The notes under the pieces are model-generated. The model did no database searches, had not been told where the DNA came from, and saw only the letters and a program-made list of their open reading frames with translations. Position numbers and translations under genes: made by a program. Shown here one piece after another: positions 1-64,000 of a stretch of 64,000 nt of DNA. Numbering within the stretch: position 1 is the stretch's first letter; every line of letters starts with the position of its first letter. This stretch comes from Pseudomonadota bacterium (GTDB lineage Bacteria; Pseudomonadota; Gammaproteobacteria; Burkholderiales; Rhodocyclaceae): the NCBI GenBank assembly GCA_018241665.1, contig JAFEDK010000026.1, forward strand, positions 120,169 to 184,168, in the 5' to 3' direction.

Positions 1-738
1 CGGGAAGCCGTCGGCGGCGAAGGACGCCAGCGCCGCTGCGGTGGTGCCGCCCTTGGAGGTGACCCGCTCGCGCAGCACCGCCGGGGATTCGTCGCTGCTG
101 GCCGCCAGCTTGGCCGCGCCGAGCACCGTGTCGATGGCCAGCTTGCGGGCCGTATCGGCGTCGAAGCCGAGGGACTCGCCAGCCGCCTGCAGGCACTCGA
201 TGAAGTGGAAGACGTAGGCCGGGCCACTGCCGGACACCGCGGTGACGCCGTCGATCTGCGCCTCGTCGGCCACCCACACCACGCTGCCGACTGCCGACAG
301 CACCTTGGCCGCCGCGTCGCGGCCTTCCGCATCGACGGACGGGTCGGCGAACAGGCCGGTGATGCCGGCGCCGATCAGCGCCGGGGTGTTGGGCATCGCC
401 CGCACCAGCTTGCGGTAGTCACCCAGCCAGCGGCCGATGTCGGTGAGGCGCAGGCCGGCGGCGATGCTGACCACCACCTGTTTGCCGAGGCGGCCGGCGA
501 TCGGTGCCACGGCAGCCTTCAGCTGCTGCGGCTTGACCGCCAGCACCAGGACGTCGCAGTCCAGGGCCTGGTCATCGATGGACTCGACGGCGCGCACGCC
601 GAAGACGGTCTCGAGCTTGGCGCGCCCTTCGACCGACAGCTCGACGGCCTGCACGTCCGCCGCCTTGAAACCCTGCTTGACCAGGCCGCCGATCAGGGCT
701 GCCGCCATGTTGCCGCCACCCAGGAAGGTGATTTTCAT
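1..738 (-). CDS. proC: Pyrroline-5-carboxylate reductase ProC (C-terminus cut by window edge)
   Basis: Catalyses the last step of proline synthesis, NAD(P)H-dependent reduction of 1-pyrroline-5-carboxylate, in the cytoplasm. The frame read from the minus strand opens with MKITFLGGGNMAAALIGGL, the N-terminal Rossmann glycine motif of the family. It continues through AVKPQ, the AMPNTPALIGAG block and the GVTAVSGSGPAYVF signature to SKGGTTAAAL. About 246 codons are present. The family is usually near 270 residues, so some 25 C-terminal residues lie beyond position 1. The gene is followed in the same direction by none in the window, but lies 36 bp downstream of yggS, an arrangement (proC-yggS next to pilT-pilU) also known in Pseudomonas. 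Identification is firm. Confidence 0.95.
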   Translation of the reverse strand, partial: MKITFLGGGNMAAALIGGLVKQGFKAADVQAVELSVEGRAKLETVFGVRAVESIDDQALDCDVLVLAVKPQQLKAAVAPIAGRLGKQVVVSIAAGLRLTDIGRWLGDYRKLVRAMPNTPALIGAGITGLFADPSVDAEGRDAAAKVLSAVGSVVWVADEAQIDGVTAVSGSGPAYVFHFIECLQAAGESLGFDADTARKLAIDTVLGAAKLAASSDESPAVLRERVTSKGGTTAAALASFAADGFP

Positions 739-774
739 TGGATTCTTTCCGTCAGTTGGATTCGTAGGGGTGAG

Positions 775-1470
775 TCAGGCGCGCGATCCGAAGATCGCCG
801 TGCCCACGCGGACCATCGTCGAACCTTCGGCGATCGCCGCCTCCAGGTCGTCGGACATGCCCATCGACAGGGTATCGAGACCGTGGCCGGCCCCATTGAG
901 TTCATCGCGCAGGGCTCGCAGGCTGGCAAAACGTGCCTGCTGCACGGCCACGTCGGAAGTCGGTTCGGGAATCGCCATCAGTCCACGCAGGCGCAGGCGC
1001 GGCAAGGCGGCCACGGCCTTCGCCAGTTCCGCCAGTTCGGCCGGTGCCACACCGCTCTTGCTGTCCTCACCGCTGACATTGACCTGGATGCACACGTTGA
1101 GCGGCGGCAGATGCACGTCGCGCTGCTCGGACAGGCGCTCGGCGATCTTGAGGCGGTCGATGGAGTGCACCCATGCGAAGTGGTTGGCCACCTGCCGCGT
1201 CTTGTTGCTCTGCAGGGGGCCGATGAAATGCCACTCGAGGCCGAGGCCGGCCAGCGCCTCGACCTTGGCCACGCCCTCCTGCACGTAGTTCTCGCCAAAG
1301 GCCTGCTGCCCGGCGGCGGCGGCCTCGCGCACGCTGTCGGCCGGCCAGGTCTTGCTCACCGCCAGCAGGCGGACTTCGGCGGGCTGGCGCCCCGCCGCCT
1401 GCGCTGCCGACGCGATGCGCATGACAAGGTTTTGGAGGCGGCCGGAAATGCCTGACTTATAATCTTCCAA
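775..1470 (-). CDS. yggS: YggS/PLPBP family pyridoxal-phosphate homeostasis protein
   Basis: Single-domain, type III-fold PLP-binding protein that buffers pyridoxal 5'-phosphate rather than catalysing a known reaction. The family signature is complete: LLAVSKTWP with the Schiff-base lysine, FGENYVQEG, WHFIGPLQSNKT, the VHSIDR strand, QVNVSGEDSKSG and the C-terminal SMGMSDDLEAAI phosphate-binding motif. The start is uncertain. An ATG exists at 1509, but a TATACT -10-like hexamer on the minus strand (1505-1500) overlaps it. I therefore prefer the in-frame TTG at 1470, which gives a normal-length N-terminus about 15 residues before the first helix. It is probably co-transcribed with proC 36 bp downstream and divergent from pilT. 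Confidence 0.9.
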   Translation of the reverse strand: MEDYKSGISGRLQNLVMRIASAAQAAGRQPAEVRLLAVSKTWPADSVREAAAAGQQAFGENYVQEGVAKVEALAGLGLEWHFIGPLQSNKTRQVANHFAWVHSIDRLKIAERLSEQRDVHLPPLNVCIQVNVSGEDSKSGVAPAELAELAKAVAALPRLRLRGLMAIPEPTSDVAVQQARFASLRALRDELNGAGHGLDTLSMGMSDDLEAAIAEGSTMVRVGTAIFGSRA

Positions 1471-1585
1471 AGCGCGAATCTGGGCTAAAGAGGCCGTTGA
1501 GTATAGCATCGGCCCTGACGCTGCCCGTTTTGCACGCTCATCTCCCTATCACCCGTAACCCTGCCGCCCGCAGCGAGTCGCCACG

Positions 1586-2629
1586 ATGGACATCACCGAA
1601 CTGCTTGCTTTCACCGTCAAGAACAAGGCATCCGACCTGCATATCTCGGCCGGTCTGCCGCCGATGATCCGTGTGCACGGCGACGTGCGCCGCATCAACC
1701 TGCCCGCGCTGGTGCACAAGGACGTCCACGGCATGGTGTACGACATCATGAACGACTCCCAGCGCAAGCAGTACGAGGAACAGTTCGAAACCGACTTCTC
1801 CTTCGAGATCCCCAACCTGGCGCGTTTCCGGGTCAATGCCTTCAACCAGAACCGGGGTGCGGCGGCGGTGTTCCGGGTCATTCCGTCCAAGGTGCTGACC
1901 CTCGACGAACTCAACTGCCCGAAGATCTTCAAGGACATCTCTACCCAGCCGCGCGGCATCGTGCTGGTTACCGGCCCGACCGGCTCGGGCAAGTCCACGA
2001 CGCTTGCGGCGATGGTGGACTACGTCAACGAGAACGAATACGGCCACATCCTGACCATCGAGGATCCGATCGAATTCGTGCATGAGTCCAAGCGCTGCCT
2101 GATCAACCAGCGGGAAGTCATGCGTGACACCCACTCCTTCAACGCGGCGCTGCGCTCGGCCCTGCGGGAAGACCCGGATGTGGTGCTGGTCGGCGAAATG
2201 CGTGACCTGGAAACCATCCGCCTGGCGCTGACCGCCGCGGAAACCGGCCACCTGGTATTCGGCACGCTGCACACCTCGTCGGCAGCCAAGACCATCGACC
2301 GTATCGTGGACGTCTTCCCGGCCGCTGAAAAGGACATGGTCCGCGCGATGATGTCGGAATCCCTGCGGGCGGTGATCTCGCAAACCCTGCTGAAGACCAA
2401 GGACGGCACCGGCCGGGTCGCCGCCCACGAGATCATGATCGGCACCCCGGCGATCCGTAACCTGATCCGCGAGAACAAGGTCGCCCAGATGTATTCGGCG
2501 ATCCAGACAGGCCAGAATGTAGGCATGCAGACCCTCGACCAGTGCCTGGCCGACATGGTCCGGCGCAATATCGTATCGGGTTCCGAAGCCCGTCTGAAAG
2601 CCCAGAACAAGGACAGCTTCCCGGCCTGA
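1586..2629 (+). CDS. pilT: Type IV pilus retraction ATPase PilT
   Basis: Hexameric cytoplasmic ATPase that powers disassembly of type IV pili, giving twitching motility. The 347-residue length is typical. The N-terminal PAS-like domain begins SDLHISAGLPP. The RecA-like domain has Walker A GPTGSGKST at about residues 130-138, the Asp box TIEDPIEFVHE, Walker B DPDVVLVGEMRD and the His box GHLVFGTLHT. The C-terminal AIRNLIRE motif (about residue 290) is the PilT hallmark that separates it from PilB and PilU. pilU follows after 57 bp. A TATAAT hexamer at 1458-1463 could be its -10 element, but no good -35 is at the right distance. Confidence 0.97.
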   Translation: MDITELLAFTVKNKASDLHISAGLPPMIRVHGDVRRINLPALVHKDVHGMVYDIMNDSQRKQYEEQFETDFSFEIPNLARFRVNAFNQNRGAAAVFRVIPSKVLTLDELNCPKIFKDISTQPRGIVLVTGPTGSGKSTTLAAMVDYVNENEYGHILTIEDPIEFVHESKRCLINQREVMRDTHSFNAALRSALREDPDVVLVGEMRDLETIRLALTAAETGHLVFGTLHTSSAAKTIDRIVDVFPAAEKDMVRAMMSESLRAVISQTLLKTKDGTGRVAAHEIMIGTPAIRNLIRENKVAQMYSAIQTGQNVGMQTLDQCLADMVRRNIVSGSEARLKAQNKDSFPA

Positions 2630-2686
2630 ATACTGGCCGCCTTGAACAACCCAAACCACCGGCCGCGCCGGTGACAGGAACGCACC

Positions 2687-3820
2687 ATGGAACGCGATCA
2701 GGCACTCAAGTTCATGCACGACCTGCTGCGGCTGATGCTGCAGAAGAACGGCTCCGACCTCTTCATCACGGCGGGCTTCCCGCCGGCGATCAAGATCGAC
2801 GGCAAGATCGTGCCCCAGTCGAACCAGCAGCTCACCCACACCCACACCATGGAACTGGCACGGGTGATCATGAGCGACCGCCAGGCCCAAGAGTTCGAAG
2901 CCACCAAGGAGTGCAACTTCGCCATTTCTCCGCCGGGCATCGGCCGCTTCCGCGCCAACGCCTTCATCCAGCAGGGCCAGGTCGGCATGGTGCTGCGGAC
3001 CATCCCGCAGAAGATCCCGACCTTCGACGAGCTCGGCCTGCCGCCGGTGCTGAAGGACATCACCATGTCCAAGCGCGGCCTGGTGATCTTCGTCGGCGGC
3101 ACCGGCACCGGCAAGACCACTTCGCTGGCGGCGATGGTCGATTACCGCAACGAGAAGAGCTACGGCCACATCATCACCGTCGAAGACCCGATCGAGTTCG
3201 TGCATGCGCACAAGAACTGCATCGTCACCCAGCGGGAAGTCGGCATCGACACCGACTCCTGGGAGCCGGCGCTGAAGAACACCCTGCGCCAGGCCCCCGA
3301 CGTGATCCTGATGGGCGAGATCCGCGACCGGGAGACGATGGACTACGCCATCGCCTTTGCCGAGACCGGCCACCTGTGCCTCGCCACGCTGCACGCCAAC
3401 AGCGCGAACCAGGCCATCGACCGGATCGTCAACTTCTTCCCGGAAGAGCGCCGCCACCAGTTGCTGATGGACCTGTCCCTCAACCTGCGGGCACTGATCT
3501 CCCAGCGCCTGCTACCCATGTGCGACCGCAAGGGCCGAGTGCCTGCGGTTGAGGTGATGCTCAACTCGCCGCTGATCTCCGACCTGATCTTCAAGGGCGA
3601 GATCCCGGGCATCAAGGAGGTCATGAAGCGCTCCAGCGAACTGGGCATGCAGACCTTCGACCAGAGCCTCTTCGATCTGTATGAGCGCGGCCTGATCAGC
3701 TACGAAGACGCCCTGCGCAACGCCGACTCGATGAACGACCTGCGCCTGCAGATCAAGCTGAAGAGCCGCCGTGGCGACCGGGATATGCTCTCCGGCATCC
3801 AAAACCTCGACATCGTCTAA
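2687..3820 (+). CDS. pilU: PilT-dependent retraction ATPase PilU
   Basis: Paralogue of PilT that assists pilus retraction under load, forming a co-complex with PilT at the inner membrane. It begins with SDLFITAGFPP. Walker A is GGTGTGKTT, followed by the Asp box VEDPIEFVHAH, Walker B APDVILMGEIRD and the His box GHLCLATLHA. The AIRNLIRE of PilT is replaced by LISDLIFKGE, and the protein has an extra C-terminal tail, so it reaches 377 residues; both are typical of PilU. It lies 57 bp after pilT, probably in one transcript. Its TAA stop is the first base pairs of a long palindrome that separates it from the convergent methyltransferase. Confidence 0.95.
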   Translation: MERDQALKFMHDLLRLMLQKNGSDLFITAGFPPAIKIDGKIVPQSNQQLTHTHTMELARVIMSDRQAQEFEATKECNFAISPPGIGRFRANAFIQQGQVGMVLRTIPQKIPTFDELGLPPVLKDITMSKRGLVIFVGGTGTGKTTSLAAMVDYRNEKSYGHIITVEDPIEFVHAHKNCIVTQREVGIDTDSWEPALKNTLRQAPDVILMGEIRDRETMDYAIAFAETGHLCLATLHANSANQAIDRIVNFFPEERRHQLLMDLSLNLRALISQRLLPMCDRKGRVPAVEVMLNSPLISDLIFKGEIPGIKEVMKRSSELGMQTFDQSLFDLYERGLISYEDALRNADSMNDLRLQIKLKSRRGDRDMLSGIQNLDIV

Positions 3821-3940
3821 AGGCGTCCATAAAGCTACTGCGCGACCCGATCTCGCGACTGCGGTGCTCGCCGTACTCATGTACGGCTGTGCGCCTCGCC
3901 GCGACCTCGGGCCGCTCGCTACACTTTCTGGACGCCTTTA
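3818..3940. repeat. 123-nt co-centred palindromic element between convergent genes
   Basis: The outer arms TAAAGGCGTCCA (3818-3829) and TGGACGCCTTTA (3929-3940) are a perfect 12-bp inverted repeat, continued by AAAG/CTTT. The inner arms GCCGTAC (3870-3876) and GTACGGC (3881-3887) flank a TCAT loop. Both pairs share the same centre, near 3878.5, so the whole stretch can fold as one long imperfect hairpin. The left arm includes the pilU stop codon. It may act as a bidirectional transcription barrier between pilU and the methyltransferase, or be a MITE-like dispersed repeat. No second copy is visible in this window. Confidence 0.7.
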
Positions 3941-3951
3941 GTTCGAGGGTC

Positions 3952-5115
3952 TTAGTTTTCTGATTCCGCCGGTTTGGGTTTGCGGGCGGAGCCGGAGATC
4001 ATCAGGTATTCGAACAGGCGGCATTCGATGGCACCGTTGAACAGCGGGGTGCGCTTGCTGGCCTTGAGGCGGACGCCCTTCGGCAGGGCCGGGTCGCCGG
4101 TGAAGAAGTAGCAGCGCCAGCCGGTCCAGTTGGCCTTCAGCGCGTCGCCGAGCTTTGGGTAGAAGGCTTCCAGCTCGGCGGTGTCGGACAGGCGGACGCC
4201 GTAGGGCGGGTTGGCGACCAGCACACCTGACGGCGCTGGAGCCTTGACATCGAGCAGGTCGGCACGCCCCACTTCCACGCAGCCTTCCAGGCCGGCACTG
4301 CGCAAATTCACATAGGCCTTGCGCTGCTGCGACTCCAGAATGTCCGAACCATAGATTGCCAGCTTGCGCGGCGCCTGGCGGCGCGCCTCGGCAGCCTTGC
4401 GGATCGGCAGCCAGGTGTCGCGCTCGTAGTGCTTGAAGCGCTCGAAGGCAAAGTGCCGGCCGAGGCCCGGCGCCACGTCGAGGGCCATCTGGGCCGCCTC
4501 GATGAGGAAGGTGCCGCTGCCGCACATCGGGTCGTACAAGGCCTCCTCGCCCGGCTTCCAGCCGGTCAGGCGCAGGATGCCGGCGGCCAGGTTCTCCTTC
4601 AGCGGCGCTTCCACCGCGGCCTGCTTGAAGCCGCGCTTGTAGAGCGGATCGCCGGACGTATCCAGATACAGGGTGACGGTATCCGCCGACAGAAAGGCGT
4701 GGATACGCATGTCCGGCGTCTGGGTGTCCACGTTCGGGCGACGGCCGGCGACTGTACGGAAATGGTCGCACACCGCATCCTTGATCTTCAGCGTCACGAA
4801 CTCCAGGCTGCGCAGCGGCGACTTGTGGGCAGTGACAAACACGCGGATGGTCTGGTCGGGCGTGAACCAGCGCGCCCAGGTCGGCGCATAGGCGATGCGG
4901 TACACATCTTCCTCGCTGCGGTAGCGGCCCATGCTGATCTGCCACAGCACGCGGGTCGCCAGGCGGCTCTCCAGATTGGCGCGATAGCACAGGGCCCAGT
5001 CGCCGGAAAACTGCACGCCGCCGGGAATGTCTTTCGCGTCGGTGGCGCCAAGGGCGCGGAGTTCATCGGCGAGGAGCGGCTCAAGGCCGCGGGGACAGGG
5101 AGCGAAGAAATTCAA
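3952..5115 (-). CDS. rlmL: THUMP-domain 23S rRNA guanine N2-methyltransferase (RlmL N-half type)
   Basis: S-adenosylmethionine-dependent RNA methyltransferase of the family that modifies G2445 of 23S rRNA. A THUMP RNA-binding domain fills roughly residues 1-160 (FAPCPRGLEPLLADEL at the start). A Rossmann methyltransferase follows, with DPMCGSGTF at 195-203 and the catalytic NPPYG motif at 302-306. At 387 residues it matches only the first half of E. coli RlmL, which is fused to the RlmK domain. The second activity is therefore missing or encoded elsewhere. It is the last gene of a three-gene minus-strand run, 21 bp after hemJ. Family assignment is strong; the exact target base is inferred. 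Confidence 0.88.
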   Translation of the reverse strand: MNFFAPCPRGLEPLLADELRALGATDAKDIPGGVQFSGDWALCYRANLESRLATRVLWQISMGRYRSEEDVYRIAYAPTWARWFTPDQTIRVFVTAHKSPLRSLEFVTLKIKDAVCDHFRTVAGRRPNVDTQTPDMRIHAFLSADTVTLYLDTSGDPLYKRGFKQAAVEAPLKENLAAGILRLTGWKPGEEALYDPMCGSGTFLIEAAQMALDVAPGLGRHFAFERFKHYERDTWLPIRKAAEARRQAPRKLAIYGSDILESQQRKAYVNLRSAGLEGCVEVGRADLLDVKAPAPSGVLVANPPYGVRLSDTAELEAFYPKLGDALKANWTGWRCYFFTGDPALPKGVRLKASKRTPLFNGAIECRLFEYLMISGSARKPKPAESEN

Positions 5116-5136
5116 GATTGCAATCCGTTCGGAAAA

Positions 5137-5553
5137 TCAAAAGGGCTTCAGGACGACCAGGAACACCACCACGAACAGCACCAGCACCGGCACTTCGTTG
5201 AAGAAGCGGTACCACACGTGGCTGCGCGTGTTGCGCCCTTCGGCAAAGGCCCGCATCAGGCGGCCGCAATACAGGTGATAGACGATCAGCAGTGTGACCA
5301 GCGCAGTCTTGGCGTGCAGCCAGCCGCCGGCCAGGCCGAAGCCGAACCACAGCCACATGCCGAGGCCGACCGCCAGAATGCCGAGCGGCGTCATGAAGCG
5401 GTAGAGCTTGTTCTCCATCAGCGTCAGGCGCTCGATAGTGGCCTTGTCGCTGACCATCGCGTGGTTGACGAACAGGCGCGGCAGGTAGAACAGGCCGGCA
5501 AACCAGCTGACCACGAAGATGATGTGCAGGGCTTTGATACTCAGGTAGAGCAT
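5137..5553 (-). CDS. hemJ: Protoporphyrinogen oxidase HemJ
   Basis: Small integral membrane protein that oxidises protoporphyrinogen IX to protoporphyrin IX in haem synthesis in bacteria lacking HemG and HemY. The 138-residue frame starts MLYLSIKALHIIFVVSWFAG and ends at a hydrophobic segment VLVLFVVVFLVVLKPF. At least four membrane segments are visible, with the conserved LHII and FYLPRLFV blocks near the N-terminus. I chose the ATG at 5553 over the much longer frame that runs into the upstream gene. Neighbours are the epimerase-like gene 26 bp upstream and the rRNA methyltransferase 21 bp downstream, so the three are probably co-transcribed. Confidence 0.9.
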   Translation of the reverse strand: MLYLSIKALHIIFVVSWFAGLFYLPRLFVNHAMVSDKATIERLTLMENKLYRFMTPLGILAVGLGMWLWFGFGLAGGWLHAKTALVTLLIVYHLYCGRLMRAFAEGRNTRSHVWYRFFNEVPVLVLFVVVFLVVLKPF

Positions 5554-5579
5554 GGTGTCGACTCGAAGGGTGAAAGTAT

Positions 5580-6461
5580 TCAGGAAGTCGCCGCGGCACG
5601 CGTCCGCAACGCATCGGCAACCGTCGGATAGCGCAGGCGCGCGCGCAGTTCCCGCTTGATGCGCTCGTTCTTCAGGCGGCGCGACTCGGCCATGAAAGAG
5701 AGCGTCATCTCCGACAGGCGTCCGCTGAGCTCGCTGCGCGGCAGGCGCGGCGGGCGCGGCAGGCCCAGCGTGTCGGCAACCAGATCGAAATACCCGCCCA
5801 TCCGCAGCGCGCTGTCGTCGCAAGCGTTGTAAACCCGGTTCGGGCCACCCCGGAACAGAGCCAGCACCAGCAGTTGCGCCAGATCGTCGGCATGGATGTG
5901 GTTGGTGAATACATCGTCCGCCGGCGCCAGCACCGGATCGCCCTTCTGCAGCCGCGCCACCGGCAGACGCTCGTCGGCGTCGTAGATCCCCGGCGCCCGC
6001 AGGATACTCACACGACATCCCGTGCGCAGCCCGAAGGCCCGCAGGTGCGCTTCCGCCGCCACGCGCCGCAAGCCGCGCGGAGAGCCGGCCCGCAGGGGAC
6101 GCGTCTCGTCGGCCCAGTCGCCGCCGCAGTCTCCGTATACACCGGTGGTACTAATATAGCTTAGCCGTCGTGGTAGACTTCCGCGATGCACAAGGGCTGC
6201 AAGCAGATGTCGGGTACGCGGATCGTCCCGCCCCACGGCGGGCGGCGGCGCGCAATGCAATATGTAATCGGCAATGCCGGCGAGACGCACCAGGCTGGCG
6301 GGTTGATCCAGGTCGGCCACGATCGGCAGTGCGCCCAGCGCCCGCAGCGCGGCGCCCTCCTCCGCCCGGCGGACCACGGCACGTACGCAAAAGCGCCGGG
6401 CCAGCCACGGAATGATGCGGCGAGCCACATCCCCGCTGCCGACAATCAGCACTTTCTTCAT
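5580..6461 (-). CDS. NAD(P)-binding Rossmann / epimerase-like protein (YeeZ type)
   Basis: Member of the extended short-chain dehydrogenase family, resembling the uncharacterised YeeZ-type proteins. The start at MKKVLIVGSGDVARRI gives the usual dinucleotide-binding glycine motif. STTGVYGDCGG contains the Tyr of the active-site region, followed by RVSILRAPGIYD and FTNHIHADDLAQLL, which are typical of nucleoside-diphosphate-sugar epimerase relatives. A second ATG five codons upstream (6476) is possible. The substrate is unknown. It heads the run to hemJ and the rRNA methyltransferase and is divergent from the reductase gene with only 42 bp between them, so the two promoters must overlap. Confidence 0.8.
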   Translation of the reverse strand: MKKVLIVGSGDVARRIIPWLARRFCVRAVVRRAEEGAALRALGALPIVADLDQPASLVRLAGIADYILHCAPPPAVGRDDPRTRHLLAALVHRGSLPRRLSYISTTGVYGDCGGDWADETRPLRAGSPRGLRRVAAEAHLRAFGLRTGCRVSILRAPGIYDADERLPVARLQKGDPVLAPADDVFTNHIHADDLAQLLVLALFRGGPNRVYNACDDSALRMGGYFDLVADTLGLPRPPRLPRSELSGRLSEMTLSFMAESRRLKNERIKRELRARLRYPTVADALRTRAAATS

Positions 6462-6503
6462 ATTTCGACGTTTCATTAATCGATTATCTCACGGCCACCC
6501 ATC

Positions 6504-7532
6504 ATGTCGTTCCAGGTCACCCTCCAACCCAGCGGACTCCAGTATTCCGCCAACGCTGACGAAACCCTTCTCGAGGCCGCCCTCGCGGCCGGCCTGCTGC
6601 TCCCCTACAGCTGCCGCGACGGCGCCTGTGGCGTGTGCAAGAGCCAGGTCCTGTCCGGCGAAGTGGACCTCGGGCGCTACTCGGAATCCACGCTGACTGC
6701 CGAAGAACGCGAGCGTGGCCTGGCCCTGCTGTGCTGCGCCCAGCCCCGCTCCGACCTGAGCGTCGAAGTCCGCCAGGTGACCCGCGCCGGCGACATCCCG
6801 GTCAAGAAGCTGCCGTGCCGCGTGCAGAAGATCAGCCGCGCCGCCGACGACGTGATCGTCCTCGAAATCAAGCTGCCGGCCAGCGAGAAGTTCCAGTTCG
6901 TCGCCGGACAGTACATCGACTTCCTGCTCTCCGACGGCAAGCGGCGCAGCTTCTCCATCGCCAACGCCCCGACAGGCGCCGATTTCCTCGAGCTGCACGT
7001 CCGCCTGGTGCCCGGTGGCCAGTTCACCACCCACGTCTTCGAAAAGCTCAAGGAGAAAGACATCCTGCGCTTCGAGGGCCCGCTGGGCAGCTTCCGCCTG
7101 CAGGAAGGCTCGCCGAAGCCAATCGTGCTGCTCGCCGGTGGAACCGGTTTCGCGCCGATCAAGAGCATCGTCGAGAACGCCATCGCCAGCGGCGTCTCCC
7201 GTCCGATGACCCTCTACTGGGGCAGCCGCGACCTGGCCGGGCTGTACCAGCTCGACCTCGCCCGCAGCTGGGAACAACGCCTGCCGGGCTTCCGCTTCGT
7301 GCCGGTGCTGTCCGACGCCCCGGCCGACGGCAGCTGGAGCGGTCGCACCGGCCTCGCCCACCACGCACTGATGGCCGACCTGCCCGACCTTTCCGGCCAC
7401 GAGGTATACGCCTGTGGCTCGCCAGCGATGATCGACGCGGCCCGCCAGGACCTGACCGAACGCAACAGCCTGCCGGTCGAAGCCTTCTTCGCCGACGCCT
7501 TCAGCTTCTCGAACGACGTCAAGACGGCCTGA
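6504..7532 (+). CDS. 2Fe-2S/FAD/NAD(P) oxidoreductase (CDP-6-deoxy-glucoseen reductase-like)
   Basis: Plant-type ferredoxin fused to a ferredoxin-NADP reductase module. The N-terminal domain has the cluster ligands C37, C42, C45 (CRDGACGVC) and a Cys near 77. The FAD-binding motif RSFSIANAP follows, then the nucleotide-binding LLAGGTGFAPIKS and the C-terminal YACGSPAMI. The domain order matches the AscD/Hmp-like electron-transfer subunits of dioxygenases and CDP-6-deoxy-L-threo-D-glycero-4-hexulose-3-dehydrase reductase. No oxygenase or sugar genes are adjacent, so the partner is unknown. Probable role: a general NAD(P)H-to-iron-sulfur electron shuttle. The HDOD gene begins 25 bp later, probably in the same transcript. 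Confidence 0.85.
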   Translation: MSFQVTLQPSGLQYSANADETLLEAALAAGLLLPYSCRDGACGVCKSQVLSGEVDLGRYSESTLTAEERERGLALLCCAQPRSDLSVEVRQVTRAGDIPVKKLPCRVQKISRAADDVIVLEIKLPASEKFQFVAGQYIDFLLSDGKRRSFSIANAPTGADFLELHVRLVPGGQFTTHVFEKLKEKDILRFEGPLGSFRLQEGSPKPIVLLAGGTGFAPIKSIVENAIASGVSRPMTLYWGSRDLAGLYQLDLARSWEQRLPGFRFVPVLSDAPADGSWSGRTGLAHHALMADLPDLSGHEVYACGSPAMIDAARQDLTERNSLPVEAFFADAFSFSNDVKTA

Positions 7533-7557
7533 GCCCAAGCACCGGAGTCCCGTGTCC

Positions 7558-8697
7558 ATGAGCAATGCAGCGTTGATCACCCGCGAACCCGTCATCAACA
7601 AGCAGTACAAGATCACCGCCAACCGGCTGGTGGTCCATGCCGCCTCGGTGGCCCAGGCGGTGGAAGTCCTCGACGGCCTCGCCGACGTGTGGCCCGCGGC
7701 CCATCCGGTGTTCGTCAGCCTCTACAAGCTGGTCCCGACACCCGATCTGCTGGAATGGATCGCGCCGTCCAACGCGATGATCGAGATCCCGACCCAGTCC
7801 ATCGGCCACCCGCTGACGCTGCAGCTCATCCCCCAGTTGCAGGCCAACGGCGTCAGCCTCAACCTGACCTGGTACCAGCCCGACACGGTGCTGCCCGCCA
7901 ATGTGCCGTGGCGCTTCGTGATCATCGACGCCAAGCGCCAGCCGCTGCCCGCCGACCCGCCCGGCCTGTCCCTGGCCTGGGGCCTGCCCGACGTCCCCAG
8001 CTTCAAGGAAGCGGTCATCCAGGGCTATGACGGCGCCTCCGGCTGGTTCTTCCTGCACGGCATCAAGACCGATGGCAAGCTCGCACCGTCCCATGCGCAG
8101 ATCGTCCGGCTGATGAACCTGGTGCGCAAGAACGCCGAGGTGAAGGACATCGAGACCGTCCTGAAGCAGGACGTGGCCCTGTCCTACAAGCTGCTGCGCT
8201 ACATCAACTCGGCAGGTTTCGGGCTGATGTGCGAGATCCAGTCCTTCCGCCACGCGGTGACCATCCTCGGCTATGAGAAGCTCAACAAGTGGCTGTCGGT
8301 GCTGCTGGTCTCGGCCAGCCGCGACCCGTCCGCACCGGCCCTGATGCAGACCGCCATCGCCCGTGGACGCTTCATGGAAAAGATCGGGGCGGCCTTCTTC
8401 GAGAAGGGCGAACTGGACAATCTGTTCATCACCGGCGCCTTCTCCATGCTGCACCTGCTGCTCGGCGCCAGCCTGCAATCCGCACTCGACGAAATGCACC
8501 TGCCGGCAGGCATCGCCGATGCACTGCTCAGTGGCGATGGCGTGTACGCTCCCTTCCTCAAGCTGGCCTGCGCGCTGGAAGGCTTCGACGCAAAGAACCT
8601 CACCGCCCAGGCAGAAGCCCTGCACCTGTCGGCAGAGCAGATCAACCGCGCGCACCTGGAAGCGCTGGCCTTCGCCGACAGCCTGCAGTTCGGCTGA
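7558..8697 (+). CDS. HDOD-domain signalling protein with degenerate N-terminal half
   Basis: The C-terminal half is an HDOD domain, a relative of HD phosphohydrolases used for signalling: the block from VKDIETVLKQDVALSYKLLRYINSAGFG is characteristic, followed by FRHAVTILGYEKLNKWL. The N-terminal 190 residues occupy the position of an EAL domain in YuxH-type proteins (ITREPVINKQYKI resembles their opening). I see no catalytic EAL or metal-binding pattern, so c-di-GMP hydrolysis is unlikely. I chose ATG 7558, 10 nt after GGAG; GTG 7552 is also in frame. It probably belongs to the same transcript as the preceding reductase. Its role is unknown. Confidence 0.8.
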   Translation: MSNAALITREPVINKQYKITANRLVVHAASVAQAVEVLDGLADVWPAAHPVFVSLYKLVPTPDLLEWIAPSNAMIEIPTQSIGHPLTLQLIPQLQANGVSLNLTWYQPDTVLPANVPWRFVIIDAKRQPLPADPPGLSLAWGLPDVPSFKEAVIQGYDGASGWFFLHGIKTDGKLAPSHAQIVRLMNLVRKNAEVKDIETVLKQDVALSYKLLRYINSAGFGLMCEIQSFRHAVTILGYEKLNKWLSVLLVSASRDPSAPALMQTAIARGRFMEKIGAAFFEKGELDNLFITGAFSMLHLLLGASLQSALDEMHLPAGIADALLSGDGVYAPFLKLACALEGFDAKNLTAQAEALHLSAEQINRAHLEALAFADSLQFG

Positions 8698-8780
8698 CAG
8701 CCCACGGCAGGGCACGCCACCAACAACCGTCACACTCTGCGGCTAGATTGGCCCCATTGCAAAACTCTCGGGAGATTGCC

Positions 8781-9002
8781 ATGGGAATCTACAGTCTCGT
8801 CCTCGCCTCACCCCGCCACCCCGACGCACGGCGCCTGATGGCCCGCCACGTGGACCCGTCCTGGCTGAAACAGCGGGGCTACGAAATTGCCCGCAGCCTC
8901 GGCGAGGCCGCCGCCGTATGGACGGCCGAAGCCAGCTCAGGCCGCCCGGGACTGGCACTTCGCTGCCGCAGCGGCCACGCACTGACCATAGAGACGGAAT
9001 AA
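8781..9002 (+). CDS. Small 73-residue hypothetical protein
   Basis: Short reading frame with a strong ribosome-binding site (CGGGAGATT, about 6-8 nt before the ATG) that starts MGIYSLVLASPRHPDARRL and ends SGHALTIETE. It has no signal peptide or membrane segment and is basic and arginine-rich. It contains one short Cys-bearing stretch, LALRCRSGHAL. It stands alone between the HDOD gene (83 bp upstream) and the convergent SPOR-domain gene. The ribosome-binding site, codon-periodic GC content and clean stop before a hairpin support it as a real gene. I do not recognise the family and propose no function. Confidence 0.55.
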   Translation: MGIYSLVLASPRHPDARRLMARHVDPSWLKQRGYEIARSLGEAAAVWTAEASSGRPGLALRCRSGHALTIETE

Positions 9003-9005
9003 GAA

Positions 9006-9034
9006 GCCCCCGGCACCACAACCGGGCGGGGGGC
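9006..9034. terminator. GC-rich hairpin between convergent genes
   Basis: GCCCCCGG and CCGGGCGGGGGGC flank a short CACCACAA loop between the 73-residue gene and the convergent SPOR-domain gene. No T-run follows on either strand, so this is a weak intrinsic terminator at best. It may still block read-through in both directions. Confidence 0.4.
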
Positions 9035-9042
9035 CAGAAGGC

Positions 9043-9981
9043 TCAGCGCCCAAGCTGCAACAGGGTTCCCGGATCAATGCCCTTTTCACGCAGGCGAGCC
9101 TGCGCGGCAAGCGCCTCCTTGCGATCGGCGAAGGGCCCCACCACTACCCGGATTTCCAGCTGGGACGGGATGCCGGCCTGGGCCAGCCGCGCCCGCAGCG
9201 CCTCGGCACTCCCGGCGTTGGAGAACACACCGTACTCGAGCGCGTAGGGGCGCAGCGTCTCGGCCCGCGTGGGACTGGCTGGGGCCTGCGGAGCTTGGGC
9301 CGGAACAGTCGGGCTGGCGGCAGGCGCCACCTGACGCGGCGCCACAGAGCTTGCCGCAACGGGCGCCGCCGGCGCTGTCGAGACGGCAGGACGCGGAGCC
9401 TGCGAGGTAGCTGCCGGCGCAGACTGGGGTACTTCCTGGGCCACCGGCTGGCGCACACTGGCCGGCGCGGGCACCGGCATCGGGGCCGCCGGCGCCTGCC
9501 CATGGGGAGCAACAGTCGCGCCCGGCGTCGCGGGCGCGGGAGCCTGGGAGGCTGGTGCATGCTGTGCCACGCTCCCCCCATGGGGTGGCGCAGCCCGGCT
9601 GGCTTCGCCAATCCGGCCGCTGCGCATCGCCCGCGACGGCGCCTCGGAGTCAGCCGCCACGCCGCCACCAGGCAGCATCGGCGGTGCCGACTCCTCTTGC
9701 GGCGGCACGGTGTCAGGAGCACTTGCCTCGCTCCCGGCCCGCAAAACGTCCGGCGGCGCATCACGCCCCACGTCGGGCGTTACCTGGGCTGGCGCGATCG
9801 GCCGGGTTGGCAACGGCGCCTCCGCTGGCGCGGGCGGACGCGATACATAATCGAAAACGGACAGGCCGCCGAGCAGCGCAGCGATCAAGCCGCCTGCCAC
9901 GCCGGCGCGGATCAGCAACTGCTTGCGCGGATCCTCGTCGCCCGCCACCTCATCGACCACGTCGGTGTTGCGTTCCGTCAT
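9043..9981 (-). CDS. SPOR-domain inner-membrane protein
   Basis: A bitopic membrane protein with a peptidoglycan-binding SPOR domain. The cytoplasmic N-terminus of about 20 residues leads into one membrane segment (LIRAGVAGGLIAALLGGLSV, about 23-42). Some 190 residues of Pro/Ala-rich, disordered periplasmic linker follow. The C-terminal SPOR domain has the typical repeat YALEYGVFSNAGSAEALRARL and VVVGPFADRKEALAAQARL. SPOR domains bind septal glycan strands stripped of stem peptides, so a role in division or septal remodelling is likely. It overlaps the upstream DUF2802 gene by four bases (ATGA), showing translational coupling. Confidence 0.85.
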   Translation of the reverse strand: MTERNTDVVDEVAGDEDPRKQLLIRAGVAGGLIAALLGGLSVFDYVSRPPAPAEAPLPTRPIAPAQVTPDVGRDAPPDVLRAGSEASAPDTVPPQEESAPPMLPGGGVAADSEAPSRAMRSGRIGEASRAAPPHGGSVAQHAPASQAPAPATPGATVAPHGQAPAAPMPVPAPASVRQPVAQEVPQSAPAATSQAPRPAVSTAPAAPVAASSVAPRQVAPAASPTVPAQAPQAPASPTRAETLRPYALEYGVFSNAGSAEALRARLAQAGIPSQLEIRVVVGPFADRKEALAAQARLREKGIDPGTLLQLGR

Positions 9982-10508
9982 GATCCGCTCTCCGCCCGCG
10001 CCAGGGCACAGACCAGTTCAGCCTCGGCGACCGAGATTCCACAGTGTTCGGCAACCTGCGCCGCGCTCATGCCCCGCCCCGCCAGCAGCATGGCTTCCGA
10101 GTGCTGCGGCGATACCGGGCGGGTGTATTGGGTCCGTTCCCGCGCCGCCTGGGCGGCCTGCTGCTCGCTGCGGGCATGCTCACCGAGCTGGTCCACGTCA
10201 TGGCGCATCACCGCCAGCTCGCGGCGCAGGAAATCGCAGTCGGCCCGCAGGCGCGTCACGTCCTGGCGCAGTTGCTGGATTTCCAGTTCATTGAGCAACT
10301 CACGGGAAACGGCGGCCTCTTCGGGGTTCGGCCCGGGCTTCGCCGCCACGGCATCGAGCGGGGCGACGGGTACCAGCGCGGGCTCCGGCTCCACCGGCGA
10401 CGAGGTATCGCGACGGTGCCGGGCCAGGCGGACCAGCACCACCACCAGGTAAAGGCTCAACACGGCAACCAGCGCCAGGATCCCCTCGCGCACACCGATC
10501 TGGATCAT
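9978..10508 (-). CDS. DUF2802 membrane-anchored coiled-coil protein
   Basis: A 176-residue protein with one N-terminal membrane segment (ILALVAVLSLYLVVVLVRLA, about 9-28) and then a basic RHRRD stop-transfer. A central coiled coil (ELEIQQLRQDVTRLRADCDF and on) follows. The C-terminal DUF2802 domain, GRGMSAAQVAEHCGISVAEAEL, resembles a helix-turn-helix. In many gammaproteobacteria DUF2802 genes sit near chemotaxis or flagellar loci, but here the partner is the SPOR gene with which it overlaps by four bases. The molecular function is unknown. The pair probably forms a membrane-anchored envelope module. Confidence 0.75.
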   Translation of the reverse strand: MIQIGVREGILALVAVLSLYLVVVLVRLARHRRDTSSPVEPEPALVPVAPLDAVAAKPGPNPEEAAVSRELLNELEIQQLRQDVTRLRADCDFLRRELAVMRHDVDQLGEHARSEQQAAQAARERTQYTRPVSPQHSEAMLLAGRGMSAAQVAEHCGISVAEAELVCALARAESGS

Positions 10509-10677
10509 TGTGCGTGCTCCCCGGCAGCCCTGTCGTACCCGTCCGATTCAAACCCGATGCAGATAATGATGATTCCCCTGGTGGCGACCGGTCTGTACGA
10601 CCGGCGATGACGCTGGATAATAGCCGCGCCGACCTTCACCGACAATGCGGCAGCCCCCTGGCCCGCCCCCTTTTCCC

Positions 10678-11433
10678 ATGTTCTTTCTGAAAAAGCTGCT
10701 TTCAGCCCTCGTTTTGCCACCGCTCGGCCCTCTTTTGCTGGTTGCACTGGGGCTTCTGCTGCTGCGACGCCACCCACGCATGGGAAAGATCCTGGCCTGG
10801 GGCGGCTTGCTCGCGGCTCTGCTGCTGGTCACGCCGGCGTCCGTCACGCCGCTGGTGCGCGGCCTGGAGGAACGCTTTGCGCCGGTGGACGAAGCACGGC
10901 TGCGCCAGGCCGACGCCATCCTCATCCTTGGTGGCGGCACGCGGAACTACGCGCCCGAGTTCGGCGGCCGCACCGTCAACCGGCTGACCCTCGAGCGCCT
11001 CCGCTACGGCGCCCGCCTGGCCCGCCACTCGGGCCTGCCGGTGATGGTCAGCGGCGGCTCGACGCGGCCGTCACAGACGCCCGAAGCGGTATTGATGAAA
11101 GCGGCCCTCGAAGACGACTTCGGGATTCCAGTGAAATGGATGGAAGCCCGCTCGCGGGACACCCGGGAGAACGCTGAACTCAGCGCGGCCGCACTGCTTC
11201 CAGCAGGCATACGTCGCATCGTGCTGGTTACCCACGCAGCGCACATGGAACGCTCGGTGGAAGCCTTCGAACATGCGGGCTTTCAGGTCATGCCGGCACC
11301 GACGGCCAATCTCGCCGGACCGCCGGACAGCAACGAGGGGTCGGTTTTGCTGCCCAGCATGAACACCGCCTATGCCGGCTGGTACGCCGTGCACGAATGG
11401 CTGGGCCTGCTGGCCTATCGCCTCAGCCGTTGA
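10678..11433 (+). CDS. ElyC/SanA/YdcF family (DUF218) membrane protein
   Basis: Belongs to the DUF218 family, whose best-known members ElyC and SanA affect peptidoglycan or undecaprenyl-phosphate metabolism. Two membrane segments occupy the N-terminus: LLSALVLPPLGPLLLVALGL, then ILAWGGLLAALLLV. The DUF218 fold follows, with ADAILILGGGTRNY, the LPVMVSGGSTRP motif, SRDTRENAELSA and IVLVTHAAHMERSV. I chose ATG 10678; the frame extends upstream to 10645 with a proline-rich leader that lacks a ribosome-binding site. At 251 residues it has the length of E. coli ElyC. Its end overlaps the convergent enoyl-CoA hydratase gene by 11 bp. Confidence 0.82.
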   Translation: MFFLKKLLSALVLPPLGPLLLVALGLLLLRRHPRMGKILAWGGLLAALLLVTPASVTPLVRGLEERFAPVDEARLRQADAILILGGGTRNYAPEFGGRTVNRLTLERLRYGARLARHSGLPVMVSGGSTRPSQTPEAVLMKAALEDDFGIPVKWMEARSRDTRENAELSAAALLPAGIRRIVLVTHAAHMERSVEAFEHAGFQVMPAPTANLAGPPDSNEGSVLLPSMNTAYAGWYAVHEWLGLLAYRLSR

Positions 11434-12220
11434 AGCGCGGCTTGCGTTTGTCGAGAAAGGCCCGGATGCCCTCGTCGAAATCGGAGCGGGCCGCACAGCG
11501 GGCAAAGGCTTCCGCCTCCAGTTGCAGCTGGGCGTCGAGGGAGTGGCAGGCGGAATGGCCGAGCAGCCGCTTCATCTCAGCGTAGGTTTCCCGTGGACCA
11601 TTGACGATGCGGCGCACCAGGCCGCCAACAGCCTCGTCCAGCCCATCCAACGGGACAACCCGGTTGACGACGCCGAGACGCTGCGCCTCCGCCGCATCGA
11701 AGCGCTCGGCAAGCAGCAGCAACTCGTAGGCCTTGTGCCGCCCGACGACGCGCGGCAGCAGCCAGGAGACGCCGCCGTCGCCGCTCAGTGCGATGCTGGC
11801 GTAGGCCGTCGTGAAGTAGGCATTGTCAGCGGCCACCACCAGGTCGCAGGCCAGTGCGAGTGACAGGCCGAAGCCGGCGCAGGCGCCCTGCACGCGGGCG
11901 ACCACCGGCACCGGCAGGTTCACCAGGGCCTCGATGGCCGGATTGATGTGCTGCTCGATGGTGGCCCGGAAACTGGCCAGCCGGCTCTCCGGGGAGAGAT
12001 GCAGCTGGCCGGCGAAATCCTTCAGGTCGCCGCCAGCCATGAAATGCTCGCCGGCCCCGGCAATCACCACGACCCGCAAGTCCTTGCGGCGGGCCAGCTG
12101 GCCGGTGGTTTCGGACAAGGCCGCCATCATGTCGAAGGACAGGGCATTGAGGGAGGCCGGACGGTTGAGCGTGAGGGTCGCGACACCGGCATCGATGTCG
12201 AGCAGGATGGGCGCGGTCAT
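11423..12220 (-). CDS. Enoyl-CoA hydratase/isomerase (PaaG-like)
   Basis: Crotonase-fold enzyme acting on acyl-CoA esters. The CoA/oxyanion motif GEHFMAGGDLKDF and the second loop GACAGFGLSLALACDLVVA are clear. At the catalytic positions the hydratase Glu pair is replaced by the TTAYASIALSGDGG pattern, with one acidic residue. That pattern is common in PaaG-type 1,2-epoxyphenylacetyl-CoA or delta-enoyl-CoA isomerases, so an isomerase activity is more likely than simple hydration. It follows the thiolase gene on the same strand, but a strong terminator lies between them, so it probably has its own promoter within 12221-12274. No other phenylacetate genes are present. Confidence 0.83.
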   Translation of the reverse strand: MTAPILLDIDAGVATLTLNRPASLNALSFDMMAALSETTGQLARRKDLRVVVIAGAGEHFMAGGDLKDFAGQLHLSPESRLASFRATIEQHINPAIEALVNLPVPVVARVQGACAGFGLSLALACDLVVAADNAYFTTAYASIALSGDGGVSWLLPRVVGRHKAYELLLLAERFDAAEAQRLGVVNRVVPLDGLDEAVGGLVRRIVNGPRETYAEMKRLLGHSACHSLDAQLQLEAEAFARCAARSDFDEGIRAFLDKRKPRFNG

Positions 12221-12274
12221 GATCTCGTTCTCGCGGTGGAGTTGTGACTGGGTCTGGATGAGGACATTGTCCGC

Positions 12275-12308
12275 AAAAAAAGGACGGCGGGAAGTGCTCC
12301 CGCCGTCC
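12275..12308 (-). terminator. Rho-independent terminator after the thiolase gene
   Basis: GGACGGCGGGA (12282-12292) pairs with TCCCGCCGTCC (12298-12308) to give an 11-bp GC-rich stem. On the minus strand it is followed by seven T residues (12281-12275). It ends the fadN-thiolase transcript 12 bp after the thiolase stop and insulates the enoyl-CoA hydratase gene. Confidence 0.92.
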
Positions 12309-12320
12309 CAACCAGGTCGC

Positions 12321-13517
12321 TTAAATCTTCTCGAACACGCCCGCTGCGCCCATGCCGGTGCCGATGCACATGGAGATCATCCCGTAGCGCGCCTGGGTGC
12401 GCCGGAAGGCGCTCATCAGCGTCGCCGCGCGGATCGCCCCGGTGGCGCCCAGCGGGTGGCCGAGGGCGATGGCGCCGCCCTGCGGGTTGACCTTGGCCGG
12501 GTCGAGATCGAGCTGTTTCATCACCGCCAGCGCCTGGGCTGCGAAGGCTTCGTTGAGTTCGATCCAGTCGAGATCGCCCTTGCCGATGCCTGCCGCCTTG
12601 AGGGCGCGGGGAATCGCCTCGATCGGGCCGATGCCCATGATCTCCGGCGGCACGCCGGCCACCGAGTAGCTGCAGAAGCGGGCGATCGGCGTGACGCCGT
12701 AGCGCTTCACCGCCGCCTCGGACATCAGCAGCACGGCACCGGCGCCATCGGACATCTGGGAGCTGTTGCCTGCGGTCACCGAGCCCCTGGCGGCAAACAC
12801 CGGGCGCAGCTTGCCAAGGCTCTGCAGCGACGCATCGGCCCGCGGGCCTTCGTCGGTATCGCAGATCCGCTCGACGACACGTACCGCGCCGCCCTCGCCG
12901 GGCACATGGGCACGCACGGTGTAGGGCGTGATCTCGTCCCGGAACGCACCGGCGGCAATCGCCACAGCCGCCCGCTGGTTGGACTGCACTGCGAAGGCAT
13001 CCTGCTCGTCGCGGCCGATCTGCCACTGCTGGGCGACCTTCTCGGCGGTGAGGCCCATGCCGAAGGCGATGCCCAGGTTCTCGTCCTTGGCGAAGATGGC
13101 CGGGTTGAGGGACACCTTGTTGCCCATGATCTGCGGCATCACGGTCATGCTCTCGGTGCCGGCGGCGATCATCACGTCGGCCTCTCCGAGGCGGATCCGC
13201 GCCGCGGCATCCGCCACCGCCTGCAGGCCGGACGAGCAGAAACGGTTGATGGTGATGCCCGGCACGGTGTTGGGCAGGCCTGCCAGCAGCACACCGATGC
13301 GCGCCACGTTCATGCCCTGCTCGGCCTCAGGCATCGCACAGCCGACGACCACGTCGCCGATCTCATTGGCGTCCAGCCCCGGCACCTGGTCCACCACCGC
13401 GCGTAGCACGTGGGCCAGCATGTCGTCCGGCCGCACGTTGCGGAACATGCCGTTGCGCTTGGCCACCGGCGTACGGGTCGCGGCGACGATATAGGCGTCT
13501 TGAATCTGTTTGCTCAT
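12321..13517 (-). CDS. fadA: Acetyl-CoA acyltransferase (3-ketoacyl-CoA thiolase, FadA type)
   Basis: Catalyses thiolytic cleavage of 3-ketoacyl-CoA, the last step of a beta-oxidation turn. The nucleophile is in NRFCSSGLQAVADAA (Cys near residue 91). The C-terminal catalytic blocks NEAFAAQALAV, GGAIALGHPLGATGA (His) and MCIGTGMGAAGVF (second Cys) are all intact. The start MSKQIQDAYIVAATRTPVAK at 13517 fits the family better than the longer frame that runs into the upstream gene. The 398-residue length is normal. It lies 17 bp downstream of the FadN-like enzyme, with which it should supply the hydratase, dehydrogenase and thiolase steps. Confidence 0.93.
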   Translation of the reverse strand: MSKQIQDAYIVAATRTPVAKRNGMFRNVRPDDMLAHVLRAVVDQVPGLDANEIGDVVVGCAMPEAEQGMNVARIGVLLAGLPNTVPGITINRFCSSGLQAVADAAARIRLGEADVMIAAGTESMTVMPQIMGNKVSLNPAIFAKDENLGIAFGMGLTAEKVAQQWQIGRDEQDAFAVQSNQRAAVAIAAGAFRDEITPYTVRAHVPGEGGAVRVVERICDTDEGPRADASLQSLGKLRPVFAARGSVTAGNSSQMSDGAGAVLLMSEAAVKRYGVTPIARFCSYSVAGVPPEIMGIGPIEAIPRALKAAGIGKGDLDWIELNEAFAAQALAVMKQLDLDPAKVNPQGGAIALGHPLGATGAIRAATLMSAFRRTQARYGMISMCIGTGMGAAGVFEKI

Positions 13518-13534
13518 GGTTTCGTCTCCGTCCT

Positions 13535-15919
13535 TCAGTTGCGCAGCGGCTTGCCGGTTTCCAGCATGTGCACGATGCGCTGCTGGGTCTTTTCGGTCTT
13601 CAGCAGGTCTACGAACTGGGCCCGCTCCACATCGAGGATCCACGCTTCGGACACCCTCGCGTTGGTATCCACCTCACCACCACACAGGGCGGTGGCCGCC
13701 GCCTTGGCGACACGGTAGTCCCAGGCCGAGATGAAGCCGCCCTCCCGCATGTTGATCAGCATCATTTCGCAGGTGGCGATGCCGTTGCGGCCAGCCACCG
13801 GGATCGCCCGCTGGATCAGCGGCGGCTGGTAGCCCGACTCAGCCAGCGCGCGCGCCCTGTGCAGCGCCACGTGCAACAGCTCGCGGGCGTTGAAGACGAT
13901 GTCGTCCGAAGCCTTGGCGAAGCCCAGTTCGACGGCCTGCAGCGCACTCTTCGACACCGTCGCCATCGCGATGGTCTGGAACATGTTCTGGATGAAGGGG
14001 AACACGTCGCCGCCCGCGGTCCGGCTGGCCAGGCTCGCGGCCTGCAGCGCAAACTCCTTGCAGCCGCCGCCGGCCGGGATCAGACCGACACCGGCTTCGA
14101 CAAGGCCGACATAGCTTTCCAGCGCCAGCACGCGGTGGGTCGCGTGCATCGTGAACTCGCAGCCACCGCCAAGGGCCATGCCCTGCACCGCCGCGACGGT
14201 CGGCACCATCGCGTGCTTGAGGGCCATGGAGGCGCGCTGGAACTTGGCGACGGTCTTCTCGAGCATGTCGAACTGGCCGGCCTTGCAGGCTTCCACCACC
14301 TGCTGCAGGTTGGCGCCGACGGCGAACGGCGCCTCATGCCAGATCACCAGCCCGTCCAGATCGCGCTCGGCGCGGGCGACCGCTTCCAGCACGCCGTCCA
14401 GCACCTCGTCGCCGATGCTGTGCATCTTCGACTTGAAGGACAGAATGCCGATACGCGCATCCTTCGCCGGCAGGTTCCACAGACGGACACCTTCGTTCTC
14501 CCAGAGGGTTTGGCCGGCGTCCGGAGCGGCTTCGCCCAGCACCTGTTCCGGGAAGAGCTGGCGGCCATACACCGGCAGCATGGAGCGGGGCTTGAGCGCC
14601 GCGTCCGTAGCGCTCCACGAACCCGCCGCCTCATGCACGCCTTGGCGGCCATCGAAAACCCACGCCGGCAACGGCGCGGCAATCATTGCAGCACCGGCCT
14701 CGATATCGGCCTTCACCGCCTCGGCAACAGCCTGCCAGCCGGCGGCCTGCCAGGTCTCGAAGGGGCCCTGCGCCCAACCGAAGCCCCAGCGCATAGCGAA
14801 GTCCACGTCGCGGGCGTTGTCGGCAATGTCGGCCAGATGAAAGGCACAGTAGTGGAACACGTCGCGGAAGATCGCCCACAGGAACTGCGCCTGCGGATGG
14901 CCGCTGGCGCGCAACTGGGCGAATTTTTCCACCGGGTTGCGGTTCTTCAGGATGGCCGCGACTTCCGGCGCCACCTCGCCGGCGCTCGGGCGATAGTCCT
15001 GCTTGGCCAGGTCGAGCACGACGATGGCCTTGCCGTCCTTGCGGAAGATGCCGCCCTTGGTCTTCTGGCCGAGGGCGCCCTTGGCGATCAGTGCGGACAG
15101 CCAATCGGGGCTTTTGTAGAAGGCGTGCCACGGATCGTCCGGCAAGGTGGCCTGCATGGTGCCGATCACGTGGGCCAGGGTGTCCAGGCCGACCACGTCC
15201 GCGGTGCGGTAAGTCGCGCTCTTTGGACGACCAATCAGCGGGCCGGTCAGCGCATCCACTTCATCGAAACCGAGGCCCAGGCGCGCGGTGTGGTACATCA
15301 CCGCGAGGATGGAGAACACGCCGACGCGGTTGGCGACGAAGTTGGGTGTGTCCTTGGCGCGCACGATGCTCTTGCCGAGGCGGGTCGTCAGCCAGCCTTC
15401 CAGGGCGTCCAGGGTGGCCGGATCGGTGGTGCCGGTGGCGATCAGCTCCACCAGTGCCATGTAGCGCGGCGGGTTGAAGAAATGGATGCCGCAGAAGCGG
15501 CTGCGCAGCGCCAACGGCATGCCTTCAGACAGGGTCTCGATGGACAGGCCGGAGGTGTTGGACGCAAAGATCGCATCGGCGCGGACGTAAGGCGCGACCT
15601 TGGCGTAGAGGTCGAGCTTCCACTCCATCTTCTCGGCGATGGCCTCGATGATCAGGTCACAGCCGTGCAGCAACTCCAGATCGCTGCCGTAGTTGGCGAC
15701 GTCGATGAACTGGGCGCGGTCCTTGGTGGCCAGCGGTGCCGGCTCCAGCTTCTTGAGGCCTTCGACAGCTTTCCTGGCGATACCGTTGGGGTCGCCCTCC
15801 TTGGCCGGCAGGTCGAAGAGAACGACCGGAACGCCGGCATTGGCGCAATGGGCGGCGATCTGCGCCCCCATCACGCCGGCGCCCAGCACGGCCACCTTGC
15901 GAATGATCAGTCTGCTCAC
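13535..15919 (-). CDS. fadN: FadN-type 3-hydroxyacyl-CoA dehydrogenase / enoyl-CoA hydratase fusion
   Basis: Bifunctional beta-oxidation enzyme with the dehydrogenase first, as in Bacillus FadN and opposite to E. coli FadB/FadJ. The N-terminal NAD-binding motif KVAVLGAGVMGAQIAAHC is followed by FASNTSGLSIETL, GIHFFNPPRYM and the helical 3HCDH C-domains. A crotonase domain occupies roughly the last 300 residues, with QGMALGGGCEFTMHA. I chose GTG 15919, preceded by AAGGAGA with 6 nt spacing. The track would allow an upstream ATG at 16009, which lacks such a site and would overlap the operator. It is 794 residues, close to B. subtilis FadN (789). A palindromic operator lies 74-91 bp upstream. 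Confidence 0.92.
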   Translation of the reverse strand: MSRLIIRKVAVLGAGVMGAQIAAHCANAGVPVVLFDLPAKEGDPNGIARKAVEGLKKLEPAPLATKDRAQFIDVANYGSDLELLHGCDLIIEAIAEKMEWKLDLYAKVAPYVRADAIFASNTSGLSIETLSEGMPLALRSRFCGIHFFNPPRYMALVELIATGTTDPATLDALEGWLTTRLGKSIVRAKDTPNFVANRVGVFSILAVMYHTARLGLGFDEVDALTGPLIGRPKSATYRTADVVGLDTLAHVIGTMQATLPDDPWHAFYKSPDWLSALIAKGALGQKTKGGIFRKDGKAIVVLDLAKQDYRPSAGEVAPEVAAILKNRNPVEKFAQLRASGHPQAQFLWAIFRDVFHYCAFHLADIADNARDVDFAMRWGFGWAQGPFETWQAAGWQAVAEAVKADIEAGAAMIAAPLPAWVFDGRQGVHEAAGSWSATDAALKPRSMLPVYGRQLFPEQVLGEAAPDAGQTLWENEGVRLWNLPAKDARIGILSFKSKMHSIGDEVLDGVLEAVARAERDLDGLVIWHEAPFAVGANLQQVVEACKAGQFDMLEKTVAKFQRASMALKHAMVPTVAAVQGMALGGGCEFTMHATHRVLALESYVGLVEAGVGLIPAGGGCKEFALQAASLASRTAGGDVFPFIQNMFQTIAMATVSKSALQAVELGFAKASDDIVFNARELLHVALHRARALAESGYQPPLIQRAIPVAGRNGIATCEMMLINMREGGFISAWDYRVAKAAATALCGGEVDTNARVSEAWILDVERAQFVDLLKTEKTQQRIVHMLETGKPLRN

Positions 15920-15992
15920 ATGCGTCTCCTTTTGGCTCGGCCCGTCACCCGGACCTTTGTCATGGACCGCGGACGACATCGCCGCAGTCGAA

Positions 15993-16010
15993 TTTGAACA
16001 ATCGTTCAAA
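15993..16010. promoter_or_regulatory. Palindromic operator upstream of fadN
   Basis: TTTGAACAATCGTTCAAA is an 18-bp dyad with a single mismatch pair at the centre. It is located in the gap between the TetR-family gene and fadN. Size, symmetry and position fit an operator for the TetR repressor encoded immediately upstream, which would respond to acyl-CoAs. The pairing of repressor and site is inferred. Confidence 0.7.
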
Positions 16011-16052
16011 TCTTAGCGCATTGACTCCTTCAGGTACAACATGGATTAAAAA

Positions 16053-16733
16053 TCAGGTGCTTGCCAGCCCGATCGGCGGCACCCCGGCAGGTGCCTGGAA
16101 ACCCGCGACGATGAAGGGCCGCAGCCGCGCCATGATGGCCTCCGGCTCGCCTGCATCGGCGAGCGCGTAGGTCTCGGTCATCCGCATCACGTCCTTGCCG
16201 GCCATCGCATAGGCCACGATGCCGACGAAGAAGTACATGCGCCACACCACGTCGTCCTGGGACAAAGACGGCAGCGTGCGCATGAAGGCCTGACGGTAGC
16301 GGTCCACCGCCTCCTTGTACTCCGCCGGAAAGAAAGCCTCGGTGCCCGGTCCCGGTTCGTAGAAGGCCCGCCCGATGAGCTGCTTGAAGACTTCGCCGGG
16401 AATACTGTCCTTGCGCGTCAAGCGCAGCGCCGACGACAGGAAGGCATCCACCAGCACATCCACCGGAATCGGTGCTCCGGCGGCCTCGGCCTCCAGCTTG
16501 TCCAGATAGCTCACCCGGCTGCCGCCGCGGCTTCCCAGGGCCCGCTCATACACGGCCTCCATCAGCCCCTGCTTGGAGCCGAAGTGGTAATTGACCAGCG
16601 CCACCGGCGCCCCCGCAGCACCGGTGATCATGCGCACAGAGGTCGCGGCATAGCCGTTCTCCATGAACAGCCGCTCGGCGGCATCGAGGATGCGGGTCTT
16701 GACGTCAGGCAGGGAAGAATCGGAACGGCCCAT
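16053..16733 (-). CDS. TetR-family regulator of the fadN-fadA operon
   Basis: A 226-residue regulator. The N-terminal TetR helix-turn-helix runs from TRILDAAERLFMENGYAATSVRMITGAAG to VNYHFGSKQGLMEAV, and the helical ligand-binding domain is of the kind found in acyl-CoA-responsive repressors. ATG 16733 gives the normal short leader; the frame is open to 16796 but that part is arginine/proline-rich. It is transcribed toward fadN. A near-perfect 18-bp palindrome sits between its stop and the fadN start, so it is likely a repressor of fadN-fadA relieved by long-chain acyl-CoA. Ligand identity is inferred from context. Confidence 0.85.
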   Translation of the reverse strand: MGRSDSSLPDVKTRILDAAERLFMENGYAATSVRMITGAAGAPVALVNYHFGSKQGLMEAVYERALGSRGGSRVSYLDKLEAEAAGAPIPVDVLVDAFLSSALRLTRKDSIPGEVFKQLIGRAFYEPGPGTEAFFPAEYKEAVDRYRQAFMRTLPSLSQDDVVWRMYFFVGIVAYAMAGKDVMRMTETYALADAGEPEAIMARLRPFIVAGFQAPAGVPPIGLAST

Positions 16734-16824
16734 GGGAAATCGGATCAGCGGCAAGGCCCCGGCGCGCCGGGGAAATGTTGAACATCGAAGCCTCAAGCGC
16801 CGCCTCGGCGAGCTTGAGCCGCAA

Positions 16825-16884
16825 GGAGCTTCACTGTGGGGAGCTTCACTGTGGGGAGCTTCACTGTGGGGAGCTTCACTGTGG
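16825..16884. repeat. Four tandem 15-bp repeats abutting REP copy A
   Basis: The unit GGAGCTTCACTGTGG is repeated four times without a mismatch (16825-16839, 16840-16854, 16855-16869, 16870-16884). The last unit ends in the GTGG that begins the left REP arm. The array lies between the TetR gene and fadL and is non-coding. It is a duplication of flank plus REP boundary, not a CRISPR (no spacers). Confidence 0.9.
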
Positions 16885-16947
16885 GGGCGAATTCATTCGC
16901 CCGCGGAGCTTGCTCGGCGTCCGGAGGGCGAATGAATTCGCCCCCAC
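16881..16947. repeat. REP/BIME-like element, copy A
   Basis: Two 22-bp arms in perfect inverted orientation (16881-16902 and 16926-16947) are separated by 23 bp. Each arm is GTGG plus the self-complementary GGGCGAATTCATTCGCCC, so each can form its own hairpin. The GTGG tetranucleotide followed by a hairpin is the layout of REP sequences mobilised by RAYT transposases. It lies between fadL and the TetR gene. Confidence 0.85.
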
Positions 16948-16972
16948 GACAGAACCCCTGAGCAGCCTCCTA

Positions 16973-18253
16973 TCAGAACGCCATCGAATACTGGGCGCCG
17001 AAGATCCACACCCGCGCATCATAGACGCCAGTCACCCGGCCACGGCCCAGGGCAGTCTGGTTGTTGTCGATGTGGGATTCCGGCACGTACAGGTAGGCGA
17101 CGCCGACATCGAGCGCTGAATCCTTGTTGACCTTGACCTGGGCACCGGTGGTGAACCAGGTCCGGTTGTTGTCTGGCAGGGACACCAGGCGATGCTGCGG
17201 GTCGCGCACCGGGCTCTGGTCGTAGGCGACGCCGAACTTGAGCTTCACCGCTTCGGTATAGCGGTAGTTGGCGCCCAGCGCGTAGCGCCAGGTATCGCGG
17301 AAGTCGGTGTCGAGGCTCTGCACCGTGGCGCCGTTGAGCAGCCCGGCGGTACGCACGATATCCACCTTGGGAATGCTGCTCCAGCCGGTCCACGACAGAT
17401 CGCCCAGCATCTCCCAGCGCTCGTCGAGCTTCTGGGTGACGCTGAGGATGAAGGTCGCCGGCAAATCCACGTTAGCCTTGGCAGAACCCGTCGTCAGTGC
17501 AGCACTGGCCCCCGCGGCGGGACCATCGATCTTCAGGTCGCCTTCGAGCTTATGGCGGACCTCTGAGCGGTAGGACACCCCAACCTTGGTCGTCGGACTG
17601 AGCGTGAACAAGGCGCCGAGGTTCCAGCCGAGGGACACGTCGTCAGCCGCGAAGGTGGCATGGGTCGCAGCCAGGGCAGCGGAGGTCACCGTCGCCTGAC
17701 GGCGGTAGTCCACTTCAATGCGCTGTATGCTCAACCCGCCGCCGATGGACACCTTGTCGTTGAGGCGGTAGGCCAGGCTCGGGTTGATGTTGTAGGTCTT
17801 GATGTCGAACTTGATCGCCTGGGCGCCGCCCAGCCAAGGATCGTCGTATTCGGTGATCAGGCCGAAGGGCGCACCGAGGCCGACCCCGGCATAGAGATCC
17901 TTGCTCAGCGCCCAGGACAGGTAGGCATTGGGCAGAAAAGCCCAGCTCCCCGCGTCACCGCCGTTGCCGGCACCACCCAGCACGCCGGTGCTGGAGCCCC
18001 GGTCGGAGAACTTGAAGGTCGGACGCACGATGGCCAGGCCGACCGACACCTCGCGGTCCTTCAGCTGGGTCATGCCGGCCGGGTTGAAGAAGATCGTGCT
18101 GGCGTTCTCCGCAACCGCCGCGGAACCAGCATAGGCATTGCCGATCCCGCTGGCGTTCTGCTCGAGCAGCTGGAAGCCGGCAGCCGCCGCTTGGCCGCTG
18201 GCCACGCCAAAGGCAAGCAAGGGCATCAATCGGGCGATGGTCTTCATCTTCAT
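16973..18253 (-). CDS. fadL: FadL-family outer-membrane long-chain fatty acid transporter
   Basis: Outer-membrane beta-barrel for uptake of long-chain fatty acids and other hydrophobic molecules. The signal peptide (about 25 residues, KTIARLMPLLAFGVASGQAAAA) is followed by the FadL N-terminal signature GFQLLEQNASGIGNAYAGSA and then NASTIFFNPAGMTQL, the plug/hatch region. Alternating amphipathic strands fill the rest, ending in the aromatic C-terminus QYSMAF. At 426 residues it is a normal FadL. It lies 119 bp downstream of the thioesterase gene on the same strand, so it may be read from the FadE-I-J transcript or from its own promoter. Its location among beta-oxidation genes supports a fatty-acid substrate. 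Confidence 0.92.
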   Translation of the reverse strand: MKMKTIARLMPLLAFGVASGQAAAAGFQLLEQNASGIGNAYAGSAAVAENASTIFFNPAGMTQLKDREVSVGLAIVRPTFKFSDRGSSTGVLGGAGNGGDAGSWAFLPNAYLSWALSKDLYAGVGLGAPFGLITEYDDPWLGGAQAIKFDIKTYNINPSLAYRLNDKVSIGGGLSIQRIEVDYRRQATVTSAALAATHATFAADDVSLGWNLGALFTLSPTTKVGVSYRSEVRHKLEGDLKIDGPAAGASAALTTGSAKANVDLPATFILSVTQKLDERWEMLGDLSWTGWSSIPKVDIVRTAGLLNGATVQSLDTDFRDTWRYALGANYRYTEAVKLKFGVAYDQSPVRDPQHRLVSLPDNNRTWFTTGAQVKVNKDSALDVGVAYLYVPESHIDNNQTALGRGRVTGVYDARVWIFGAQYSMAF

Positions 18254-18372
18254 ACCACTGTCTCCTCACAAGGGCGCTGTAGTTGTGTGCAGGCCACGGG
18301 GCGCGCAAACCCGCGACGATTCTAGAGCCCCGACAGACTGCCGCTACGCAGCAAATCGGGGCCCTGTTGGAT

Positions 18373-18780
18373 TCATGCAACAGTTTCGGGCGGCACCTCA
18401 CGCTTGACGCCGTTGGCATCCACCGCCACGTAGGTCAGCGTCGCCTCGGTGACCTTGACGACCACCGGGTTCTCGGGGTTGCGTTCCGCATAGACCTCGA
18501 CGTCGACGGTGATCGAGCTTTTGCCGATGCGCACGATCTCGGCGTAGAAGCTGACCATGTCGCCCACCGAAATGGGCTGCTTGAACAGGAAGGAATTGAC
18601 GGCGATGGTCGCCACCCGGCCGCGGGAGCGCTTATGGGCCGGCACCGCGCCGGCGATGTCCACCTGGGACATGATCCAGCCGCCGAACACATCGCCCGAT
18701 GGATTCAGATCGCGGGGCATCGGCATGACCCTCAGCACGGGGATCTTGCCGGCGGGCAATTGGGTGGGAATGTTGCACAT
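18373..18780 (-). CDS. yciA: Acyl-CoA thioesterase, YciA-like hotdog fold
   Basis: Hydrolyses acyl-CoA to free acid and CoA. It is a 135-residue single hotdog domain that begins MCNIPTQLPAGKIPVLRVMP. The motif DLNPSGDVFGGWIMSQVDIAG contains the catalytic Asp of the YciA/acyl-CoA thioesterase family; SFLFKQPISVGDMVSFYAEI and the C-terminal beta strands follow. ATG 18780 is preceded by AGGAG. The longer frame to 19023 is upstream-gene shadow. It lies 11 bp after fadJ, clearly in the same operon, where it could prevent CoA being trapped in acyl intermediates. Confidence 0.88.
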   Translation of the reverse strand: MCNIPTQLPAGKIPVLRVMPMPRDLNPSGDVFGGWIMSQVDIAGAVPAHKRSRGRVATIAVNSFLFKQPISVGDMVSFYAEIVRIGKSSITVDVEVYAERNPENPVVVKVTEATLTYVAVDANGVKREVPPETVA

Positions 18781-18791
18781 GGGAACTCCTG

Positions 18792-20735
18792 TCAGCGCCG
18801 GCCGCCGGAGAACGCGGCCGCGCGGGATTGGTGGAAAGGTCCGCCGGTGAAGGGCGGAAAGCCGGCCCCGAATATAACCCCGGCGTCCGCCAGATCGACA
18901 TCCTCCACCACGCCCTTGGCCACGCAGGCCTCGGCGGCCGCCTTCAGGGGCACCATGATCCGCTCCGCCAGGCCGGGCGGAATCGCACCCGGCCGGCCCT
19001 TGCGGGCCTTGCCGTCCTTCCACGCGTAAAAGCCCTGCCCGCTCTTCTTGCCCAGCTCTCCGCGCTCGACCCGCTCGGCCAACGCCCGCGGCATCACCGC
19101 CCCGGCGCCAGCCAGGGCCTTGCCGGCGGCCACGGCGATGTCCAGGCCCACCGTATCCACCAGCTCGATCGGCCCCAGCGGCATGCCGAAGGCCACCAGC
19201 GCCGCGTCTATGGTTTCCGGCGCGATGCCCTCCTCCACGCAGCGCAGCGCCTCGTACATGTACGGGCCGAGCAGCGCATTGACGAGGAAACCCGGCTCGT
19301 CCTTCACTGGCAACGGCAGCTTGTCGAGCCGGCGCACAAAAGCCGCCGCGCGCCGGAAAGCCTCGTCGCCGGACTGCGCGGCACGCACCACCTCCACCAG
19401 CGGCAGCACCGCCACCGGGTTGAAAAAATGGATCCCGACCAACCTTTCAGGCCGTGTCAGCGCCGTCGCGATATCGGCAATGCGCAGGCTGGAGGTGTTG
19501 GATGCCAGCAGCGCGTCCGGACGAGCCCGCTTTTCGATGTCGGCGAACAGCGCCCGCTTGGCCTCCAGGTCTTCGAAGATCGCCTCGATGATCACGTCGG
19601 CCTTCGCCACGCCATGGCCGGCCGGATCGGGAATCAGACGATCCAGGGCGAAACGGGCCTCCCTCGGCTTACTGCGGAATTTGCGCCCGAAGCGCTGCGC
19701 GGCACGGGCGATTGCCGGCGCGATGCGCTCGACGGACTGGTCCTGCAGCGTGACCGTCATGCCACGCAGCGCGCATTCGGCCGCAATGTCGCCGCCCATC
19801 ACGCCGGCACCAACCACATGTACATGGCGCGGCCGGAAGTCTCCATCCTTGCCGAAGCCCTTCAGGCGCTCCTGCAGGAAGAACACGCGGATCAGGTTGC
19901 GCGCCGTCGGCGAACGGAAAATCGCGCCCAGCGACGATGGCGAAGCGGCCGGCACCGCCAGCGCGTTGCCGCCGTGATTGGCCCAGGTATCGATGATCGC
20001 GAAGGGCGCCGGGTAATGCTCCCGGCGCACCTTGGCTTCCGCAGTCTTGCGCGCCTTGGCCGCGACAATGCCACGCAGCGGGCCGTTCATCAGCGCCTGC
20101 CCGATGGACGGCCTGCGCGGCGGCCGACCGGACATCAGCAGTATCCGCGCCGCGTCTTCCATCACCCGTGTCGGCACGCAGTCGTCGGCGAGGCCCAGGC
20201 GCTTCGCCTTCGGCCCATCGACGCCCTTGCCGGTCAGCATCATGTCGAGGGCCGCCGCCGGGCCGATCAGCCGCGGCAGGCGCAGCATGCCGCCCCACGC
20301 CGGCATGATGCCCAGCATCACCTCGGGCAACGCCAGGCGCGTGCCGGGTTCGTCCACCACCAGCCGGTAGCGGCAGGCCAGCGCCAGCTCCAGCCCGCCA
20401 CCCATGCAGTGGCCGCGCACCAGCGCCAGGGTCGGAAAACGCAGCGCAGCCAGGCGTTCGAACAGGCTCCAGCCCCGCTCCACCAGCTTGCGTGCCCCGT
20501 CGGCGGAATCGATGCGGGTGAACTCCTCGATATCGGCCCCGGCGATGAAGCCGGCGGCCTTGCCGGAGCGGATCACCAATCCGCTTGGCGGACGCACGGT
20601 GAGCTGATCGACGATGGCCTCCAGCTCGGCCATCACCCGGCTACCCAGCGTGTTGGCGGCAGCGCCCGGCACGTCGAGGGTCGCCCAGGCGATGCCGTCG
20701 GCGTCCCGTTCCAGTTTCCAATTGAGCAGCTCCAT
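18792..20735 (-). CDS. fadJ: FadJ-type enoyl-CoA hydratase / 3-hydroxyacyl-CoA dehydrogenase
   Basis: Bifunctional beta-oxidation enzyme with the hydratase domain first. The crotonase half (about residues 1-290) has SGKAAGFIAGADIEEF and GHCMGGGLELALACRYR. The dehydrogenase half has VHVVGAGVMGGDIAAECALRG, LLASNTSSLRIADIA and VGIHFFNPVAVLPLVEVV. At 647 residues it is shorter than E. coli FadJ (714), with a trimmed C-terminal domain. ATG 20735 overlaps the fadI stop by one base (TGATG); a GTG one codon earlier is also possible. It forms an operon with fadI upstream and the thioesterase downstream. Confidence 0.92.
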   Translation of the reverse strand: MELLNWKLERDADGIAWATLDVPGAAANTLGSRVMAELEAIVDQLTVRPPSGLVIRSGKAAGFIAGADIEEFTRIDSADGARKLVERGWSLFERLAALRFPTLALVRGHCMGGGLELALACRYRLVVDEPGTRLALPEVMLGIMPAWGGMLRLPRLIGPAAALDMMLTGKGVDGPKAKRLGLADDCVPTRVMEDAARILLMSGRPPRRPSIGQALMNGPLRGIVAAKARKTAEAKVRREHYPAPFAIIDTWANHGGNALAVPAASPSSLGAIFRSPTARNLIRVFFLQERLKGFGKDGDFRPRHVHVVGAGVMGGDIAAECALRGMTVTLQDQSVERIAPAIARAAQRFGRKFRSKPREARFALDRLIPDPAGHGVAKADVIIEAIFEDLEAKRALFADIEKRARPDALLASNTSSLRIADIATALTRPERLVGIHFFNPVAVLPLVEVVRAAQSGDEAFRRAAAFVRRLDKLPLPVKDEPGFLVNALLGPYMYEALRCVEEGIAPETIDAALVAFGMPLGPIELVDTVGLDIAVAAGKALAGAGAVMPRALAERVERGELGKKSGQGFYAWKDGKARKGRPGAIPPGLAERIMVPLKAAAEACVAKGVVEDVDLADAGVIFGAGFPPFTGGPFHQSRAAAFSGGRR

Positions 20736-22018
20736 CACAAGGCCTCCACCAGCATCGCGCCACCCTGGCCACCACCAATGCAGATGCTGGCGATACCGCG
20801 CCGGCCGCCGCTGCGGCGCAGAGCGTGCAGCAGATGCAGCACGATGCGCGCGCCGCTGGCCCCTACCGGATGGCCGAGGGCCACTGCGCCGCCATCCACA
20901 TTGAGGCGGGCGGGATCGATGGCCCCCAGCACGCCGGGCAAGCCCAGCAGCTCACGGCAGTAGGTGTCGTCCTGCCAGGCGCGCAGGCAGGCGATCACCT
21001 GCGCGGCGAAGGCTTCATTGATCTCCCACAGATCCACGTCATCGAGACCAAGCCCATGGCGCTGCAGGATCGGCGTCGCAGCATGAACGGGGCCAAGCCC
21101 CATCTGGTCCGGCTCCAGGCCGGCCCACTGGCTGTCGACGATGTGCCCGATCGGCTGCAGGCCGAAGCGCTCCACCGCCGTACCGGAAGCCAGCACCAGC
21201 CAGGTCGCGCCGTCGGTGATCTGGGAGCTGTTGGCAGCGGTGACACGACCGTACTTCCTGTCGAAGAAGGGCTTCGGCTTGGCCATTCCAGCCAGGCTCG
21301 CATCCCGGCGCAGACCGTCGTCGGCGTCGTAGACCGATCCGTCAGCGCCAATCAGCGGCACCAGCTCGTCAGCGAAATGGCCAGCATCCTGGGCCGCAGC
21401 CACACGCTGGTGGCTCGCGACGGCGTAAGCATCCATGTCCTGCCGCGTGATGCCGAACTTCCAGGCCAGGTTCTCGGCGGTCTGCCCCATCAGCTGGCCG
21501 ACGATGGGATCGGTAAGGCCCTTCATGATGCCGATCACCGGCGCCAGGTGCTTCAGGCGGAAGCCTTTCAGCGCGGCCAGCCGCTCGCCCCAGCCGCGCG
21601 CCGCCATCCAGCCGGCGAAGACGCGCACCATTTCATCGGAGAACAACAGCGGCGCACGGGACAAGGCATCGACACCACCGGCCAGCACCAGTTGCGAACG
21701 ACCACAACGGATGTTGGCGATCGCCGAATCCAGGGCCTGCATGCCCGACGCACAGTTGCGCATCACCGTCCAGCCCGGCACCTTGAGGCCGCAGCCCATG
21801 CGCAGCGCCACCACGCGGCCGATGTTCACCTCGTCCGGCGACGGGCTCGCACAACCGAGGATCACCTCGTCGAGCTGATCCGGTGCAAAAGGCTGGCGCA
21901 ACAGCAGCGCGCTGCCGGCGGCTGTGGCGAGGTCGGCGGCAGCGAATGGCCCCGGGCCACTGCGGGCTTTCAGAAAGGGGGTTCGCACCCCATCGATGAC
22001 GTAGATCGGCTCGTTCAT
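20735..22018 (-). CDS. fadI: Acetyl-CoA acyltransferase (FadI-type thiolase)
   Basis: 3-ketoacyl-CoA thiolase partnering with FadJ. It opens MNEPIYVIDGVRTPF. The nucleophilic Cys is in MRNCASGMQALDSA, and the C-terminal catalytic elements WEINEAFAAQVIAC, GGAVALGHPVGASGARI and SICIGGGQGGAML are intact. Its 427-residue length, longer than FadA-type thiolases, fits FadI. ATG 22018 is used; a GTG three codons upstream (22027) has a closer AGGGA element, so either start is possible. Its stop overlaps the fadJ start, and fadE lies about 40 bp upstream on the same strand. Confidence 0.92.
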   Translation of the reverse strand: MNEPIYVIDGVRTPFLKARSGPGPFAAADLATAAGSALLLRQPFAPDQLDEVILGCASPSPDEVNIGRVVALRMGCGLKVPGWTVMRNCASGMQALDSAIANIRCGRSQLVLAGGVDALSRAPLLFSDEMVRVFAGWMAARGWGERLAALKGFRLKHLAPVIGIMKGLTDPIVGQLMGQTAENLAWKFGITRQDMDAYAVASHQRVAAAQDAGHFADELVPLIGADGSVYDADDGLRRDASLAGMAKPKPFFDRKYGRVTAANSSQITDGATWLVLASGTAVERFGLQPIGHIVDSQWAGLEPDQMGLGPVHAATPILQRHGLGLDDVDLWEINEAFAAQVIACLRAWQDDTYCRELLGLPGVLGAIDPARLNVDGGAVALGHPVGASGARIVLHLLHALRRSGGRRGIASICIGGGQGGAMLVEAL

Positions 22019-22059
22019 GGTTCGCACGGGTCCCTTTCCTCAGGCGCGCCCGATCCCGC

Positions 22060-24537
22060 TCAGGCAGTCTTGTGCTGGGGTTCGGTGATGTCCGCCAGCG
22101 CGTCGCGCAAGCCAAAATCATAGGGAAAATCGTCCACGCGGATGACCTTGTCGCGCAATTCACCGCGACGCTTGATCAGCGCGTACTCGTTGCCCGAGAT
22201 GATGCCACCCGCCACCGCCGCGTCATACAACGCATCGACCCCGCCACCGACCAGCAGGCCGGGCGTGAAATGGCCTTCCCTGATCGCGCGGCGCACCTTG
22301 GCCTCGACCGGCTCCGCCGCAAGCGTGGCGTGCAACGCGGCCTCCAGCGCACCGACCGGCTCCTCCACATCCTTCGGCAGATACACATCGGAGGTCAGCC
22401 GGTCGCGGGTCGCCGACGGCTCGATGAGCAGGCCCGCCACCTGATGCCCGAGGGCGTCCGACGGCACCACATAGGGACGCCCGAGCGGAAAGACCACGAG
22501 GCGCCGCAGCAGCATCGCGAACAGCCGGTTGGGGAAATTGGCGATGACGCCCTCGAAGGCATTCTGCGCCTTGAACATGCAGTCCCAGATCGCCCAGTGC
22601 ATCAGCGGCGCATCATCGGCCTGGCGCCCTTCGTCCTCGTAGCGCTTGAGGGTGGCGGATGCCAGGTACATCAGCGACAGGATGTCACCGAGGCGGGCCG
22701 ACAGCTTCTCCTTGCGCTTCAGTGCGCCGCCGAGGGTCCCCATCGACACGTCGGCAAGCAGCGCGAAGGCCGCGGAGAAGCGCGTGAGTTGCTGGTAGTA
22801 ACGACGGGTTTCCGGTGCCACGTCGGCCGGCACCGCCACGAAATGGGAGCCGGTCAGGCCCATCACCAGCGCCCGCGCGGCATTGCCGATCGTGTAACCA
22901 ATATGGCCCCAGAAAGCCTGGTCGAAGACTGGCAGATCACCACTCCGCGCCGCATCCATTTCCTTCAGCACATAGGGATGGCAGCGGATCGCCCCCTGGC
23001 CGAAGAGGATCAGGCTGCGGGTCAGGATGTTGGCCCCCTCGACGGTGATGCCTACCGGAACCTGCTGGTAGGCCCGGCCGAGGAAGTTCTGCGGCCCCAG
23101 GCAGATGCCCTTGCCGCCGATCACGTCCATGCCGTCATTGACCGCCTGGCGGGCCCTTTCGGTGACGTGGTACTTGACGATGGCCGAGACCACAGCCGGC
23201 TTCTCGCCGAGGTCGATCGCCCCGGCGGTCATCACCCGCGCCGCGTCGCACAGGTAGGCGTTGGCGCCGATACGGGTCAGCGCCTCCTCAACCCCTTCGA
23301 AGCGCCCGATGGCGGTCTTGAACTGGTAGCGCACGCGGGCATAGGCGCCGACCGCGCGGGCCGTCATCTTCAACATGCCGGTGTTGGAACCGGGCAGCGA
23401 GATCGAACGCCCCGCCGCCAGGCATTCCATCAACATCCGCCAGCCCTGCCCCGCCATCTGCGGGCCACCGATGATGAAGTCGAGGGGCATGAACACGTCA
23501 CGCCCGCGGATCGGCCCGTTCATCCACACCGCATTGAGCGGGAAGTGGCGGCGGCCGATATCCACGCCCGGATGATCGTGGGGCACCAGCGCACAGGTGA
23601 TGCCCAGGTCCTCCACGTCACCGAGCAGGCGATCCGGATCGTAGAGACGGAAAGCCAGGCCGAACACCGTACACACCGGCGCCAGCGTGATGTAGCGCTT
23701 GTCGAAGCTGACCCGCATGCCCAGCACTTCGCGCCCCTGGTACTGGCCACGACAGACGACGCCCGCGTCCGGAATCGAAGCCGCATCGGACCCCGCCCAT
23801 GGGCTGGTCAGCGCAAAGGCAGGAATATCGACGCCGGCAGCCAGCCGCGGCAGGTAGTGCTGCTTCTGCTCGGGCGTACCGTAGTGCAGCAGCAATTCAG
23901 CCGGGCCGAGCGAATTGGGCACCATCACCGTCACCGCAGGTGCCGACGAGCGGGTGGACAGCTTGGTCACCACCTGGGAATGGGCATAGGCCGAGAAGCC
24001 CTTGCCGCCGTATTCCTTAGGAATGATCATGCCGAGGAAACCGCGCTCCTTGATGTACTTCCACACTTCGGCCGGCATGTCCTGGTGCTGGGTCATCTCC
24101 CAGTCGCAGGTCAGACGGCACAGTTCGGCGGTGTCCTCATCGAGAAAGCGCTGCTCCTCGGCGCTGAGCTTCGGCACCGGGTAAGCCAGCAGCTTTTTCC
24201 AATCCGGGCGACCGGCGAACAGCTCCCCCTCCCACCACACCGTGCCAGCCTCCAACGCATCCTTCTCGGTCTGCGACATGGACGGCAGCGCCTTGCGAAA
24301 AGCCTTGAAGATCGTCGCGGTAACAAGGCTGCGACGCAGACCAGGCAGCAGGAACACTGCACCTACCGCAGCCGCCCCGCCAATCACGCCGGTCACCATG
24401 ATCGACGACCAGCCGGCCGTGATTGCCGAAGCCGCCAGCCACAGCAGGCACGCCCCATACCAAGCAACAAACGGCGCCCGCCAGTAGGCAAGCGCAAGCA
24501 GCACAACGGGCAGGAAAAACAGGAACACATACGACAT
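22060..24537 (-). CDS. fadE: Acyl-CoA dehydrogenase FadE
   Basis: Large FAD-dependent acyl-CoA dehydrogenase catalysing the first oxidation of beta-oxidation, membrane-associated in proteobacteria. It begins with three hydrophobic segments (YVFLFFLPVVLLALAYW, then FVAWYGACLLWLAASAITAG and a third near residue 55), followed by TEKDALEAGTVWWEGELF, a FadE signature. Substrate and FAD-binding motifs FALTSPWAGSDAAS and GKGICLGPQNFLGRAYQ follow, with the long C-terminal DUF1974 extension. At 825 residues it matches E. coli FadE (814). ATG 24537 sits 7 nt after GGAG; GTG 24540 is also in frame. It is flanked by the PsrA-like repressor upstream and fadI downstream, likely in one operon. Confidence 0.94.
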   Translation of the reverse strand: MSYVFLFFLPVVLLALAYWRAPFVAWYGACLLWLAASAITAGWSSIMVTGVIGGAAAVGAVFLLPGLRRSLVTATIFKAFRKALPSMSQTEKDALEAGTVWWEGELFAGRPDWKKLLAYPVPKLSAEEQRFLDEDTAELCRLTCDWEMTQHQDMPAEVWKYIKERGFLGMIIPKEYGGKGFSAYAHSQVVTKLSTRSSAPAVTVMVPNSLGPAELLLHYGTPEQKQHYLPRLAAGVDIPAFALTSPWAGSDAASIPDAGVVCRGQYQGREVLGMRVSFDKRYITLAPVCTVFGLAFRLYDPDRLLGDVEDLGITCALVPHDHPGVDIGRRHFPLNAVWMNGPIRGRDVFMPLDFIIGGPQMAGQGWRMLMECLAAGRSISLPGSNTGMLKMTARAVGAYARVRYQFKTAIGRFEGVEEALTRIGANAYLCDAARVMTAGAIDLGEKPAVVSAIVKYHVTERARQAVNDGMDVIGGKGICLGPQNFLGRAYQQVPVGITVEGANILTRSLILFGQGAIRCHPYVLKEMDAARSGDLPVFDQAFWGHIGYTIGNAARALVMGLTGSHFVAVPADVAPETRRYYQQLTRFSAAFALLADVSMGTLGGALKRKEKLSARLGDILSLMYLASATLKRYEDEGRQADDAPLMHWAIWDCMFKAQNAFEGVIANFPNRLFAMLLRRLVVFPLGRPYVVPSDALGHQVAGLLIEPSATRDRLTSDVYLPKDVEEPVGALEAALHATLAAEPVEAKVRRAIREGHFTPGLLVGGGVDALYDAAVAGGIISGNEYALIKRRGELRDKVIRVDDFPYDFGLRDALADITEPQHKTA

Positions 24538-24607
24538 CACAAGTCTCCTTTACTCGGCGCCGTCCTGGCAGCGCGCTGTCTTTTATATACCAATGTCTTT
24601 TCTCGTC

Positions 24608-25276
24608 CTACTGTGCAGCCCCGAAGTCCGCCAGCGGCGCACGCAAGCCACCGAGCAGGAAGCTCATCAGACGCGACTCGAGACGTGACGGATCCTCGTC
24701 GTCGAATTTGCCGGTCACCAGTTGCAGCGCGTCCGTACCGGCGATGGCATAGGACATCGCCCCCATCATGAAATGGAAGCGCCACAGGATCTCGTTGCGA
24801 TCCACTTCCGGCAGCGCGCGATACAGCGCCGCCAGAAAGTGCTCGACGCATTCAGCGTATTCCTCGGCGAGAAATTTGCGCACGAAGGCCTGCGGCTCGG
24901 TGTAGGTCCGACCGAGCAGGCGCATGAAAGTATGGCCGCCCCCTTCCACATCGGACGCCATGCGTAGCGCCGTACCGAAGAAAGCATCGACGATGCGGCT
25001 GGGCTTGATCGATGCGCCGCCAGCTTCCGCCTCCAGTTCCCCCAAACGGGTCAGGCGGATGCGGTTCAGCTCGGTGAGGCGGCGGTGGAACACCTCCTGG
25101 ATGAGTTGTTCCTTGGAGCCGAAGTGATAATTGACGGCGGCCAGATTCACACCGGCGTGGCTGGTGATGCTGCGCATCGATGTACCGTCGAAGCCCTGCT
25201 CCATAAACAGGACCTCCGCCACATCAAGGATGCGGCTGCGCGTATCTCCGTGGCCTTTGGCGAGACTGTCGGTCAT
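24608..25276 (-). CDS. PsrA/FadR-like TetR-family regulator
   Basis: A 222-residue TetR regulator. The helix-turn-helix SRILDVAEVLFMEQGFDGTSMRSI and the conserved HAGVNLAAVNYHFGSKEQLIQEVF are very close in style to Pseudomonas PsrA, which represses beta-oxidation and is released by long-chain fatty acids. It is the first gene of the fadE-fadI-fadJ-thioesterase run, 70 bp upstream of fadE. Its own promoter region holds a perfect 12-bp palindrome nested in a wider dyad, so autoregulation is likely. The PsrA assignment is by sequence resemblance only. Confidence 0.87.
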   Translation of the reverse strand: MTDSLAKGHGDTRSRILDVAEVLFMEQGFDGTSMRSITSHAGVNLAAVNYHFGSKEQLIQEVFHRRLTELNRIRLTRLGELEAEAGGASIKPSRIVDAFFGTALRMASDVEGGGHTFMRLLGRTYTEPQAFVRKFLAEEYAECVEHFLAALYRALPEVDRNEILWRFHFMMGAMSYAIAGTDALQLVTGKFDDEDPSRLESRLMSFLLGGLRAPLADFGAAQ

Positions 25277-25292
25277 GGCACACCTGTCGGTC

Positions 25293-25337
25293 TGAAACGA
25301 AAATTAAAACGTACGTTTGAATAATACAGACGTTTCA
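25293..25337. promoter_or_regulatory. Nested palindromic operator of the PsrA-like regulator
   Basis: AAACGTACGTTT (25307-25318) is a perfect 12-bp palindrome. Outside it, TGAAACG (25293-25299) and CGTTTCA (25331-25337) form a second inverted pair. The core resembles the known PsrA-type half sites (AAAC-N4-GTTT). It starts 17 bp upstream of the regulator ATG and is suited to autoregulation of the fadE operon. Confidence 0.72.
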
Positions 25338-25587
25338 GTATTCGTCAAGCCATCCAACGACACGGCACTGACCCTAGCCGTCCTGCACCGCACCTTCGGC
25401 TTGCCCGCCGACCGGGCCCTATGGCCCTATGGCCCGCGGGCCGACGCGATTCAAGACAGGCCGAGCCTTGCCGTCAGCCACATCCGGCTTGCCAACGATC
25501 CGATGCAGAGCCCGCCCGCAGCCATGATCGACCGTCCGCGGAAAGCAAAGCACTCGGTCGACAGCCAGGCCGCAGCACAATAAATTG

Positions 25588-25718
25588 TTTTATTACGCAA
25601 TAAAAATATTCAAAAACACTGCGGACTGACTACAACTAGAATTGAACTGTCTCCTCCACCCCTCCTCCTTTGGTGTGGATTTAGCCCGGGCTTCCAGAAG
25701 CTCGGGCTTTTTCTTTTT
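25588..25718 (+). ncRNA. Candidate small RNA with intrinsic terminator
   Basis: An AT-rich stretch containing the dyad TTTTATT-ACGC-AATAAAA (25588-25605) is followed by about 75 nt that include a C/U-rich anti-Shine-Dalgarno-like segment (CTCCTCC and CCTCCTCC near 25651-25669). A strong plus-strand terminator ends it. No credible gene precedes this terminator on the plus strand, so something must be transcribed here. A -35-like TTGTTT at 25585 is weak and the 5' end is not fixed. The rest of the gap 25338-25587 shows no convincing gene. Confidence 0.4.
25683..25718 (+). terminator. Rho-independent terminator of the candidate small RNA
   Basis: AGCCCGGGCTTC and the complementary GAAGCTCGGGCT form a stem around a tiny loop (25683-25708), followed by TTTTCTTTTT. 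It is a canonical plus-strand terminator, back to back with the minus-strand terminator of the adjacent regulator gene. Confidence 0.88.
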
Positions 25719-25734
25719 CGGCACGTCACACGGA

Positions 25735-25762
25735 AACAAAAAAACCCTCGCAAGGAGGGTTT
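25735..25762 (-). terminator. Rho-independent terminator after the AcoR-type regulator
   Basis: AAACCCTC (25742-25749) pairs with GAGGGTTT (25755-25762). Read on the minus strand the stem is followed by a run of T residues. It lies about 108 bp after the stop of the sigma-54 regulator at 25871 and closes that transcript. Confidence 0.88.
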
Positions 25763-25870
25763 CAGGAATGAGTTCGAAACGACAGTAACGTTGGGCAGGC
25801 GCAGGCCCGAAGTCCGCCAGCGCGGAAGGACGAACGCGGAACCGGCAGGCTCCGCGTCCGGCAAACGGTG

Positions 25871-27907
25871 TCAGAAACGCCCTAGCTTGCGATACAGGGT
25901 ATTGCGGCTGATCCCCAGCCGGCGCGCGGCCGCCGAAATATTGCCGTTCTCGGCTTCGAGGGTGCGCTGGATCATGTCGCGCTCGATTTCTTCCAGGCGC
26001 CCGAAGTTCGTCGTCCCACCAGCCGCCGGCGCGGCTGCGGCAGGTCCGTCAGCCAACCCGGCAGGCATGCCGCGCCCCTGCATGACGGACGCCATCGCCG
26101 GCACCGTCTCGCCGATTTCCTCGAAGATGTCATCGGGAAGGTGCCAGGTTTCGATGACATGCTCATCATCATCGAGCAGCGCGATTGCCACCTTGATGAC
26201 GTTGTTGAGCTGGCGGATGTTGCCGGGCCAGCGATAGCTCAGGAAGGCCTGCATGACCTTGTGGGAGACCTCCACGTGGCGGTCGGGACCGGCCTCCTCA
26301 CGCATCAGCTTGTCGATCAGGCGATCGATGTCGCTGCGCTCGCGCAGGGACGGCAGATTGATGCACAGACCGTTGAGGCGGTAGTACAAGTCTTCGCGGA
26401 AACCACCGCGCGCCACTTCTTCCTTCAGGCGTCGGTGGGTAGCGCAGACAAGGGTGATGTCCACCGGAATACTCTTGTTGGTCCCCAGCGGCGTCACGCA
26501 GCGCTCCTGCAACACACGCAGCAGGCGGGCCTGCAGGGACAGGGGCATGTCACCGATTTCGTCGAGGAACAGCGTCCCGCCGTGGGCCTGCTGGATCTTG
26601 CCGACCGCACCTTCCTTGCGGGCGCCCGTGAAGGCCCCCCCCGAATAGCCGAACAGCTCGGATTCGATCAGGGTTTCCGGAATCGCCGCGCAGTTGAGGG
26701 CAACGAACGGCCCTTGGGCCCGCGGCCCGCTGTTGTGGAAGGCCTTGGCGAACATTTCCTTGCCGGCCCCGGATTCGCCCTGGATGAGGATCGGGATGTC
26801 GCGACCAAGCACCCGCACACCCTTGTCGATAGCGGCCTGCAGGCGCTCGTCGCCGGTGGCCAGGGTGTGCAGCGTCAGGCGGACCTGGGAGGCCGGCTCC
26901 GCCTCCACGCGGGGCGGACGGGCAGGCCGCTCGCTACGACCTTCCATGCCGACCGGGCTCGACACCGGCATCGACGCGAAATTGCCGCGCAGACGCGCAT
27001 AGAAGCGCTCGCCGTTGCGGCCAGCAATCGCGATCAGGGACGACGGATCGCGCCGGGCGCGATCGATCAAGGTGCCCAGCGGCACGTCGAACAGCATGCT
27101 GTAGTGGCGCCGGGGCAGATCCTCCCGACGCAGGCCGAGCAGCTCAAGGGCCGCCTGGTCGGCGCCGACGATGTCGCCATCCGGCGAGATGGCCAGCAGC
27201 GCCTCGCACATGCTGCCCACGTGGTCCGGGCGCGCATGGAAGCTGAGCAGGCCCTGGTGGGCGAATTCGGACTCGAACAGACGCTTTTCGATGATGCGGG
27301 ACGACATTTTCACCAAGCCGAGGGAGTGACGCTGGAACGCGCGATAGTCACTGGAGATGTCCAGCACCCCCATCAGGCGGCCCTGCGCATCCTGGATCGG
27401 GGATGCACTGCAGGTCAGGGACGCGTTGCCTTCGTAGAAATGCTCGGAGCCGAAGACATTGACGGCCCCGCGCTCGGCGAGGGCCGTACCGATGGCGTTG
27501 GTGCCACGGTCGAATTCGTGCCAGCTGGCCCCCGGGTGCAGGGACACCTGCTCGGCGTGGCTCAGGAAATCGGGATCCCCATAGGTCTGCAACACCATGC
27601 CGCGGGCGTCGGCCAGGATGACCATGCTGTGGGAGTTGCGGATCTGCTCGAAGAGATGCTCGAGAACGGGCTCGGCGTGGGAGATCAGCGTGCGGTTGCG
27701 CTCCCGGGCCTCCGATACTGCCCGCACGTTGGGCTCGCCGCACTCCAGGCGGGTGGGGTCGAGGCCCGCCTGTCGGCAACGCTCCCAGGAGCGCAACACG
27801 CTTTGGTCGAGCAAGGCCTCCGGGAGCTCGCCTCGGCCGAAGTACAACGACCGCGCCTCCAGGAGACTCAGAGCCCGAGCCTCAGCGCTGAAAGGAACCT
27901 GCATCAT
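25871..27907 (-). CDS. AcoR-family sigma-54-dependent activator 1
   Basis: Enhancer-binding protein that remodels RNA polymerase-sigma-54. A GAF-type sensory region lies in the first 200 residues (GASWHEFDRGTNAIGTALAE is typical of AcoR relatives), followed by a PAS-like segment near 230-330. The AAA+ domain has Walker A GESGAGKE, the sigma-54 contact loop GAFTGA and Walker B GGTLFLDEIGDM. A Fis-type helix-turn-helix ends the protein (NISAAARRLGISRNTLYRKL). ATG 27907 is preceded by an excellent AGGAGGAG site, so the longer frame to 28033 is discarded. It is divergent from the pedF operon, whose promoter is of the sigma-54 type, and is its likely activator, probably in response to an alcohol or its oxidation product. 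Confidence 0.93.
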   Translation of the reverse strand: MMQVPFSAEARALSLLEARSLYFGRGELPEALLDQSVLRSWERCRQAGLDPTRLECGEPNVRAVSEARERNRTLISHAEPVLEHLFEQIRNSHSMVILADARGMVLQTYGDPDFLSHAEQVSLHPGASWHEFDRGTNAIGTALAERGAVNVFGSEHFYEGNASLTCSASPIQDAQGRLMGVLDISSDYRAFQRHSLGLVKMSSRIIEKRLFESEFAHQGLLSFHARPDHVGSMCEALLAISPDGDIVGADQAALELLGLRREDLPRRHYSMLFDVPLGTLIDRARRDPSSLIAIAGRNGERFYARLRGNFASMPVSSPVGMEGRSERPARPPRVEAEPASQVRLTLHTLATGDERLQAAIDKGVRVLGRDIPILIQGESGAGKEMFAKAFHNSGPRAQGPFVALNCAAIPETLIESELFGYSGGAFTGARKEGAVGKIQQAHGGTLFLDEIGDMPLSLQARLLRVLQERCVTPLGTNKSIPVDITLVCATHRRLKEEVARGGFREDLYYRLNGLCINLPSLRERSDIDRLIDKLMREEAGPDRHVEVSHKVMQAFLSYRWPGNIRQLNNVIKVAIALLDDDEHVIETWHLPDDIFEEIGETVPAMASVMQGRGMPAGLADGPAAAAPAAGGTTNFGRLEEIERDMIQRTLEAENGNISAAARRLGISRNTLYRKLGRF

Positions 27908-27973
27908 CTCTCTCCTCCTCCGTTTTGACGGATTGTCTGCCAGCTCGAGCCGGCATTTTAGTCTGCGCCAAAA

Positions 27974-28013
27974 TGTAGCAGCTGGACCACATTTCAGCAA
28001 TGTGACTGCTCCA
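27974..28013. promoter_or_regulatory. Candidate enhancer sites for the pedF promoter
   Basis: CTGCTCCA at 28006-28013 and the imperfect dyad TGTAGCAGCTGGACCACA at 27974-27991 lie about 140-180 bp upstream of the sigma-54 promoter, a usual distance for an activator site. The CTGCTCCA core recurs in front of the second candidate sigma-54 promoter. No other structure stands out in the 326-bp gap between the regulator and pedF apart from the promoter. Confidence 0.5.
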
Positions 28014-28148
28014 CCTTCCCGCTCAATCAGCAAAACCCAGGCCAGTTTATAGGGCTATAAAGGAAACTGGAAAAAACCTGCTACGGCAAAGGTGTCCCAT
28101 TTCACGACGCAGCCCTTTGCCGAGTCGAAGCACAGGCCTGCCGGAAAG

Positions 28149-28164
28149 TGGCACACCCCTTGCT
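28149..28164 (+). promoter_or_regulatory. Sigma-54 (-24/-12) promoter of the pedF operon
   Basis: TGGCACACCCCTTGCT matches the consensus TGGCAC-N5-TTGCW at every defined position. It lies about 70-95 bp before the pedF start and reads in its direction. It predicts RpoN and AcoR-type control of the PQQ accessory operon. Confidence 0.88.
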
Positions 28165-28234
28165 GAAAGGTCTGCACACACGGCGACTCGCCCACCAGCG
28201 CTTCGCTCGACGAACTCCAAACACATGACCAAAG

Positions 28235-28672
28235 GTGACCCAGGTGACTGTCCGTAATTCCGCCCTTCTCCGTGCCCTCTCCGCCGCCGCGCTGACCCTG
28301 GCGGCCACTGCCGTCATCGCCCACGGCGACGTGACCCCCCAGGCCGTCGACACCTCGACGCTGCCCTCCGTCGGCAAGGACTGGCTGCCGAAGAACCCCT
28401 ACCTGGGCAACAAGGAAGCAATCCGCATCGGCTCCTCGGCCTTCAACCAGAACTGCGCCCGCTGCCACGGTCTCGGCGCGATCTCCGGCGGCATCGCCCC
28501 CGACCTGCGCTACCTGCCCGCCGGCCAGGAGGGCGACGAGATCTTCCTGAACCGCATCCGCCACGGCGCCACCCGCGACGGCCGCGTGTACATGCCCCCG
28601 TTCGAAGGCATCCTGAGCCAGGAAGCCATGTGGACCATCCGCTCCTGGCTGGAGACCGTCCGTGAAGACTGA
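28235..28672 (+). CDS. pedF: Cytochrome c-550 PedF-like
   Basis: Periplasmic class I cytochrome c that accepts electrons from PQQ-dependent alcohol dehydrogenases. A signal peptide (LLRALSAAALTLAATAVIAHG) precedes the mature protein. The haem site NCARCH is at about residues 73-78, and the axial Met is probably in VYMPPFEG. Length (145 residues) and the GDVTPQAVDTSTLP opening agree with the PedF family. GTG 28235 is given as start. GTG 28244, 6 nt after AAAGGTG, is equally good and gives a cleaner signal peptide. It is the first gene after the sigma-54 promoter and overlaps the next gene by 11 bp. Confidence 0.88.
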   Translation: MTQVTVRNSALLRALSAAALTLAATAVIAHGDVTPQAVDTSTLPSVGKDWLPKNPYLGNKEAIRIGSSAFNQNCARCHGLGAISGGIAPDLRYLPAGQEGDEIFLNRIRHGATRDGRVYMPPFEGILSQEAMWTIRSWLETVRED

Positions 28673-29507
28673 TCGTCGCCGTTTCCTGCTGGCTGCCGGC
28701 GCGGCAGCCCTGGCCGCCAGCCTGCCCGCCCGCGCCGACGCACTCGAAGAAATCAGGAAACGCGGCAGCCTGCGGGTTGCCGTCTATAACAACTTCGCCC
28801 CCTACTCCAACCAGGGCAAGGGCATCGACGTGGAACTTGCCGAAGCCCTTGCCAAGCAACTCGGCCTGAATCCCCAGGTCGTCGGCTACAACGCCGACGA
28901 GGACATGGACGACGACCTGCGCAACATGGTCTGGAAGGGCCACTACCTGGGCACGCAACCGTCCGACGTGATGATGCACGTCCCGGTCGATTCCTACCTG
29001 CAAGGCAAGAACGACAAGGTCAAGATCTTCGGACCCTACCACCTGGAAACGGTGGCCGTCGCCCGCGTGCAGCGCATTGGCTCGATCCGCGGCTCCGCCG
29101 CGACGGCACTGGAAGTGTTCACCCGCGAGAAGATCGGCGTCGAAGGCCGCAGCCTCTCCGATGCCTTCCTGCTCGGCGTGCTGAACGGCCGCCTGCGTGA
29201 CAACGTGGTTCATTTCGGCAGCGTGGCGGCCGCGGTGGACAAGCTCAAGGCCGGCGAACTGGCCGCCGTGATGGGCCCGCGATCGGAAATCGAGGTCGCA
29301 CTCGGCAAGGACAACCGCTTCGTCGTGGAAGTTGTCCAGATGCCCGAACTGAAGATCAACAGCTGGCCGCTGGGGATGGCCGTCAAGGCCGAGGAAAGCG
29401 GGCTTGCCGGCGCCATCGACCAGGCGCTCAAGGAACTCGAAAAGAACGGCACGGTCGCAGCCATCTTCGCCCGTAACGGCGTCACCTACGTCAAGCCAAC
29501 CCTCTGA
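28662..29507 (+). CDS. Quinoprotein dehydrogenase-associated substrate-binding protein (MoxJ-like)
   Basis: Periplasmic solute-binding-fold protein of the group found beside PQQ alcohol dehydrogenases (MoxJ/PedB-like), needed for dehydrogenase maturation or activity in studied methylotrophs. A signal sequence with a twin-arginine-like start (TDRRRFLLAAGAAALAAS) precedes ALEEIRKRGSLRVAVYNNFAPYS, the usual first strand of family 3 binding proteins. At 281 residues it is a typical length. The GTG start overlaps the end of pedF by 11 bp, and the beta-propeller gene begins 4 bp after its stop, so the three are translationally close. No transporter genes are present, as expected for this subfamily. 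Confidence 0.85.
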   Translation: MKTDRRRFLLAAGAAALAASLPARADALEEIRKRGSLRVAVYNNFAPYSNQGKGIDVELAEALAKQLGLNPQVVGYNADEDMDDDLRNMVWKGHYLGTQPSDVMMHVPVDSYLQGKNDKVKIFGPYHLETVAVARVQRIGSIRGSAATALEVFTREKIGVEGRSLSDAFLLGVLNGRLRDNVVHFGSVAAAVDKLKAGELAAVMGPRSEIEVALGKDNRFVVEVVQMPELKINSWPLGMAVKAEESGLAGAIDQALKELEKNGTVAAIFARNGVTYVKPTL

Positions 29508-29511
29508 GACC

Positions 29512-30456
29512 ATGGCCCAGCCTTTCACCTTGCGGCAGCTCCTGGCGAGCTGCATCCTGCTGCCGGGTGCGGCCCTCGCCGCCCCTTTCGCCTACGTTCC
29601 CAACGAGAAGTCCGCATCGGTATCGGTGATCGACACCGCCACCGACGAGGTCGTTGCCAACCTGCCTGGCGGCCAGCGCCCGCGCGGCATTGCCACAGAC
29701 GGGCAAAGCCTGTTCGTCAGCGAAGCGCCCAGCAACGGCCTGGTGGTGGTCGGTATCGCCGAAGGCAAACAGATCGCGTCCATTCCCCTCGGTGAATCAC
29801 CGGAAGGCGTCAGCGTGTCGGCCGACAGCAAGCTGATCGCCGCCGCAGTGGAAGAATCCAACAGTGTCGTGATCCTGGACGCCGCCAAACGGCGCAAGCT
29901 GGCCGAGATCAAGGTCAAGGGCAAGAACCCCGAACACGCGGTGTTCAGCCCCGATGGCCGCTGGCTGCTGGTCAGCGCCGAAGAGGCCCAGCAGGTAGAC
30001 CTGATCGACGTGAAGGCCCGCAAGCAGGTCGCCTCGATCGAGGTCGGCAAGCGCCCGCGCGGCATTGGTTTCACGCCCGACGGCAAACGTGCCTACGTGG
30101 CCTGCGAGATGGTCAGCACGGTCTACGCGATCGACATGGGCAAGCGCAAGGTGATCGCCGAGATCAAGGCCGGCAACTTCTCCAACGGCGTCGCCATGGC
30201 ACCGGACGGCAGCCGTGCCTACGTCTCCAACGGCAAGGACGGCACGGTCAGCGTGATCCGCACCAGTGACAACCAGGTCGAAGCCACCGTCCCGGTCGGC
30301 AAGCGCCCCTGGAACATGGCCATCACCCCCGACGGCCGCAAGCTCTATGTCGCCAACGGTCGCTCCAACAGCGTGTCGGTGATCGACACCGAACGCCTGG
30401 AAACCATCAAGGAAATCCCCGTCGGGGAGCTTCCGTGGGGCGTCGTCATCCGCTGA
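29512..30456 (+). CDS. PQQ-dependent catabolism-associated YVTN beta-propeller protein
   Basis: A secreted seven-bladed beta-propeller. The signal peptide (LRQLLASCILLPGAALA) precedes repeated blades with the pattern YV-N-SVSVIDT and P-G-P-GIA: SASVSVIDTATDEVVANL, NSVVILDAAKRRKLAEI and DGTVSVIRTSDNQVEATV are examples. This matches the propeller family consistently linked to quinoprotein ethanol dehydrogenase clusters, whose biochemical role is not established. The ATG at 29512 follows the stop of the binding-protein gene by 4 bp. It ends the pedF operon; a strong hairpin follows about 60 bp downstream. Confidence 0.87.
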   Translation: MAQPFTLRQLLASCILLPGAALAAPFAYVPNEKSASVSVIDTATDEVVANLPGGQRPRGIATDGQSLFVSEAPSNGLVVVGIAEGKQIASIPLGESPEGVSVSADSKLIAAAVEESNSVVILDAAKRRKLAEIKVKGKNPEHAVFSPDGRWLLVSAEEAQQVDLIDVKARKQVASIEVGKRPRGIGFTPDGKRAYVACEMVSTVYAIDMGKRKVIAEIKAGNFSNGVAMAPDGSRAYVSNGKDGTVSVIRTSDNQVEATVPVGKRPWNMAITPDGRKLYVANGRSNSVSVIDTERLETIKEIPVGELPWGVVIR

Positions 30457-30510
30457 GCCCCGCCCGCACCGCCCTCCGGCGGGAGCAAGACAGACTTTTG
30501 TAGCGCCTCA

Positions 30511-30546
30511 AAAAGAAACACCTGCTCCACACTGGAGCAGGTGTTT
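30511..30546. terminator. Bidirectional terminator hairpin built from the enhancer-like motif
   Basis: AAACACCTGCTCCA (30516-30529) and TGGAGCAGGTGTTT (30533-30546) form a perfect 14-bp stem with a 3-nt loop. On the minus strand it is followed by TTTCTTTTT and so terminates the convergent cytochrome gene. On the plus strand only TTTC follows. The stem arms contain the same 13-mer found twice upstream of that cytochrome. Confidence 0.8.
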
Positions 30547-30584
30547 CAGTCACCTGTAACGGGGCATCCCCCGTCCTGCAGCAA

Positions 30585-30899
30585 TCAGAGCTTCAGGATC
30601 CACTCCACGGCGGCCTTCAGATCGGCATCGCTGATCTTGTCGGCGCCATGGGGAGGCATCGGAATCTGACCCCAGGTACCGGTACCGCCACTACGGATCT
30701 TGGCGATCAGCATCGCCTCCGCTTCCGGGTGGCCCTTGTACTTGGCCGCCACATCTTTATAGGCTGGACCGACGCGCTTCTGGTCCACCGCATGACAAGC
30801 CACGCAGCGCGCCTTCTTGATGATCTCCTCGGATGCCAGGGCCGGGGTCGCAGCGGCAGCCCCGAGGGCGACGACGCACAGCAGGTTGACGAATTTCAT
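30585..30899 (-). CDS. Class I cytochrome c (c551/c5-like)
   Basis: Small periplasmic electron carrier, 104 residues with a 23-residue signal peptide (NLLCVVALGAAAATPALA). The haem is bound by CVACH at residues 32-36 and the axial Met is in IPMPPHG. VGPAYKDVAAKYKG is the usual class I central helix. It is convergent with the pedF operon. Upstream on its own strand lies a candidate -24/-12 element (31029-31014) and, further out, two copies of the enhancer-like 13-mer. It is therefore probably co-regulated with the pedF operon and may carry electrons from the quinoprotein chain to the terminal oxidase. Confidence 0.88.
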   Translation of the reverse strand: MKFVNLLCVVALGAAAATPALASEEIIKKARCVACHAVDQKRVGPAYKDVAAKYKGHPEAEAMLIAKIRSGGTGTWGQIPMPPHGADKISDADLKAAVEWILKL

Positions 30900-31013
30900 G
30901 AGCTCCTCCTTCTAGTCTTCTTCGACAGACTGGTTATCAAGTCAGCGGTCAGGCTGATCACGGAATGCGGCACGGCACTTCAGCGCCCCTGAACCGCTTC
31001 ACCCACCATAGGC

Positions 31014-31029
31014 AGCAAAAAGCGTGCGG
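31014..31029 (-). promoter_or_regulatory. Possible sigma-54 promoter of the cytochrome c gene
   Basis: On the minus strand CCGCACGCTTTTTGCT keeps the 10-nt spacing between the -24 and -12 dinucleotides and has a good TTGCT. The -24 GG is CG, so it is a weaker match than the pedF promoter. It lies 115-130 bp upstream of the cytochrome start. Confidence 0.45.
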
Positions 31030-31114
31030 ACTACCGCCCATCCGCGTTCAACGCAAAAACCCTTTTCAGACAGTGACTTGACAACGGCATCATATAAACA
31101 ACGGGGGTTGCGCA

Positions 31115-31171
31115 TGTTCCGCAGCGGAACACCTGCTCCATCCCGTTACGTCACTTTGAACACCTGCTCCA
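31115..31171. promoter_or_regulatory. Enhancer-like cluster: one 17-bp dyad and two direct 13-mers
   Basis: TGTTCCGCAGCGGAACA (31115-31131) is a perfect 8-1-8 palindrome. AACACCTGCTCCA occurs at 31128-31140 and again at 31159-31171, 31 bp apart, about three helical turns. The cluster is 86-157 bp upstream of the candidate sigma-54 promoter and also upstream of the second activator gene, so it may serve both. Nothing else in the 366-bp gap 30900-31265 looks like a gene. Confidence 0.6.
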
Positions 31172-31265
31172 CTTCAGGCCTGCCAGGTGCCTGAAAAAAC
31201 CCGTTTGAAAACAGGGCCATAAGGCTTAAACCCTGATTCTTCTGCAAAAACCCCGCTCGACTGAC

Positions 31266-33182
31266 GTGCACGACAGCCACTTTCTGGGTAGGTATGTTTC
31301 GTGCTATTCAGCACTTGTGAATAATCAGGACCCTCCCTCCTCTCTCCCGCTCGAGGCCATTCGGCGCTCCTGGGAACGCTGCGCGGCCGACGGCCTGCGC
31401 CCCACCGAGCGCCTGCCGGCCACCAGCCAGCAAGGCAACCTGGCCGACCGCCTGGAGGCCAATGCCCGGCTGGTCGCTTATGCCCAGCCGATCATGGAGC
31501 ACCTGCACCAGCAGATCGCCCACTCCTCGTCGACAATCCTGCTTGCCGACGACTCGGGGGTCATCCTGCGTTCGGTGGGCGACTCCGACTTCCTGGAGCG
31601 GGCCGCCCGCGTGTCCCTGAAGCCGGGGCATTCCTGGGCCGAATCGGTGATGGGCACCAACGCGATCGGCACCGCCCTGGCCGAACAACGCCCGGTGGCG
31701 GTGATGGGGGACCAGCATTACCTCGAACGCAACAAATTCCTCGCCTGTGTCGCCACGCCGATCCATGCCCCCACCGGCGGCGTGCTCGGCATCCTGGATG
31801 TATCGAGCAACCTGCAGATCACCCAGACCCACGCCCAGGCCCTGCTGCAGACCACCGCGGAGATCATCGAGAACCGCCTGATCGAAACCGTCAATGACGC
31901 GGCCGTGCTGGTCCGCTTCCATTACCAGTTGGAAGCGCTGGCCTCCCCCCTCGAAGGACTGGCCGTATTCGATGAAGCGGGCGCGCTGCTGGCCTGCAAT
32001 CGCCGCGCCGAGCGCCTGCTCGGCCTGGCCGACACCCGGCGCAACGAGAAGCCGCCGTTCTGGGACCTGTTCGACACCCGCTGGAACACCGTGCTCGACC
32101 ACGCCCTGCAGACCAGCGCCCATCCCATTCGTCTGCGCAGCCGCCAGGGGCAGGAATTCGCCGCCCGCATCCTGCTGACCAACATGCAGCGCATGCGCCC
32201 GATCAGCACGCAGGAACCGCTGGCAAGCGCCACACCGGCGACGCCGCTCGGCCCCACCCTCGACGAACTGGATCTCGGCGACAAGACGGTCAGCCACGCC
32301 ATCCGGCGCGCCCGGCGCATCCTCGGACTGGACATTCCACTGCTGATCCAGGGCGAGACGGGCTCCGGCAAAGAAGTCTTCGCCCAGGCCTTCCACGCCA
32401 GCGGGCAGCGCCGCAATGGCCCCTTCGTCGCGATCAACTGCGCGGCCATCCCGGCCAACCTGATCGAGGCCGAGCTGTTCGGCTACACCGCCGGCGCCTA
32501 CACCGGAGCCCGTGGGGAAGGCGCCCGCGGCAAACTGCGCGAGGCTCACCAGGGCACCCTGTTCCTCGACGAAATCGGCGACATGCCGCTCAAGCTGCAG
32601 GCTGTCCTGTTGCGCGTCCTCGAAACCCGCCGCGTCACGCCGCTCGGCGGCGGCCCGGAGGAAGAGATCGACCTGTCCCTGGTCTGCGCCAGCCACCGAT
32701 CGCTGAAGGCCCTGTGCGAAAGCGGCGACTTCCGCCCCGACCTGTATTTCCGCCTGTCGGCGATGAGCCTGTCGCTCCCGCCGCTGCGGGATCGCAGCGA
32801 CATCGAGGCGCTGGCCCGGCGCATCCTGCAGGACGAATCCCCGCGCAGGCCGGTGCGCCTGTCGGCGGCCGCCCTCGACCTGATCCGCCACCACCCGTGG
32901 CCGGGCAACATCCGCCAGTTGAAGAACGCCCTGCGCCTGGCGGTGGCCATGCTGGGGCCGGATGAGGACACCCTGAGCCCGGAGCACCTGCCCCACGACC
33001 TGGTGGACGATCCGGACACGCCGGCCCCACGCCCTGCCGCCCAGAGCCTGCGCGCCGCCGAAGGCCGACTGGTGGAGAGCACCGTGGCCCGCCACAACGG
33101 CAATATCTCGGCGGCGGCGCGGGAGCTCGGCATCACCCGCACGACCCTCTATCGCAAGCTGCGCCAGCTGTCCGCCTCGTGA
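31266..33182 (+). CDS. AcoR-family sigma-54-dependent activator 2
   Basis: Second enhancer-binding protein, sharing architecture with activator 1: an N-terminal GAF-like region (GHSWAESVMGTNAIGTALAE), a PAS-like segment, and an AAA+ domain with Walker A GETGSGKE and GGTLFLDEIG-type Walker B (QGTLFLDEIGDMPL). A C-terminal Fis helix-turn-helix (NISAAARELGITRTTLYRKL) completes it. The sigma-54 contact loop reads GAYTGA instead of GAFTGA, a conservative change seen in other family members. The GTG at 31266 has no clear ribosome-binding site; the in-frame GTG at 31317 is an alternative. Probably it regulates the adjacent cytochrome and PQQ genes, perhaps with a different effector than activator 1. 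Confidence 0.92.
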   Translation: MHDSHFLGRYVSCYSALVNNQDPPSSLPLEAIRRSWERCAADGLRPTERLPATSQQGNLADRLEANARLVAYAQPIMEHLHQQIAHSSSTILLADDSGVILRSVGDSDFLERAARVSLKPGHSWAESVMGTNAIGTALAEQRPVAVMGDQHYLERNKFLACVATPIHAPTGGVLGILDVSSNLQITQTHAQALLQTTAEIIENRLIETVNDAAVLVRFHYQLEALASPLEGLAVFDEAGALLACNRRAERLLGLADTRRNEKPPFWDLFDTRWNTVLDHALQTSAHPIRLRSRQGQEFAARILLTNMQRMRPISTQEPLASATPATPLGPTLDELDLGDKTVSHAIRRARRILGLDIPLLIQGETGSGKEVFAQAFHASGQRRNGPFVAINCAAIPANLIEAELFGYTAGAYTGARGEGARGKLREAHQGTLFLDEIGDMPLKLQAVLLRVLETRRVTPLGGGPEEEIDLSLVCASHRSLKALCESGDFRPDLYFRLSAMSLSLPPLRDRSDIEALARRILQDESPRRPVRLSAAALDLIRHHPWPGNIRQLKNALRLAVAMLGPDEDTLSPEHLPHDLVDDPDTPAPRPAAQSLRAAEGRLVESTVARHNGNISAAARELGITRTTLYRKLRQLSAS

Positions 33183-33235
33183 TCCAACACGCCACGGCGT
33201 GGGATACTCGGGTTTTGCGATCCCTGTCCACCGCC

Positions 33236-33625
33236 GTGTCCTTTTCCATCAACACCCTGTCGCGCCTGGCTGCAGGCCTTTTCCTGGCTGCCGGCCTGAG
33301 CGCCTGCACGTCCTCCCCCAGCCCCCTGCCGGACCAGCTCTCGGCCGAGTTCCAGCCGGGCATTCCCCTCGACGACGCCCGTAAGAAGCTGGCCGCCCAT
33401 GGCACCACCTTCTCGGAGAAAACCGCAGCCGAGTGCCAGGCCCTCGTCGAGCGCAGCCCCAATGTCTCCCAACTGCCCCCCCAGGGCGGCCCCTGCGTGT
33501 TCGGCAAGATTCCCCTGACCCGCAGCTGGTTCGGCGGCAAGAGCGACGTGATCCTGCAACTGGTCTTCGGCGCCGACGGCCGGCTGGTAGACGGGCACTT
33601 CGAGCAGATCGACAGCCTGCTGTAA
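33236..33625 (+). CDS. Small secreted lipoprotein of unknown function
   Basis: A 129-residue protein with a lipoprotein signal: hydrophobic LAAGLFLAAGLSAC, with the lipobox Cys followed by TSSPSPLPDQL. The mature part has PGIPLDDARKKLAAHGTTF and GPCVFGKIPLTRSWFGGKSDVILQL, reminiscent of small outer-membrane-assembly-like folds, and two further Cys residues. I chose GTG 33236. The frame extends to a GTG at 33179 that overlaps the stop of the activator gene, so translational coupling to the regulator is possible. I do not recognise the family. A minus-strand terminator follows directly. Confidence 0.6.
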   Translation: MSFSINTLSRLAAGLFLAAGLSACTSSPSPLPDQLSAEFQPGIPLDDARKKLAAHGTTFSEKTAAECQALVERSPNVSQLPPQGGPCVFGKIPLTRSWFGGKSDVILQLVFGADGRLVDGHFEQIDSLL

Positions 33626-33631
33626 CCCCAA

Positions 33632-33668
33632 AAAGGCGAACCCCGGACGGGGGGGACGTCCGGGGTTC
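33632..33668 (-). terminator. Rho-independent terminator of the adjacent cytochrome gene
   Basis: GAACCCCGGAC (33638-33648) pairs with GTCCGGGGTTC (33658-33668). Read leftward it is followed by GCCTTTTTGG. It terminates the minus-strand cytochrome gene ending at 33713 and may also block plus-strand read-through. Confidence 0.82.
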
Positions 33669-33712
33669 TGGGTACTGCATCCTTCACGGCCTCAGCCGTG
33701 CGTATTGCCGGC

Positions 33713-34093
33713 TTACTTCGGTGCCAGGGTCAGGATCCACTTCACCAGTTTCTTGGCGTCGGCTTCCTTGATGGCAACCTTGTTGGGCGGCATGGCCAGG
33801 CCACTGACCTTGTCCTTCCAGTGGCTGCCGTAGGGGTTGGAACCCTCCAGCACCACCCGGGTCAGGAAAGTGTCGGCACCCGGCTTGCCCTTGTAGGCCT
33901 TGGCCACGTCCTGCCAGGCCGGGCCGATCGGGGCCATGCCGTTAGGGCCGGGCGTGCCGGACTCGATGGCGTGACAGGTCAGGCAGCCGCTCTTGCTAGC
34001 CAGCGCCTTCATGTCCTCATCCACCGCAGCATTGGCAGCCGTGGCGACCAGGGCCAGGCCCGCCAGCAGCGCCGTCTTGCGTAAGGCGTTCAT
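33713..34093 (-). CDS. Class I cytochrome c
   Basis: A 126-residue periplasmic cytochrome. The signal peptide (ALLAGLALVATAANA) precedes a haem site CLTCH at 37-41. MAPIGPAWQDVAKAYKGK is the class I core, and the axial Met is in GLAMPPNK. It is related to, but clearly distinct from, the 104-residue cytochrome 2.8 kb away. It has its own terminator on the left and lies 124 bp from the sensor kinase gene on the same strand. It is the third c-type cytochrome in a 6-kb region rich in PQQ-related genes and may belong to the same electron-transfer chain. Confidence 0.87.
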   Translation of the reverse strand: MNALRKTALLAGLALVATAANAAVDEDMKALASKSGCLTCHAIESGTPGPNGMAPIGPAWQDVAKAYKGKPGADTFLTRVVLEGSNPYGSHWKDKVSGLAMPPNKVAIKEADAKKLVKWILTLAPK

Positions 34094-34217
34094 CTTGTTT
34101 CTCCTTAGCTAAAAAAAGTCTCCACGCCGCCCGTTCGGCAGCCTGAAAACGTCGCCCGCGTCCGCCCTTTGGCGCAACGCAGGCGGGATCCCGGAATGAT
34201 TTCGGGAAACATGGGCC

Positions 34218-35513
34218 TCAAGCCTGCGCCAATGGCAGCGGCAGACTGAGGCGGACCTGCAGACCGCCGCCGGGCGCATCGGTGAGCCAGCACTTCCCGC
34301 CGGCCATCTCGGCACGCTCACGCATGCCGAGCAAGCCGCCACGGGAACGCGGCACCACCTCTTCAGCCTTGCCGACACCATTGTCGGCCACGGTCAGTTC
34401 CAGCGCCTCGCCGCGGGTCCGCAGGGACAGGCGTACCCGGCTCGCCACGCTATGGCGCAGCACGTTGGTCAGGGCCTCCTGCAGCGTACGGTAGAGCGCC
34501 AAGCCGGCATGGGGCGGCAAGGGCGGCAGGGATGGCGGAAATTCCGCCTCGATGCCGATCTCCGGCACCCGGCCCCGCCAGCCGCGCACGAGGTCATTGA
34601 GTGCATCGACCATCTGCAGGCCTTCGAGGCCGTGGGGCCGCAGCTGGGACAGCAGATTGCGCACCTGGGCCAGCATCCCGTTGGTCTGACTGCGGATGTC
34701 GCCGGCAATGGCCGCCAACTGCGCCGGCTCCGCCCGGCCAGCCTGGCGCTCGATGTAGGCGGCAGACACATTGACCGCCGTCAGCGCCTGGCCGAGTTCA
34801 TCGTGGAGCTCCCGCGCCAGATCCCGGCGCTCGCTCTCCTGCAGTTCCAGCAGCTGCCGGGCAAGCAGCTGGCGCGCAGCCCGCGACTCGGCCAGCTCGC
34901 CGGACAGGGTTTCGATGGCCTGGGCGATGCTGGCGAACTCCTTCAACTGGAACGGCGGCAGGCGCACCTGCTCCTCGCCGCGGCCAAGGCGGGCCAGCCC
35001 TTGTTCGAGCAGGCGGACCGGCTTCAGGGCACGGTGAGCCGCCACCCACGCCACCACGGCCATGCCGAGGCAGAACACCACCAGCGTCGCCATGTTGCGC
35101 ATGCCATCACGCAGCACTTCGTGGATTTCGGCGCGGGGATCGGCCCGGATCACCAGCACTTCATCGCCGAGCGGGATGCGGCGTTCATGGATCACCCGTC
35201 CGTCCAGCAGATAATCGGCGAGGGTCGCCAGCAAGCCCGTTGGCGCAGGCCGTCCCTCTTGCTCCAAATTGGAGCGCTCCACGGACACCGCAACGTGTCG
35301 CAACTGACCACCCGCCAGCAACTCCCGTAGTTGGGCGGCACGCTCCTCAGGTGCGCTTCCGATGGCGAGGATGACGTCCGCCAGGCGGGTCGAGGCTTCC
35401 ATTTCCTCGGCCACGTCCTGCTGCAGGGCCAGCCCGACCCACGCCACGGCCGCCACGGACAGGGCCAGCGCAAAGCCGAGCACATAGCCGAAAAGTCTCC
35501 AGCGCAAATCCAT
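34218..35513 (-). CDS. NarL-type sensor histidine kinase without adjacent response regulator
   Basis: Membrane sensor kinase of the HisKA_3 class. Membrane segments lie at LFGYVLGFALALSVAAVAWVGL (residues about 7-28) and MATLVVFCLGMAVVAWVAAH (about 135-155), with a periplasmic sensor of roughly 105 residues between them, then a HAMP-like linker. The phosphoacceptor motif is ESERRDLARELHDELGQAL, and the ATPase ends with the VADNGVGKAEE and GGLLGMRERAEMAGG boxes. ATG 35513 gives a sensible short leader; the frame is open to 35558. Kinases of this class normally sit next to a LuxR-type regulator; none is in this window. Kinases of this kind regulate PQQ ethanol oxidation in pseudomonads (ExaD), an analogy only. 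Confidence 0.9.
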   Translation of the reverse strand: MDLRWRLFGYVLGFALALSVAAVAWVGLALQQDVAEEMEASTRLADVILAIGSAPEERAAQLRELLAGGQLRHVAVSVERSNLEQEGRPAPTGLLATLADYLLDGRVIHERRIPLGDEVLVIRADPRAEIHEVLRDGMRNMATLVVFCLGMAVVAWVAAHRALKPVRLLEQGLARLGRGEEQVRLPPFQLKEFASIAQAIETLSGELAESRAARQLLARQLLELQESERRDLARELHDELGQALTAVNVSAAYIERQAGRAEPAQLAAIAGDIRSQTNGMLAQVRNLLSQLRPHGLEGLQMVDALNDLVRGWRGRVPEIGIEAEFPPSLPPLPPHAGLALYRTLQEALTNVLRHSVASRVRLSLRTRGEALELTVADNGVGKAEEVVPRSRGGLLGMRERAEMAGGKCWLTDAPGGGLQVRLSLPLPLAQA

Positions 35514-35645
35514 TTGCGTCTCCTTATATTCCCTTTGGAGTAGGAAACAGCAAGGCATGTGCCAGTTACCACTGGTGACACAGGCTGCAACACGGGCGCG
35601 AGGGATCGGAGATAATCGGGGCCTTCCGACCGGCCCGCCCAGCTC

Positions 35646-36176
35646 TTGACCCGACTATCCATCCGTCCTGCCTGCAATGGCGACCTGGACGCCATCATGC
35701 TGATCCAGGCCCGCTGCTACACGGCCATCGTCCCCGAATCATCCCGCTCGATGGGCGCCAAGCTGGTGGCCGCGCCAGACAGCTGTTTCGTCGCCAGCCT
35801 CGGCAGCGCAGCCCCCGTCGCCTACCTGCTGGCCCTGCCCTGGCACTTCGACGATCCCCCGCATCTGGACGAGCAGGGCTGCCAGCCGCCGGTCGACGCC
35901 GACACCCTTTACCTGCACGACCTGGCGGTAGCCCCGGAGGCGCGTGGCAGCGGTGCCGCCGAGGCCCTCGTCGCGGCCTTCATGGCGGCCCTGGCGGCCA
36001 GCCGCCTCGAGCGCGCCAGCCTGATCGCCATCCAGGGCTCGGCCGGCTGGTGGGCCCGCCACGGCTTCGCCCCGGTCGCCATGACACCCGCGCTGGCCGA
36101 ACGCCTGGCCGGCTATGGCTCCGACGCGTGCTACATGAGCCTGCGCCGGCCCGCCGGCATCCAGCTCTCATACTAG
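35646..36176 (+). CDS. GNAT-family N-acetyltransferase
   Basis: A 176-residue acetyl-CoA-dependent acyltransferase of unknown substrate. The GNAT core is recognisable from TLYLHDLAVAPEARGSGAAEALVAAF, containing the pyrophosphate-binding Q/R-x-x-G-x-A variant (ARGSGAAE), followed by SLIAIQGSAGWWARHGFAPV. The start is a TTG at 35646; no ATG occurs early enough in the frame, and the second-codon context TTGACCCGACTATCCATCCG gives the usual RLSIRPA beginning. It ends 14 bp before cti and is probably co-transcribed with it. No signal peptide; cytoplasmic. Confidence 0.8.
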   Translation: MTRLSIRPACNGDLDAIMLIQARCYTAIVPESSRSMGAKLVAAPDSCFVASLGSAAPVAYLLALPWHFDDPPHLDEQGCQPPVDADTLYLHDLAVAPEARGSGAAEALVAAFMAALAASRLERASLIAIQGSAGWWARHGFAPVAMTPALAERLAGYGSDACYMSLRRPAGIQLSY

Positions 36177-36190
36177 ATCCCCGGAAACCC

Positions 36191-38530
36191 ATGCGCGCCC
36201 TCCTCGGCCTTGCCCTGCTGGTCCTCGCCGGCTGTACCACCGTGGTCGCCAAGGTCCAGCTCGACCACGAACTGGGCCGTCCGGACCCGGCCCGCTACGA
36301 TGCCCCCGCGGTGCCCGTCGCACCGGCCCCTGACTACTGGCAGCAGGTCCGGCCCATCCTGGACCGCCGCTGCGTGAGCTGCCACGCCTGCTACGACGCC
36401 CCCTGCCAGCTCAAGCTGACCCGCTATGACGGCATCACCCGCGGCGCCAATCCGGACCCGGTCTATGCCAACGCCCGCCTGCTGGCGGCCAGTCCGGCCC
36501 GCCTCGGCTTCGACGCCCACAGCACCGTGGACTGGCGCAACAAGGGCTTCCACCCGATCCTCAACGAACGCGCCGCCACCCCGGCCGCCAACCGTGACGC
36601 CAGCGTGCTGTACCGCATCCTGGCCCTCAAGCAGCAGAACCCCGGCCCGAGTTCGGGCCCGCTGCCGGACGAGCGCTTCGACTTCGCCCTCGACCGCAGC
36701 CAGAGCTGCGCCAAGGTCGAGAGCATGGACGGCTTCGTCGCCGAACATCCGGAATGGGGCATGCCCTATGGCCTGCCGGCCCTCAGCCAGAAGGATCATG
36801 ACCTCCTCACCCGCTGGATCGAGGCTGGCGCGCCCTATGCGCCGCGCCCGGCGCCGCTGCCGGCGGTGCAGGGCCGCGTCGCCGAATGGGAGCGCCTGCT
36901 CAACGGCAACAGGCTGCGCGATCAGCTGGCCGCCCGCTACATCTACGAACACTGGTACGTCGGCCAGCTGTATTTCGACGAACAGCCGGACTACCGCTTC
37001 GAGCTGGTCCGCAGCCGCAGCGCCCCCGGCCAGCCCATCGATGTGATCGCCACCCGCCGCCCCTACGACGCGCCGGGCGTCGAGCGGGTGTATTACCGCC
37101 TGCGCCCGCTGGAGGAAACCCTGGTCGCCAAGACCCACATGCCGCTGTCCCTCGACCCGGCGCGCATGAGCCGCCTGCGCAAGTGGTTCTTCGATGCACC
37201 GATCGCCGTGGCCCAGCTGCCCGACTACTCGCCCAGGACCGCGACGAACCCCTTCGCCGCTTTCCGCGCCTTGCCGGTGGATGCCCGCTACCGCTTCATG
37301 CTCGACGACGCCCAGTTCACGCTGACCGGCTTCATGAAAGGCCCGGTGTGCCGCGGCCAGGTCGCCCTCAACGTCATCACCGACCACTTCTGGGTGCTGT
37401 TCTATTCGCCGGAGAGCGAAGCCAATCACCAGATCCAGGGCCTCCTCGATGCGACCCAGCCGAATCTGCGCCTGCCCGCCGAGGACGACAGCAGCACCGG
37501 CATCCTGGCCTGGCGCCGCTACGCCCAGGCCGAGAAGGCCTATCTGCGCACCAAGGCCGACTTCATGGCACGCAGCCCGCGGCTCCAGCCACGGCTGGCC
37601 GAGCTGTGGAACGGCGACGGCCGCAACCCCACCGCCGGCCTGACGGTGTTCCGCCACTTCGACAGCGCCTCGGTGATCCGCGGCCTGGCCGGCGAGCGGC
37701 CTCAGACGGCGATGCTGCTCGGCTACCCGCTGCTCGAGCGGATGCATTACCTGCTGGTCGCCGGCTTCGACGTCTATGGCAACACCGGCCACCAGCTGGC
37801 GACCCGTCTCTACATGGACTTCCTGCGCATGGAGGGGGAAGAGAACTTCCTGACCCTATTGCCCCTGAAGGATCGCCAGAAGGTGCTCAACCACTGGTAC
37901 CGGGGCAAGCCCGAGCACGTGCGGGACTTCGCCGACGCGGCCACCTATTACCCCGGCGAGACCGGCATGCGCTACCGCAGCACGGACACCCTCGGAGAGC
38001 TGTACCGTAACGTCGCCCAGTACCTGCGCCCGGTGCGGGAGAAGCAGCTCGACCTGGTGGTGAACGGCTTCAACGCCGAGCAGGTCGCCCAGTTGCGCGC
38101 CCTCGCGACGGTGGCCGGCAGGCCCGCGTCCCGGATGCCCGAGCACGCCCTGGTAGTGCTGACGAGCCCGGACGGCAGCCTCCACGTGGTGTCGGTGCTG
38201 CGCAACAGCGCCCACAGCAACGTCGCTGAGCTGTTCCGCGAAGACAGCCGCCGCCTGCCGGACGAAGACACGCTGAGCGTCCTCGATGGTGTCGTCGGCG
38301 CCTACCCCAACGTGATCTTCCAGCTCGACGCCGACGAACTACCGCGCTTCGTGCGCGCGGTACAAACCCTCGCCAGCGACGAGGATGTGCAGCGCCTCAC
38401 CCAGCGCTTCGCGGTCCGCCGCACCGACGCCCGCTTCTGGTCGGTCAGCGACGCCATCCATGCCCACTGGCGCCAGGTCGCCCCGCGGGAAGCGGCAATC
38501 CTCGACTACAGCCGGCTCGAGAATCGTTGA
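36191..38530 (+). CDS. cti: Fatty acid cis/trans isomerase Cti
   Basis: Periplasmic haem enzyme that converts cis-unsaturated fatty acids of membrane lipids to trans isomers, a fast response to solvents, heat and other membrane stress. At 779 residues it matches Pseudomonas Cti. The N-terminus carries a signal with a lipobox (LLVLAGC, Cys 15), so it may be a lipoprotein, and the haem-binding site CVSCH at residues 61-65. Large conserved blocks such as KTHMPLSLDPARMSRLRKWFF and GMRYRSTDTLGELYRN follow. The neighbouring GNAT gene ends 14 bp before it. The window also holds solvent-type efflux and fatty-acid genes, consistent with a membrane-stress lifestyle. Confidence 0.92.
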   Translation: MRALLGLALLVLAGCTTVVAKVQLDHELGRPDPARYDAPAVPVAPAPDYWQQVRPILDRRCVSCHACYDAPCQLKLTRYDGITRGANPDPVYANARLLAASPARLGFDAHSTVDWRNKGFHPILNERAATPAANRDASVLYRILALKQQNPGPSSGPLPDERFDFALDRSQSCAKVESMDGFVAEHPEWGMPYGLPALSQKDHDLLTRWIEAGAPYAPRPAPLPAVQGRVAEWERLLNGNRLRDQLAARYIYEHWYVGQLYFDEQPDYRFELVRSRSAPGQPIDVIATRRPYDAPGVERVYYRLRPLEETLVAKTHMPLSLDPARMSRLRKWFFDAPIAVAQLPDYSPRTATNPFAAFRALPVDARYRFMLDDAQFTLTGFMKGPVCRGQVALNVITDHFWVLFYSPESEANHQIQGLLDATQPNLRLPAEDDSSTGILAWRRYAQAEKAYLRTKADFMARSPRLQPRLAELWNGDGRNPTAGLTVFRHFDSASVIRGLAGERPQTAMLLGYPLLERMHYLLVAGFDVYGNTGHQLATRLYMDFLRMEGEENFLTLLPLKDRQKVLNHWYRGKPEHVRDFADAATYYPGETGMRYRSTDTLGELYRNVAQYLRPVREKQLDLVVNGFNAEQVAQLRALATVAGRPASRMPEHALVVLTSPDGSLHVVSVLRNSAHSNVAELFREDSRRLPDEDTLSVLDGVVGAYPNVIFQLDADELPRFVRAVQTLASDEDVQRLTQRFAVRRTDARFWSVSDAIHAHWRQVAPREAAILDYSRLENR

Positions 38531-38550
38531 TGCCAGCACTCGAGCGCCCC

Positions 38551-38580
38551 AAAAAAGACAACGCCCCGCAAGCGGGGCGC
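38551..38580 (-). terminator. Rho-independent terminator after the secreted-protein gene
   Basis: GCCCCGC (38563-38569) and GCGGGGC (38572-38578) form a tight hairpin. On the minus strand it is followed by TTGTCTTTTTT. It closes the gene that ends at 38604 and also lies just after cti. Confidence 0.82.
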
Positions 38581-38603
38581 TGGTCATCTTCGATATCGCA
38601 CAA

Positions 38604-39179
38604 TCAGGGCAGGCAGATCTTGCCCAGCACCGGCACGGTCTGGCCGATGCTGTTGCCGATCACCGTCAGATTGCCGGTCACCTTGGCGTAAGCCCCCTTG
38701 TTGTCGCTGCCGGTGATGATGATCTGCTCGCTCACCGCCGCCGGCTGCCCCATCTGGCCCACCGCATCGAAGGTCGGCTGGATCACCACAACATCGCTGG
38801 TGTACAGCGTGGTCTGGCTGCTGCCCTTGCCAAGCGTGATCGCGGTGCGGGCGGTCTGGACGATCTGACGCGGAATCATCGGGCTGGCATCAGACGGGAT
38901 GACGGCCGGCGACGCCGTGCCGACCCCGTTCGCGCCAACCAGCGCCTCGGAAGTCACCCCCGCATAGCCGGCGCCCGTCGGCAGCCCGATGAGGGACAGC
39001 TGAACGCTGAAGCAGCTACCGATGTAGGTCGGCCCCGGAACCTTCGACGCGATCTGACAGGTGGCGTCGGGCACGAGCCGAACCGTGCCGGCCACCTGGC
39101 TACAGGCGGCTCCCGCCGTTCCGGCAGCCATGCCGATGGCAAGAAAAACGAAAATCTTGGGGGTAATTCGACGCATCAT
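38604..39179 (-). CDS. Secreted hypothetical protein
   Basis: A 191-residue exported protein. The signal peptide runs MMRRITPKIFVFLAIGMAAGTAGA, with cleavage likely before ACSQVAG. The mature part has four Cys residues (CSQ, CQI, SCF and the C-terminal KICLP), suggesting two disulfides, and is rich in Gly, Thr and Val, so it is probably a beta-rich periplasmic or surface protein. AGGAGG lies 10 nt before ATG 39179; another ATG follows directly. I do not recognise the family. The 281-bp gap to the divergent bestrophin gene shows no clear element. Confidence 0.6.
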   Translation of the reverse strand: MMRRITPKIFVFLAIGMAAGTAGAACSQVAGTVRLVPDATCQIASKVPGPTYIGSCFSVQLSLIGLPTGAGYAGVTSEALVGANGVGTASPAVIPSDASPMIPRQIVQTARTAITLGKGSSQTTLYTSDVVVIQPTFDAVGQMGQPAAVSEQIIITGSDNKGAYAKVTGNLTVIGNSIGQTVPVLGKICLP

Positions 39180-39460
39180 GACGGGGAGACCTCCTGAGTA
39201 GAGCAAGAACATTCGCATTAGGACAACGTCAACGCATCATGCCTAGCGCAAGTTCTTATTTCACGGACGCCGGGCCGATGAGCGTGACGGATTTCACGCT
39301 CGGCGGCAGTCGTCACCGGCGGGTGAGGTCACCGCGGGTAGCCGGACGACGGAACGGCAGGGCTTGCAAACATGGCTTGTGCAATGCAGCATCCGCACCT
39401 CCATCAAGTTAGGCCGCCTTCCACCGATATGAGTCCACGTCGCGACTTGCCCGCCCTGCC

Positions 39461-40381
39461 ATGATCGTTCGCCCCCGCCCGCGCCTGCGGGAACTCTTCT
39501 TCATCTGGAAGGGTTCCATCATCCCGTTGATCCTACCCCAGGTGATCTTCGTCACCGTGGTCGCAGCCATCGTCACGCTGATCGCCGCACTCACCGGGCC
39601 GCGCTTCCCGGATTTCGCCACCGGCCCCTTCACCTTCCTCGGCCTGTCCCTGTCGCTATTTCTCGGCTTCCGCAACAACGCCTGCTACGACCGCTGGTGG
39701 GAGGCCCGCAAGCACTACGGCAACCTGCTGGTGGTGATGCGCAGCCTGGCCCGCGACAGCCAGCTGCTCGACGGTGACGCCGCCGGCCGCGCCCAGCGTC
39801 AGGACGTGCTGCGCCTGTGCACCGCCTTCACCAAGGCCCTCACCGCCCGCCTGCGCGACCGTCCGGTGGCCGCAGCCGCCAACGCGGAGCTGAGCGCCGA
39901 CGAGCTCGCCAGGGTCAGCGCCAGTCGCAACGTGCCCGACAGCATCCTGCGCCTCGTCACCGGGCAGTTGCTCGATGCCCACCGCCACGGCCGCCTGGAC
40001 TCGATCACCTACACCGCCCTGGCCGAGCATGTGAACCAGCTCACCGCCATCCAGGGCGCCTGCGAGCGCATCCGCTACACCGCGCTGCCCTTCGCCTACA
40101 CCCTGCTGCTGCACCGCACCGCGCACCTGTACTGCGTGCTGCTGCCGATCGGCATGGTCCACTCCCTGGGCTGGGCGACGCCGCTGATGACCGCCCTGGT
40201 GGCCTACACCTTCTTCGGACTGGACGCCCTCGGCGATGAGCTGGAAGAACCCTTCGGCACCGCCCAGAACGATCTGCCCCTCGATGCGATCACCCGCATC
40301 ATCGAAATCGACCTGGGCGAATACCGTGGCCTGGAAAAGCTGCCGGAGCCGCTGCAGGCGCAGGACTTCCTGCTGCTGTAA
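39461..40381 (+). CDS. Bestrophin-family (UPF0187) membrane channel
   Basis: Bacterial bestrophin homologue, a pentameric ion channel (cation-selective in the one well-studied bacterial case). At 306 residues with the four-helix layout: IIPLILPQVIFVTVVAAIVTL near 20-42, FTFLGLSLSLFLGFRNNACYDRWWEARK with the hallmark RWWEAR just after the second helix, two more helices near 205-245, and the cytoplasmic C-terminal DALGDELEEPFGTAQNDLPLD motif shared with the family. The ATG at 39461 fits the conserved N-terminal RPRPRLRELFF. It stands alone, 94 bp upstream of the metal-efflux operon. Confidence 0.88.
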   Translation: MIVRPRPRLRELFFIWKGSIIPLILPQVIFVTVVAAIVTLIAALTGPRFPDFATGPFTFLGLSLSLFLGFRNNACYDRWWEARKHYGNLLVVMRSLARDSQLLDGDAAGRAQRQDVLRLCTAFTKALTARLRDRPVAAAANAELSADELARVSASRNVPDSILRLVTGQLLDAHRHGRLDSITYTALAEHVNQLTAIQGACERIRYTALPFAYTLLLHRTAHLYCVLLPIGMVHSLGWATPLMTALVAYTFFGLDALGDELEEPFGTAQNDLPLDAITRIIEIDLGEYRGLEKLPEPLQAQDFLLL

Positions 40382-40413
40382 GGCTTGGCACGCGGCCTGC
40401 CCAGCGTGGGCAG

Positions 40414-40447
40414 GCTTAAGACGCGCTTAAGAAGCCTGGGCGATAAT
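40414..40447 (+). promoter_or_regulatory. Promoter with response-regulator-type direct repeat
   Basis: GCTTAAGA occurs at 40414-40421 and 40425-40432, an 11-bp period typical of OmpR/PhoB-class regulators of metal efflux. The second copy overlaps the expected -35 position. A GATAAT -10 lies at 40442-40447, placing the start of transcription about 22 nt before the preferred start codon. Confidence 0.6.
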
Positions 40448-40475
40448 CGGCACCATGCCTCGTGCCGGAGTCTCC

Positions 40476-41594
40476 ATGTCGCCCTCGCTTTCCGCCGCCC
40501 GTCCCCTGTCCCTGTCGATCACGGCCAGCCTGCTGGCTGCCCTGCTGGCCAGCCTTCCGTACGACGGCGCCCGGGCCGCCGATGCCAACTTCGTCGCACT
40601 GAGCGCCGCCCAGAGCCAGGCCCTCGGCATCGGCACGCGCAAGGCCGGCGGCAACGGCACCCCTGCGGCAGCCGGCCTGCCGGCCACCGTCAGCATTCCC
40701 AACAACCAGGTCCGGGTCATCGCCGCGCCGCTGGCTGGCGTTGTCGAGAGCCTGGAGACCGCCCCCGGCCTGACGGTGAAGAAGGGCCAGGTGCTGGCCC
40801 GCATCGCCAGCCCCCAGGCCCTTGAACTGCAACGCGACCGCATCCAGGCCGACGCCCAGGCCAGCCTCGCCCGCCAGAGCCTCAACCGGGACGAGCAGCT
40901 GTTCCGCGAAGGCCTGATCGCCGAATCCCGCCTGCAGGCCAGCCGCGCCAATGCCACCCAGGCCGCCGCCCAGGCCGCCGAGCGCCGCCAGGAGCTGAGC
41001 CTCGCCCAGCACAGCGGCGGGCAGACCCTCAGCCTCGTCGCACCGATCTCCGGCAGCGTACTGGAGCAGCAGGTCAGCGTCGGCCAGCGCGTCGAGCAAT
41101 CCGCAGCGCTGTACCGCATCGCCCGCCTCGACCCCCTGTCGGTGGAAATCCAGGCCCCCCTCGCGGTGGCTGCCCGGGCCCGCGTCGGCACGCCGCTGCG
41201 CATCCCCGCCGCCGGTGCCAGCGGCGAACTGGTGGCGGTCGGCCGCGCCGTCGATGCGGTCAGCCAGAGCGTGCTGCTGCGCGGCCTGATCACCCGCGGT
41301 GCGCAGAACCTGCGCCCCGGCCAGGCCACCGCCGTGGATCTCGACCTGCCGGCCGATGCCGGCGCCGCCGGCGTGCAGGTGCCGGCAACTGCAGTGCTGC
41401 GCCACCAGGACAAGCAGTGGGTCTTCGTCGTCGCCAGCGACGGCAAGGCCACCGGCTACCGCGCCGTGCCGGTCACCATCAGCGGCCGGGTCGGCGATGC
41501 TGCGCTGGTCAGCGGCCTGCCGGCCGATGCCACGGTGGTCACCACCGGCGTCGCCGCGCTGAAAGCCAACTGGCTCGGCATCGGGAAAGAATAA
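40476..41594 (+). CDS. RND efflux periplasmic adaptor (CzcB/CusB-like)
   Basis: Membrane-fusion protein bridging the inner-membrane pump and outer-membrane channel. It has a signal peptide (LSLSITASLLAALLASLPYDGARA), then a lipoyl half-motif with LAGVVESLETAPGLTVKKGQVLARI. A long alpha-hairpin (residues about 110-185, QLFREGLIAESRLQASRAN) follows, then the second lipoyl half TLSLVAPISGSVLEQQVSVGQRV and beta-barrel domains. ATG 40476 follows GGAG with 6 nt spacing and fits the predicted transcription start better than ATG 40455. It is the first gene of a four-gene operon; the pump begins 4 bp after its stop. Class is clear; transported metal is not. Confidence 0.88.
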   Translation: MSPSLSAARPLSLSITASLLAALLASLPYDGARAADANFVALSAAQSQALGIGTRKAGGNGTPAAAGLPATVSIPNNQVRVIAAPLAGVVESLETAPGLTVKKGQVLARIASPQALELQRDRIQADAQASLARQSLNRDEQLFREGLIAESRLQASRANATQAAAQAAERRQELSLAQHSGGQTLSLVAPISGSVLEQQVSVGQRVEQSAALYRIARLDPLSVEIQAPLAVAARARVGTPLRIPAAGASGELVAVGRAVDAVSQSVLLRGLITRGAQNLRPGQATAVDLDLPADAGAAGVQVPATAVLRHQDKQWVFVVASDGKATGYRAVPVTISGRVGDAALVSGLPADATVVTTGVAALKANWLGIGKE

Positions 41595-41598
41595 GACC

Positions 41599-44500
41599 AT
41601 GCTGTCGCGCCTCATCGAGTTCTCCCTGACCCAGCGCCTGCTGGTGCTGGTCGCCACCCTGCTGCTGATCGGCGCCGGCGTGCAGGCCTGGAACGGCCTG
41701 CCCATCGACGCCTTTCCCGATGTCTCGACCACCCAGGTCAAGCTGATCATCAAGGCCCCGGGCATGACGCCGGAAGAGGTCGAGACCCGCATCACCGTGC
41801 CCATCGAGCAGGAGATGCTGGGCATTCCGCACCAGCGCATCCTGCGCTCCACGTCCAAGTACGCGCTGGCCGACGTGACCCTCGACTTCGAGGACGGCAC
41901 CGACATCTACTGGGCCCGCCAGCAGGTCGGCGAACGCCTGGCCGGCGTGATGGACAACCTGCCGCCGGGCGCCGGCGGCGGCCTCGCGCCGATCACCACG
42001 CCCCTCGGCGAGATGTTCATGTTCACCATCGAAGGGCCTATCTCCCTCGAAGAGAAGCGCACCCTGCTCGACTGGACGATCCGCCCGGCCCTGCGCACGG
42101 TGCCCGGCGTGGCCGACGTGAACAGCCTCGGCGGCGAAGCGCGCAGCTTCGAGATCGCCCCCGACCCGGCGGCCCTCGCCGCCCGCGGCCTGACGCTGGG
42201 CCAACTGCAGGCCGCGCTGGAGGCCAACAACCGCAACGACGGCGCCGGCCGCCTCAGCGAAGGCGAGGAAACCCTGCTGGTCCGCGCCGAAGGCGCCATC
42301 CGCAACCTGGACGACGTGCGCGCCATCGTGCTGAAGCACGACGGCGGCAACGTGGTCCGCGTCGGCGACGTGGCCAGCGTGCGCATCGGCGCACTGACCC
42401 GCTACGGCGCCGTCACCCGCAGCGGCGAGGGCGAGGCGGTCGAAGGCCTGGTCCTCGGCTTGCGCGGCGCCAACGCCGGCAAGGTGGTGGACGGCGTCAA
42501 GGCGCGTCTGGCCGAACTCGCCCCGCAATTGCCGCCGGACGTGAAAGTCGTGCCCTTCTACGACCGCAGCGAACTGGTCGGCCGCGCCATACACACGGTG
42601 TCGAAGGCGCTGATGGAGGCCATCGTGCTGGTGCTGGTGCTTCTGCTGGCCTTCCTCGGCAATCTGCGCGCCGCGCTGGTGGTGGCACTGATGCTGCCGC
42701 TGGCGGCGCTGGCCACCTTCATCGCGATGCGCCAGGTGGGCCTGTCGGCCAACCTGATGAGCCTCGGTGGCCTGGCCATCGCCATCGGCATGCTGGTGGA
42801 CGCCGCCGTGGTGGTGGTCGAGAACATCGAGACCCATTTCGGTGAAGGCGGTGCCGCCACCCGCCAGCCGCTGCTGCACCTGGTCTTCCGCGCCACGCGG
42901 GAGGTCGCCGCGCCGGTCGCCTCGGGCATTCTGATCATCGTCATCGTGTTCCTGCCGCTGCTGACGCTGGAAGGCCTGGAAGGCAAGCTGTTCGGCCCGG
43001 TGGCGACGACCATCGTGTTCGCGCTGTCGGCCTCGCTGCTGCTGTCCCTGACCGTCGTACCGGTGCTGGCCTCCTACCTGCTGAAGCGCGGCGAAGCCCA
43101 CGAGCCGTGGCTGATCCGCAAGCTGCAGGCGGTCTACGCACCGCTGCTGCAGTTCGCGCTGGCCCGCGCCAAGCTGGTCGCTGCGGTGGCCGGCGTCTCG
43201 CTGCTGGTGGCGGCCGGCGCCTTCGCCACCCTCGGCAAAACCTTCATGCCGACGATGGACGAAGGCGACATCATCATGCAGCTCGAAAAGCTGCCTTCCA
43301 TCAGCCTGGCCCAGACCATCGACGCCGACCTGCGCGTGCAGCAGGCGGTGCTGAAGGCGGTGCCGGAGGTGAAGGCCGTGGTGGCCCGCTCGGGCGCCGA
43401 CGAGCTGGGCCTCGACCCGATGGGCCTCAACCAGACCGACACCTTCCTCGTCCTCAAGCCCCGCGAGGAATGGCGCAAGCCGGACAAGGACTGGCTGACC
43501 GACCAGCTGCGGGCGGTGATGGAGAACTTCCCCGGCATTGCGCTGACCTTCACCCAACCGATCGACATGCGCGTCTCGGAGATGCTCACCGGCGTGCGCG
43601 GCGACCTGGCAATCAAGCTTTACGGCCCGGACCTGAACACCCTCAACCATCTTGCCGCGCAGATCGAAGGCGTCGTCAAGGCGGTGCCCGGCGCCGAGGA
43701 CACCGTCACGATCCGCAACGAGGGCGTGCAATATCTCAAGATCCAGGTGGACCGGCTGGCCGCCGGCCGCTTCGGCCTCAACGTGGAGGACGTGCAGAAC
43801 ACCCTGCGCAGCCTGCTCGAAGGGCGCATCGCCGGCACCGTGATCGAATCCACCCGCCGTGTGCCGCTGCTGATCCGCGGCCCGGGCAACCTGCAGAACG
43901 ATCCGGACGCCTTCGCCGCCCTGCGCATCACCACACCGGACGGCCACAGCCTGCCACTATCCAGCATTGCCAAGGTCGAACGGGTGGACGGCCCGGTCAA
44001 GGTGGATCGGGAGAATGCCCAGCGTTACTCGGTGATCCAGTCCAATGTTCGCGACCGCGACCTGGTCGGCTTCGTTGACGAAGCGAAGGCCGCGGTGGCC
44101 GCCAAAGTGCCGCTGCCCAACGGCTATCGCCTCGCCTGGGGCGGCCAGTTCGAGAACCAGCAGCGCGCCGCCGCCCGCCTGATCGTGGTGGTGCCGGTTG
44201 CCCTCGGCTTGATCTTCGTGCTGCTGTTCTCCACCTTCGGTTCGGTCCGCCAGGCACTGCTGGTGCTGTCGATGGTGCCCTTCGCGATGGTCGGCGGCGT
44301 GCTCGCGCTGGCGGTCTCCGGCGAATACATGTCGGTGCCGGCATCGGTGGGCTTCATCGCGCTGCTCGGCATCGCAGTGCTCAACGGGGTGGTCATGGTC
44401 AGCTACTTCAACCAGCTCCACGCCCGTGGCATGCCCATCGCCGAAGTCGTCGTGGAAGGCGCCAAACGCCGCCTGCGCCCGGTGCTGATGACCGCCAACA

Positions 44501-44694
44501 TCGCCGCCCTCGGCCTGGTGCCACTGCTGTTCGCCACGGGCCCGGGTTCCGAGGTGCAGCGTCCGCTGGCCGTCGTGGTGATCGGCGGGCTGGTCAGCGC
44601 CACCGCCCTGACCCTGCTGCTGCTCCCCGTCCTGTACCGCCGTTTCGGCATCGCCCCCGTCGCCCCCGTCGCCCCCGAGGTTGCAAGTCAATGA
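41599..44694 (+). CDS. Heavy-metal-type RND efflux pump (CzcA/CusA family)
   Basis: A 1031-residue inner-membrane proton antiporter. The N-terminal IEFSLTQRLLVLVATLLLIGAG helix and GLPIDAFPDVSTTQVKLI motif are specific to the heavy-metal efflux branch. Transmembrane helix 4 carries GLAIAIGMLVDAAVVVVENIE, with the key Asp; this reading is not identical to the canonical CzcA (divalent) or CusA (monovalent) signatures, so the substrate is left open. Two large periplasmic loops and the second membrane half (ALLGIAVLNGVVMVSYFNQL) are complete. It is followed by a DUF3240 gene with a 4-bp overlap, a combination known from metal-type RND operons. Confidence 0.92.
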   Translation: MLSRLIEFSLTQRLLVLVATLLLIGAGVQAWNGLPIDAFPDVSTTQVKLIIKAPGMTPEEVETRITVPIEQEMLGIPHQRILRSTSKYALADVTLDFEDGTDIYWARQQVGERLAGVMDNLPPGAGGGLAPITTPLGEMFMFTIEGPISLEEKRTLLDWTIRPALRTVPGVADVNSLGGEARSFEIAPDPAALAARGLTLGQLQAALEANNRNDGAGRLSEGEETLLVRAEGAIRNLDDVRAIVLKHDGGNVVRVGDVASVRIGALTRYGAVTRSGEGEAVEGLVLGLRGANAGKVVDGVKARLAELAPQLPPDVKVVPFYDRSELVGRAIHTVSKALMEAIVLVLVLLLAFLGNLRAALVVALMLPLAALATFIAMRQVGLSANLMSLGGLAIAIGMLVDAAVVVVENIETHFGEGGAATRQPLLHLVFRATREVAAPVASGILIIVIVFLPLLTLEGLEGKLFGPVATTIVFALSASLLLSLTVVPVLASYLLKRGEAHEPWLIRKLQAVYAPLLQFALARAKLVAAVAGVSLLVAAGAFATLGKTFMPTMDEGDIIMQLEKLPSISLAQTIDADLRVQQAVLKAVPEVKAVVARSGADELGLDPMGLNQTDTFLVLKPREEWRKPDKDWLTDQLRAVMENFPGIALTFTQPIDMRVSEMLTGVRGDLAIKLYGPDLNTLNHLAAQIEGVVKAVPGAEDTVTIRNEGVQYLKIQVDRLAAGRFGLNVEDVQNTLRSLLEGRIAGTVIESTRRVPLLIRGPGNLQNDPDAFAALRITTPDGHSLPLSSIAKVERVDGPVKVDRENAQRYSVIQSNVRDRDLVGFVDEAKAAVAAKVPLPNGYRLAWGGQFENQQRAAARLIVVVPVALGLIFVLLFSTFGSVRQALLVLSMVPFAMVGGVLALAVSGEYMSVPASVGFIALLGIAVLNGVVMVSYFNQLHARGMPIAEVVVEGAKRRLRPVLMTANIAALGLVPLLFATGPGSEVQRPLAVVVIGGLVSATALTLLLLPVLYRRFGIAPVAPVAPEVASQ

Positions 44695-45011
44695 TCGTCG
44701 ATACCCCGTCCCACGTCGTGCTGACCCTGGTGCTGCCCATCGAGGTGGAAGACGCCGTGCTGGAAACCCTGCTCGAACACCCGGAGCTGGCGCCGGGCTT
44801 CACCTCCCAGCGCGTCGAAGGCCAGGGCCAGCGGGTCACCTTCACCGGCACCGCCGAGCACGTGCGCGGCCGCGCCGCCTGCTGCCGGGTCGAACTGGTC
44901 GCCCCGCTGGGCGATGCCCAGGCCCTGCTCGACATCCTGCGCGAACGCTTCGGCACCAACCGGGTGTTCTTCTGGATGGTGCCAGTGATGGCCAGCGGGA
45001 GGCTCGCATGA
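44691..45011 (+). CDS. DUF3240 family protein
   Basis: A 106-residue soluble protein of the DUF3240 family, found almost only between heavy-metal RND pump genes and their outer-membrane partner. It is PII-like in size and pattern: VLTLVLPIEVEDAVLETLLEHPELAPGF at the start and LLDILRERFGTNRVFFWMVPV at the end. This suggests a ferredoxin-like fold that could regulate the pump or bind metal. Its function has not been established. It overlaps both neighbours by four bases (ATGA), so translation of the operon is fully coupled. Confidence 0.85.
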   Translation: MIVDTPSHVVLTLVLPIEVEDAVLETLLEHPELAPGFTSQRVEGQGQRVTFTGTAEHVRGRAACCRVELVAPLGDAQALLDILRERFGTNRVFFWMVPVMASGRLA

Positions 45012-46498
45012 AACGGCATACGCATCGTTCTCCCGCAGGGGCTGCTGCACTTGTGGGGGCTGCTGCATCTGTGGGGTCTGCTGCATCTGTGGGGTCTGCT
45101 GCATCTGTGGGGTCTGCTGCATCTGTGGGGTCTGCTGCATCTGTGGGGTCTGCTGCATCTGTGGGGTCTGCTGCATCTGTGGGGGCGAATTCATTCGCCC
45201 GCCGCCGCCTGTTCACCGTCCGCGGGCGAATGAATTCGCCCCTGCTGATGATGCTCTTTCCGCTTGCGGCCCTCGCCGGCCCGGCCGCCGATGCGCCGGA
45301 CCTGCCGCCCCAGGCCCAGGTGACCAGCGTGCTGCGCAGCAGCCCGATGGTCAGCGCCGCCGGCGCCATGCTGGAGGTCGAAGAAGCGCGCAGCCGGCGC
45401 CTCGCTGCCGGCCCCCACGAATGGATGCTGCGCCTCACGGAGCAGCAACGTCGCGTGCGCACGACGCCGGGCGAGCGCTTCAACGAACAGGACGTGGCGC
45501 TTGAACGTGCGCTGCGCCTGCCCGGCAAGGGGGAGCTGGACCGTCAGCTCGGCGCTGCCGGCATCGCCAGTGCCAAGATCGGCCGAGGCGATGCGCTGCA
45601 CGAAGCGAGCCGGGCACTGCTGGCCGGCTGGTTCGACTGGCTGCGCGAAAAGGCCGGCGCGGAACAATGGCGCAAGCAGCGCGACGTGCTGGCCCGCCAG
45701 GCCGGCGTGGTGAAACGCCGGGTCGAGCTGGGCGACGCCCCGCGCCTGGAAAAGCTGCAGGCCGATGCCGCGCTGGCCCAGGCCGAAGCCCAGCTTGCCC
45801 AGGCCGAAGGACGTACCCTGGTAGCCGCCGAAACCCTGCGCCGCCTCTACCCCGCGCTGAACCTGCCCGACAGCGTGCCCGAAGTGGCGCCCGAGGGGAT
45901 CGAGCAGGATTCCGCCAAATGGGTCGGCGCGATCCTCGAACACAATCATGAGCTGGGCGTCGCCCGCTCGGAGAGCCTGCGGGCGCGCATCGGTGCGACC
46001 CGTGCCGAGGCTGAACGACGCCCCGACCCGAGCGTCGGCGTACGTGTCGCCCGCGAGCGGGACGGCGAAGAACGCCTGGTCGGCCTGACCCTCAGCCTGC
46101 CGTTGCCCGGCGAAGGCCGCCGCGCCGATGCCGATGCCGCCATCGCCAGCGCCCAGGCCAGCGCCCACCGGGAAGCCGGCATCCAGCGCCGCATCGAGGC
46201 CGAGGCTGCCGCCCTGTACCGCCGCACCACCGCCGCCCGCGCCGGTTGGCTCGGCCAGCAGGCCGCGGCCGAAGCTCTGGCGCGCAGCGCCGACCTCAGC
46301 GAACGGGCCTGGCAACTCGGCGAGGGCAGCCTTTCCGACACTCTCAACGCCCGCCGCCTGGCCCACGAGGCCCGCCTCGCCGCCAGCCTGGCTCGCCTCG
46401 ACGCCAGCGAAGCCCGCTACCGCCTGCTCCTCGACGCCCACCAGCTGTGGGCGCTGGACATGGACGACGACGAACACGGCGAGCACGATCACCCCTGA
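45008..46498 (+). CDS. TolC/CzcC-type outer-membrane efflux protein with REP element in its signal region
   Basis: Outer-membrane channel of the metal-type RND system. The mature part (from about residue 90) has the coiled-coil pattern of the TolC fold: VLRSSPMVSAAGAMLEVEEARSRR, then two periplasmic helical repeats and LAASLARLDASEARYRLLLDAHQLWAL near the end, with a His/Asp-rich tail. The ATG at 45008 overlaps DUF3240 by four bases. Codons 12-80 are made of eight 18-bp repeats (encoding AASVGS) followed by REP copy B (encoding VGANSFA and RMNSP), then the hydrophobic LLMMLFPLAALAGP. The REP provides an alternative ATG at 45230. The original signal peptide was probably split by the insertion, yet the frame is open. 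Confidence 0.87.
   Translation: MKRHTHRSPAGAAALVGAAASVGSAASVGSAASVGSAASVGSAASVGSAASVGSAASVGANSFARRRLFTVRGRMNSPLLMMLFPLAALAGPAADAPDLPPQAQVTSVLRSSPMVSAAGAMLEVEEARSRRLAAGPHEWMLRLTEQQRRVRTTPGERFNEQDVALERALRLPGKGELDRQLGAAGIASAKIGRGDALHEASRALLAGWFDWLREKAGAEQWRKQRDVLARQAGVVKRRVELGDAPRLEKLQADAALAQAEAQLAQAEGRTLVAAETLRRLYPALNLPDSVPEVAPEGIEQDSAKWVGAILEHNHELGVARSESLRARIGATRAEAERRPDPSVGVRVARERDGEERLVGLTLSLPLPGEGRRADADAAIASAQASAHREAGIQRRIEAEAAALYRRTTAARAGWLGQQAAAEALARSADLSERAWQLGEGSLSDTLNARRLAHEARLAASLARLDASEARYRLLLDAHQLWALDMDDDEHGEHDHP
45042..45185. repeat. Eight tandem 18-bp repeats abutting REP copy B
   Basis: The unit CTGCTGCATCTGTGGGGT is present eight times from 45042 to 45185; the first copy differs (CACTTG instead of CATCTG) and the last merges with the REP arm. 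Units are 18 bp, so each adds six codons and the reading frame of the outer-membrane protein is kept. Such arrays can change copy number by slippage. Confidence 0.93.
45179..45242. repeat. REP/BIME-like element, copy B
   Basis: Left arm 45179-45200 (GTGG plus the 18-nt hairpin), 23-bp spacer, right arm 45224-45242, which lacks the last three bases. It is inside the 5' coding region of the outer-membrane efflux gene and encodes VGANSFA on the left arm and GRMNSP on the right. Confidence 0.85.
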
Positions 46499-46875
46499 GT
46501 TGCGGCACCCGGCGAGTGCAGCCCGATGCGGTTGCCCTCGCTGTCGGCAAACATCGCGATATAGCCGATCTCGGGGCTGATCTCGGTCTTCGGCAGCAGC
46601 ACCTGCCCGCCGGCCTCCACCGCGCGGGCCAGCGGCACCGCGAGGTCGTCGCCCCCGTCCAGGTAGATCAGGATGCCCTGCTCGCCGGGCCGGGCCTGGG
46701 GCGCGGCCAGCAAGGCCCCGCCGGTCGCCGGCTCGACGTACGGGAAGACGGCCATCTGCATTCCGTGCATCGCCTCGCGGCGCAGGCTGACCGCAAAGGT
46801 CGCCTCATAGAAACGGACCGCCCGCTCCAGGTCGGCGACGGGAATTTCGAACCAGTTGATCAGGGTCTTGGCCAT
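46489..46875 (-). CDS. VOC-family glyoxalase-like protein
   Basis: A 128-residue protein of the vicinal oxygen chelate superfamily (glyoxalase/bleomycin resistance/dioxygenase fold). It opens AKTLINWFEIPVADLERAVRFYEATF, the usual first beta-alpha-beta unit, and has GGQVLLPKTEISPEIGYIAMFADSEGNRIGLHS with a potential metal ligand. The substrate is unknown. ATG 46875 is preferred over 46890. It is convergent with the efflux channel gene and overlaps its end by 10 bp. Upstream it faces the WYL regulator with two shared operator-like sites, so it is the likely target of that regulator. Confidence 0.82.
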   Translation of the reverse strand: MAKTLINWFEIPVADLERAVRFYEATFAVSLRREAMHGMQMAVFPYVEPATGGALLAAPQARPGEQGILIYLDGGDDLAVPLARAVEAGGQVLLPKTEISPEIGYIAMFADSEGNRIGLHSPGAATQG

Positions 46876-46927
46876 GCTGTGCTCCTTCATGCGGATTGAT
46901 TGGAGCCGCCATTCTGGCCACCTGCTC

Positions 46928-47003
46928 CTGACAGCCTCCCGTCAGTAGCCCTGGCGTGATCAACCACACGGCGCGGTATCCTGACAGCCTTATGTCAGTA
47001 GCC
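46928..47003. promoter_or_regulatory. Two copies of a dyad operator between the VOC and WYL-regulator genes
   Basis: CTGACAGCCT-N3-GTCAGTAGCC occurs at 46928-46950 and again at 46981-47003, 53 bp apart. Each copy contains the inverted pair TGAC...GTCA. The pair lies in the 202-bp divergent gap and could allow the WYL regulator to bind both promoters, possibly with looping. Confidence 0.75.
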
Positions 47004-47077
47004 TCAGTGACCGACCGACGCACCTGCCGGGTTGCGCAGGGCACAGTCCGGGGCCGTCCTTTTTCCGGAGTCCCTGC

Positions 47078-47773
47078 ATGCGTCGCGCCGACCGCCTGTT
47101 CCAGATCGTCCTCCTCCTCGACCGCGGACGCGCAGTCACCGCCCGTGAGCTGGCCGAGGCCCTGCAGGTGTCCGAGCGCACCGTCTACCGGGACATCGCC
47201 GACCTGTCCCGTTCCGGCGTACCGATCAGCGGTGAAGCCGGCGTCGGCTACCTGATGCGCCCGGGCTACCGCCTGCCACCGCTGATGTTCGACGCCGACG
47301 AACTCGCCGCCCTGGCCCTCGGCAGCCGCATGGTGCGCAGCTGGGCCGACCCGGAACTCGGCCGCGCGGCGGAACGCGCGCTGCTGCGCATCGAGGCGGT
47401 GTTGCCGAAGAAGCTGCGCGACGATCCGGCCCGCGACGCGCTGCTGGTGCCCGGCTTCCACGTCCCCGATGCGATGCGCGCCCCAATGGCCGTGCTTCGC
47501 GAGGCCATTGCCACCCAGCGCAAGGTCAGCGTCGCCTACACGCGGGCCGACGGCGCAGGCAGCGAACGGGTCATCCACCCGCTCGGCCTGGTGTTCTGGG
47601 GCGAGACCTGGACGCTTGGCGCCTGGTGCGAGCTGCGCGGTGAGTTCCGCAGCTTCCGCCTCGACCGCATCCGCAGCGTTGCCGCCCTCGACGGCCATTT
47701 CGACGGCGAAGGCATGCTGGCGCGCTACCTCCTGGCCGTCCAGCAAGCGTCGGACAAGGCGCCCGCCAACTGA
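47078..47773 (+). CDS. WYL-domain transcriptional regulator (YafY-like)
   Basis: A 231-residue regulator with an N-terminal winged helix-turn-helix (MRRADRLFQIVLLLDRGRAVTARELAEALQVSERTVYRDIADL) and a C-terminal WYL domain, which in other proteins binds small ligands or nucleic acid. The WYL core here reads HPLGLVFWGETWTLGAWCELR, with W in place of Y at one position, followed by FRSFRLDRIRSV. It is divergent from the VOC gene with two identical dyad sites between them, so it likely controls the VOC gene and itself. The effector is unknown. Confidence 0.88.
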   Translation: MRRADRLFQIVLLLDRGRAVTARELAEALQVSERTVYRDIADLSRSGVPISGEAGVGYLMRPGYRLPPLMFDADELAALALGSRMVRSWADPELGRAAERALLRIEAVLPKKLRDDPARDALLVPGFHVPDAMRAPMAVLREAIATQRKVSVAYTRADGAGSERVIHPLGLVFWGETWTLGAWCELRGEFRSFRLDRIRSVAALDGHFDGEGMLARYLLAVQQASDKAPAN

Positions 47774-47858
47774 GCTGGCGGCGCACCACAAGGCATGCCG
47801 GACATGCCAGAATCGCTCCCCACATCCGCCTGCTCTCCCCTTCCGCCCACGACATCCG

Positions 47859-48185
47859 ATGAGCACCGCCGACGCCAATCCCTGCCTCGACTGCGGCGCC
47901 TGTTGCGCCAGCTTCCGCGTGTCCTTCTACTGGTCCGAGGCCGAAGCCCGTGGCCTGCCGGCCGAGCTGACCGAGCAGGTCAATCCGTGGTTCAGCTGCA
48001 TGGCCGGCACCAATGACGCCCATCCCCACTGCATCGCGCTGGCCGGGAGCGTTGGCCAACAGGTGGGATGCACCGTCTACGAGCAGCGCCCCGAGCCCTG
48101 CCGGGAAGTCCAGGCCGGTGACGGGCAGTGCGCCAAAGCCCGTGCCCGCCATGGAATGACAGCGCTGTCCGGCCTGCCGGGCTGA
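47859..48185 (+). CDS. YkgJ-like CxxCxxxC cluster protein
   Basis: A 108-residue protein of the YkgJ/UPF0153 family, believed to bind zinc or an iron-sulfur cluster. The signature NPCLDCGACCASFRVSFYW is at the N-terminus, with further Cys residues at about 47, 58, 70 and 80 (GCTVYEQRPEPCREVQ, a conserved family segment). ATG 47859 gives the correct beginning; the reading frame is open further upstream but overlaps the regulator gene. The biological role is unknown. It stands 85 bp after the WYL regulator and upstream of the iron-regulated receptor. Confidence 0.82.
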   Translation: MSTADANPCLDCGACCASFRVSFYWSEAEARGLPAELTEQVNPWFSCMAGTNDAHPHCIALAGSVGQQVGCTVYEQRPEPCREVQAGDGQCAKARARHGMTALSGLPG

Positions 48186-48231
48186 GTCCGGCACTACGGC
48201 AATCCGTCGGCAAGCTGTCGATGGGCTTGCA

Positions 48232-48257
48232 TATAATTGCGAACAACTCTCATTTGC
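48232..48257. promoter_or_regulatory. Probable Fur box upstream of the siderophore receptor
   Basis: The stretch from TATAATTGCGAACAA to CTCTCATTTGCG resembles the 7-1-7 arrangement of Fur sites; the half CTCATTTGC is common upstream of iron receptors in betaproteobacteria. It lies about 115-140 bp before the receptor start. The match is partial. Confidence 0.5.
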
Positions 48258-48371
48258 GTTAGAGTTGTAAGCAGATCCTTCGGGCAAGCCAGCCATGCGC
48301 TAGCCAAGCCAGCCAGCCTCAGGTCCTGAATTCCACCGTCTCACCGACGACATTCATCCCAGGAGGCCAAA

Positions 48372-50654
48372 TTGGCACGCACTAAAACCCGTCACCAGAG
48401 CTTTCACCCCCCGCACCGCAACGCCGCACCGCAGCAGCCCACCGGCAGCACGGCCGAACGCGCCATCCTGCCCCTCGGCGCGATGATGTTCGCCGCTTCG
48501 GTGAACAGCTGGGCCCAGGCACCGGCCGCCGAGGAGGACGTCAAGACCCTCAAGCCGGTGGTCGTCAAGGCCGCCGCCGAAGCCGAGCAAGGCAAGGACA
48601 GCCTGCGCACCACCACCACCCGCATCGGCAAGGGCCAGCAACAGCTGCGCGACATTCCCCAGTCGATCACCGTGGTCACCGAGAAGCTCATCGATGACCG
48701 CAAGATCGACACCGTGAAGGAAGCCCTCAAGGCCACCGCCGGCATCACCTTCCTGGCGGCCGAAGGCGGCGAGGAAGACATCCGCATGCGCGGCTTCCCG
48801 ATCAACACCACCGGCGACCTGTTCATCGACGGCATGCGCGACCCGGCCTTCTACGACCGCGACACCTTCAACCTGGACCGCCTCGAAGTACTGCGCGGCT
48901 CCGCCTCCATGCTGTTCGGCCGCGGCTCCACCGGCGGCGCGGTCAACCAGGTCAACAAGCAGGCCCAGCTGTACGGCGAGAACCAGGTCGACGTGACCCT
49001 CGGCAGCCACAACTATCGCCGCGCCGTCGCCGACCTCAACGTGCGCACCGGCGACAACGAGGCCTTCCGCTTCAACGCGATGCGCACCATCGCCGACAAC
49101 AACGGCGCCGGCGCCAGCATCGACAAGCAAGGCTTCGCCGCCGACTACCGCTGGGGCATCGGCACCACCGACGAATTCGAGGTCGGCTACTACCACCTCG
49201 ACAACAAGAACGGCATCAACTACGGCCTGCCGTGGGTCCGCCCGACCGCCGCTTCGCCGGTATCGTCCTCCGGCATGCTGCCGCTCGATCCCAAGACCTA
49301 CTACGGGATGGCCAGCGACTACAACAAGGGCACCGCCAACTACGCCACGCTGATCCACACCCATCGCTTCTCCGCCGATACCGAGCTGGTCACCAAGTTC
49401 CGCAAGGGTGACTTCCAGCGCGACCAGCGGGCCAGCTCCCTGCGCTTCGCCGCTGCGGCGCTCCAGCCCGGCAGCCTTGCCGCCAGCCTGGCCACCCTGA
49501 GCGACGGCACCGTGGTGACCCGCGGCACCAACCTCAAGATGCAGAGCATGGAGAACTTCTTCGCCCAGAGCGACCTGTCCTCCAAGTTCGACGCCTTCGG
49601 CTTCAAGCACGAGGCGCTCACCGGTGTCGATTTCGCGTGGGAGCGCAAGCGCGTCTACGGCGCGCTCAACGCAGCCCAGGGCGGCGTGGTGCCGACCAAG
49701 GCCAATACCACCATCGGCACGCCCTTCGACGGCGCCACGGTAGACGAGAGCATCCGCAGCCTTGCCAAGAGCAGCGAATTCGAAAGCCTGTCCGGCGGCC
49801 TCTACGCCCAGGACCTGATCCAGCTGGCCGATCACTGGAAACTGCTCGGCGGCGTCCGCTACGACGCCATGTCCGGCACCTACGACCAGTTCAACCTGAC
49901 CACCAAGGCGATCACCAACTTCCAGCAATCGATCTACAAGTGGAGCCAGCGGGTCGGCGCGCTGTACCAGCCGAGCCCCCTGCAGTCCTTCCACCTGTCC
50001 TACGCCAACTCGTTCAACACTTCCGGCGACACTTACTCGTACAGCACGCTGAACGAGAACACGCCGCCCGAGAAGAGCATGAACCTGGAACTCGGCGCCA
50101 AGATCGACTCCGCCGACCGCCGCTTCAGCACCCGCTACGCGCTGTTCCGCTCGGTCAAGCTCAACGAGCGCAACACCGACCCGCTGATCAACCTGTCCAT
50201 GCTGTCCGGCAAGCGCCACTCCACCGGCGCCGAGTTCGACTTCACCGGCCGCATCACGCCGCGCTGGGAACTGTGGGGCTCCTACATGTGGATCTGGGAC
50301 GCCGAGATCGACAAGGGCGCCCCGGACGGCGAAGCCCAGGGTTCGCGCCCGTCGCTGGTGCCGAAGCATTCCGGCTCCTTGTGGTCCACCTACCAGTTCA
50401 CCGAGAAACTCCGTGCCGGCGGCGGCATCAACTTCCGTAGCAAGATGACGCCCAACCGCAACCCGGGCTGGTACTCGGAAGGCTATGCGACGGCTGACCT
50501 GATGGCGGAATACGCGGTGATTCCCGAGAAGTTCATCCTCAAGGCCAACGTCACCAACATCACCAACAAGCTGTACGCCGACTCCCTATACACGTCGTTC
50601 TACGTGCCCGGGGCGGGCCGGCTCTACATGCTGACCTCGACCTTCAAGTTCTAG
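48372..50654 (+). CDS. fiu: TonB-dependent siderophore receptor, Fiu-like
   Basis: Outer-membrane receptor for ferric catecholate-type siderophores or their breakdown products. It starts at a TTG preceded by a perfect AGGAGG (48361-48366). A long leader ends in the signal segment AILPLGAMMFAASVNSWAQA. The plug domain has LRDIPQSITVVTEKLIDDR, EEDIRMRGFPINTTGDLFIDGMRD and LDRLEVLRGSASMLFGRGSTGGAVN. The 22-strand barrel follows and ends in the aromatic TSTFKF. At 760 residues it has the length of Fiu. It is followed by piuC, the usual partner. A possible Fur box and a downstream terminator frame it. Confidence 0.92.
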   Translation: MARTKTRHQSFHPPHRNAAPQQPTGSTAERAILPLGAMMFAASVNSWAQAPAAEEDVKTLKPVVVKAAAEAEQGKDSLRTTTTRIGKGQQQLRDIPQSITVVTEKLIDDRKIDTVKEALKATAGITFLAAEGGEEDIRMRGFPINTTGDLFIDGMRDPAFYDRDTFNLDRLEVLRGSASMLFGRGSTGGAVNQVNKQAQLYGENQVDVTLGSHNYRRAVADLNVRTGDNEAFRFNAMRTIADNNGAGASIDKQGFAADYRWGIGTTDEFEVGYYHLDNKNGINYGLPWVRPTAASPVSSSGMLPLDPKTYYGMASDYNKGTANYATLIHTHRFSADTELVTKFRKGDFQRDQRASSLRFAAAALQPGSLAASLATLSDGTVVTRGTNLKMQSMENFFAQSDLSSKFDAFGFKHEALTGVDFAWERKRVYGALNAAQGGVVPTKANTTIGTPFDGATVDESIRSLAKSSEFESLSGGLYAQDLIQLADHWKLLGGVRYDAMSGTYDQFNLTTKAITNFQQSIYKWSQRVGALYQPSPLQSFHLSYANSFNTSGDTYSYSTLNENTPPEKSMNLELGAKIDSADRRFSTRYALFRSVKLNERNTDPLINLSMLSGKRHSTGAEFDFTGRITPRWELWGSYMWIWDAEIDKGAPDGEAQGSRPSLVPKHSGSLWSTYQFTEKLRAGGGINFRSKMTPNRNPGWYSEGYATADLMAEYAVIPEKFILKANVTNITNKLYADSLYTSFYVPGAGRLYMLTSTFKF

Positions 50655-50663
50655 GTCGAACCC

Positions 50664-50693
50664 ACGGGCGGACATCGCGTCCGCCCGTTTTCC
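50664..50693 (+). terminator. Terminator after the siderophore receptor
   Basis: ACGGGCGGA (50664-50672) pairs with TCCGCCCGT (50680-50688), followed by TTTTCC. It lies just before the piuC start (50709), so part of the transcripts probably end here and piuC expression is attenuated. Confidence 0.75.
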
Positions 50694-50708
50694 TTACGGG
50701 AACCCGCC

Positions 50709-51389
50709 ATGCTCCTGCAGATACCGGACGTCCTCAGCCGCGACGAAGTCCGCCAGGCCCGCCAGCTGCTCGTCGACGCTCCTTGGGCCGACGGCCGTGA
50801 CAGCGCCGGCCCCCAGGCCGCCCAGGTCAAGAACAACCAGCAACTGCCCCACGACTGCAGCGCCGCCCAGGCGATCCGCGGCCTGATCCAGAGCCGCGTC
50901 GAGCGCCACCCGCTGTTCCTGACCGCCGCGCTGCCGAAGAAGATCTTCACCCCACGGATCAACCGCTACGGCGGCGACACGCCCTTCTACGGCGCCCACG
51001 TGGACAACGCCGTGCGCTTCACCGCCGACGGCCAGCGGGTGCGCACCGACGTCTCGTGCACGGTGTTCCTGTCCGATCCGGACGAGTACGACGGCGGCGA
51101 ACTGCAGGTGCAGGACACCTACGGCAGCCGCGGCGTCAAGCTGCCGGCCGGCCACGCCGTGCTCTACCCCGGCACCAGCATCCACCAGGTCACGCCGGTC
51201 ACCCGCGGGCACCGCATCGCCTGCTTCTTCTGGATCGAGAGCATGGTGCGCAGCGACGAACAGCGCCGCTTGCTGTTCGACCTGGACATGGCGCTGATGC
51301 GCCTGCGCGAAAAACACGGAGAATGCGACGAAGCGGTCGCCATCACCGGCACCTATCACAACCTCCTGCGCATGTGGACGGACACGTGA
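50709..51389 (+). CDS. piuC: PKHD-type Fe(II)/2-oxoglutarate hydroxylase (PiuC/YbiX)
   Basis: Non-haem iron dioxygenase found next to Fiu/PiuA receptors, presumed to modify a siderophore or receptor ligand. The metal ligands are visible as H-x-D in [12 protein letters not shown] and a distal His in [15 protein letters not shown], with Arg binding 2-oxoglutarate. At 226 residues it has the normal length, with the usual [18 protein letters not shown] start. It lies after the receptor, separated only by a terminator-like hairpin. The FMN oxidase gene starts in a GTGA overlap with its stop, so those two are translationally coupled. Confidence 0.9.
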
Positions 51390-52498
51390 ACGCACCCCGC
51401 ATCGACACCCTGCCGCCCGGCGTAGTCAGCCTCGGCGACCACGAAGCCCACGCCCGCGGCGTGCTCGACGCCAATGCCTGGGCCTACTTTGCCGGGGGCG
51501 CCGCTGACGAGCTGAGCCTCGCCGACAACCGCGAAGCCTGGAACGCGCTGCACTTGCGCCCCCGCGTGCTGCGCCCGCTGGCCGGCGGCCACACCCGCGT
51601 GTCCCTGCTCGGCCGCGAACTGGCCCACCCGATCCTGCTCGCGCCAGTCGCCTACCAGCGCATGGCCCATCCGGACGGCGAACTCGCCACGGCCTGCGCC
51701 GCTGCCGCCCAGCAAGCCGGGCTGGTCCTCAGCACCCAGGCCAGCCTGCCGCTCGAGCAGATTGCCGACGCGGTGCGCGACGACCCGGAGCGCGGCCCCC
51801 TGTGGTTCCAGCTCTACCTGCAGCACGACAAGGGCTTCAACCTGGAACTGGTGCGCCGCGCCGAAGCCGCCGGCTACGAAGCCCTGGTGCTGACCGTGGA
51901 CGCGCCCTGCCACGGCGCCCGGGACAGGGAGCGCCGCGCCGGCTTCCGCCTGCCGCCGGGCGTCCGGGCGGTGAATCTGGACAGCCTGCCGCCCCGCCTC
52001 GCCCGTCCCCTCGTACCCGGCGCCAGCGCGCTGTTCGACGACCTGCTGGTCGACGCGCCGGGCTGGGACGACGTCGCCTGGCTACTGGCCAACACCCGCA
52101 TGCCGGTGATCCTGAAGGGCATCCTCGACCCGGAGGACGCCCGCGAGGCGGCACGCCTGCAAGTCGGCGGCCTGATCGTCTCCAACCACGGCGGGCGCAC
52201 CCTCGACACCAGCCTGCCCACCGCCACCGCGCTGCCGTCCATCGTGCATGCGATCGGCGACAGCCTGCCTGTGCTGGTGGACGGCGGCATCCGCCGCGGC
52301 ACCGACGTGCTGAAGGCGATGTCCCTCGGCGCCAGCGCGGTGCTGGTCGGCCGGCCCTACATCTTCGGCCTCGCCAACGCCGGCGCCCTCGGTGTCGCCC
52401 ATGTGATCCGCCTGCTGCGTGACGAGCTGGAAATCGCCATGGCCTTGTGCGGTTGCCGCACGCTGCAGGACATCCCGCCCACGCTGCTGGTCGCCTGA
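51386..52498 (+). CDS. FMN-dependent alpha-hydroxy acid oxidase/dehydrogenase
   Basis: A 370-residue TIM-barrel flavoenzyme of the L-lactate dehydrogenase/glycolate oxidase family. The active-site series is present: [13 protein letters not shown] at the start, [22 protein letters not shown] with the catalytic Tyr, [13 protein letters not shown] with the FMN Lys, and SNHGGRTLD with the base His and substrate Arg. The GTG start overlaps the piuC stop (GTGA). The substrate could be lactate, glycolate or a hydroxy acid linked to siderophore use; coupling to piuC argues for a role beyond plain lactate growth. No lactate permease is nearby. Confidence 0.87.
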
Positions 52499-52505
52499 AT
52501 GCCAC

Positions 52506-53426
52506 CTACCAGGTTGCCGCGTTGCCGGCATCCAGCCGGTAGGCGGCGAAACGCTCGGCCAGGAAATCCACGAAAACCTTCACCTTGGCGCTGAGCAGGT
52601 GGCGCTGGGGATAGACGGCGTGGATGTCCGCCACCGCCCCAACCCACGGCGCCAGCACCCGCCGCAATTCGCCGCTGCGCAGATGCGGCGCCACATCCCA
52701 TTCCGAACGCAGCACGATGCCGTGGCCAGCCAGCGCCCAACTCACCGCCACCTCGCCGTGGTTGCTGCTGAGGCCGCCGCGCACCTTCACGGTGATGTGC
52801 TTTTCGCCATCGGCCAGTTCCCAGCTGTTGTAGGCGCGGGTGTTCTCGCGGATCACGATGCAGCGGTGACGGGTTAGATCCTGCGGGTCGCTGGGTTCGC
52901 CGTTGACGGCCAGATAGGCTGGCGACGCGCACAGCAGGCGCCGGTTGGCGGCGATCCGCCGGGCCAGTACGCGGGTATCCGGCGGCGGTCCGAAGCGGAC
53001 ACCCACGTCGGTGGCGGTTGCGGTCAGGTCCAGCGGCCGGTCGGTGAGCTGCAGGATCACCTCCACCTCCGGGTAGCGCAGTGCGAAATCGGCGATGGCC
53101 GGCGCCAGATGGCAGCGCCCGAAGCCCAACGTCGCATTGACGCGCAGCAACCCGCGGGGTTGCTCGCGGCTAGCCGACAGGCCGCGCTCCAGGGTCTCGA
53201 TATCGCGCAGGATCCGCGCACCCTCGTCGAGGTAGCGCTCCCCTTCCGGCGTCAGGCTCTGGCGCCGCGTGGTTCGGTTGAGCAGGCGCACACCCAGGCG
53301 CGCCTCCAATGCCGCCAGCCGGCGGCTCACCGCCGGTGGCGTCACGCCCAGTTCGGCGGCCGCGGCGGCCAGGCTGTCCTGGCGGGCGACGACGGCAAAG
53401 AAGGCCAGGTCGGATGAATCCTGCAT
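52506..53426 (-). CDS. LysR-family transcriptional regulator
   Basis: A 306-residue LysR-type regulator. The N-terminal helix-turn-helix runs SDLAFFAVVARQDSLAAAAAELGVTPPAVSRRLAALEARLG, followed by the linker helix and a substrate-binding-like effector domain (LLRVNATLGFGRCHLAPAIADF, then VHAVYPQRHLLSAKVKVFVDFL near the end). This subclass (QRHLLSAKVKVFVDFL) is the CrgA/DsdC-like large group. It is convergent with the FMN oxidase gene (7 bp gap) and divergent from the TauE gene with an 88- to 97-bp gap, so the TauE exporter is the more likely target. The effector is unknown. Confidence 0.9.
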   Translation of the reverse strand: MQDSSDLAFFAVVARQDSLAAAAAELGVTPPAVSRRLAALEARLGVRLLNRTTRRQSLTPEGERYLDEGARILRDIETLERGLSASREQPRGLLRVNATLGFGRCHLAPAIADFALRYPEVEVILQLTDRPLDLTATATDVGVRFGPPPDTRVLARRIAANRRLLCASPAYLAVNGEPSDPQDLTRHRCIVIRENTRAYNSWELADGEKHITVKVRGGLSSNHGEVAVSWALAGHGIVLRSEWDVAPHLRSGELRRVLAPWVGAVADIHAVYPQRHLLSAKVKVFVDFLAERFAAYRLDAGNAATW

Positions 53427-53523
53427 TCGTGCGCTTCAGGTAAGGATCAAATTAACCTGAAAGCATTGTATCTCTGCCGCCGCTGCTTATGATGGGTTCC
53501 AGATTTTCACTTGCGTGACCATC

Positions 53524-54294
53524 ATGCCCATCCCCGATCTCCTCGCATTTCTCCCGGCGCTGATCCTCGGCGCCGCCCTCGGCTTCTTCGGCGGCATGTT
53601 CGGCATCGGCGGCGGCATCATCGCGATCCCGCTGTTCGTGATTGGCTACGGCATGGAGCAGCCCCTGGCCCAGGGTACCGCGCTGGTGATGATGGTGCCC
53701 AACCTGATGGTCGGCTGGTGGCGCTACAGCCAGCGCCACCCGGTGCCCTACCGGCGCGCACTGGCGATCGGCGTGATCGCCATGCTCACCACCTGGGGCA
53801 CCGCGCATTTCGCCAATGCGCTCGATCCGGCCATCCTGAAAGTCATGTTCGCGCTGTTCCTGCTGGCGATGGCGCTCAAGCGCATCTTCCCCGGCCGCTC
53901 CCCCAGTGCCGAAACGGCGCCGCGCCTGGACGAACGCCACGTGCCGCTGGTCGGCCTGCTTGGCGGCAGCAGCATGGGCCTGCTCGGCATCGGCGGCGGG
54001 TTGGTCGCCACGCCACTGCTGACCGGCCTGTTCGGCCTGCGCCAGACCGTCGCCCAGGCCTTCGCGCTGGCGCTGGTCACGCCCAGTTCGCTGATCGCGC
54101 TGCTGGTCTATGCGGGTGCCCACCGGGTGAACTGGACGATGGGCCTGCCGATGGCGGCCAGCGGGTTGTTCACCGTGTCGGCCGGCGTGGCCTTCGCCCA
54201 CCGCCTGCCGGAAAAGACCATGCAGCGCGCCTTCTCCGGCCTGCTGCTGATCGCTGCCGTGTGGCTGCTGATCAGCCCGCTGGTCATGGGCTGA
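53524..54294 (+). CDS. TauE/SafE-family sulfite/sulfonate exporter-like permease
   Basis: A 256-residue inner-membrane protein with about eight hydrophobic segments in two homologous halves. Each half starts with the diagnostic glycine-rich loop: GFFGGMFGIGGGIIAIPLF in the first half and SMGLLGIGGGLVATPLLTGLFGL in the second. The family includes sulfite, sulfoacetate and other anion exporters, as well as uncharacterised permeases. The ATG at 53524 is used; GTG 53515 three codons earlier is also in frame. It is divergent from the LysR gene and convergent with the chemoreceptor gene. The transported compound cannot be told from the context. Confidence 0.85.
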   Translation: MPIPDLLAFLPALILGAALGFFGGMFGIGGGIIAIPLFVIGYGMEQPLAQGTALVMMVPNLMVGWWRYSQRHPVPYRRALAIGVIAMLTTWGTAHFANALDPAILKVMFALFLLAMALKRIFPGRSPSAETAPRLDERHVPLVGLLGGSSMGLLGIGGGLVATPLLTGLFGLRQTVAQAFALALVTPSSLIALLVYAGAHRVNWTMGLPMAASGLFTVSAGVAFAHRLPEKTMQRAFSGLLLIAAVWLLISPLVMG

Positions 54295-54305
54295 CCAGCG
54301 TCCGC

Positions 54306-56327
54306 TCAGACGCGCAGGCGCCCGACCTCGTTTTCCAGGTCGCGGGCGACCCGCAGCAGCTCGGACGCCTCACCGCGGTTGGACGCCGCCGACTGGCTGG
54401 TTTCGGCCACCGAGCGGGCCACCGAATCGATGCCGCCGGCAATCGTCTGGCTGGCCTGGGTCTGCTCCCGCGTCGCGCGGGCAATGTCGGCCACCGCCTG
54501 GGAAGTGCGCTCGGCCCGCTCGTGGATGGCTTGCAAGGCGTCGCCGACCTGGCGCGACACCGTCACGTTGCGATCCACCTGCTCCACCGCCTTGCGGGCC
54601 GAATTGGCCACCGATGACACGCCATCCTGGATGCTGTTGAGGATGGCGTCGATCAGCGACGCGGACTTTCCGGACTGCTCGGCCAACTTGCGCACCTCAT
54701 CCGCCACCACCGCGAAGCCGCGCCCCTGCTCGCCGGCGCGGGCCGCCTCGATGGCCGCATTGAGGGCCAGCAGGTTGGTCTGCTCGGAGATGTCGCGGAT
54801 CGCGTTGAGCACCCGGTGGATCTCCGCCGACTGCTGGCCGAGCTGCTCCACCTGGGTTGCCGCATCCTGCACGGTGCGGGCCGTTTCATTGAGCTGCTCG
54901 ATGCTCGTCTGGACAGTGCCGACCCCGTCCTGCACCGCCTGCGAGGTTTCCCGCGTCAGCTCCAGCGCATGGGACGCATTGCCGGCTACCTGCTCGACGC
55001 TGACGGTCAGCTGCTCCGTGGTGCTGGCGATCGCGCTGGTCGAATCGCTCTGCCGGCGGGTCGCATCGCCCAGGCTCTCGGACGCGGCGGACATGTTCTG
55101 CGCGGTGCGCTGCAGGTGGTCGCTGGTCTGGCGGATGCTGCCGCTCAGCGTACGCATGGATTCCGCAGCGGTGTTGATGCTGCTGCCGATCAGGTCGATC
55201 TCGCTGCGGCTGCGCGCATCCACCTCGGCGCGCACGGTCAGGTCGCCGTTGCCGAAGCGGGACACCAGCTCGGCCAGGTGCGACAGGGGCTTGAGGCGCA
55301 GACGCAGGAAATAGCCCAGCGCCAGGATCAGCAAGGCCCCGCAGGCCACCGCCAGCAGGGCGATGTCGTTGCGCAGCCCGTTGGCGTCCTCGACGAACTC
55401 ATCTACCCACGAGCCGCTGGCGACCATCCAGTGCAAGTCCGGCAGCTCGCGGATGACCACCATCTTGTCGGCCTCCGGGTCACCCCACTTATAGACCAGC
55501 GTGCCGTTGCGCTTTTCCACCAGGCTCTTGATGACACCCTGGGTGCGCGGGTCCAGGTCGGCCAGGGACTTGCCCTCGAACTTCGGGTGATAGATGAAGC
55601 GCACGTCCTTCGCGTCGCCCGAAGGCACCGACACGATGTACGGATATCCGGTCTTGCCGACGCGGATCTGCGCCAGCTTCTCCTTGATCAGCTTGACGTT
55701 GCTCTCCGCGTCCACGCGCATCGTCACCGCGCCGATCACATTGCCGGCGGCATCCTTGAGCGGATTGGCGGCCAGCACGAACATCTTGCCGTTGCGCTCG
55801 ATGGCGCCCAGGTAAGGCTTGCCGGTCAGCAGGATGGACGGGTAGTCACCGGTGGAGCCGACCTTCTCGCCGTGCCGGTAATTGCCCTGCTTGTCCTTCA
55901 GCATCGTCACCGCGCGATAGAAGCTGTCGCCCTTGCGCACCAGGAAGGACGGCTCGCGGTCCTCGTAGCGCTGGGCGTAATCCTGCAGCACGGCCACATT
56001 GCCGCTGACGACGGTGCTGCCGATCGCCAGTTCGGGCAGGGTTTCGCCACTCCCCTGGATCTCACGGCCGGTCAGCCGCGGCGTGCCGGGCACGCTGGCG
56101 ACAAACTGCACGACGGCGTCGGCAGCCCGCGCCTTCAGGGCATCCTGGGCGTAGGCCAGCATCGCGACCGTCATGTCGGCCTGCTGGGCCAGGGACTCCT
56201 CGGCTTTATTCAGCGCGCTCTGGCGTGACAGGGCGGCAACGGTGGCGACCAGGACGGCCACCATCAGGGCGATACCAAGGGTGCACAGCAGGACGACCTG
56301 CCGGACCAGGGGCTTGTGCTTGAGCAT
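54306..56327 (-). CDS. Methyl-accepting chemotaxis protein with Cache sensor
   Basis: A 673-residue chemoreceptor. The first membrane segment ([23 protein letters not shown], about 9-31) is followed by a large periplasmic Cache-type sensor (about 32-330, with [23 protein letters not shown] and [13 protein letters not shown]). A second segment ([20 protein letters not shown]) leads to HAMP and the cytoplasmic four-helix bundle with the highly conserved tip [20 protein letters not shown]. No C-terminal pentapeptide for CheR tethering is visible. ATG 56327 follows AGAGAAGAGA; the frame is open to 56426 but that part covers the promoter. The ligand is likely a small organic acid or amine, as for other Cache receptors. 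Confidence 0.92.
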
Positions 56328-56414
56328 GTCTCTTCTCTTTATTTTTCTGTTGGCGTTTATCGACTCCCCTGCACTGCACAGCTGACATACCACGCAGTAC
56401 GAACGAGTCCGAGC

Positions 56415-56441
56415 ATATCGGCTCAAAACGGGCTGTCTTGA
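56415..56441 (-). promoter_or_regulatory. Sigma-28 (FliA) promoter of the chemoreceptor gene
   Basis: On the minus strand TCAA (56441-56438), a 15-nt spacer and GCCGATAT (56422-56415) match the FliA pattern TAAA-N15-GCCGATAA with one mismatch in each box. It lies 88 bp before the start codon, giving a leader of roughly 80 nt, and ties the receptor to the flagellar regulon. Confidence 0.7.
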
Positions 56442-56506
56442 GATTGAAATAAACGCGAACGGTCTTTTTTCACGCCGTCCGCATCACGGTGGCGCGGACG
56501 ACACGC

Positions 56507-56980
56507 TTACCGCGATAGCGTGCCCCGGCCGGCAAACAAGCGCCCATCCCAGACGACCGCTTCAGGCGCACTCACGAGCAGCCGCCGGAAATCCGGATGG
56601 GCGGGGTTGATCACGGCATTGAACTCCAACCGTGCGACCACGGACGGCACAACGAGGACGAGACTGCGGCCGGAGGCCAGCCATGCGTCGCCGAAGCTGC
56701 GCGCCGCGGCGCTGTCCTCGGTATCCCAGCCGTCGGGCAGCATCCCTGCATCGCGTCGCTCCACGGACACGGATGCCGGCACATCCACCACCACGAACTG
56801 CTGGGTCGACGGAATACGGCCGATGCCCGCGTGGGCAAGGATTTCCAGCATCGCGCAGGCATAGCTCAGGGAGCCGCAGATCGCCGGGCGTCCAGGGCTG
56901 TTCCAGCGCCCGCCGACCAAGGCCGCGCCGGAGCCATCCCAGACAGGGTGACGCTTGTCGGCGATGCGATAGATCCGCAT
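56507..56980 (-). CDS. RES-domain toxin
   Basis: A 157-residue RES-domain protein. Toxins of this kind degrade NAD+ when their antitoxin is lost. The start MRIYRIADKRHPVWDGSGAALVGGRWNSPGRPAI contains the conserved Arg of the ADP-ribosyltransferase-like pocket, followed by SLSYACAMLEILAHAG with the conserved Glu. The usual aromatic residue after the GRWN-P-G-P segment is replaced here (AICGS, where many relatives have VYTS), so activity might be altered. ATG 56980 overlaps the antitoxin stop by one base (TGATG); the frame open to 57010 is antitoxin sequence. Confidence 0.85.
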   Translation of the reverse strand: MRIYRIADKRHPVWDGSGAALVGGRWNSPGRPAICGSLSYACAMLEILAHAGIGRIPSTQQFVVVDVPASVSVERRDAGMLPDGWDTEDSAAARSFGDAWLASGRSLVLVVPSVVARLEFNAVINPAHPDFRRLLVSAPEAVVWDGRLFAGRGTLSR

Positions 56981-57408
56981 CACGCCGCGATGCCGTAGAA
57001 CAACCTCCACAGCAGGGTTTCGACCCTCCGCGCGCCCAGTTCGGTCATCGCGACCTCCAGCGGCGCACGCCCCCCGAGCATGGCGTGCGACGCGTGCAGG
57101 AAGGCCCGCGCATCCTCGTCCGAATCCCAGACATGTCGCGCCGTTGCATAGACCCGGGCGAGACGCTCGGTCCTTTCCGACTCGGCCGCGCTCAAGCGGT
57201 CCCGGCGACGTTTCAGCGTCGCCTCGGGAACCACCCGGTAGAGCAGCGCACGGCGTTCCTCAACGCTGCGGCCGAGTTTCTCGGCGCCGGCCTTGAGGGC
57301 GGACTTCGGCAATCCTTCGGCCACCCGCTCATCGAGTTCGGCAAACGAATGCGGAACCGGAACAAGCGCCATCACGGCGGCAATCTGCTCAGGGGTAACG
57401 ATCTGCAT
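56980..57408 (-). CDS. Xre/MbcA/ParS-type antitoxin (DUF2384)
   Basis: A 142-residue antitoxin of the Xre-ParS class that pairs with RES toxins. The N-terminal region (FAELDERVAEGLPKSALKAGAEKLGRS) is a helix-turn-helix-like unit. The C-terminal domain has the family pattern RARVYATARHVWDSDEDARAFLHASHAMLGGRAPLEVAM (first part RLARVYATARHVWDSDEDAR), with TELGARRVETLLWRLFYGI at the end, the part that in relatives enters the toxin pocket. It precedes the toxin and overlaps it by one base. A perfect 16-bp palindrome 13 bp upstream of its start is the expected autoregulatory operator. Confidence 0.87.
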   Translation of the reverse strand: MQIVTPEQIAAVMALVPVPHSFAELDERVAEGLPKSALKAGAEKLGRSVEERRALLYRVVPEATLKRRRDRLSAAESERTERLARVYATARHVWDSDEDARAFLHASHAMLGGRAPLEVAMTELGARRVETLLWRLFYGIAA

Positions 57409-57420
57409 GCCAGGCTCTAA

Positions 57421-57436
57421 AGTATCAATTGATACT
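57421..57436. promoter_or_regulatory. Perfect 16-bp palindromic operator of the toxin-antitoxin operon
   Basis: AGTATCAATTGATACT is a perfect dyad, 13 bp upstream of the antitoxin start codon. Position and symmetry match an autoregulatory site for the Xre-type antitoxin or toxin-antitoxin complex. It also marks a local drop in GC content. Confidence 0.8.
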
Positions 57437-57485
57437 CGAATATGGATCAGTCGACACCCTGCGTCAAGAGAAGCCGGCCAGCACC

Positions 57486-58532
57486 TCAGGCGAACAGGTC
57501 GGCCAGCCTGATCGACGGCCGCACGCCTACGTCCTGGCGGTGGGAGCGGATCCAGCGTGCCGCCCGCGCCCGCCCGAGGTCGCGCAGCTCGGTCAGGAAG
57601 GCCCGCGTGGCGTTGAGCTTGCTGGCGGTGCCGGCATCCACCAGTTCCTCGGCCTCCACCATGTGGAAGCGCAGGCGGGTCAGCTTGCGCTCCAGCCGCC
57701 CCTGGGGCAGCCAGTTGCTACCCTCCTCGATGTAGCTGCGGGCGTGGGCGATCATGCGCATCTCGCGCAGGAAGGTCGTCGAGAAGCCCAGCTCGACGCT
57801 GCGCGCGGCGATCTCCTCGGCGCTGCGGGGCGCCTCCGGGCGCACCAGTGGATTGAGCAGCACCAGCAGGATGTCCGGCGTGGCGCATTCGTACATCAAC
57901 GGATAGATCGCCGGGTTGGCGGTGAAGCCGCCGTCCCAATAGTCCTCCCCGTCGATCTGCACCGCGTGGTGCATGGTCGGCAGACAGGCCGAGGCGAGCA
58001 GCGCCTCCTCGCTCAGTTCGCGGGTATGGAACAGGCGGACCTTGCCGCTACGCACGCGGGTCGCCGCGATGAACAGCTTGAGCGGACAGTCCCGACGGAT
58101 ACGCTCGAAATCGAACTGGGCACGCACCACGTCGCGCAGCGGGTTGAGCTCGAAGGGATTGAGCTGGTAAGGCGAAAAGACCTTGGTCAGGCCCATCATC
58201 ATGCCCACCGGCCCCGGCAGCGAGCCGTCACCGGCGGGATTGAGGCTGTGCAGCAGGTCCAGCTCGAAAGGCGTGGTATCGGACACGGCCTCCCAGAACG
58301 CCGCCAGGCTCTCCCGCGCGCCCTCCGATCCGCCGCGGGTCCAGCCCTGGGCCAGCGCCACGGCATTCATCGCGCCGGCGCTGGTGCCGCTGATGCCGTC
58401 GATCTGCCAGTCGTCTTCCAGCAAGCGGTCGAGCACGCCCCAGGTGTAGGCGCCGTGCGCCCCGCCCCCCTGCAGGGCCAGGCTCAGGGACGGAACAGCA
58501 ATGTCCCGGGTTTTCCAAAGCTTCTTCAACAT
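57486..58532 (-). CDS. Patatin-like phospholipase
   Basis: A 348-residue lipid acyl hydrolase using a Ser-Asp dyad. The oxyanion loop is LALQGGGAHGAYTWGVLDRLL, the nucleophile is in GISGTSAGAMNAVAL (GxSxG), and the dyad Asp is in YWDGGFTANPAIYPL (DGG). There is no signal peptide, so it is probably cytosolic or membrane-associated. The lack of a beta-barrel separates it from PlpD-type exported enzymes. It follows the efflux lipoprotein gene on the same strand across REP copy C and lies upstream of the toxin-antitoxin pair, from which the dyad operator separates it. A substrate among membrane phospholipids is probable. Confidence 0.88.
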   Translation of the reverse strand: MLKKLWKTRDIAVPSLSLALQGGGAHGAYTWGVLDRLLEDDWQIDGISGTSAGAMNAVALAQGWTRGGSEGARESLAAFWEAVSDTTPFELDLLHSLNPAGDGSLPGPVGMMMGLTKVFSPYQLNPFELNPLRDVVRAQFDFERIRRDCPLKLFIAATRVRSGKVRLFHTRELSEEALLASACLPTMHHAVQIDGEDYWDGGFTANPAIYPLMYECATPDILLVLLNPLVRPEAPRSAEEIAARSVELGFSTTFLREMRMIAHARSYIEEGSNWLPQGRLERKLTRLRFHMVEAEELVDAGTASKLNATRAFLTELRDLGRARAARWIRSHRQDVGVRPSIRLADLFA

Positions 58533-58664
58533 GGACGGAATGCCTCCATTCAGGTGCTACGGCCTGGATTGCTGCGCCGCAGCATACATCATGGATGCCC
58601 GTCGATGACGAAAGTTCGCGCCGACCGGGGTGGCCGGGAGAATCAGGGGCCCGGACGCCTCCCC

Positions 58665-58769
58665 GTGGGGGCGAATTCATTCGCCCTCAGGTGCTTGAAT
58701 CGAGGCCGTGGCCCCTGCATTCCACCGTCAGCGAGGCACCAACCCGCTGCGGGCGAATGAATTCGCCCC
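58665..58769. repeat. REP/BIME-like element, copy C (long spacer)
   Basis: Left arm 58665-58686 and right arm 58751-58769 are in inverted orientation, but the spacer is 64 bp rather than 23. It lies between the patatin start and the end of the efflux lipoprotein gene. The longer spacer suggests a composite or a secondary insertion between arms. Confidence 0.8.
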
Positions 58770-58792
58770 GACATGGCCTTCCTGCTGGAGCG

Positions 58793-60211
58793 TCACCGGG
58801 TATCGGGCGGCAGCTTCCCGCCCAGCCCACCGCCGGCGTTCTTCGCCAGCAGCACCGCCGCCACCAGCCGGCGGGCGGCCAGGTCGCTGGCGCTGCGCTG
58901 GGCACTGAGATGGGTGGCCTGGGCGGTGACCACGTTGAGATAGCTGACCGCGCCGGCCCGGTACTGGTTGAGGGCGATGGCCTCGGCTTCGGCAGCGGCG
59001 GACACGGCGGCGGCCTGCTCGACGCCGGCCTCCTCCAGCACACGCACCGCGGCGAGGTTGTCCTCCACTTCCTGGAAGGCCGCCAGCACGGTCTGGCGGT
59101 AAGTCGCCACGGCCTGTTCCCAGACGCCGACGGCCTGGCCCACCGCGGCCTTCTTGGCACCCGCGTCGAACAGCGTCGCCGCCAGCGTCGGGCCGAGGGA
59201 CCAGTAGCGGCTCGGTACGGTCAGCAGATCCTCGATCTGCGAGCGGCGGAAGCCTGTGGAAGCGGACAGGCCGAGCACCGGGAAGCGCGCCGCCTGGGCC
59301 GCGCCGACGGCCGCATTGGCAGCGGCCACGCGGCGCTCGGCAGCAGCGATGTCGGGACGCCGTTCGAGCAGCGTGGACGGCAGCGTCAGCGTGACCGGCG
59401 CGGCGGCGAGCGGCCCCGCCACCGGCGGCAGCGCGAAGCCGGACGGCGCCTGGCCGATCAGCACCGCGATGGCGTGCTCATACTGGCTGCGCGACAGGCC
59501 GGCATCCAGCGCCGATGCGCGGGTGCTGCGCAGCTGGCTGTCCGCCTGGGCCACGTCGGCCTTGGTGGCGACACCGGCGGCGTAACGGTTGCGGGTCAGT
59601 TCGAGGGAGCGCTCGTAGGCTGCCACCGCCGCGTCGAGCAGTGCTTTCTGGCGGTCTGCCGCGCGCAACTGGAAGTAGGTCTGCGCCAGCGTCGCGTGGG
59701 CCGACAGGCGGGCCGCGGCGAGATCCGCCTCACTGGCCTGCACCCGCTCGTCGGCCGCTTCCACGTTGCGGGCGATACGCCCCCACACGTCGGCCTCCCA
59801 GCTGGCGGTGGCGCCAAGGCTGAAGCTGTTGACCGGCGGCGCGTTGCCGGCGCTGGCGGTGGACGCCGCGCTGGCCGAACGCGTCGCGCCGAAAGTGCCG
59901 TTGATGGTCGGGAACCACGACGAACGGGCGGAATCGGCCAGCGCCCTGGCCTGGCGGTACTGGGCCTCGGCGGCGCGCAGGTTCTGGTTGGAGATGTCCA
60001 CCTTGGCCTGCAGGCCGTCGAGCACCGGGTCGCCGAACACCGTCCACCAGGCGTCGCCGGAAACCGGGTCCTGCGGGCTCGCCGGGCGCCACTCGCCAGC
60101 CGCTTCCTTGAAGGCCGCGGGGGTTTCCACCGTCGGCCGCACGTAGTCGGGGCCAACGGTACATGCGGCCAGGAAAAGGCAGGGCAACACGACCCGTAGG
60201 GGCGAATTCAT
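58793..60211 (-). CDS. NodT-family outer-membrane efflux lipoprotein with REP-derived start
   Basis: Outer-membrane channel (472 residues) of the RND drug-efflux system encoded upstream. Signal and lipobox are MNSPLRVVLPCLFLAAC, followed by TVGPDYVRPTVETPAAF, the standard mature start of NodT-type lipoproteins. Two outer-membrane efflux repeats follow (NLRAAEAQYRQARALADSARS and the second near the C-terminus, with LLAKNAGGGLGGKLPPDTR at the end). The ATG used (60211) is inside REP copy D. The same frame stays open upstream through the whole REP to ATG 60364, directly after the mdtC stop. The true N-terminus was probably remodelled by the insertion. Confidence 0.88.
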   Translation of the reverse strand: MNSPLRVVLPCLFLAACTVGPDYVRPTVETPAAFKEAAGEWRPASPQDPVSGDAWWTVFGDPVLDGLQAKVDISNQNLRAAEAQYRQARALADSARSSWFPTINGTFGATRSASAASTASAGNAPPVNSFSLGATASWEADVWGRIARNVEAADERVQASEADLAAARLSAHATLAQTYFQLRAADRQKALLDAAVAAYERSLELTRNRYAAGVATKADVAQADSQLRSTRASALDAGLSRSQYEHAIAVLIGQAPSGFALPPVAGPLAAAPVTLTLPSTLLERRPDIAAAERRVAAANAAVGAAQAARFPVLGLSASTGFRRSQIEDLLTVPSRYWSLGPTLAATLFDAGAKKAAVGQAVGVWEQAVATYRQTVLAAFQEVEDNLAAVRVLEEAGVEQAAAVSAAAEAEAIALNQYRAGAVSYLNVVTAQATHLSAQRSASDLAARRLVAAVLLAKNAGGGLGGKLPPDTR

Positions 60212-60262
60212 TCGCCCGCAGAGCTTGATCAAAGCGCGTAGGGCGAATGAATTCGCCCCCAC
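60196..60262. repeat. REP/BIME-like element, copy D
   Basis: Arms 60196-60217 (with GTAG instead of GTGG) and 60241-60262 are inverted around a 23-bp spacer. It lies at the junction of the RND pump gene and the lipoprotein gene and supplies the likely start codon of the latter. GTAG/GTGG alternation is the signature of RAYT-recognised REPs. Confidence 0.85.
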
Positions 60263-60290
60263 AGACTTTTGCCCCACAGATTTTTGCCCC
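60257..60290. repeat. Tandem 15-bp repeats abutting REP copy D
   Basis: CCCCACAGACTTTTG (60257-60271), CCCCACAGATTTTTG (60272-60286) and a final CCCC. On the minus strand each unit ends in TGTGGGG, the REP boundary. The units are in frame with the lipoprotein gene and encode GQKSV repeats in the upstream extension. Confidence 0.85.
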
Positions 60291-60366
60291 AGTGGCGCCC
60301 CCCCAGCGGGACGCTTCCCGACAGGATCGACCGCCACCTTGGCCATCGCGTTCATCTTATTCATCT

Positions 60367-63300
60367 TCAAAGGGCGCTCTCCGCCTGCAATGCCGCCGCG
60401 GACTTGGGCTGGCGGCGCAGCCGGTCGAGCATCACGAAGACGACCGGCGTGGTGTAGAGGGTCAGGATCTGGCTGAGGATCAGGCCACCGACGATGGCGA
60501 TGCCCAGCGGCTGGCGCAACTCGGCGCCGTCGCCGCTGCCGATGGCCAGCGGGATCGCACCGAACAGGGCCGCCAGCGTGGTCATCAGGATCGGCCGGAA
60601 ACGCAGCAGGCACGCGTGGTGAATCGCGTCGCGGGCGCTGGCGCCCTGGCGTTGCAGCGCGATCGCCACGTCGATCATCATGATGGCGTTCTTCTTGACG
60701 ATGCCGATCAGCAGGATCACGCCAATCATCGCGATCAGGCTGAACTCGGTATCCATGCCCATCAGCGCCAGCAGCGCCCCCACGCCCGCCGAGGGAAGCG
60801 TGGACAGGATGGTGATCGGGTGGATCAGGCTCTCATAGAGCATGCCGAGCACGATGTAGATGGTCACCACCGCGGCCAGGATCAGCAGCGGCTGGGTGCT
60901 CATGGACTTCTGGAAGGCGCCGGTGCTGCCCTCGAAACTGGTGCGGATGCTCACCGGCACGCCGATGCGCGCCACCGCCGCGCGGATGGCGTCGGTGGCC
61001 TCGCCGATGGAGCGCCCTTCGGGCAGCGCGAAGCTGATCGTGGACGCCGCCGCACCGCCCTGGTGGCTCACCGACAGCGGCGCCAGCGTGGACACCACGC
61101 GGGCCACCGCCGACAGCGGCACCTGGGCGCCGGTGGACGACACCATGGTCAGCCGCGCCAGGGATTCCGGCCCCTGCAGGTAGTCGGACGCCGCCTCCAT
61201 CACCACCCGGTACTGGTTGAGCGGGTTGTAGATGGTGGACACCTGGCGCTGCCCGTAGGCGTTGTTGAGCGCCGTCGTCACCGCGCGCATGGTCAGGCCG
61301 TAGCGGGCCACTGCGTCGCGGTCGATCACCAGCGTGGTCTGCGGCCCCTTGTCCTGCTGGTCGGAGCTCACGTCGGTGATCTCGTCGAGGCGGCTCAGCG
61401 CGTTGCGGATGCGCGGCTCCCACAGGCGCAGCTCGTCCAGGTTGTCGGACTGCAGCGTGAACTGCTGGCTGGAGTTGCTGGAGCGCCCGCCGATGCGGAT
61501 GTCCTGCACCGGGTTGAGGTACAGGCTGGCACCCGGCACGTGGGCCAGCTTCTTGCGCAGGCGGGTGACGATGGCGTCGGCGGATTCCTTGCGCTCGTCG
61601 ATCGGCTTGAGGGTGATGAACATCGAGCCGGAGTTGATCTGCCCGCCGCCGGTGAAGCCGACCACGTTGGCGACCGCCGGGTCGGCCCCGACGAGGGCCA
61701 GGAAGACGTCCATCTTGCCTTTCATGGCCTGAAAGGAGATCGCCTGGTCGGCCTCGACGAAGCCGCGGATGCGCCCGGTGTCCTGCTGCGGGAAGAAGCC
61801 CTTCGGGATGGTGTTGTAGAGATGGACGTTGGCCGCGATGGTGGCGAGCAGGATGCCCAGCACCAGCCACGGGTGCGCCAGCGCCCAGCCCAGGCTGCGG
61901 CGGTAGCCGTCCACCAGACGATCCAGCGCGCCGCCGGCGAGGCGGTCGAAACGGCCGCGCTCCCCTTCCGGCGGGCGCTTCTGCAGCAGGCGCGCGCACA
62001 TCATCGGCGTGGCGGTCAGGGACACCACCATCGACACCAGGATCGCCGCCGACAGGGTGATCGCGAACTCCCGGAACAGCCGCCCGACGATGCCGCCCAT
62101 CGCCAGGATCGGGATGAACACGGCGATCAGCGACAGGCTCATCGACACCACCGTGAAGCCGATCTCCCGCGCGCCGCGCAGGGCCGCCTGGCGCGGCGCG
62201 AGGCCTTCGTCGATGTGGCGCGAGATGTTCTCCAGCACGACGATGGCGTCGTCCACGACGAAACCGGTAGCGATGGTCAGCGCCATCAGCGACAGGTTGT
62301 CGAGACTGAAGCCGGCCAGATACATCACCGCGAAGGTGCCGATCAGCGACACCGGCACCACCACGCTGGGGATCACCGTCGCCCGCAGGTTGCGCAGGAA
62401 CAGGAAGACCACCATCACCACCAGCGCTACCGAGATCATCAGCGTGTGCTCCACCTCGCGCAGGGAGCCGCGGATGGTCGGCGTGCGGTCCATCACCACG
62501 TCCAGGTCGATGGCCGGCGAGATGCTGGCGCGCAGGTGCGGCAGCAGCGCGGTGACCCGGTCCACGGTCTCGATGATGTTGGCGCCGGGCTGGCGGTTGA
62601 CCATCAGCAGCACCGCCGGGCGGCCGTTGGAATAGCCGTAGTTGCGGTCGTTCTCGATGCCGTTGCGCACATTGGCCACGTCGGACAGGCGCACCGCGGC
62701 GCCGTTCTTCCACGACACGATGAGCGGCTTGTACTCGTCGGCGGTTCGCGCCTGGTCGTTGGCGCCGACCTGCCAGGCCCGCTCGCCGTCCTCCACCACG
62801 CCCTTCGGACGGTTGGCGTTGGTGCCGACGATGGCAGTACGCACGTCGTCCATGTTGAGGCCGTTGGCGGCCAGGCGGTCCGGGTCCAGCTCGACGCGCA
62901 CCGCCGGCAACGAGCTGCCGCCGATGGACACCTGGCCGACCCCCTCCACCTGGGACAGGCGCTGGGCCAGCACCGTCGACGCGGCATCGTAGAGCTGGCC
63001 CTTGGTCAGCGTGTCCGACGTGAGGGCCAGGATGATGATCGGCGTCTCGGCCGGGTTCACTTTGCGATAAGTCGGGTTGTTCGGCAGGCTGGTCGGCAGC
63101 TGGCCGCGGGACGCGTTGATGGCGGCCTGCACGTCGCGGGCGGCGCCGTCGATGTCGCGGGACAGCTCGAACTGCAGCGTCACCCGCGTCGAGCCGAGGG
63201 TGCTGTAGGAGGTCAGCTCGGTAACGCCGGCGATCTGCCCGAGGATGCGCTCCAGCGGCCCGGCGACGGTGGCCGCCATGGTTTCCGGGCTGGCACCGGG

Positions 63301-63453
63301 CAGGTTGGCCGACACCGAGATGGTCGGGTAATCCACCTGCGGCAGCGGCGACACCGGCAGCAGGCGGAAGGCGATCGCCCCGGCCAGCGCCACGGCCAAG
63401 GTCAGCAGCGTGGTGGCGACCGGGCGGAAGATGAACAGGCGGGACAGATTCAT
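60367..63453 (-). CDS. mdtC: RND multidrug efflux pump, MdtC-like
   Basis: A 1028-residue hydrophobe/amphiphile-class proton antiporter, close to the MdtC half of the heteromeric MdtBC pump (substrates in E. coli include bile salts and novobiocin). The N-terminus [24 protein letters not shown] and [23 protein letters not shown] are MdtB/C-specific. Helix 4 has [16 protein letters not shown] with the paired proton-relay Asp residues, and the second half has [24 protein letters not shown] 63453 is the conserved start; upstream codons are REP sequence. The lipoprotein channel frame begins right after its stop. The gene before it is an MdtB-like pump 346 bp upstream, separated by three REP copies. 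Confidence 0.93.
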
Positions 63454-63511
63454 CGCGGCCCGGCCTCCCGGCAAGCGCCGATGCACGCAGGCACAACGCT
63501 GAGCGGCAGCA

Positions 63512-63533
63512 GGGCGAATGAATTCGCCCCCAC
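63512..63533. repeat. REP arm, half copy E
   Basis: A single right arm (18-nt hairpin plus the CCAC complement of GTGG) between mdtC and REP copy F, with no matching left arm in the 60 bp toward mdtC. Its right flank (CCCCCACGGCAA) is shared with copy F, suggesting a local duplication. Confidence 0.75.
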
Positions 63534-63607
63534 GGCAAACACCGCGCCATGCCAATCCCCAGGATATGGATTATCCCATACAAAGACCGATGCCTCGTCC
63601 CTGTCTT

Positions 63608-63674
63608 GTGGGGGCAAATTCATTTGCCCAGAGCACGTTCCGTAACCGCTACGGGAGAATGAGTCGGCCCCCAC
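63608..63674. repeat. REP/BIME-like element, copy F (diverged)
   Basis: Arms 63608-63629 (GCAAATTCATTTGC core, still symmetrical through compensating changes) and 63653-63674 (GGGAGAATGAGTCGGCC, degraded) around a 23-bp spacer. The compensating changes in the left arm indicate that hairpin formation has been under selection, or that a variant REP family is present. Confidence 0.75.
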
Positions 63675-63700
63675 GGCAACCGACGCGCCCGCTTCACCCC

Positions 63701-63783
63701 GTGGGGGCGAATTCATTCGCCCGAAGTGCGTTCCGTGGGCGCCTCGGGCGAATGAATTCGCCCCCACATCGGCCCCCACATCA
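63701..63783. repeat. REP/BIME-like element, copy G, with 12-bp tandem duplication
   Basis: Arms 63701-63722 and 63746-63767 around a 23-bp spacer. The right boundary is duplicated: GCCCCCACATCG (63760-63771) and GCCCCCACATCA (63772-63783). It occupies the mdtB-side end of the 346-bp gap 63454-63799, which otherwise contains only copies E and F. Confidence 0.85.
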
Positions 63784-63799
63784 ATGCCTACACCGATCG

Positions 63800-64000
63800 T
63801 CACGCCGCCCTCCCCCGCCGGGCCAGGCGGTCGAAGGCCAGGTAGATCACCGGCGTGGTGAACAGTGTCAGCACCTGGCTGACCAGCAGGCCGCCGACCA
63901 TCGTCACGCCGAGCGGGTGGCGCAGTTCGGAGCCGACACCGGAGCCCAGCATCAGCGGCAGCGCGCCGAGCAGCGCCGCCAGCGTGGTCATCAGGATCGG
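63800..64000 (-). CDS. mdtB: RND multidrug efflux pump, MdtB-like (partial)
   Basis: The C-terminal 66 residues of an inner-membrane RND pump, cut by the right edge. [46 protein letters not shown] is the last pair of membrane helices of the family and is clearly homologous to the same part of the downstream MdtC-like protein ([21 protein letters not shown]). It ends [12 protein letters not shown]. Two non-identical pumps in tandem followed by a lipoprotein channel match the mdtB-mdtC arrangement, with mdtA expected just outside the window. The stop overlaps a GTG (GTGA) that opens the frame through the REP cluster. Confidence 0.9.

Follow-up and report, generated by a model that had tools for sequence, protein, structure and literature searches.

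Site-specific tandem duplications abut the heads of REP elements in a Zoogloea genome

The stretch of 64,000 nucleotides analysed here (the window, C18:120169-184168 of G000, a draft genome of 5.43 Mb in 55 contigs) contains four copies of a short palindromic element which are each bordered by a tandem array at their GTGG end, and the question raised by this locus is why repeat units that differ at every site should all stop at the same kind of boundary. The element, GTGGGGGCGAATTCATTCGCC, is represented by 491 exact heads in the genome and by 800 if up to two mismatches are allowed, and should be regarded as a REP, since it is palindromic and short, has a GTRG head and occurs in many copies. 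Among 168 REPs (in 864 kb), 62 pairs are arranged as REPINs, i.e., as inverted REPs with their heads pointing outward and their centres 40-49 nt apart. G000 contains a single Y1 transposase gene, which is recognized as a RAYT by NCBIfam NF047646 (150 bits, cut-off 80) and lies on contig C3 flanked by REPINs, one of them with an array, as expected for the cognate RAYT of this element. Its only PDB match is TnpA-REP 4er8; an HLH, a candidate HuH motif, is visible in the sequence of the putative enzyme, and one of its tyrosines, a candidate for the catalytic residue, aligns with that protein.

Arrays at REP heads in the window and across the genome

The four arrays of the window were confirmed, with coordinates that agree exactly or to within a few bases with those of an earlier sequence-only reading (Table 1). 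As that reading had maintained, the units differ from array to array, and every array adjoins a REP at its GTGG end. Stutter of this kind affects four of the window's 12 REP heads, and all four are TGTGG heads; the fifth TGTGG head, which belongs to a core with two mismatches, and all seven non-TGTGG heads are clean. Three of the four pass the strict test used throughout, which is a boundary-abutting tandem duplication scoring at least 9, while the array at 63760..63782 reaches a score of 7.

Table 1. Tandem arrays and REP elements of the window (positions as counted within the window)
Feature	Position	Strand	Remarks
15-bp unit array, x4.1, 100% match	16825..16886	+	abuts left head of REPIN 16881..16947
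REPIN, both cores perfect	16881..16947	.	left head TGTGG stuttered, right head CGTGG clean
18-bp unit array, x8.2, 97% match	45038..45184	+	abuts left head of REPIN 45179..45245
REPIN	45179..45245	.	left head TGTGG stuttered; right head degenerate (GCAG), clean
REP pair	58665..58772	.	heads CGTGG and TGTCG, both clean
REPIN	60196..60262	.	left head CGTAG clean; right head TGTGG stuttered
15-bp unit array, x2.3, 95% match	60257..60291	-	abuts right head of REPIN 60196..60262
single REP	63513..63533	-	head CGTGG, clean
single REP, 2-mismatch core	63608..63628	+	head TGTGG, clean
REPIN	63701..63767	.	left head CGTGG clean; right head TGTGG stuttered
12-bp unit array, x1.9, 100% match	63760..63782	-	abuts right head of REPIN 63701..63767

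Outside the window, the main sample consisted of 40 stretches (L001-L040; 800 kb) picked without regard to arrays, from which REPs located less than 200 nt (less than 150 nt in one count) from the start of the stretch on their own strand were left out. Strict boundary duplications were present at 12 of 156 REP heads in these 800 kb and at none of 165 REP tails (168 REPs including those of the window, minus three with too little sequence). The same test was positive at 30 of 20,000 random positions, at none of 320 GTGGGG sites away from REPs, and at none of 252 other perfect hairpins with stems of at least 10 in 80 stretches, only nine of these hairpins having stems of at least 15, so that most of them were weaker than a REPIN. 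Of eight clean arrays in the 800 kb, defined by a period of 7-20, at least 2.8 copies and a match of at least 90%, seven abut a REP head and are accounted for by stutter, while for the remaining one the nearest head is 22 nt away; similar repeats are thus not equally common at loci without REPs. As a plain count, it is true that most copies lack a duplication, with 144 of the 156 heads failing the strict test.

At the level of the whole G000 genome, GTGGG is followed by an exact REP head after 6-17 nt in 158 matches among the 491 heads (a few heads being counted twice), and the reversed pattern used as a control gave none. Another 70 matches show a gap of 36-47 nt, many of them with visibly at least three identical units, the unit being private to the site. 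The stutter is real and genome-wide, affecting a minority of the REPs. An origin by chance or as ordinary microsatellites, which the sequence-only reading had already regarded as inadequate, is rejected by the tail, random, GTGGGG and hairpin controls, which are at or near zero; the duplications arise in place and are tied to the head of the REP.

Repeat units, junctions and the base before the head

A set of 63 arrays was collected, including three 53-bp repeats of whole REPs, and the phase of the unit could be set in 48 of them (15 were not phased). The unit starts with four to eight REP bases, namely GTGG plus usually none to four more, in 41 of the 48 phased arrays, and goes on with 5-12 bases of local flank, stopping just before the GTGG, in 40. 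Periods lie between 11 and 18 in 40 and between 13 and 15 in 28 of the 48, and the duplicated segment spans the head from roughly -8 to +6. The common boundary proposed earlier holds insofar as all window arrays abut the GTGG end, but not as a single exact end base: the breakpoint wanders through the G-run of the REP. Microhomology at the junctions was scored in 35 of the 63 arrays, the outer copy having diverged in 17 of the others and 11 being unparsed. It amounts to a mean of 2.4 nt (0-6), compared to 1.1 for all possible junctions at 51 unstuttered TGTGG flanks, and none of 20,000 resampled means reached 2.4; five of the 35 junctions show no microhomology. A fixed cut-and-join reaction at GTGG is unsupported by these wandering breakpoints and microhomologous junctions, which are a mark of slippage.

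In their organization, the arrays correspond to minisatellites or VNTRs, with head-to-tail units of at least roughly 7 bp and periods of mostly 11-18. Short units, microhomology and turnover of copy number are features which they share with minisatellites and with slipped-strand mispairing at hairpins. Unlike in ordinary minisatellites, dozens of unrelated units in G000 share an end point which is set by the head of a mobile element. The arrays differ from BIMEs, in which a whole REP is contained in the tandem unit, since 44 of the 48 phased arrays have units of at most 18 bp, although the three arrays of 53 bp among the 63 do repeat whole REPs. The literature on REP/REPIN clusters and BIMEs describes tandem clusters of REPs including their flanks (PMC3116915, PMC3733652), which are likewise strain-variable and for which a role of RAYTs was proposed (PMC3116915, PMC3733652, PMC2817692), but the BIME units described there hold whole REPs, whereas in G000 there is still one palindrome, and repetition is confined to the flank plus the opening bases of the head.

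The best predictor of an array is the base preceding GTGG. At perfect-core paired heads of the unselected stretches, arrays occur at 10 of 34 TGTGG but at 1 of 36 CGTGG heads (p=0.003; the Fisher test took 12 of 157 heads with the 150-nt cut). Adding the window and further stretches, chosen because most of them contain near-GTGGG sites, yields 52 of 151 versus 1 of 66, which are inflated rates as in all pooled counts, the unselected rates being those of L001-L040. REPINs that combine a T head with a C head provide a control of the same age and with the same hairpin: they carry an array on the T side in seven cases (1 of 7 such REPINs in the unselected stretches, 5 of 17 in the selected ones and 1 of 2 in the window), on the C side in none and on neither side in 19; by a looser test, T and C sides compare as 12 to 2. 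The second base upstream of GTGG is not decisive, as 46 of 128 CT and 5 of 17 TT heads have arrays. Heads with GTAG are rarely affected, with arrays at 3 of 63 versus 59 of 301 GTGG heads overall and at 0 of 35 versus 12 of 105 in the unselected stretches. T is also the usual base before the head elsewhere (55 of 60 heads in G003, 22 of 25 in G021 and 29 of 31 in Pseudomonas), and we read it as belonging to the canonical head. A published guide rule has GTAG selecting CT and GTGG selecting CC (PMC8266576); a reading along this rule was rejected, as the base in front of the 36 GTAG heads of G000 is C in 56% and T in 31%. In head-flank logos, from which heads with N in the flank were left out, the G000 flanks are G-rich at -13 to -19 in every head class. 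A few look-alike spacers were also seen, which made a copying of spacers from one REP flank to another conceivable.

Stutter in related and distant genomes

Exact heads of the same REP were counted 77 times in the sister species G006, six times each in G014 and G008, and not at all in G013. Six heads could be compared between G000 and G006, five matched by both flanks and one (the pair C5/C130) by unit identity alone, and the unit counts of G000 and G006 differ at all six, with 4 versus 1 (the array at 16825 of the window), 4 versus 15, 8 versus 1, 6 versus 1, 6 versus 1 and 2 versus 1, as is typical for the copy numbers of VNTRs between relatives. The flank of the 16825 array is present as a single copy in G006, beside a collapsed form of the REPIN, the collapse having occurred between internal direct repeats. 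Such differences imply either that units were gained at a flank once present as one copy or that they were lost in G006 until one was left. Because the units contain REP bases, the duplications must be younger than the insertion of the REPIN. Within G006, arrays are found at 4 of 18 TGTGG, 1 of 7 CGTGG and 0 of 5 GTAG heads. A search with PF01797 or the RAYT protein retrieved no RAYT from G006, G013 or G014, where the result for G006 may be due to a gap in this draft of about 730 contigs; nevertheless, G006 contains the array of 15 copies.

Another Zoogloea, G003, encodes a RAYT of its own (62% identity), and its REP, GTAGGGGCGACTTCAGTCGCC, is a different one. In this genome, GTRG occurs 9-19 nt upstream of 25 of 60 heads, in 16 of them at exactly 13 nt, and at 45-55 nt upstream of 3 of 60. 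The strict test is passed by 3 of 60 heads and by none of 60 tails, and the 13 nt before the head match the first 13 nt of the REP at 57% on average, compared to a background of about 26%. The pattern is a decaying ladder of half-REPs, related to the ladder of G000. G021, which contains RAYTs and the same REP type as G003, shows strict arrays at 0 of 25 and loose ones at 6 of 25 heads. Four Pseudomonas genomes contain 806 copies of the first 20 bases of the G000 REP, with a near GTGGG at 53 matches, and the paired REP heads lie further apart there than in G000. None of 31 sampled Pseudomonas heads has an array, and one of 12 heads preselected for a near GTGGG passes the strict test, a 17 bp x2 duplication at a TGTGG head of Pseudomonas resinovorans (L218). 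The stutter extends to another bacterial class, but rarely, and this single case slightly weakens an argument from restriction to certain hosts.

How the duplications may arise

Several explanations of the arrays can be set aside with some assurance. An assembly artefact might be suspected from the draft state of both genomes, with 55 contigs in G000 and about 730 in G006, but is highly improbable in view of controls at or near zero and of arrays with the same units in the independent assembly of G006. An insertion of REPINs beside tandem repeats that were already there would account for the adjoining of arrays and REPs and is hardly credible either, being contradicted by the REP bases in the units and by the single-copy flanks in G006 at five of the six heads compared. 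The mobile element might also be longer than the REP, with a half-REP in front moving along and the ladders representing its decayed parts, amplified at some sites. The pre-head matches in G003 and the G-rich flanks of all head classes in G000 are in line with this, but the units of G000 are site-specific and the single-copy flanks in G006 lack a half-REP, which renders such an element improbable.

The reading that we put forward is that canonical REP heads, T-GTGG in G000 and T-GTAG in a relative, are local hotspots of slipped synthesis, with RAYT holding or nicking the head as the inferred trigger; we assign it a probability of about 0.45, somewhat short of even odds. A growing 3' end would copy the flank and the first four to eight REP bases (sometimes 11-13, up to the hairpin loop) and would then be released. 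It would re-pair about 8 nt upstream of the head, through microhomology of 0-6 nt, before copying flank and head once more and so adding one unit of about 14 nt; from two copies on, ordinary slippage would alter the copy number. RAYT, by holding or nicking the head, might create or block the 3' end, and a covalent RAYT-DNA complex could by itself block the fork. Slippage during replication that needs only the REPIN hairpin and no RAYT is quite possible as well, although we would not bet on it: the palindrome would fold on the lagging-strand template, the polymerase would stall at the base of the hairpin after copying GTGGGG and the new end would re-pair on upstream G-runs. A plain hairpin stall of this kind explains the microhomology, a weak lagging-side bias and the arrays of G006 without a detected RAYT, and the collapsed REPIN of G006 shows slippage across this hairpin. 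The bias was observed in T/T REPINs with a one-sided array, where the array lies at the head reached by lagging-strand synthesis in a ratio of 18:9 (p=0.12), and at GC-skew cuts of 0.02, 0.03 and 0.05 in ratios of 18:7, 18:5 and 11:4 (p=0.04, 0.01 and 0.12); with four skew cuts run and every outcome given, it is suggestive only. Hairpin slippage alone does not account for the T versus C rule, which also holds within single elements, and we know of no property of a hairpin that would distinguish T from C heads within one element. The absence of arrays at other hairpins also speaks against it, though few of these had long stems, as does the rare stutter of the same REP in Pseudomonas, though with paired heads further apart.

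We lean slightly toward a RAYT-engaged head over a plain hairpin stall, as stuttering and clean heads are told apart by the base beside them rather than by hairpin or G-run, and as an engaged head explains both the T rule and the restriction to REPs. The RAYT gene of G000 beside REPINs, one of them with an array, and the related ladder of G003 with its own RAYT also count in favour of the reading. The points counting against a RAYT step are the arrays of G006 without a detected RAYT, including the one at a C head (1 of 7), the similar frequencies of stutter at TT and CT, the published pairing of GTGG with CC rather than CT (PMC8266576), the lack of strict arrays in G021 despite its RAYTs and a REP type shared with G003, the rarity of stutter in Pseudomonas, where this REP is present and T heads prevail, and a strand bias opposite to action on the lagging-strand template. 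That RAYT acts as a site-directed local mutator, whose grip or covalent cut at T-GTRG heads would repeatedly restart or block synthesis and create a private minisatellite at each REP, is a tentative proposal which we consider doubtful; if true, one enzyme would generate different VNTRs at hundreds of sites, and what RAYT does in living cells would be visible from the ladders it has left.

Cleavage by RAYT/TnpA-REP beside REPs is established in vitro and likewise involves a GTRG head, a hairpin and a single-strand cut next to the REP, frequently at CT (PMC8266576). The accessible part of this paper describes no tandem duplication, and the S. maltophilia enzyme studied there loses cleavage upon a CT-to-TT change, whereas in G000 it is T rather than C before GTGG that matters, and TT works too. 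The idea that the boundary is recut or recopied by a Y1 transposase nicking at GTGG, as advanced from sequence inspection, is supported in part, in that the duplications arise in place at the REP head and depend on T as expected if an enzyme recognizes the head; the nicking itself is unsupported, given wandering microhomologous junctions, G006 without a detected RAYT and the weak opposite strand bias. The accompanying statement that no described process gives such a pattern was too strong, because Nunvar et al. (2010) proposed RAYT cleavage at the REP head with the 3'-OH priming synthesis, albeit to explain BIMEs and not flank stutter (accessible part of PMC2817692). Flank stutter at REP heads itself was not found described in the open-licence literature, outside of which most subscription papers lie, nor in the available parts of PMC3686654 and PMC12306157. 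A parallel is known from E. coli, where template switching is stimulated by crosslinks of protein to DNA, with the stronger effect on the leading strand. There, too, a protein covalently bound to DNA raises slippage-type events; that case differs in concerning quasipalindrome events and a drug-trapped methylase without RAYT (PMC6357072).

Boundary stutter provides a countable trace of events at REP heads for each site, with a built-in control in the T and C heads of one element. In one case a reading frame is affected as well: the 18-bp unit of the array at 45038..45184, the outermost copies of which diverge from the rest, is in frame within an open reading frame (GSAASV), which is lengthened in frame by the stutter.

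An open reading frame across the 18-bp array

The 18-bp stuttered array of the window is in frame with an open reading frame, in which it encodes GSAASV repeats, and the REPIN is in frame as well, with translation running across it. As judged by eye, the later part of this frame resembles an outer-membrane efflux protein. The corresponding places in two further genomes (G013 and G014) are not like the window.

Coordinates of the open reading frame and of tandem repeats containing or neighboring REPs (L, sampled sequence stretches; G000, genome of the window)
Feature	Location	Strand	Details
Open reading frame	window 45008-46498		holds 18-bp array and REPIN; reads MKRHTHRSPAGAAALVG...
Tandem REP cluster	G000 C3:129473-130049		six heads on same strand, spacing about 115 bp
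Tandem repeat	L140:6640-6760	minus	unit 53 bp, whole REP inside unit
CCAAAGC x10 array	L005:7745-7816		22 nt off a REP head

REPIN differences between genomes

The REPINs at L049:17640-17690 and L151 near 4237-4260 (sister species genome G006) have collapsed, each leaving one palindrome, as if through deletion between REPIN-internal ATTCGCCC direct repeats. For the REPIN at L005:19003-19073, the matching site in G006 (L147) is a clean empty site; the stretch that is extra relative to L147 exceeds the REPIN in length and carries GTGACG at both borders, which looks like a target duplication. The CCAAAGC array is absent in G006, as is the REPIN at that place. Upstream of a REPIN in G006 (L089/L160), at a distance of some tens of bases, there is a GGGTT-type 5-bp repeat run that was not seen at the matching G000 site.

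Apparent array decay, RAYT genes and REP distribution

In the stuttered array at L062:1758 (minus strand) of G014, GCGG replaces GTGG in the outer units, apparently representing a decaying ladder. This genome contains six REP copies, and no RAYT was detected in it with PF01797 and a RAYT protein as queries. The single RAYT gene of G000 is located a few kb from the six-head cluster. One 21-base REP is common to Zoogloea (Betaproteobacteria) and Pseudomonas (Gammaproteobacteria) in stretches L059-L071.
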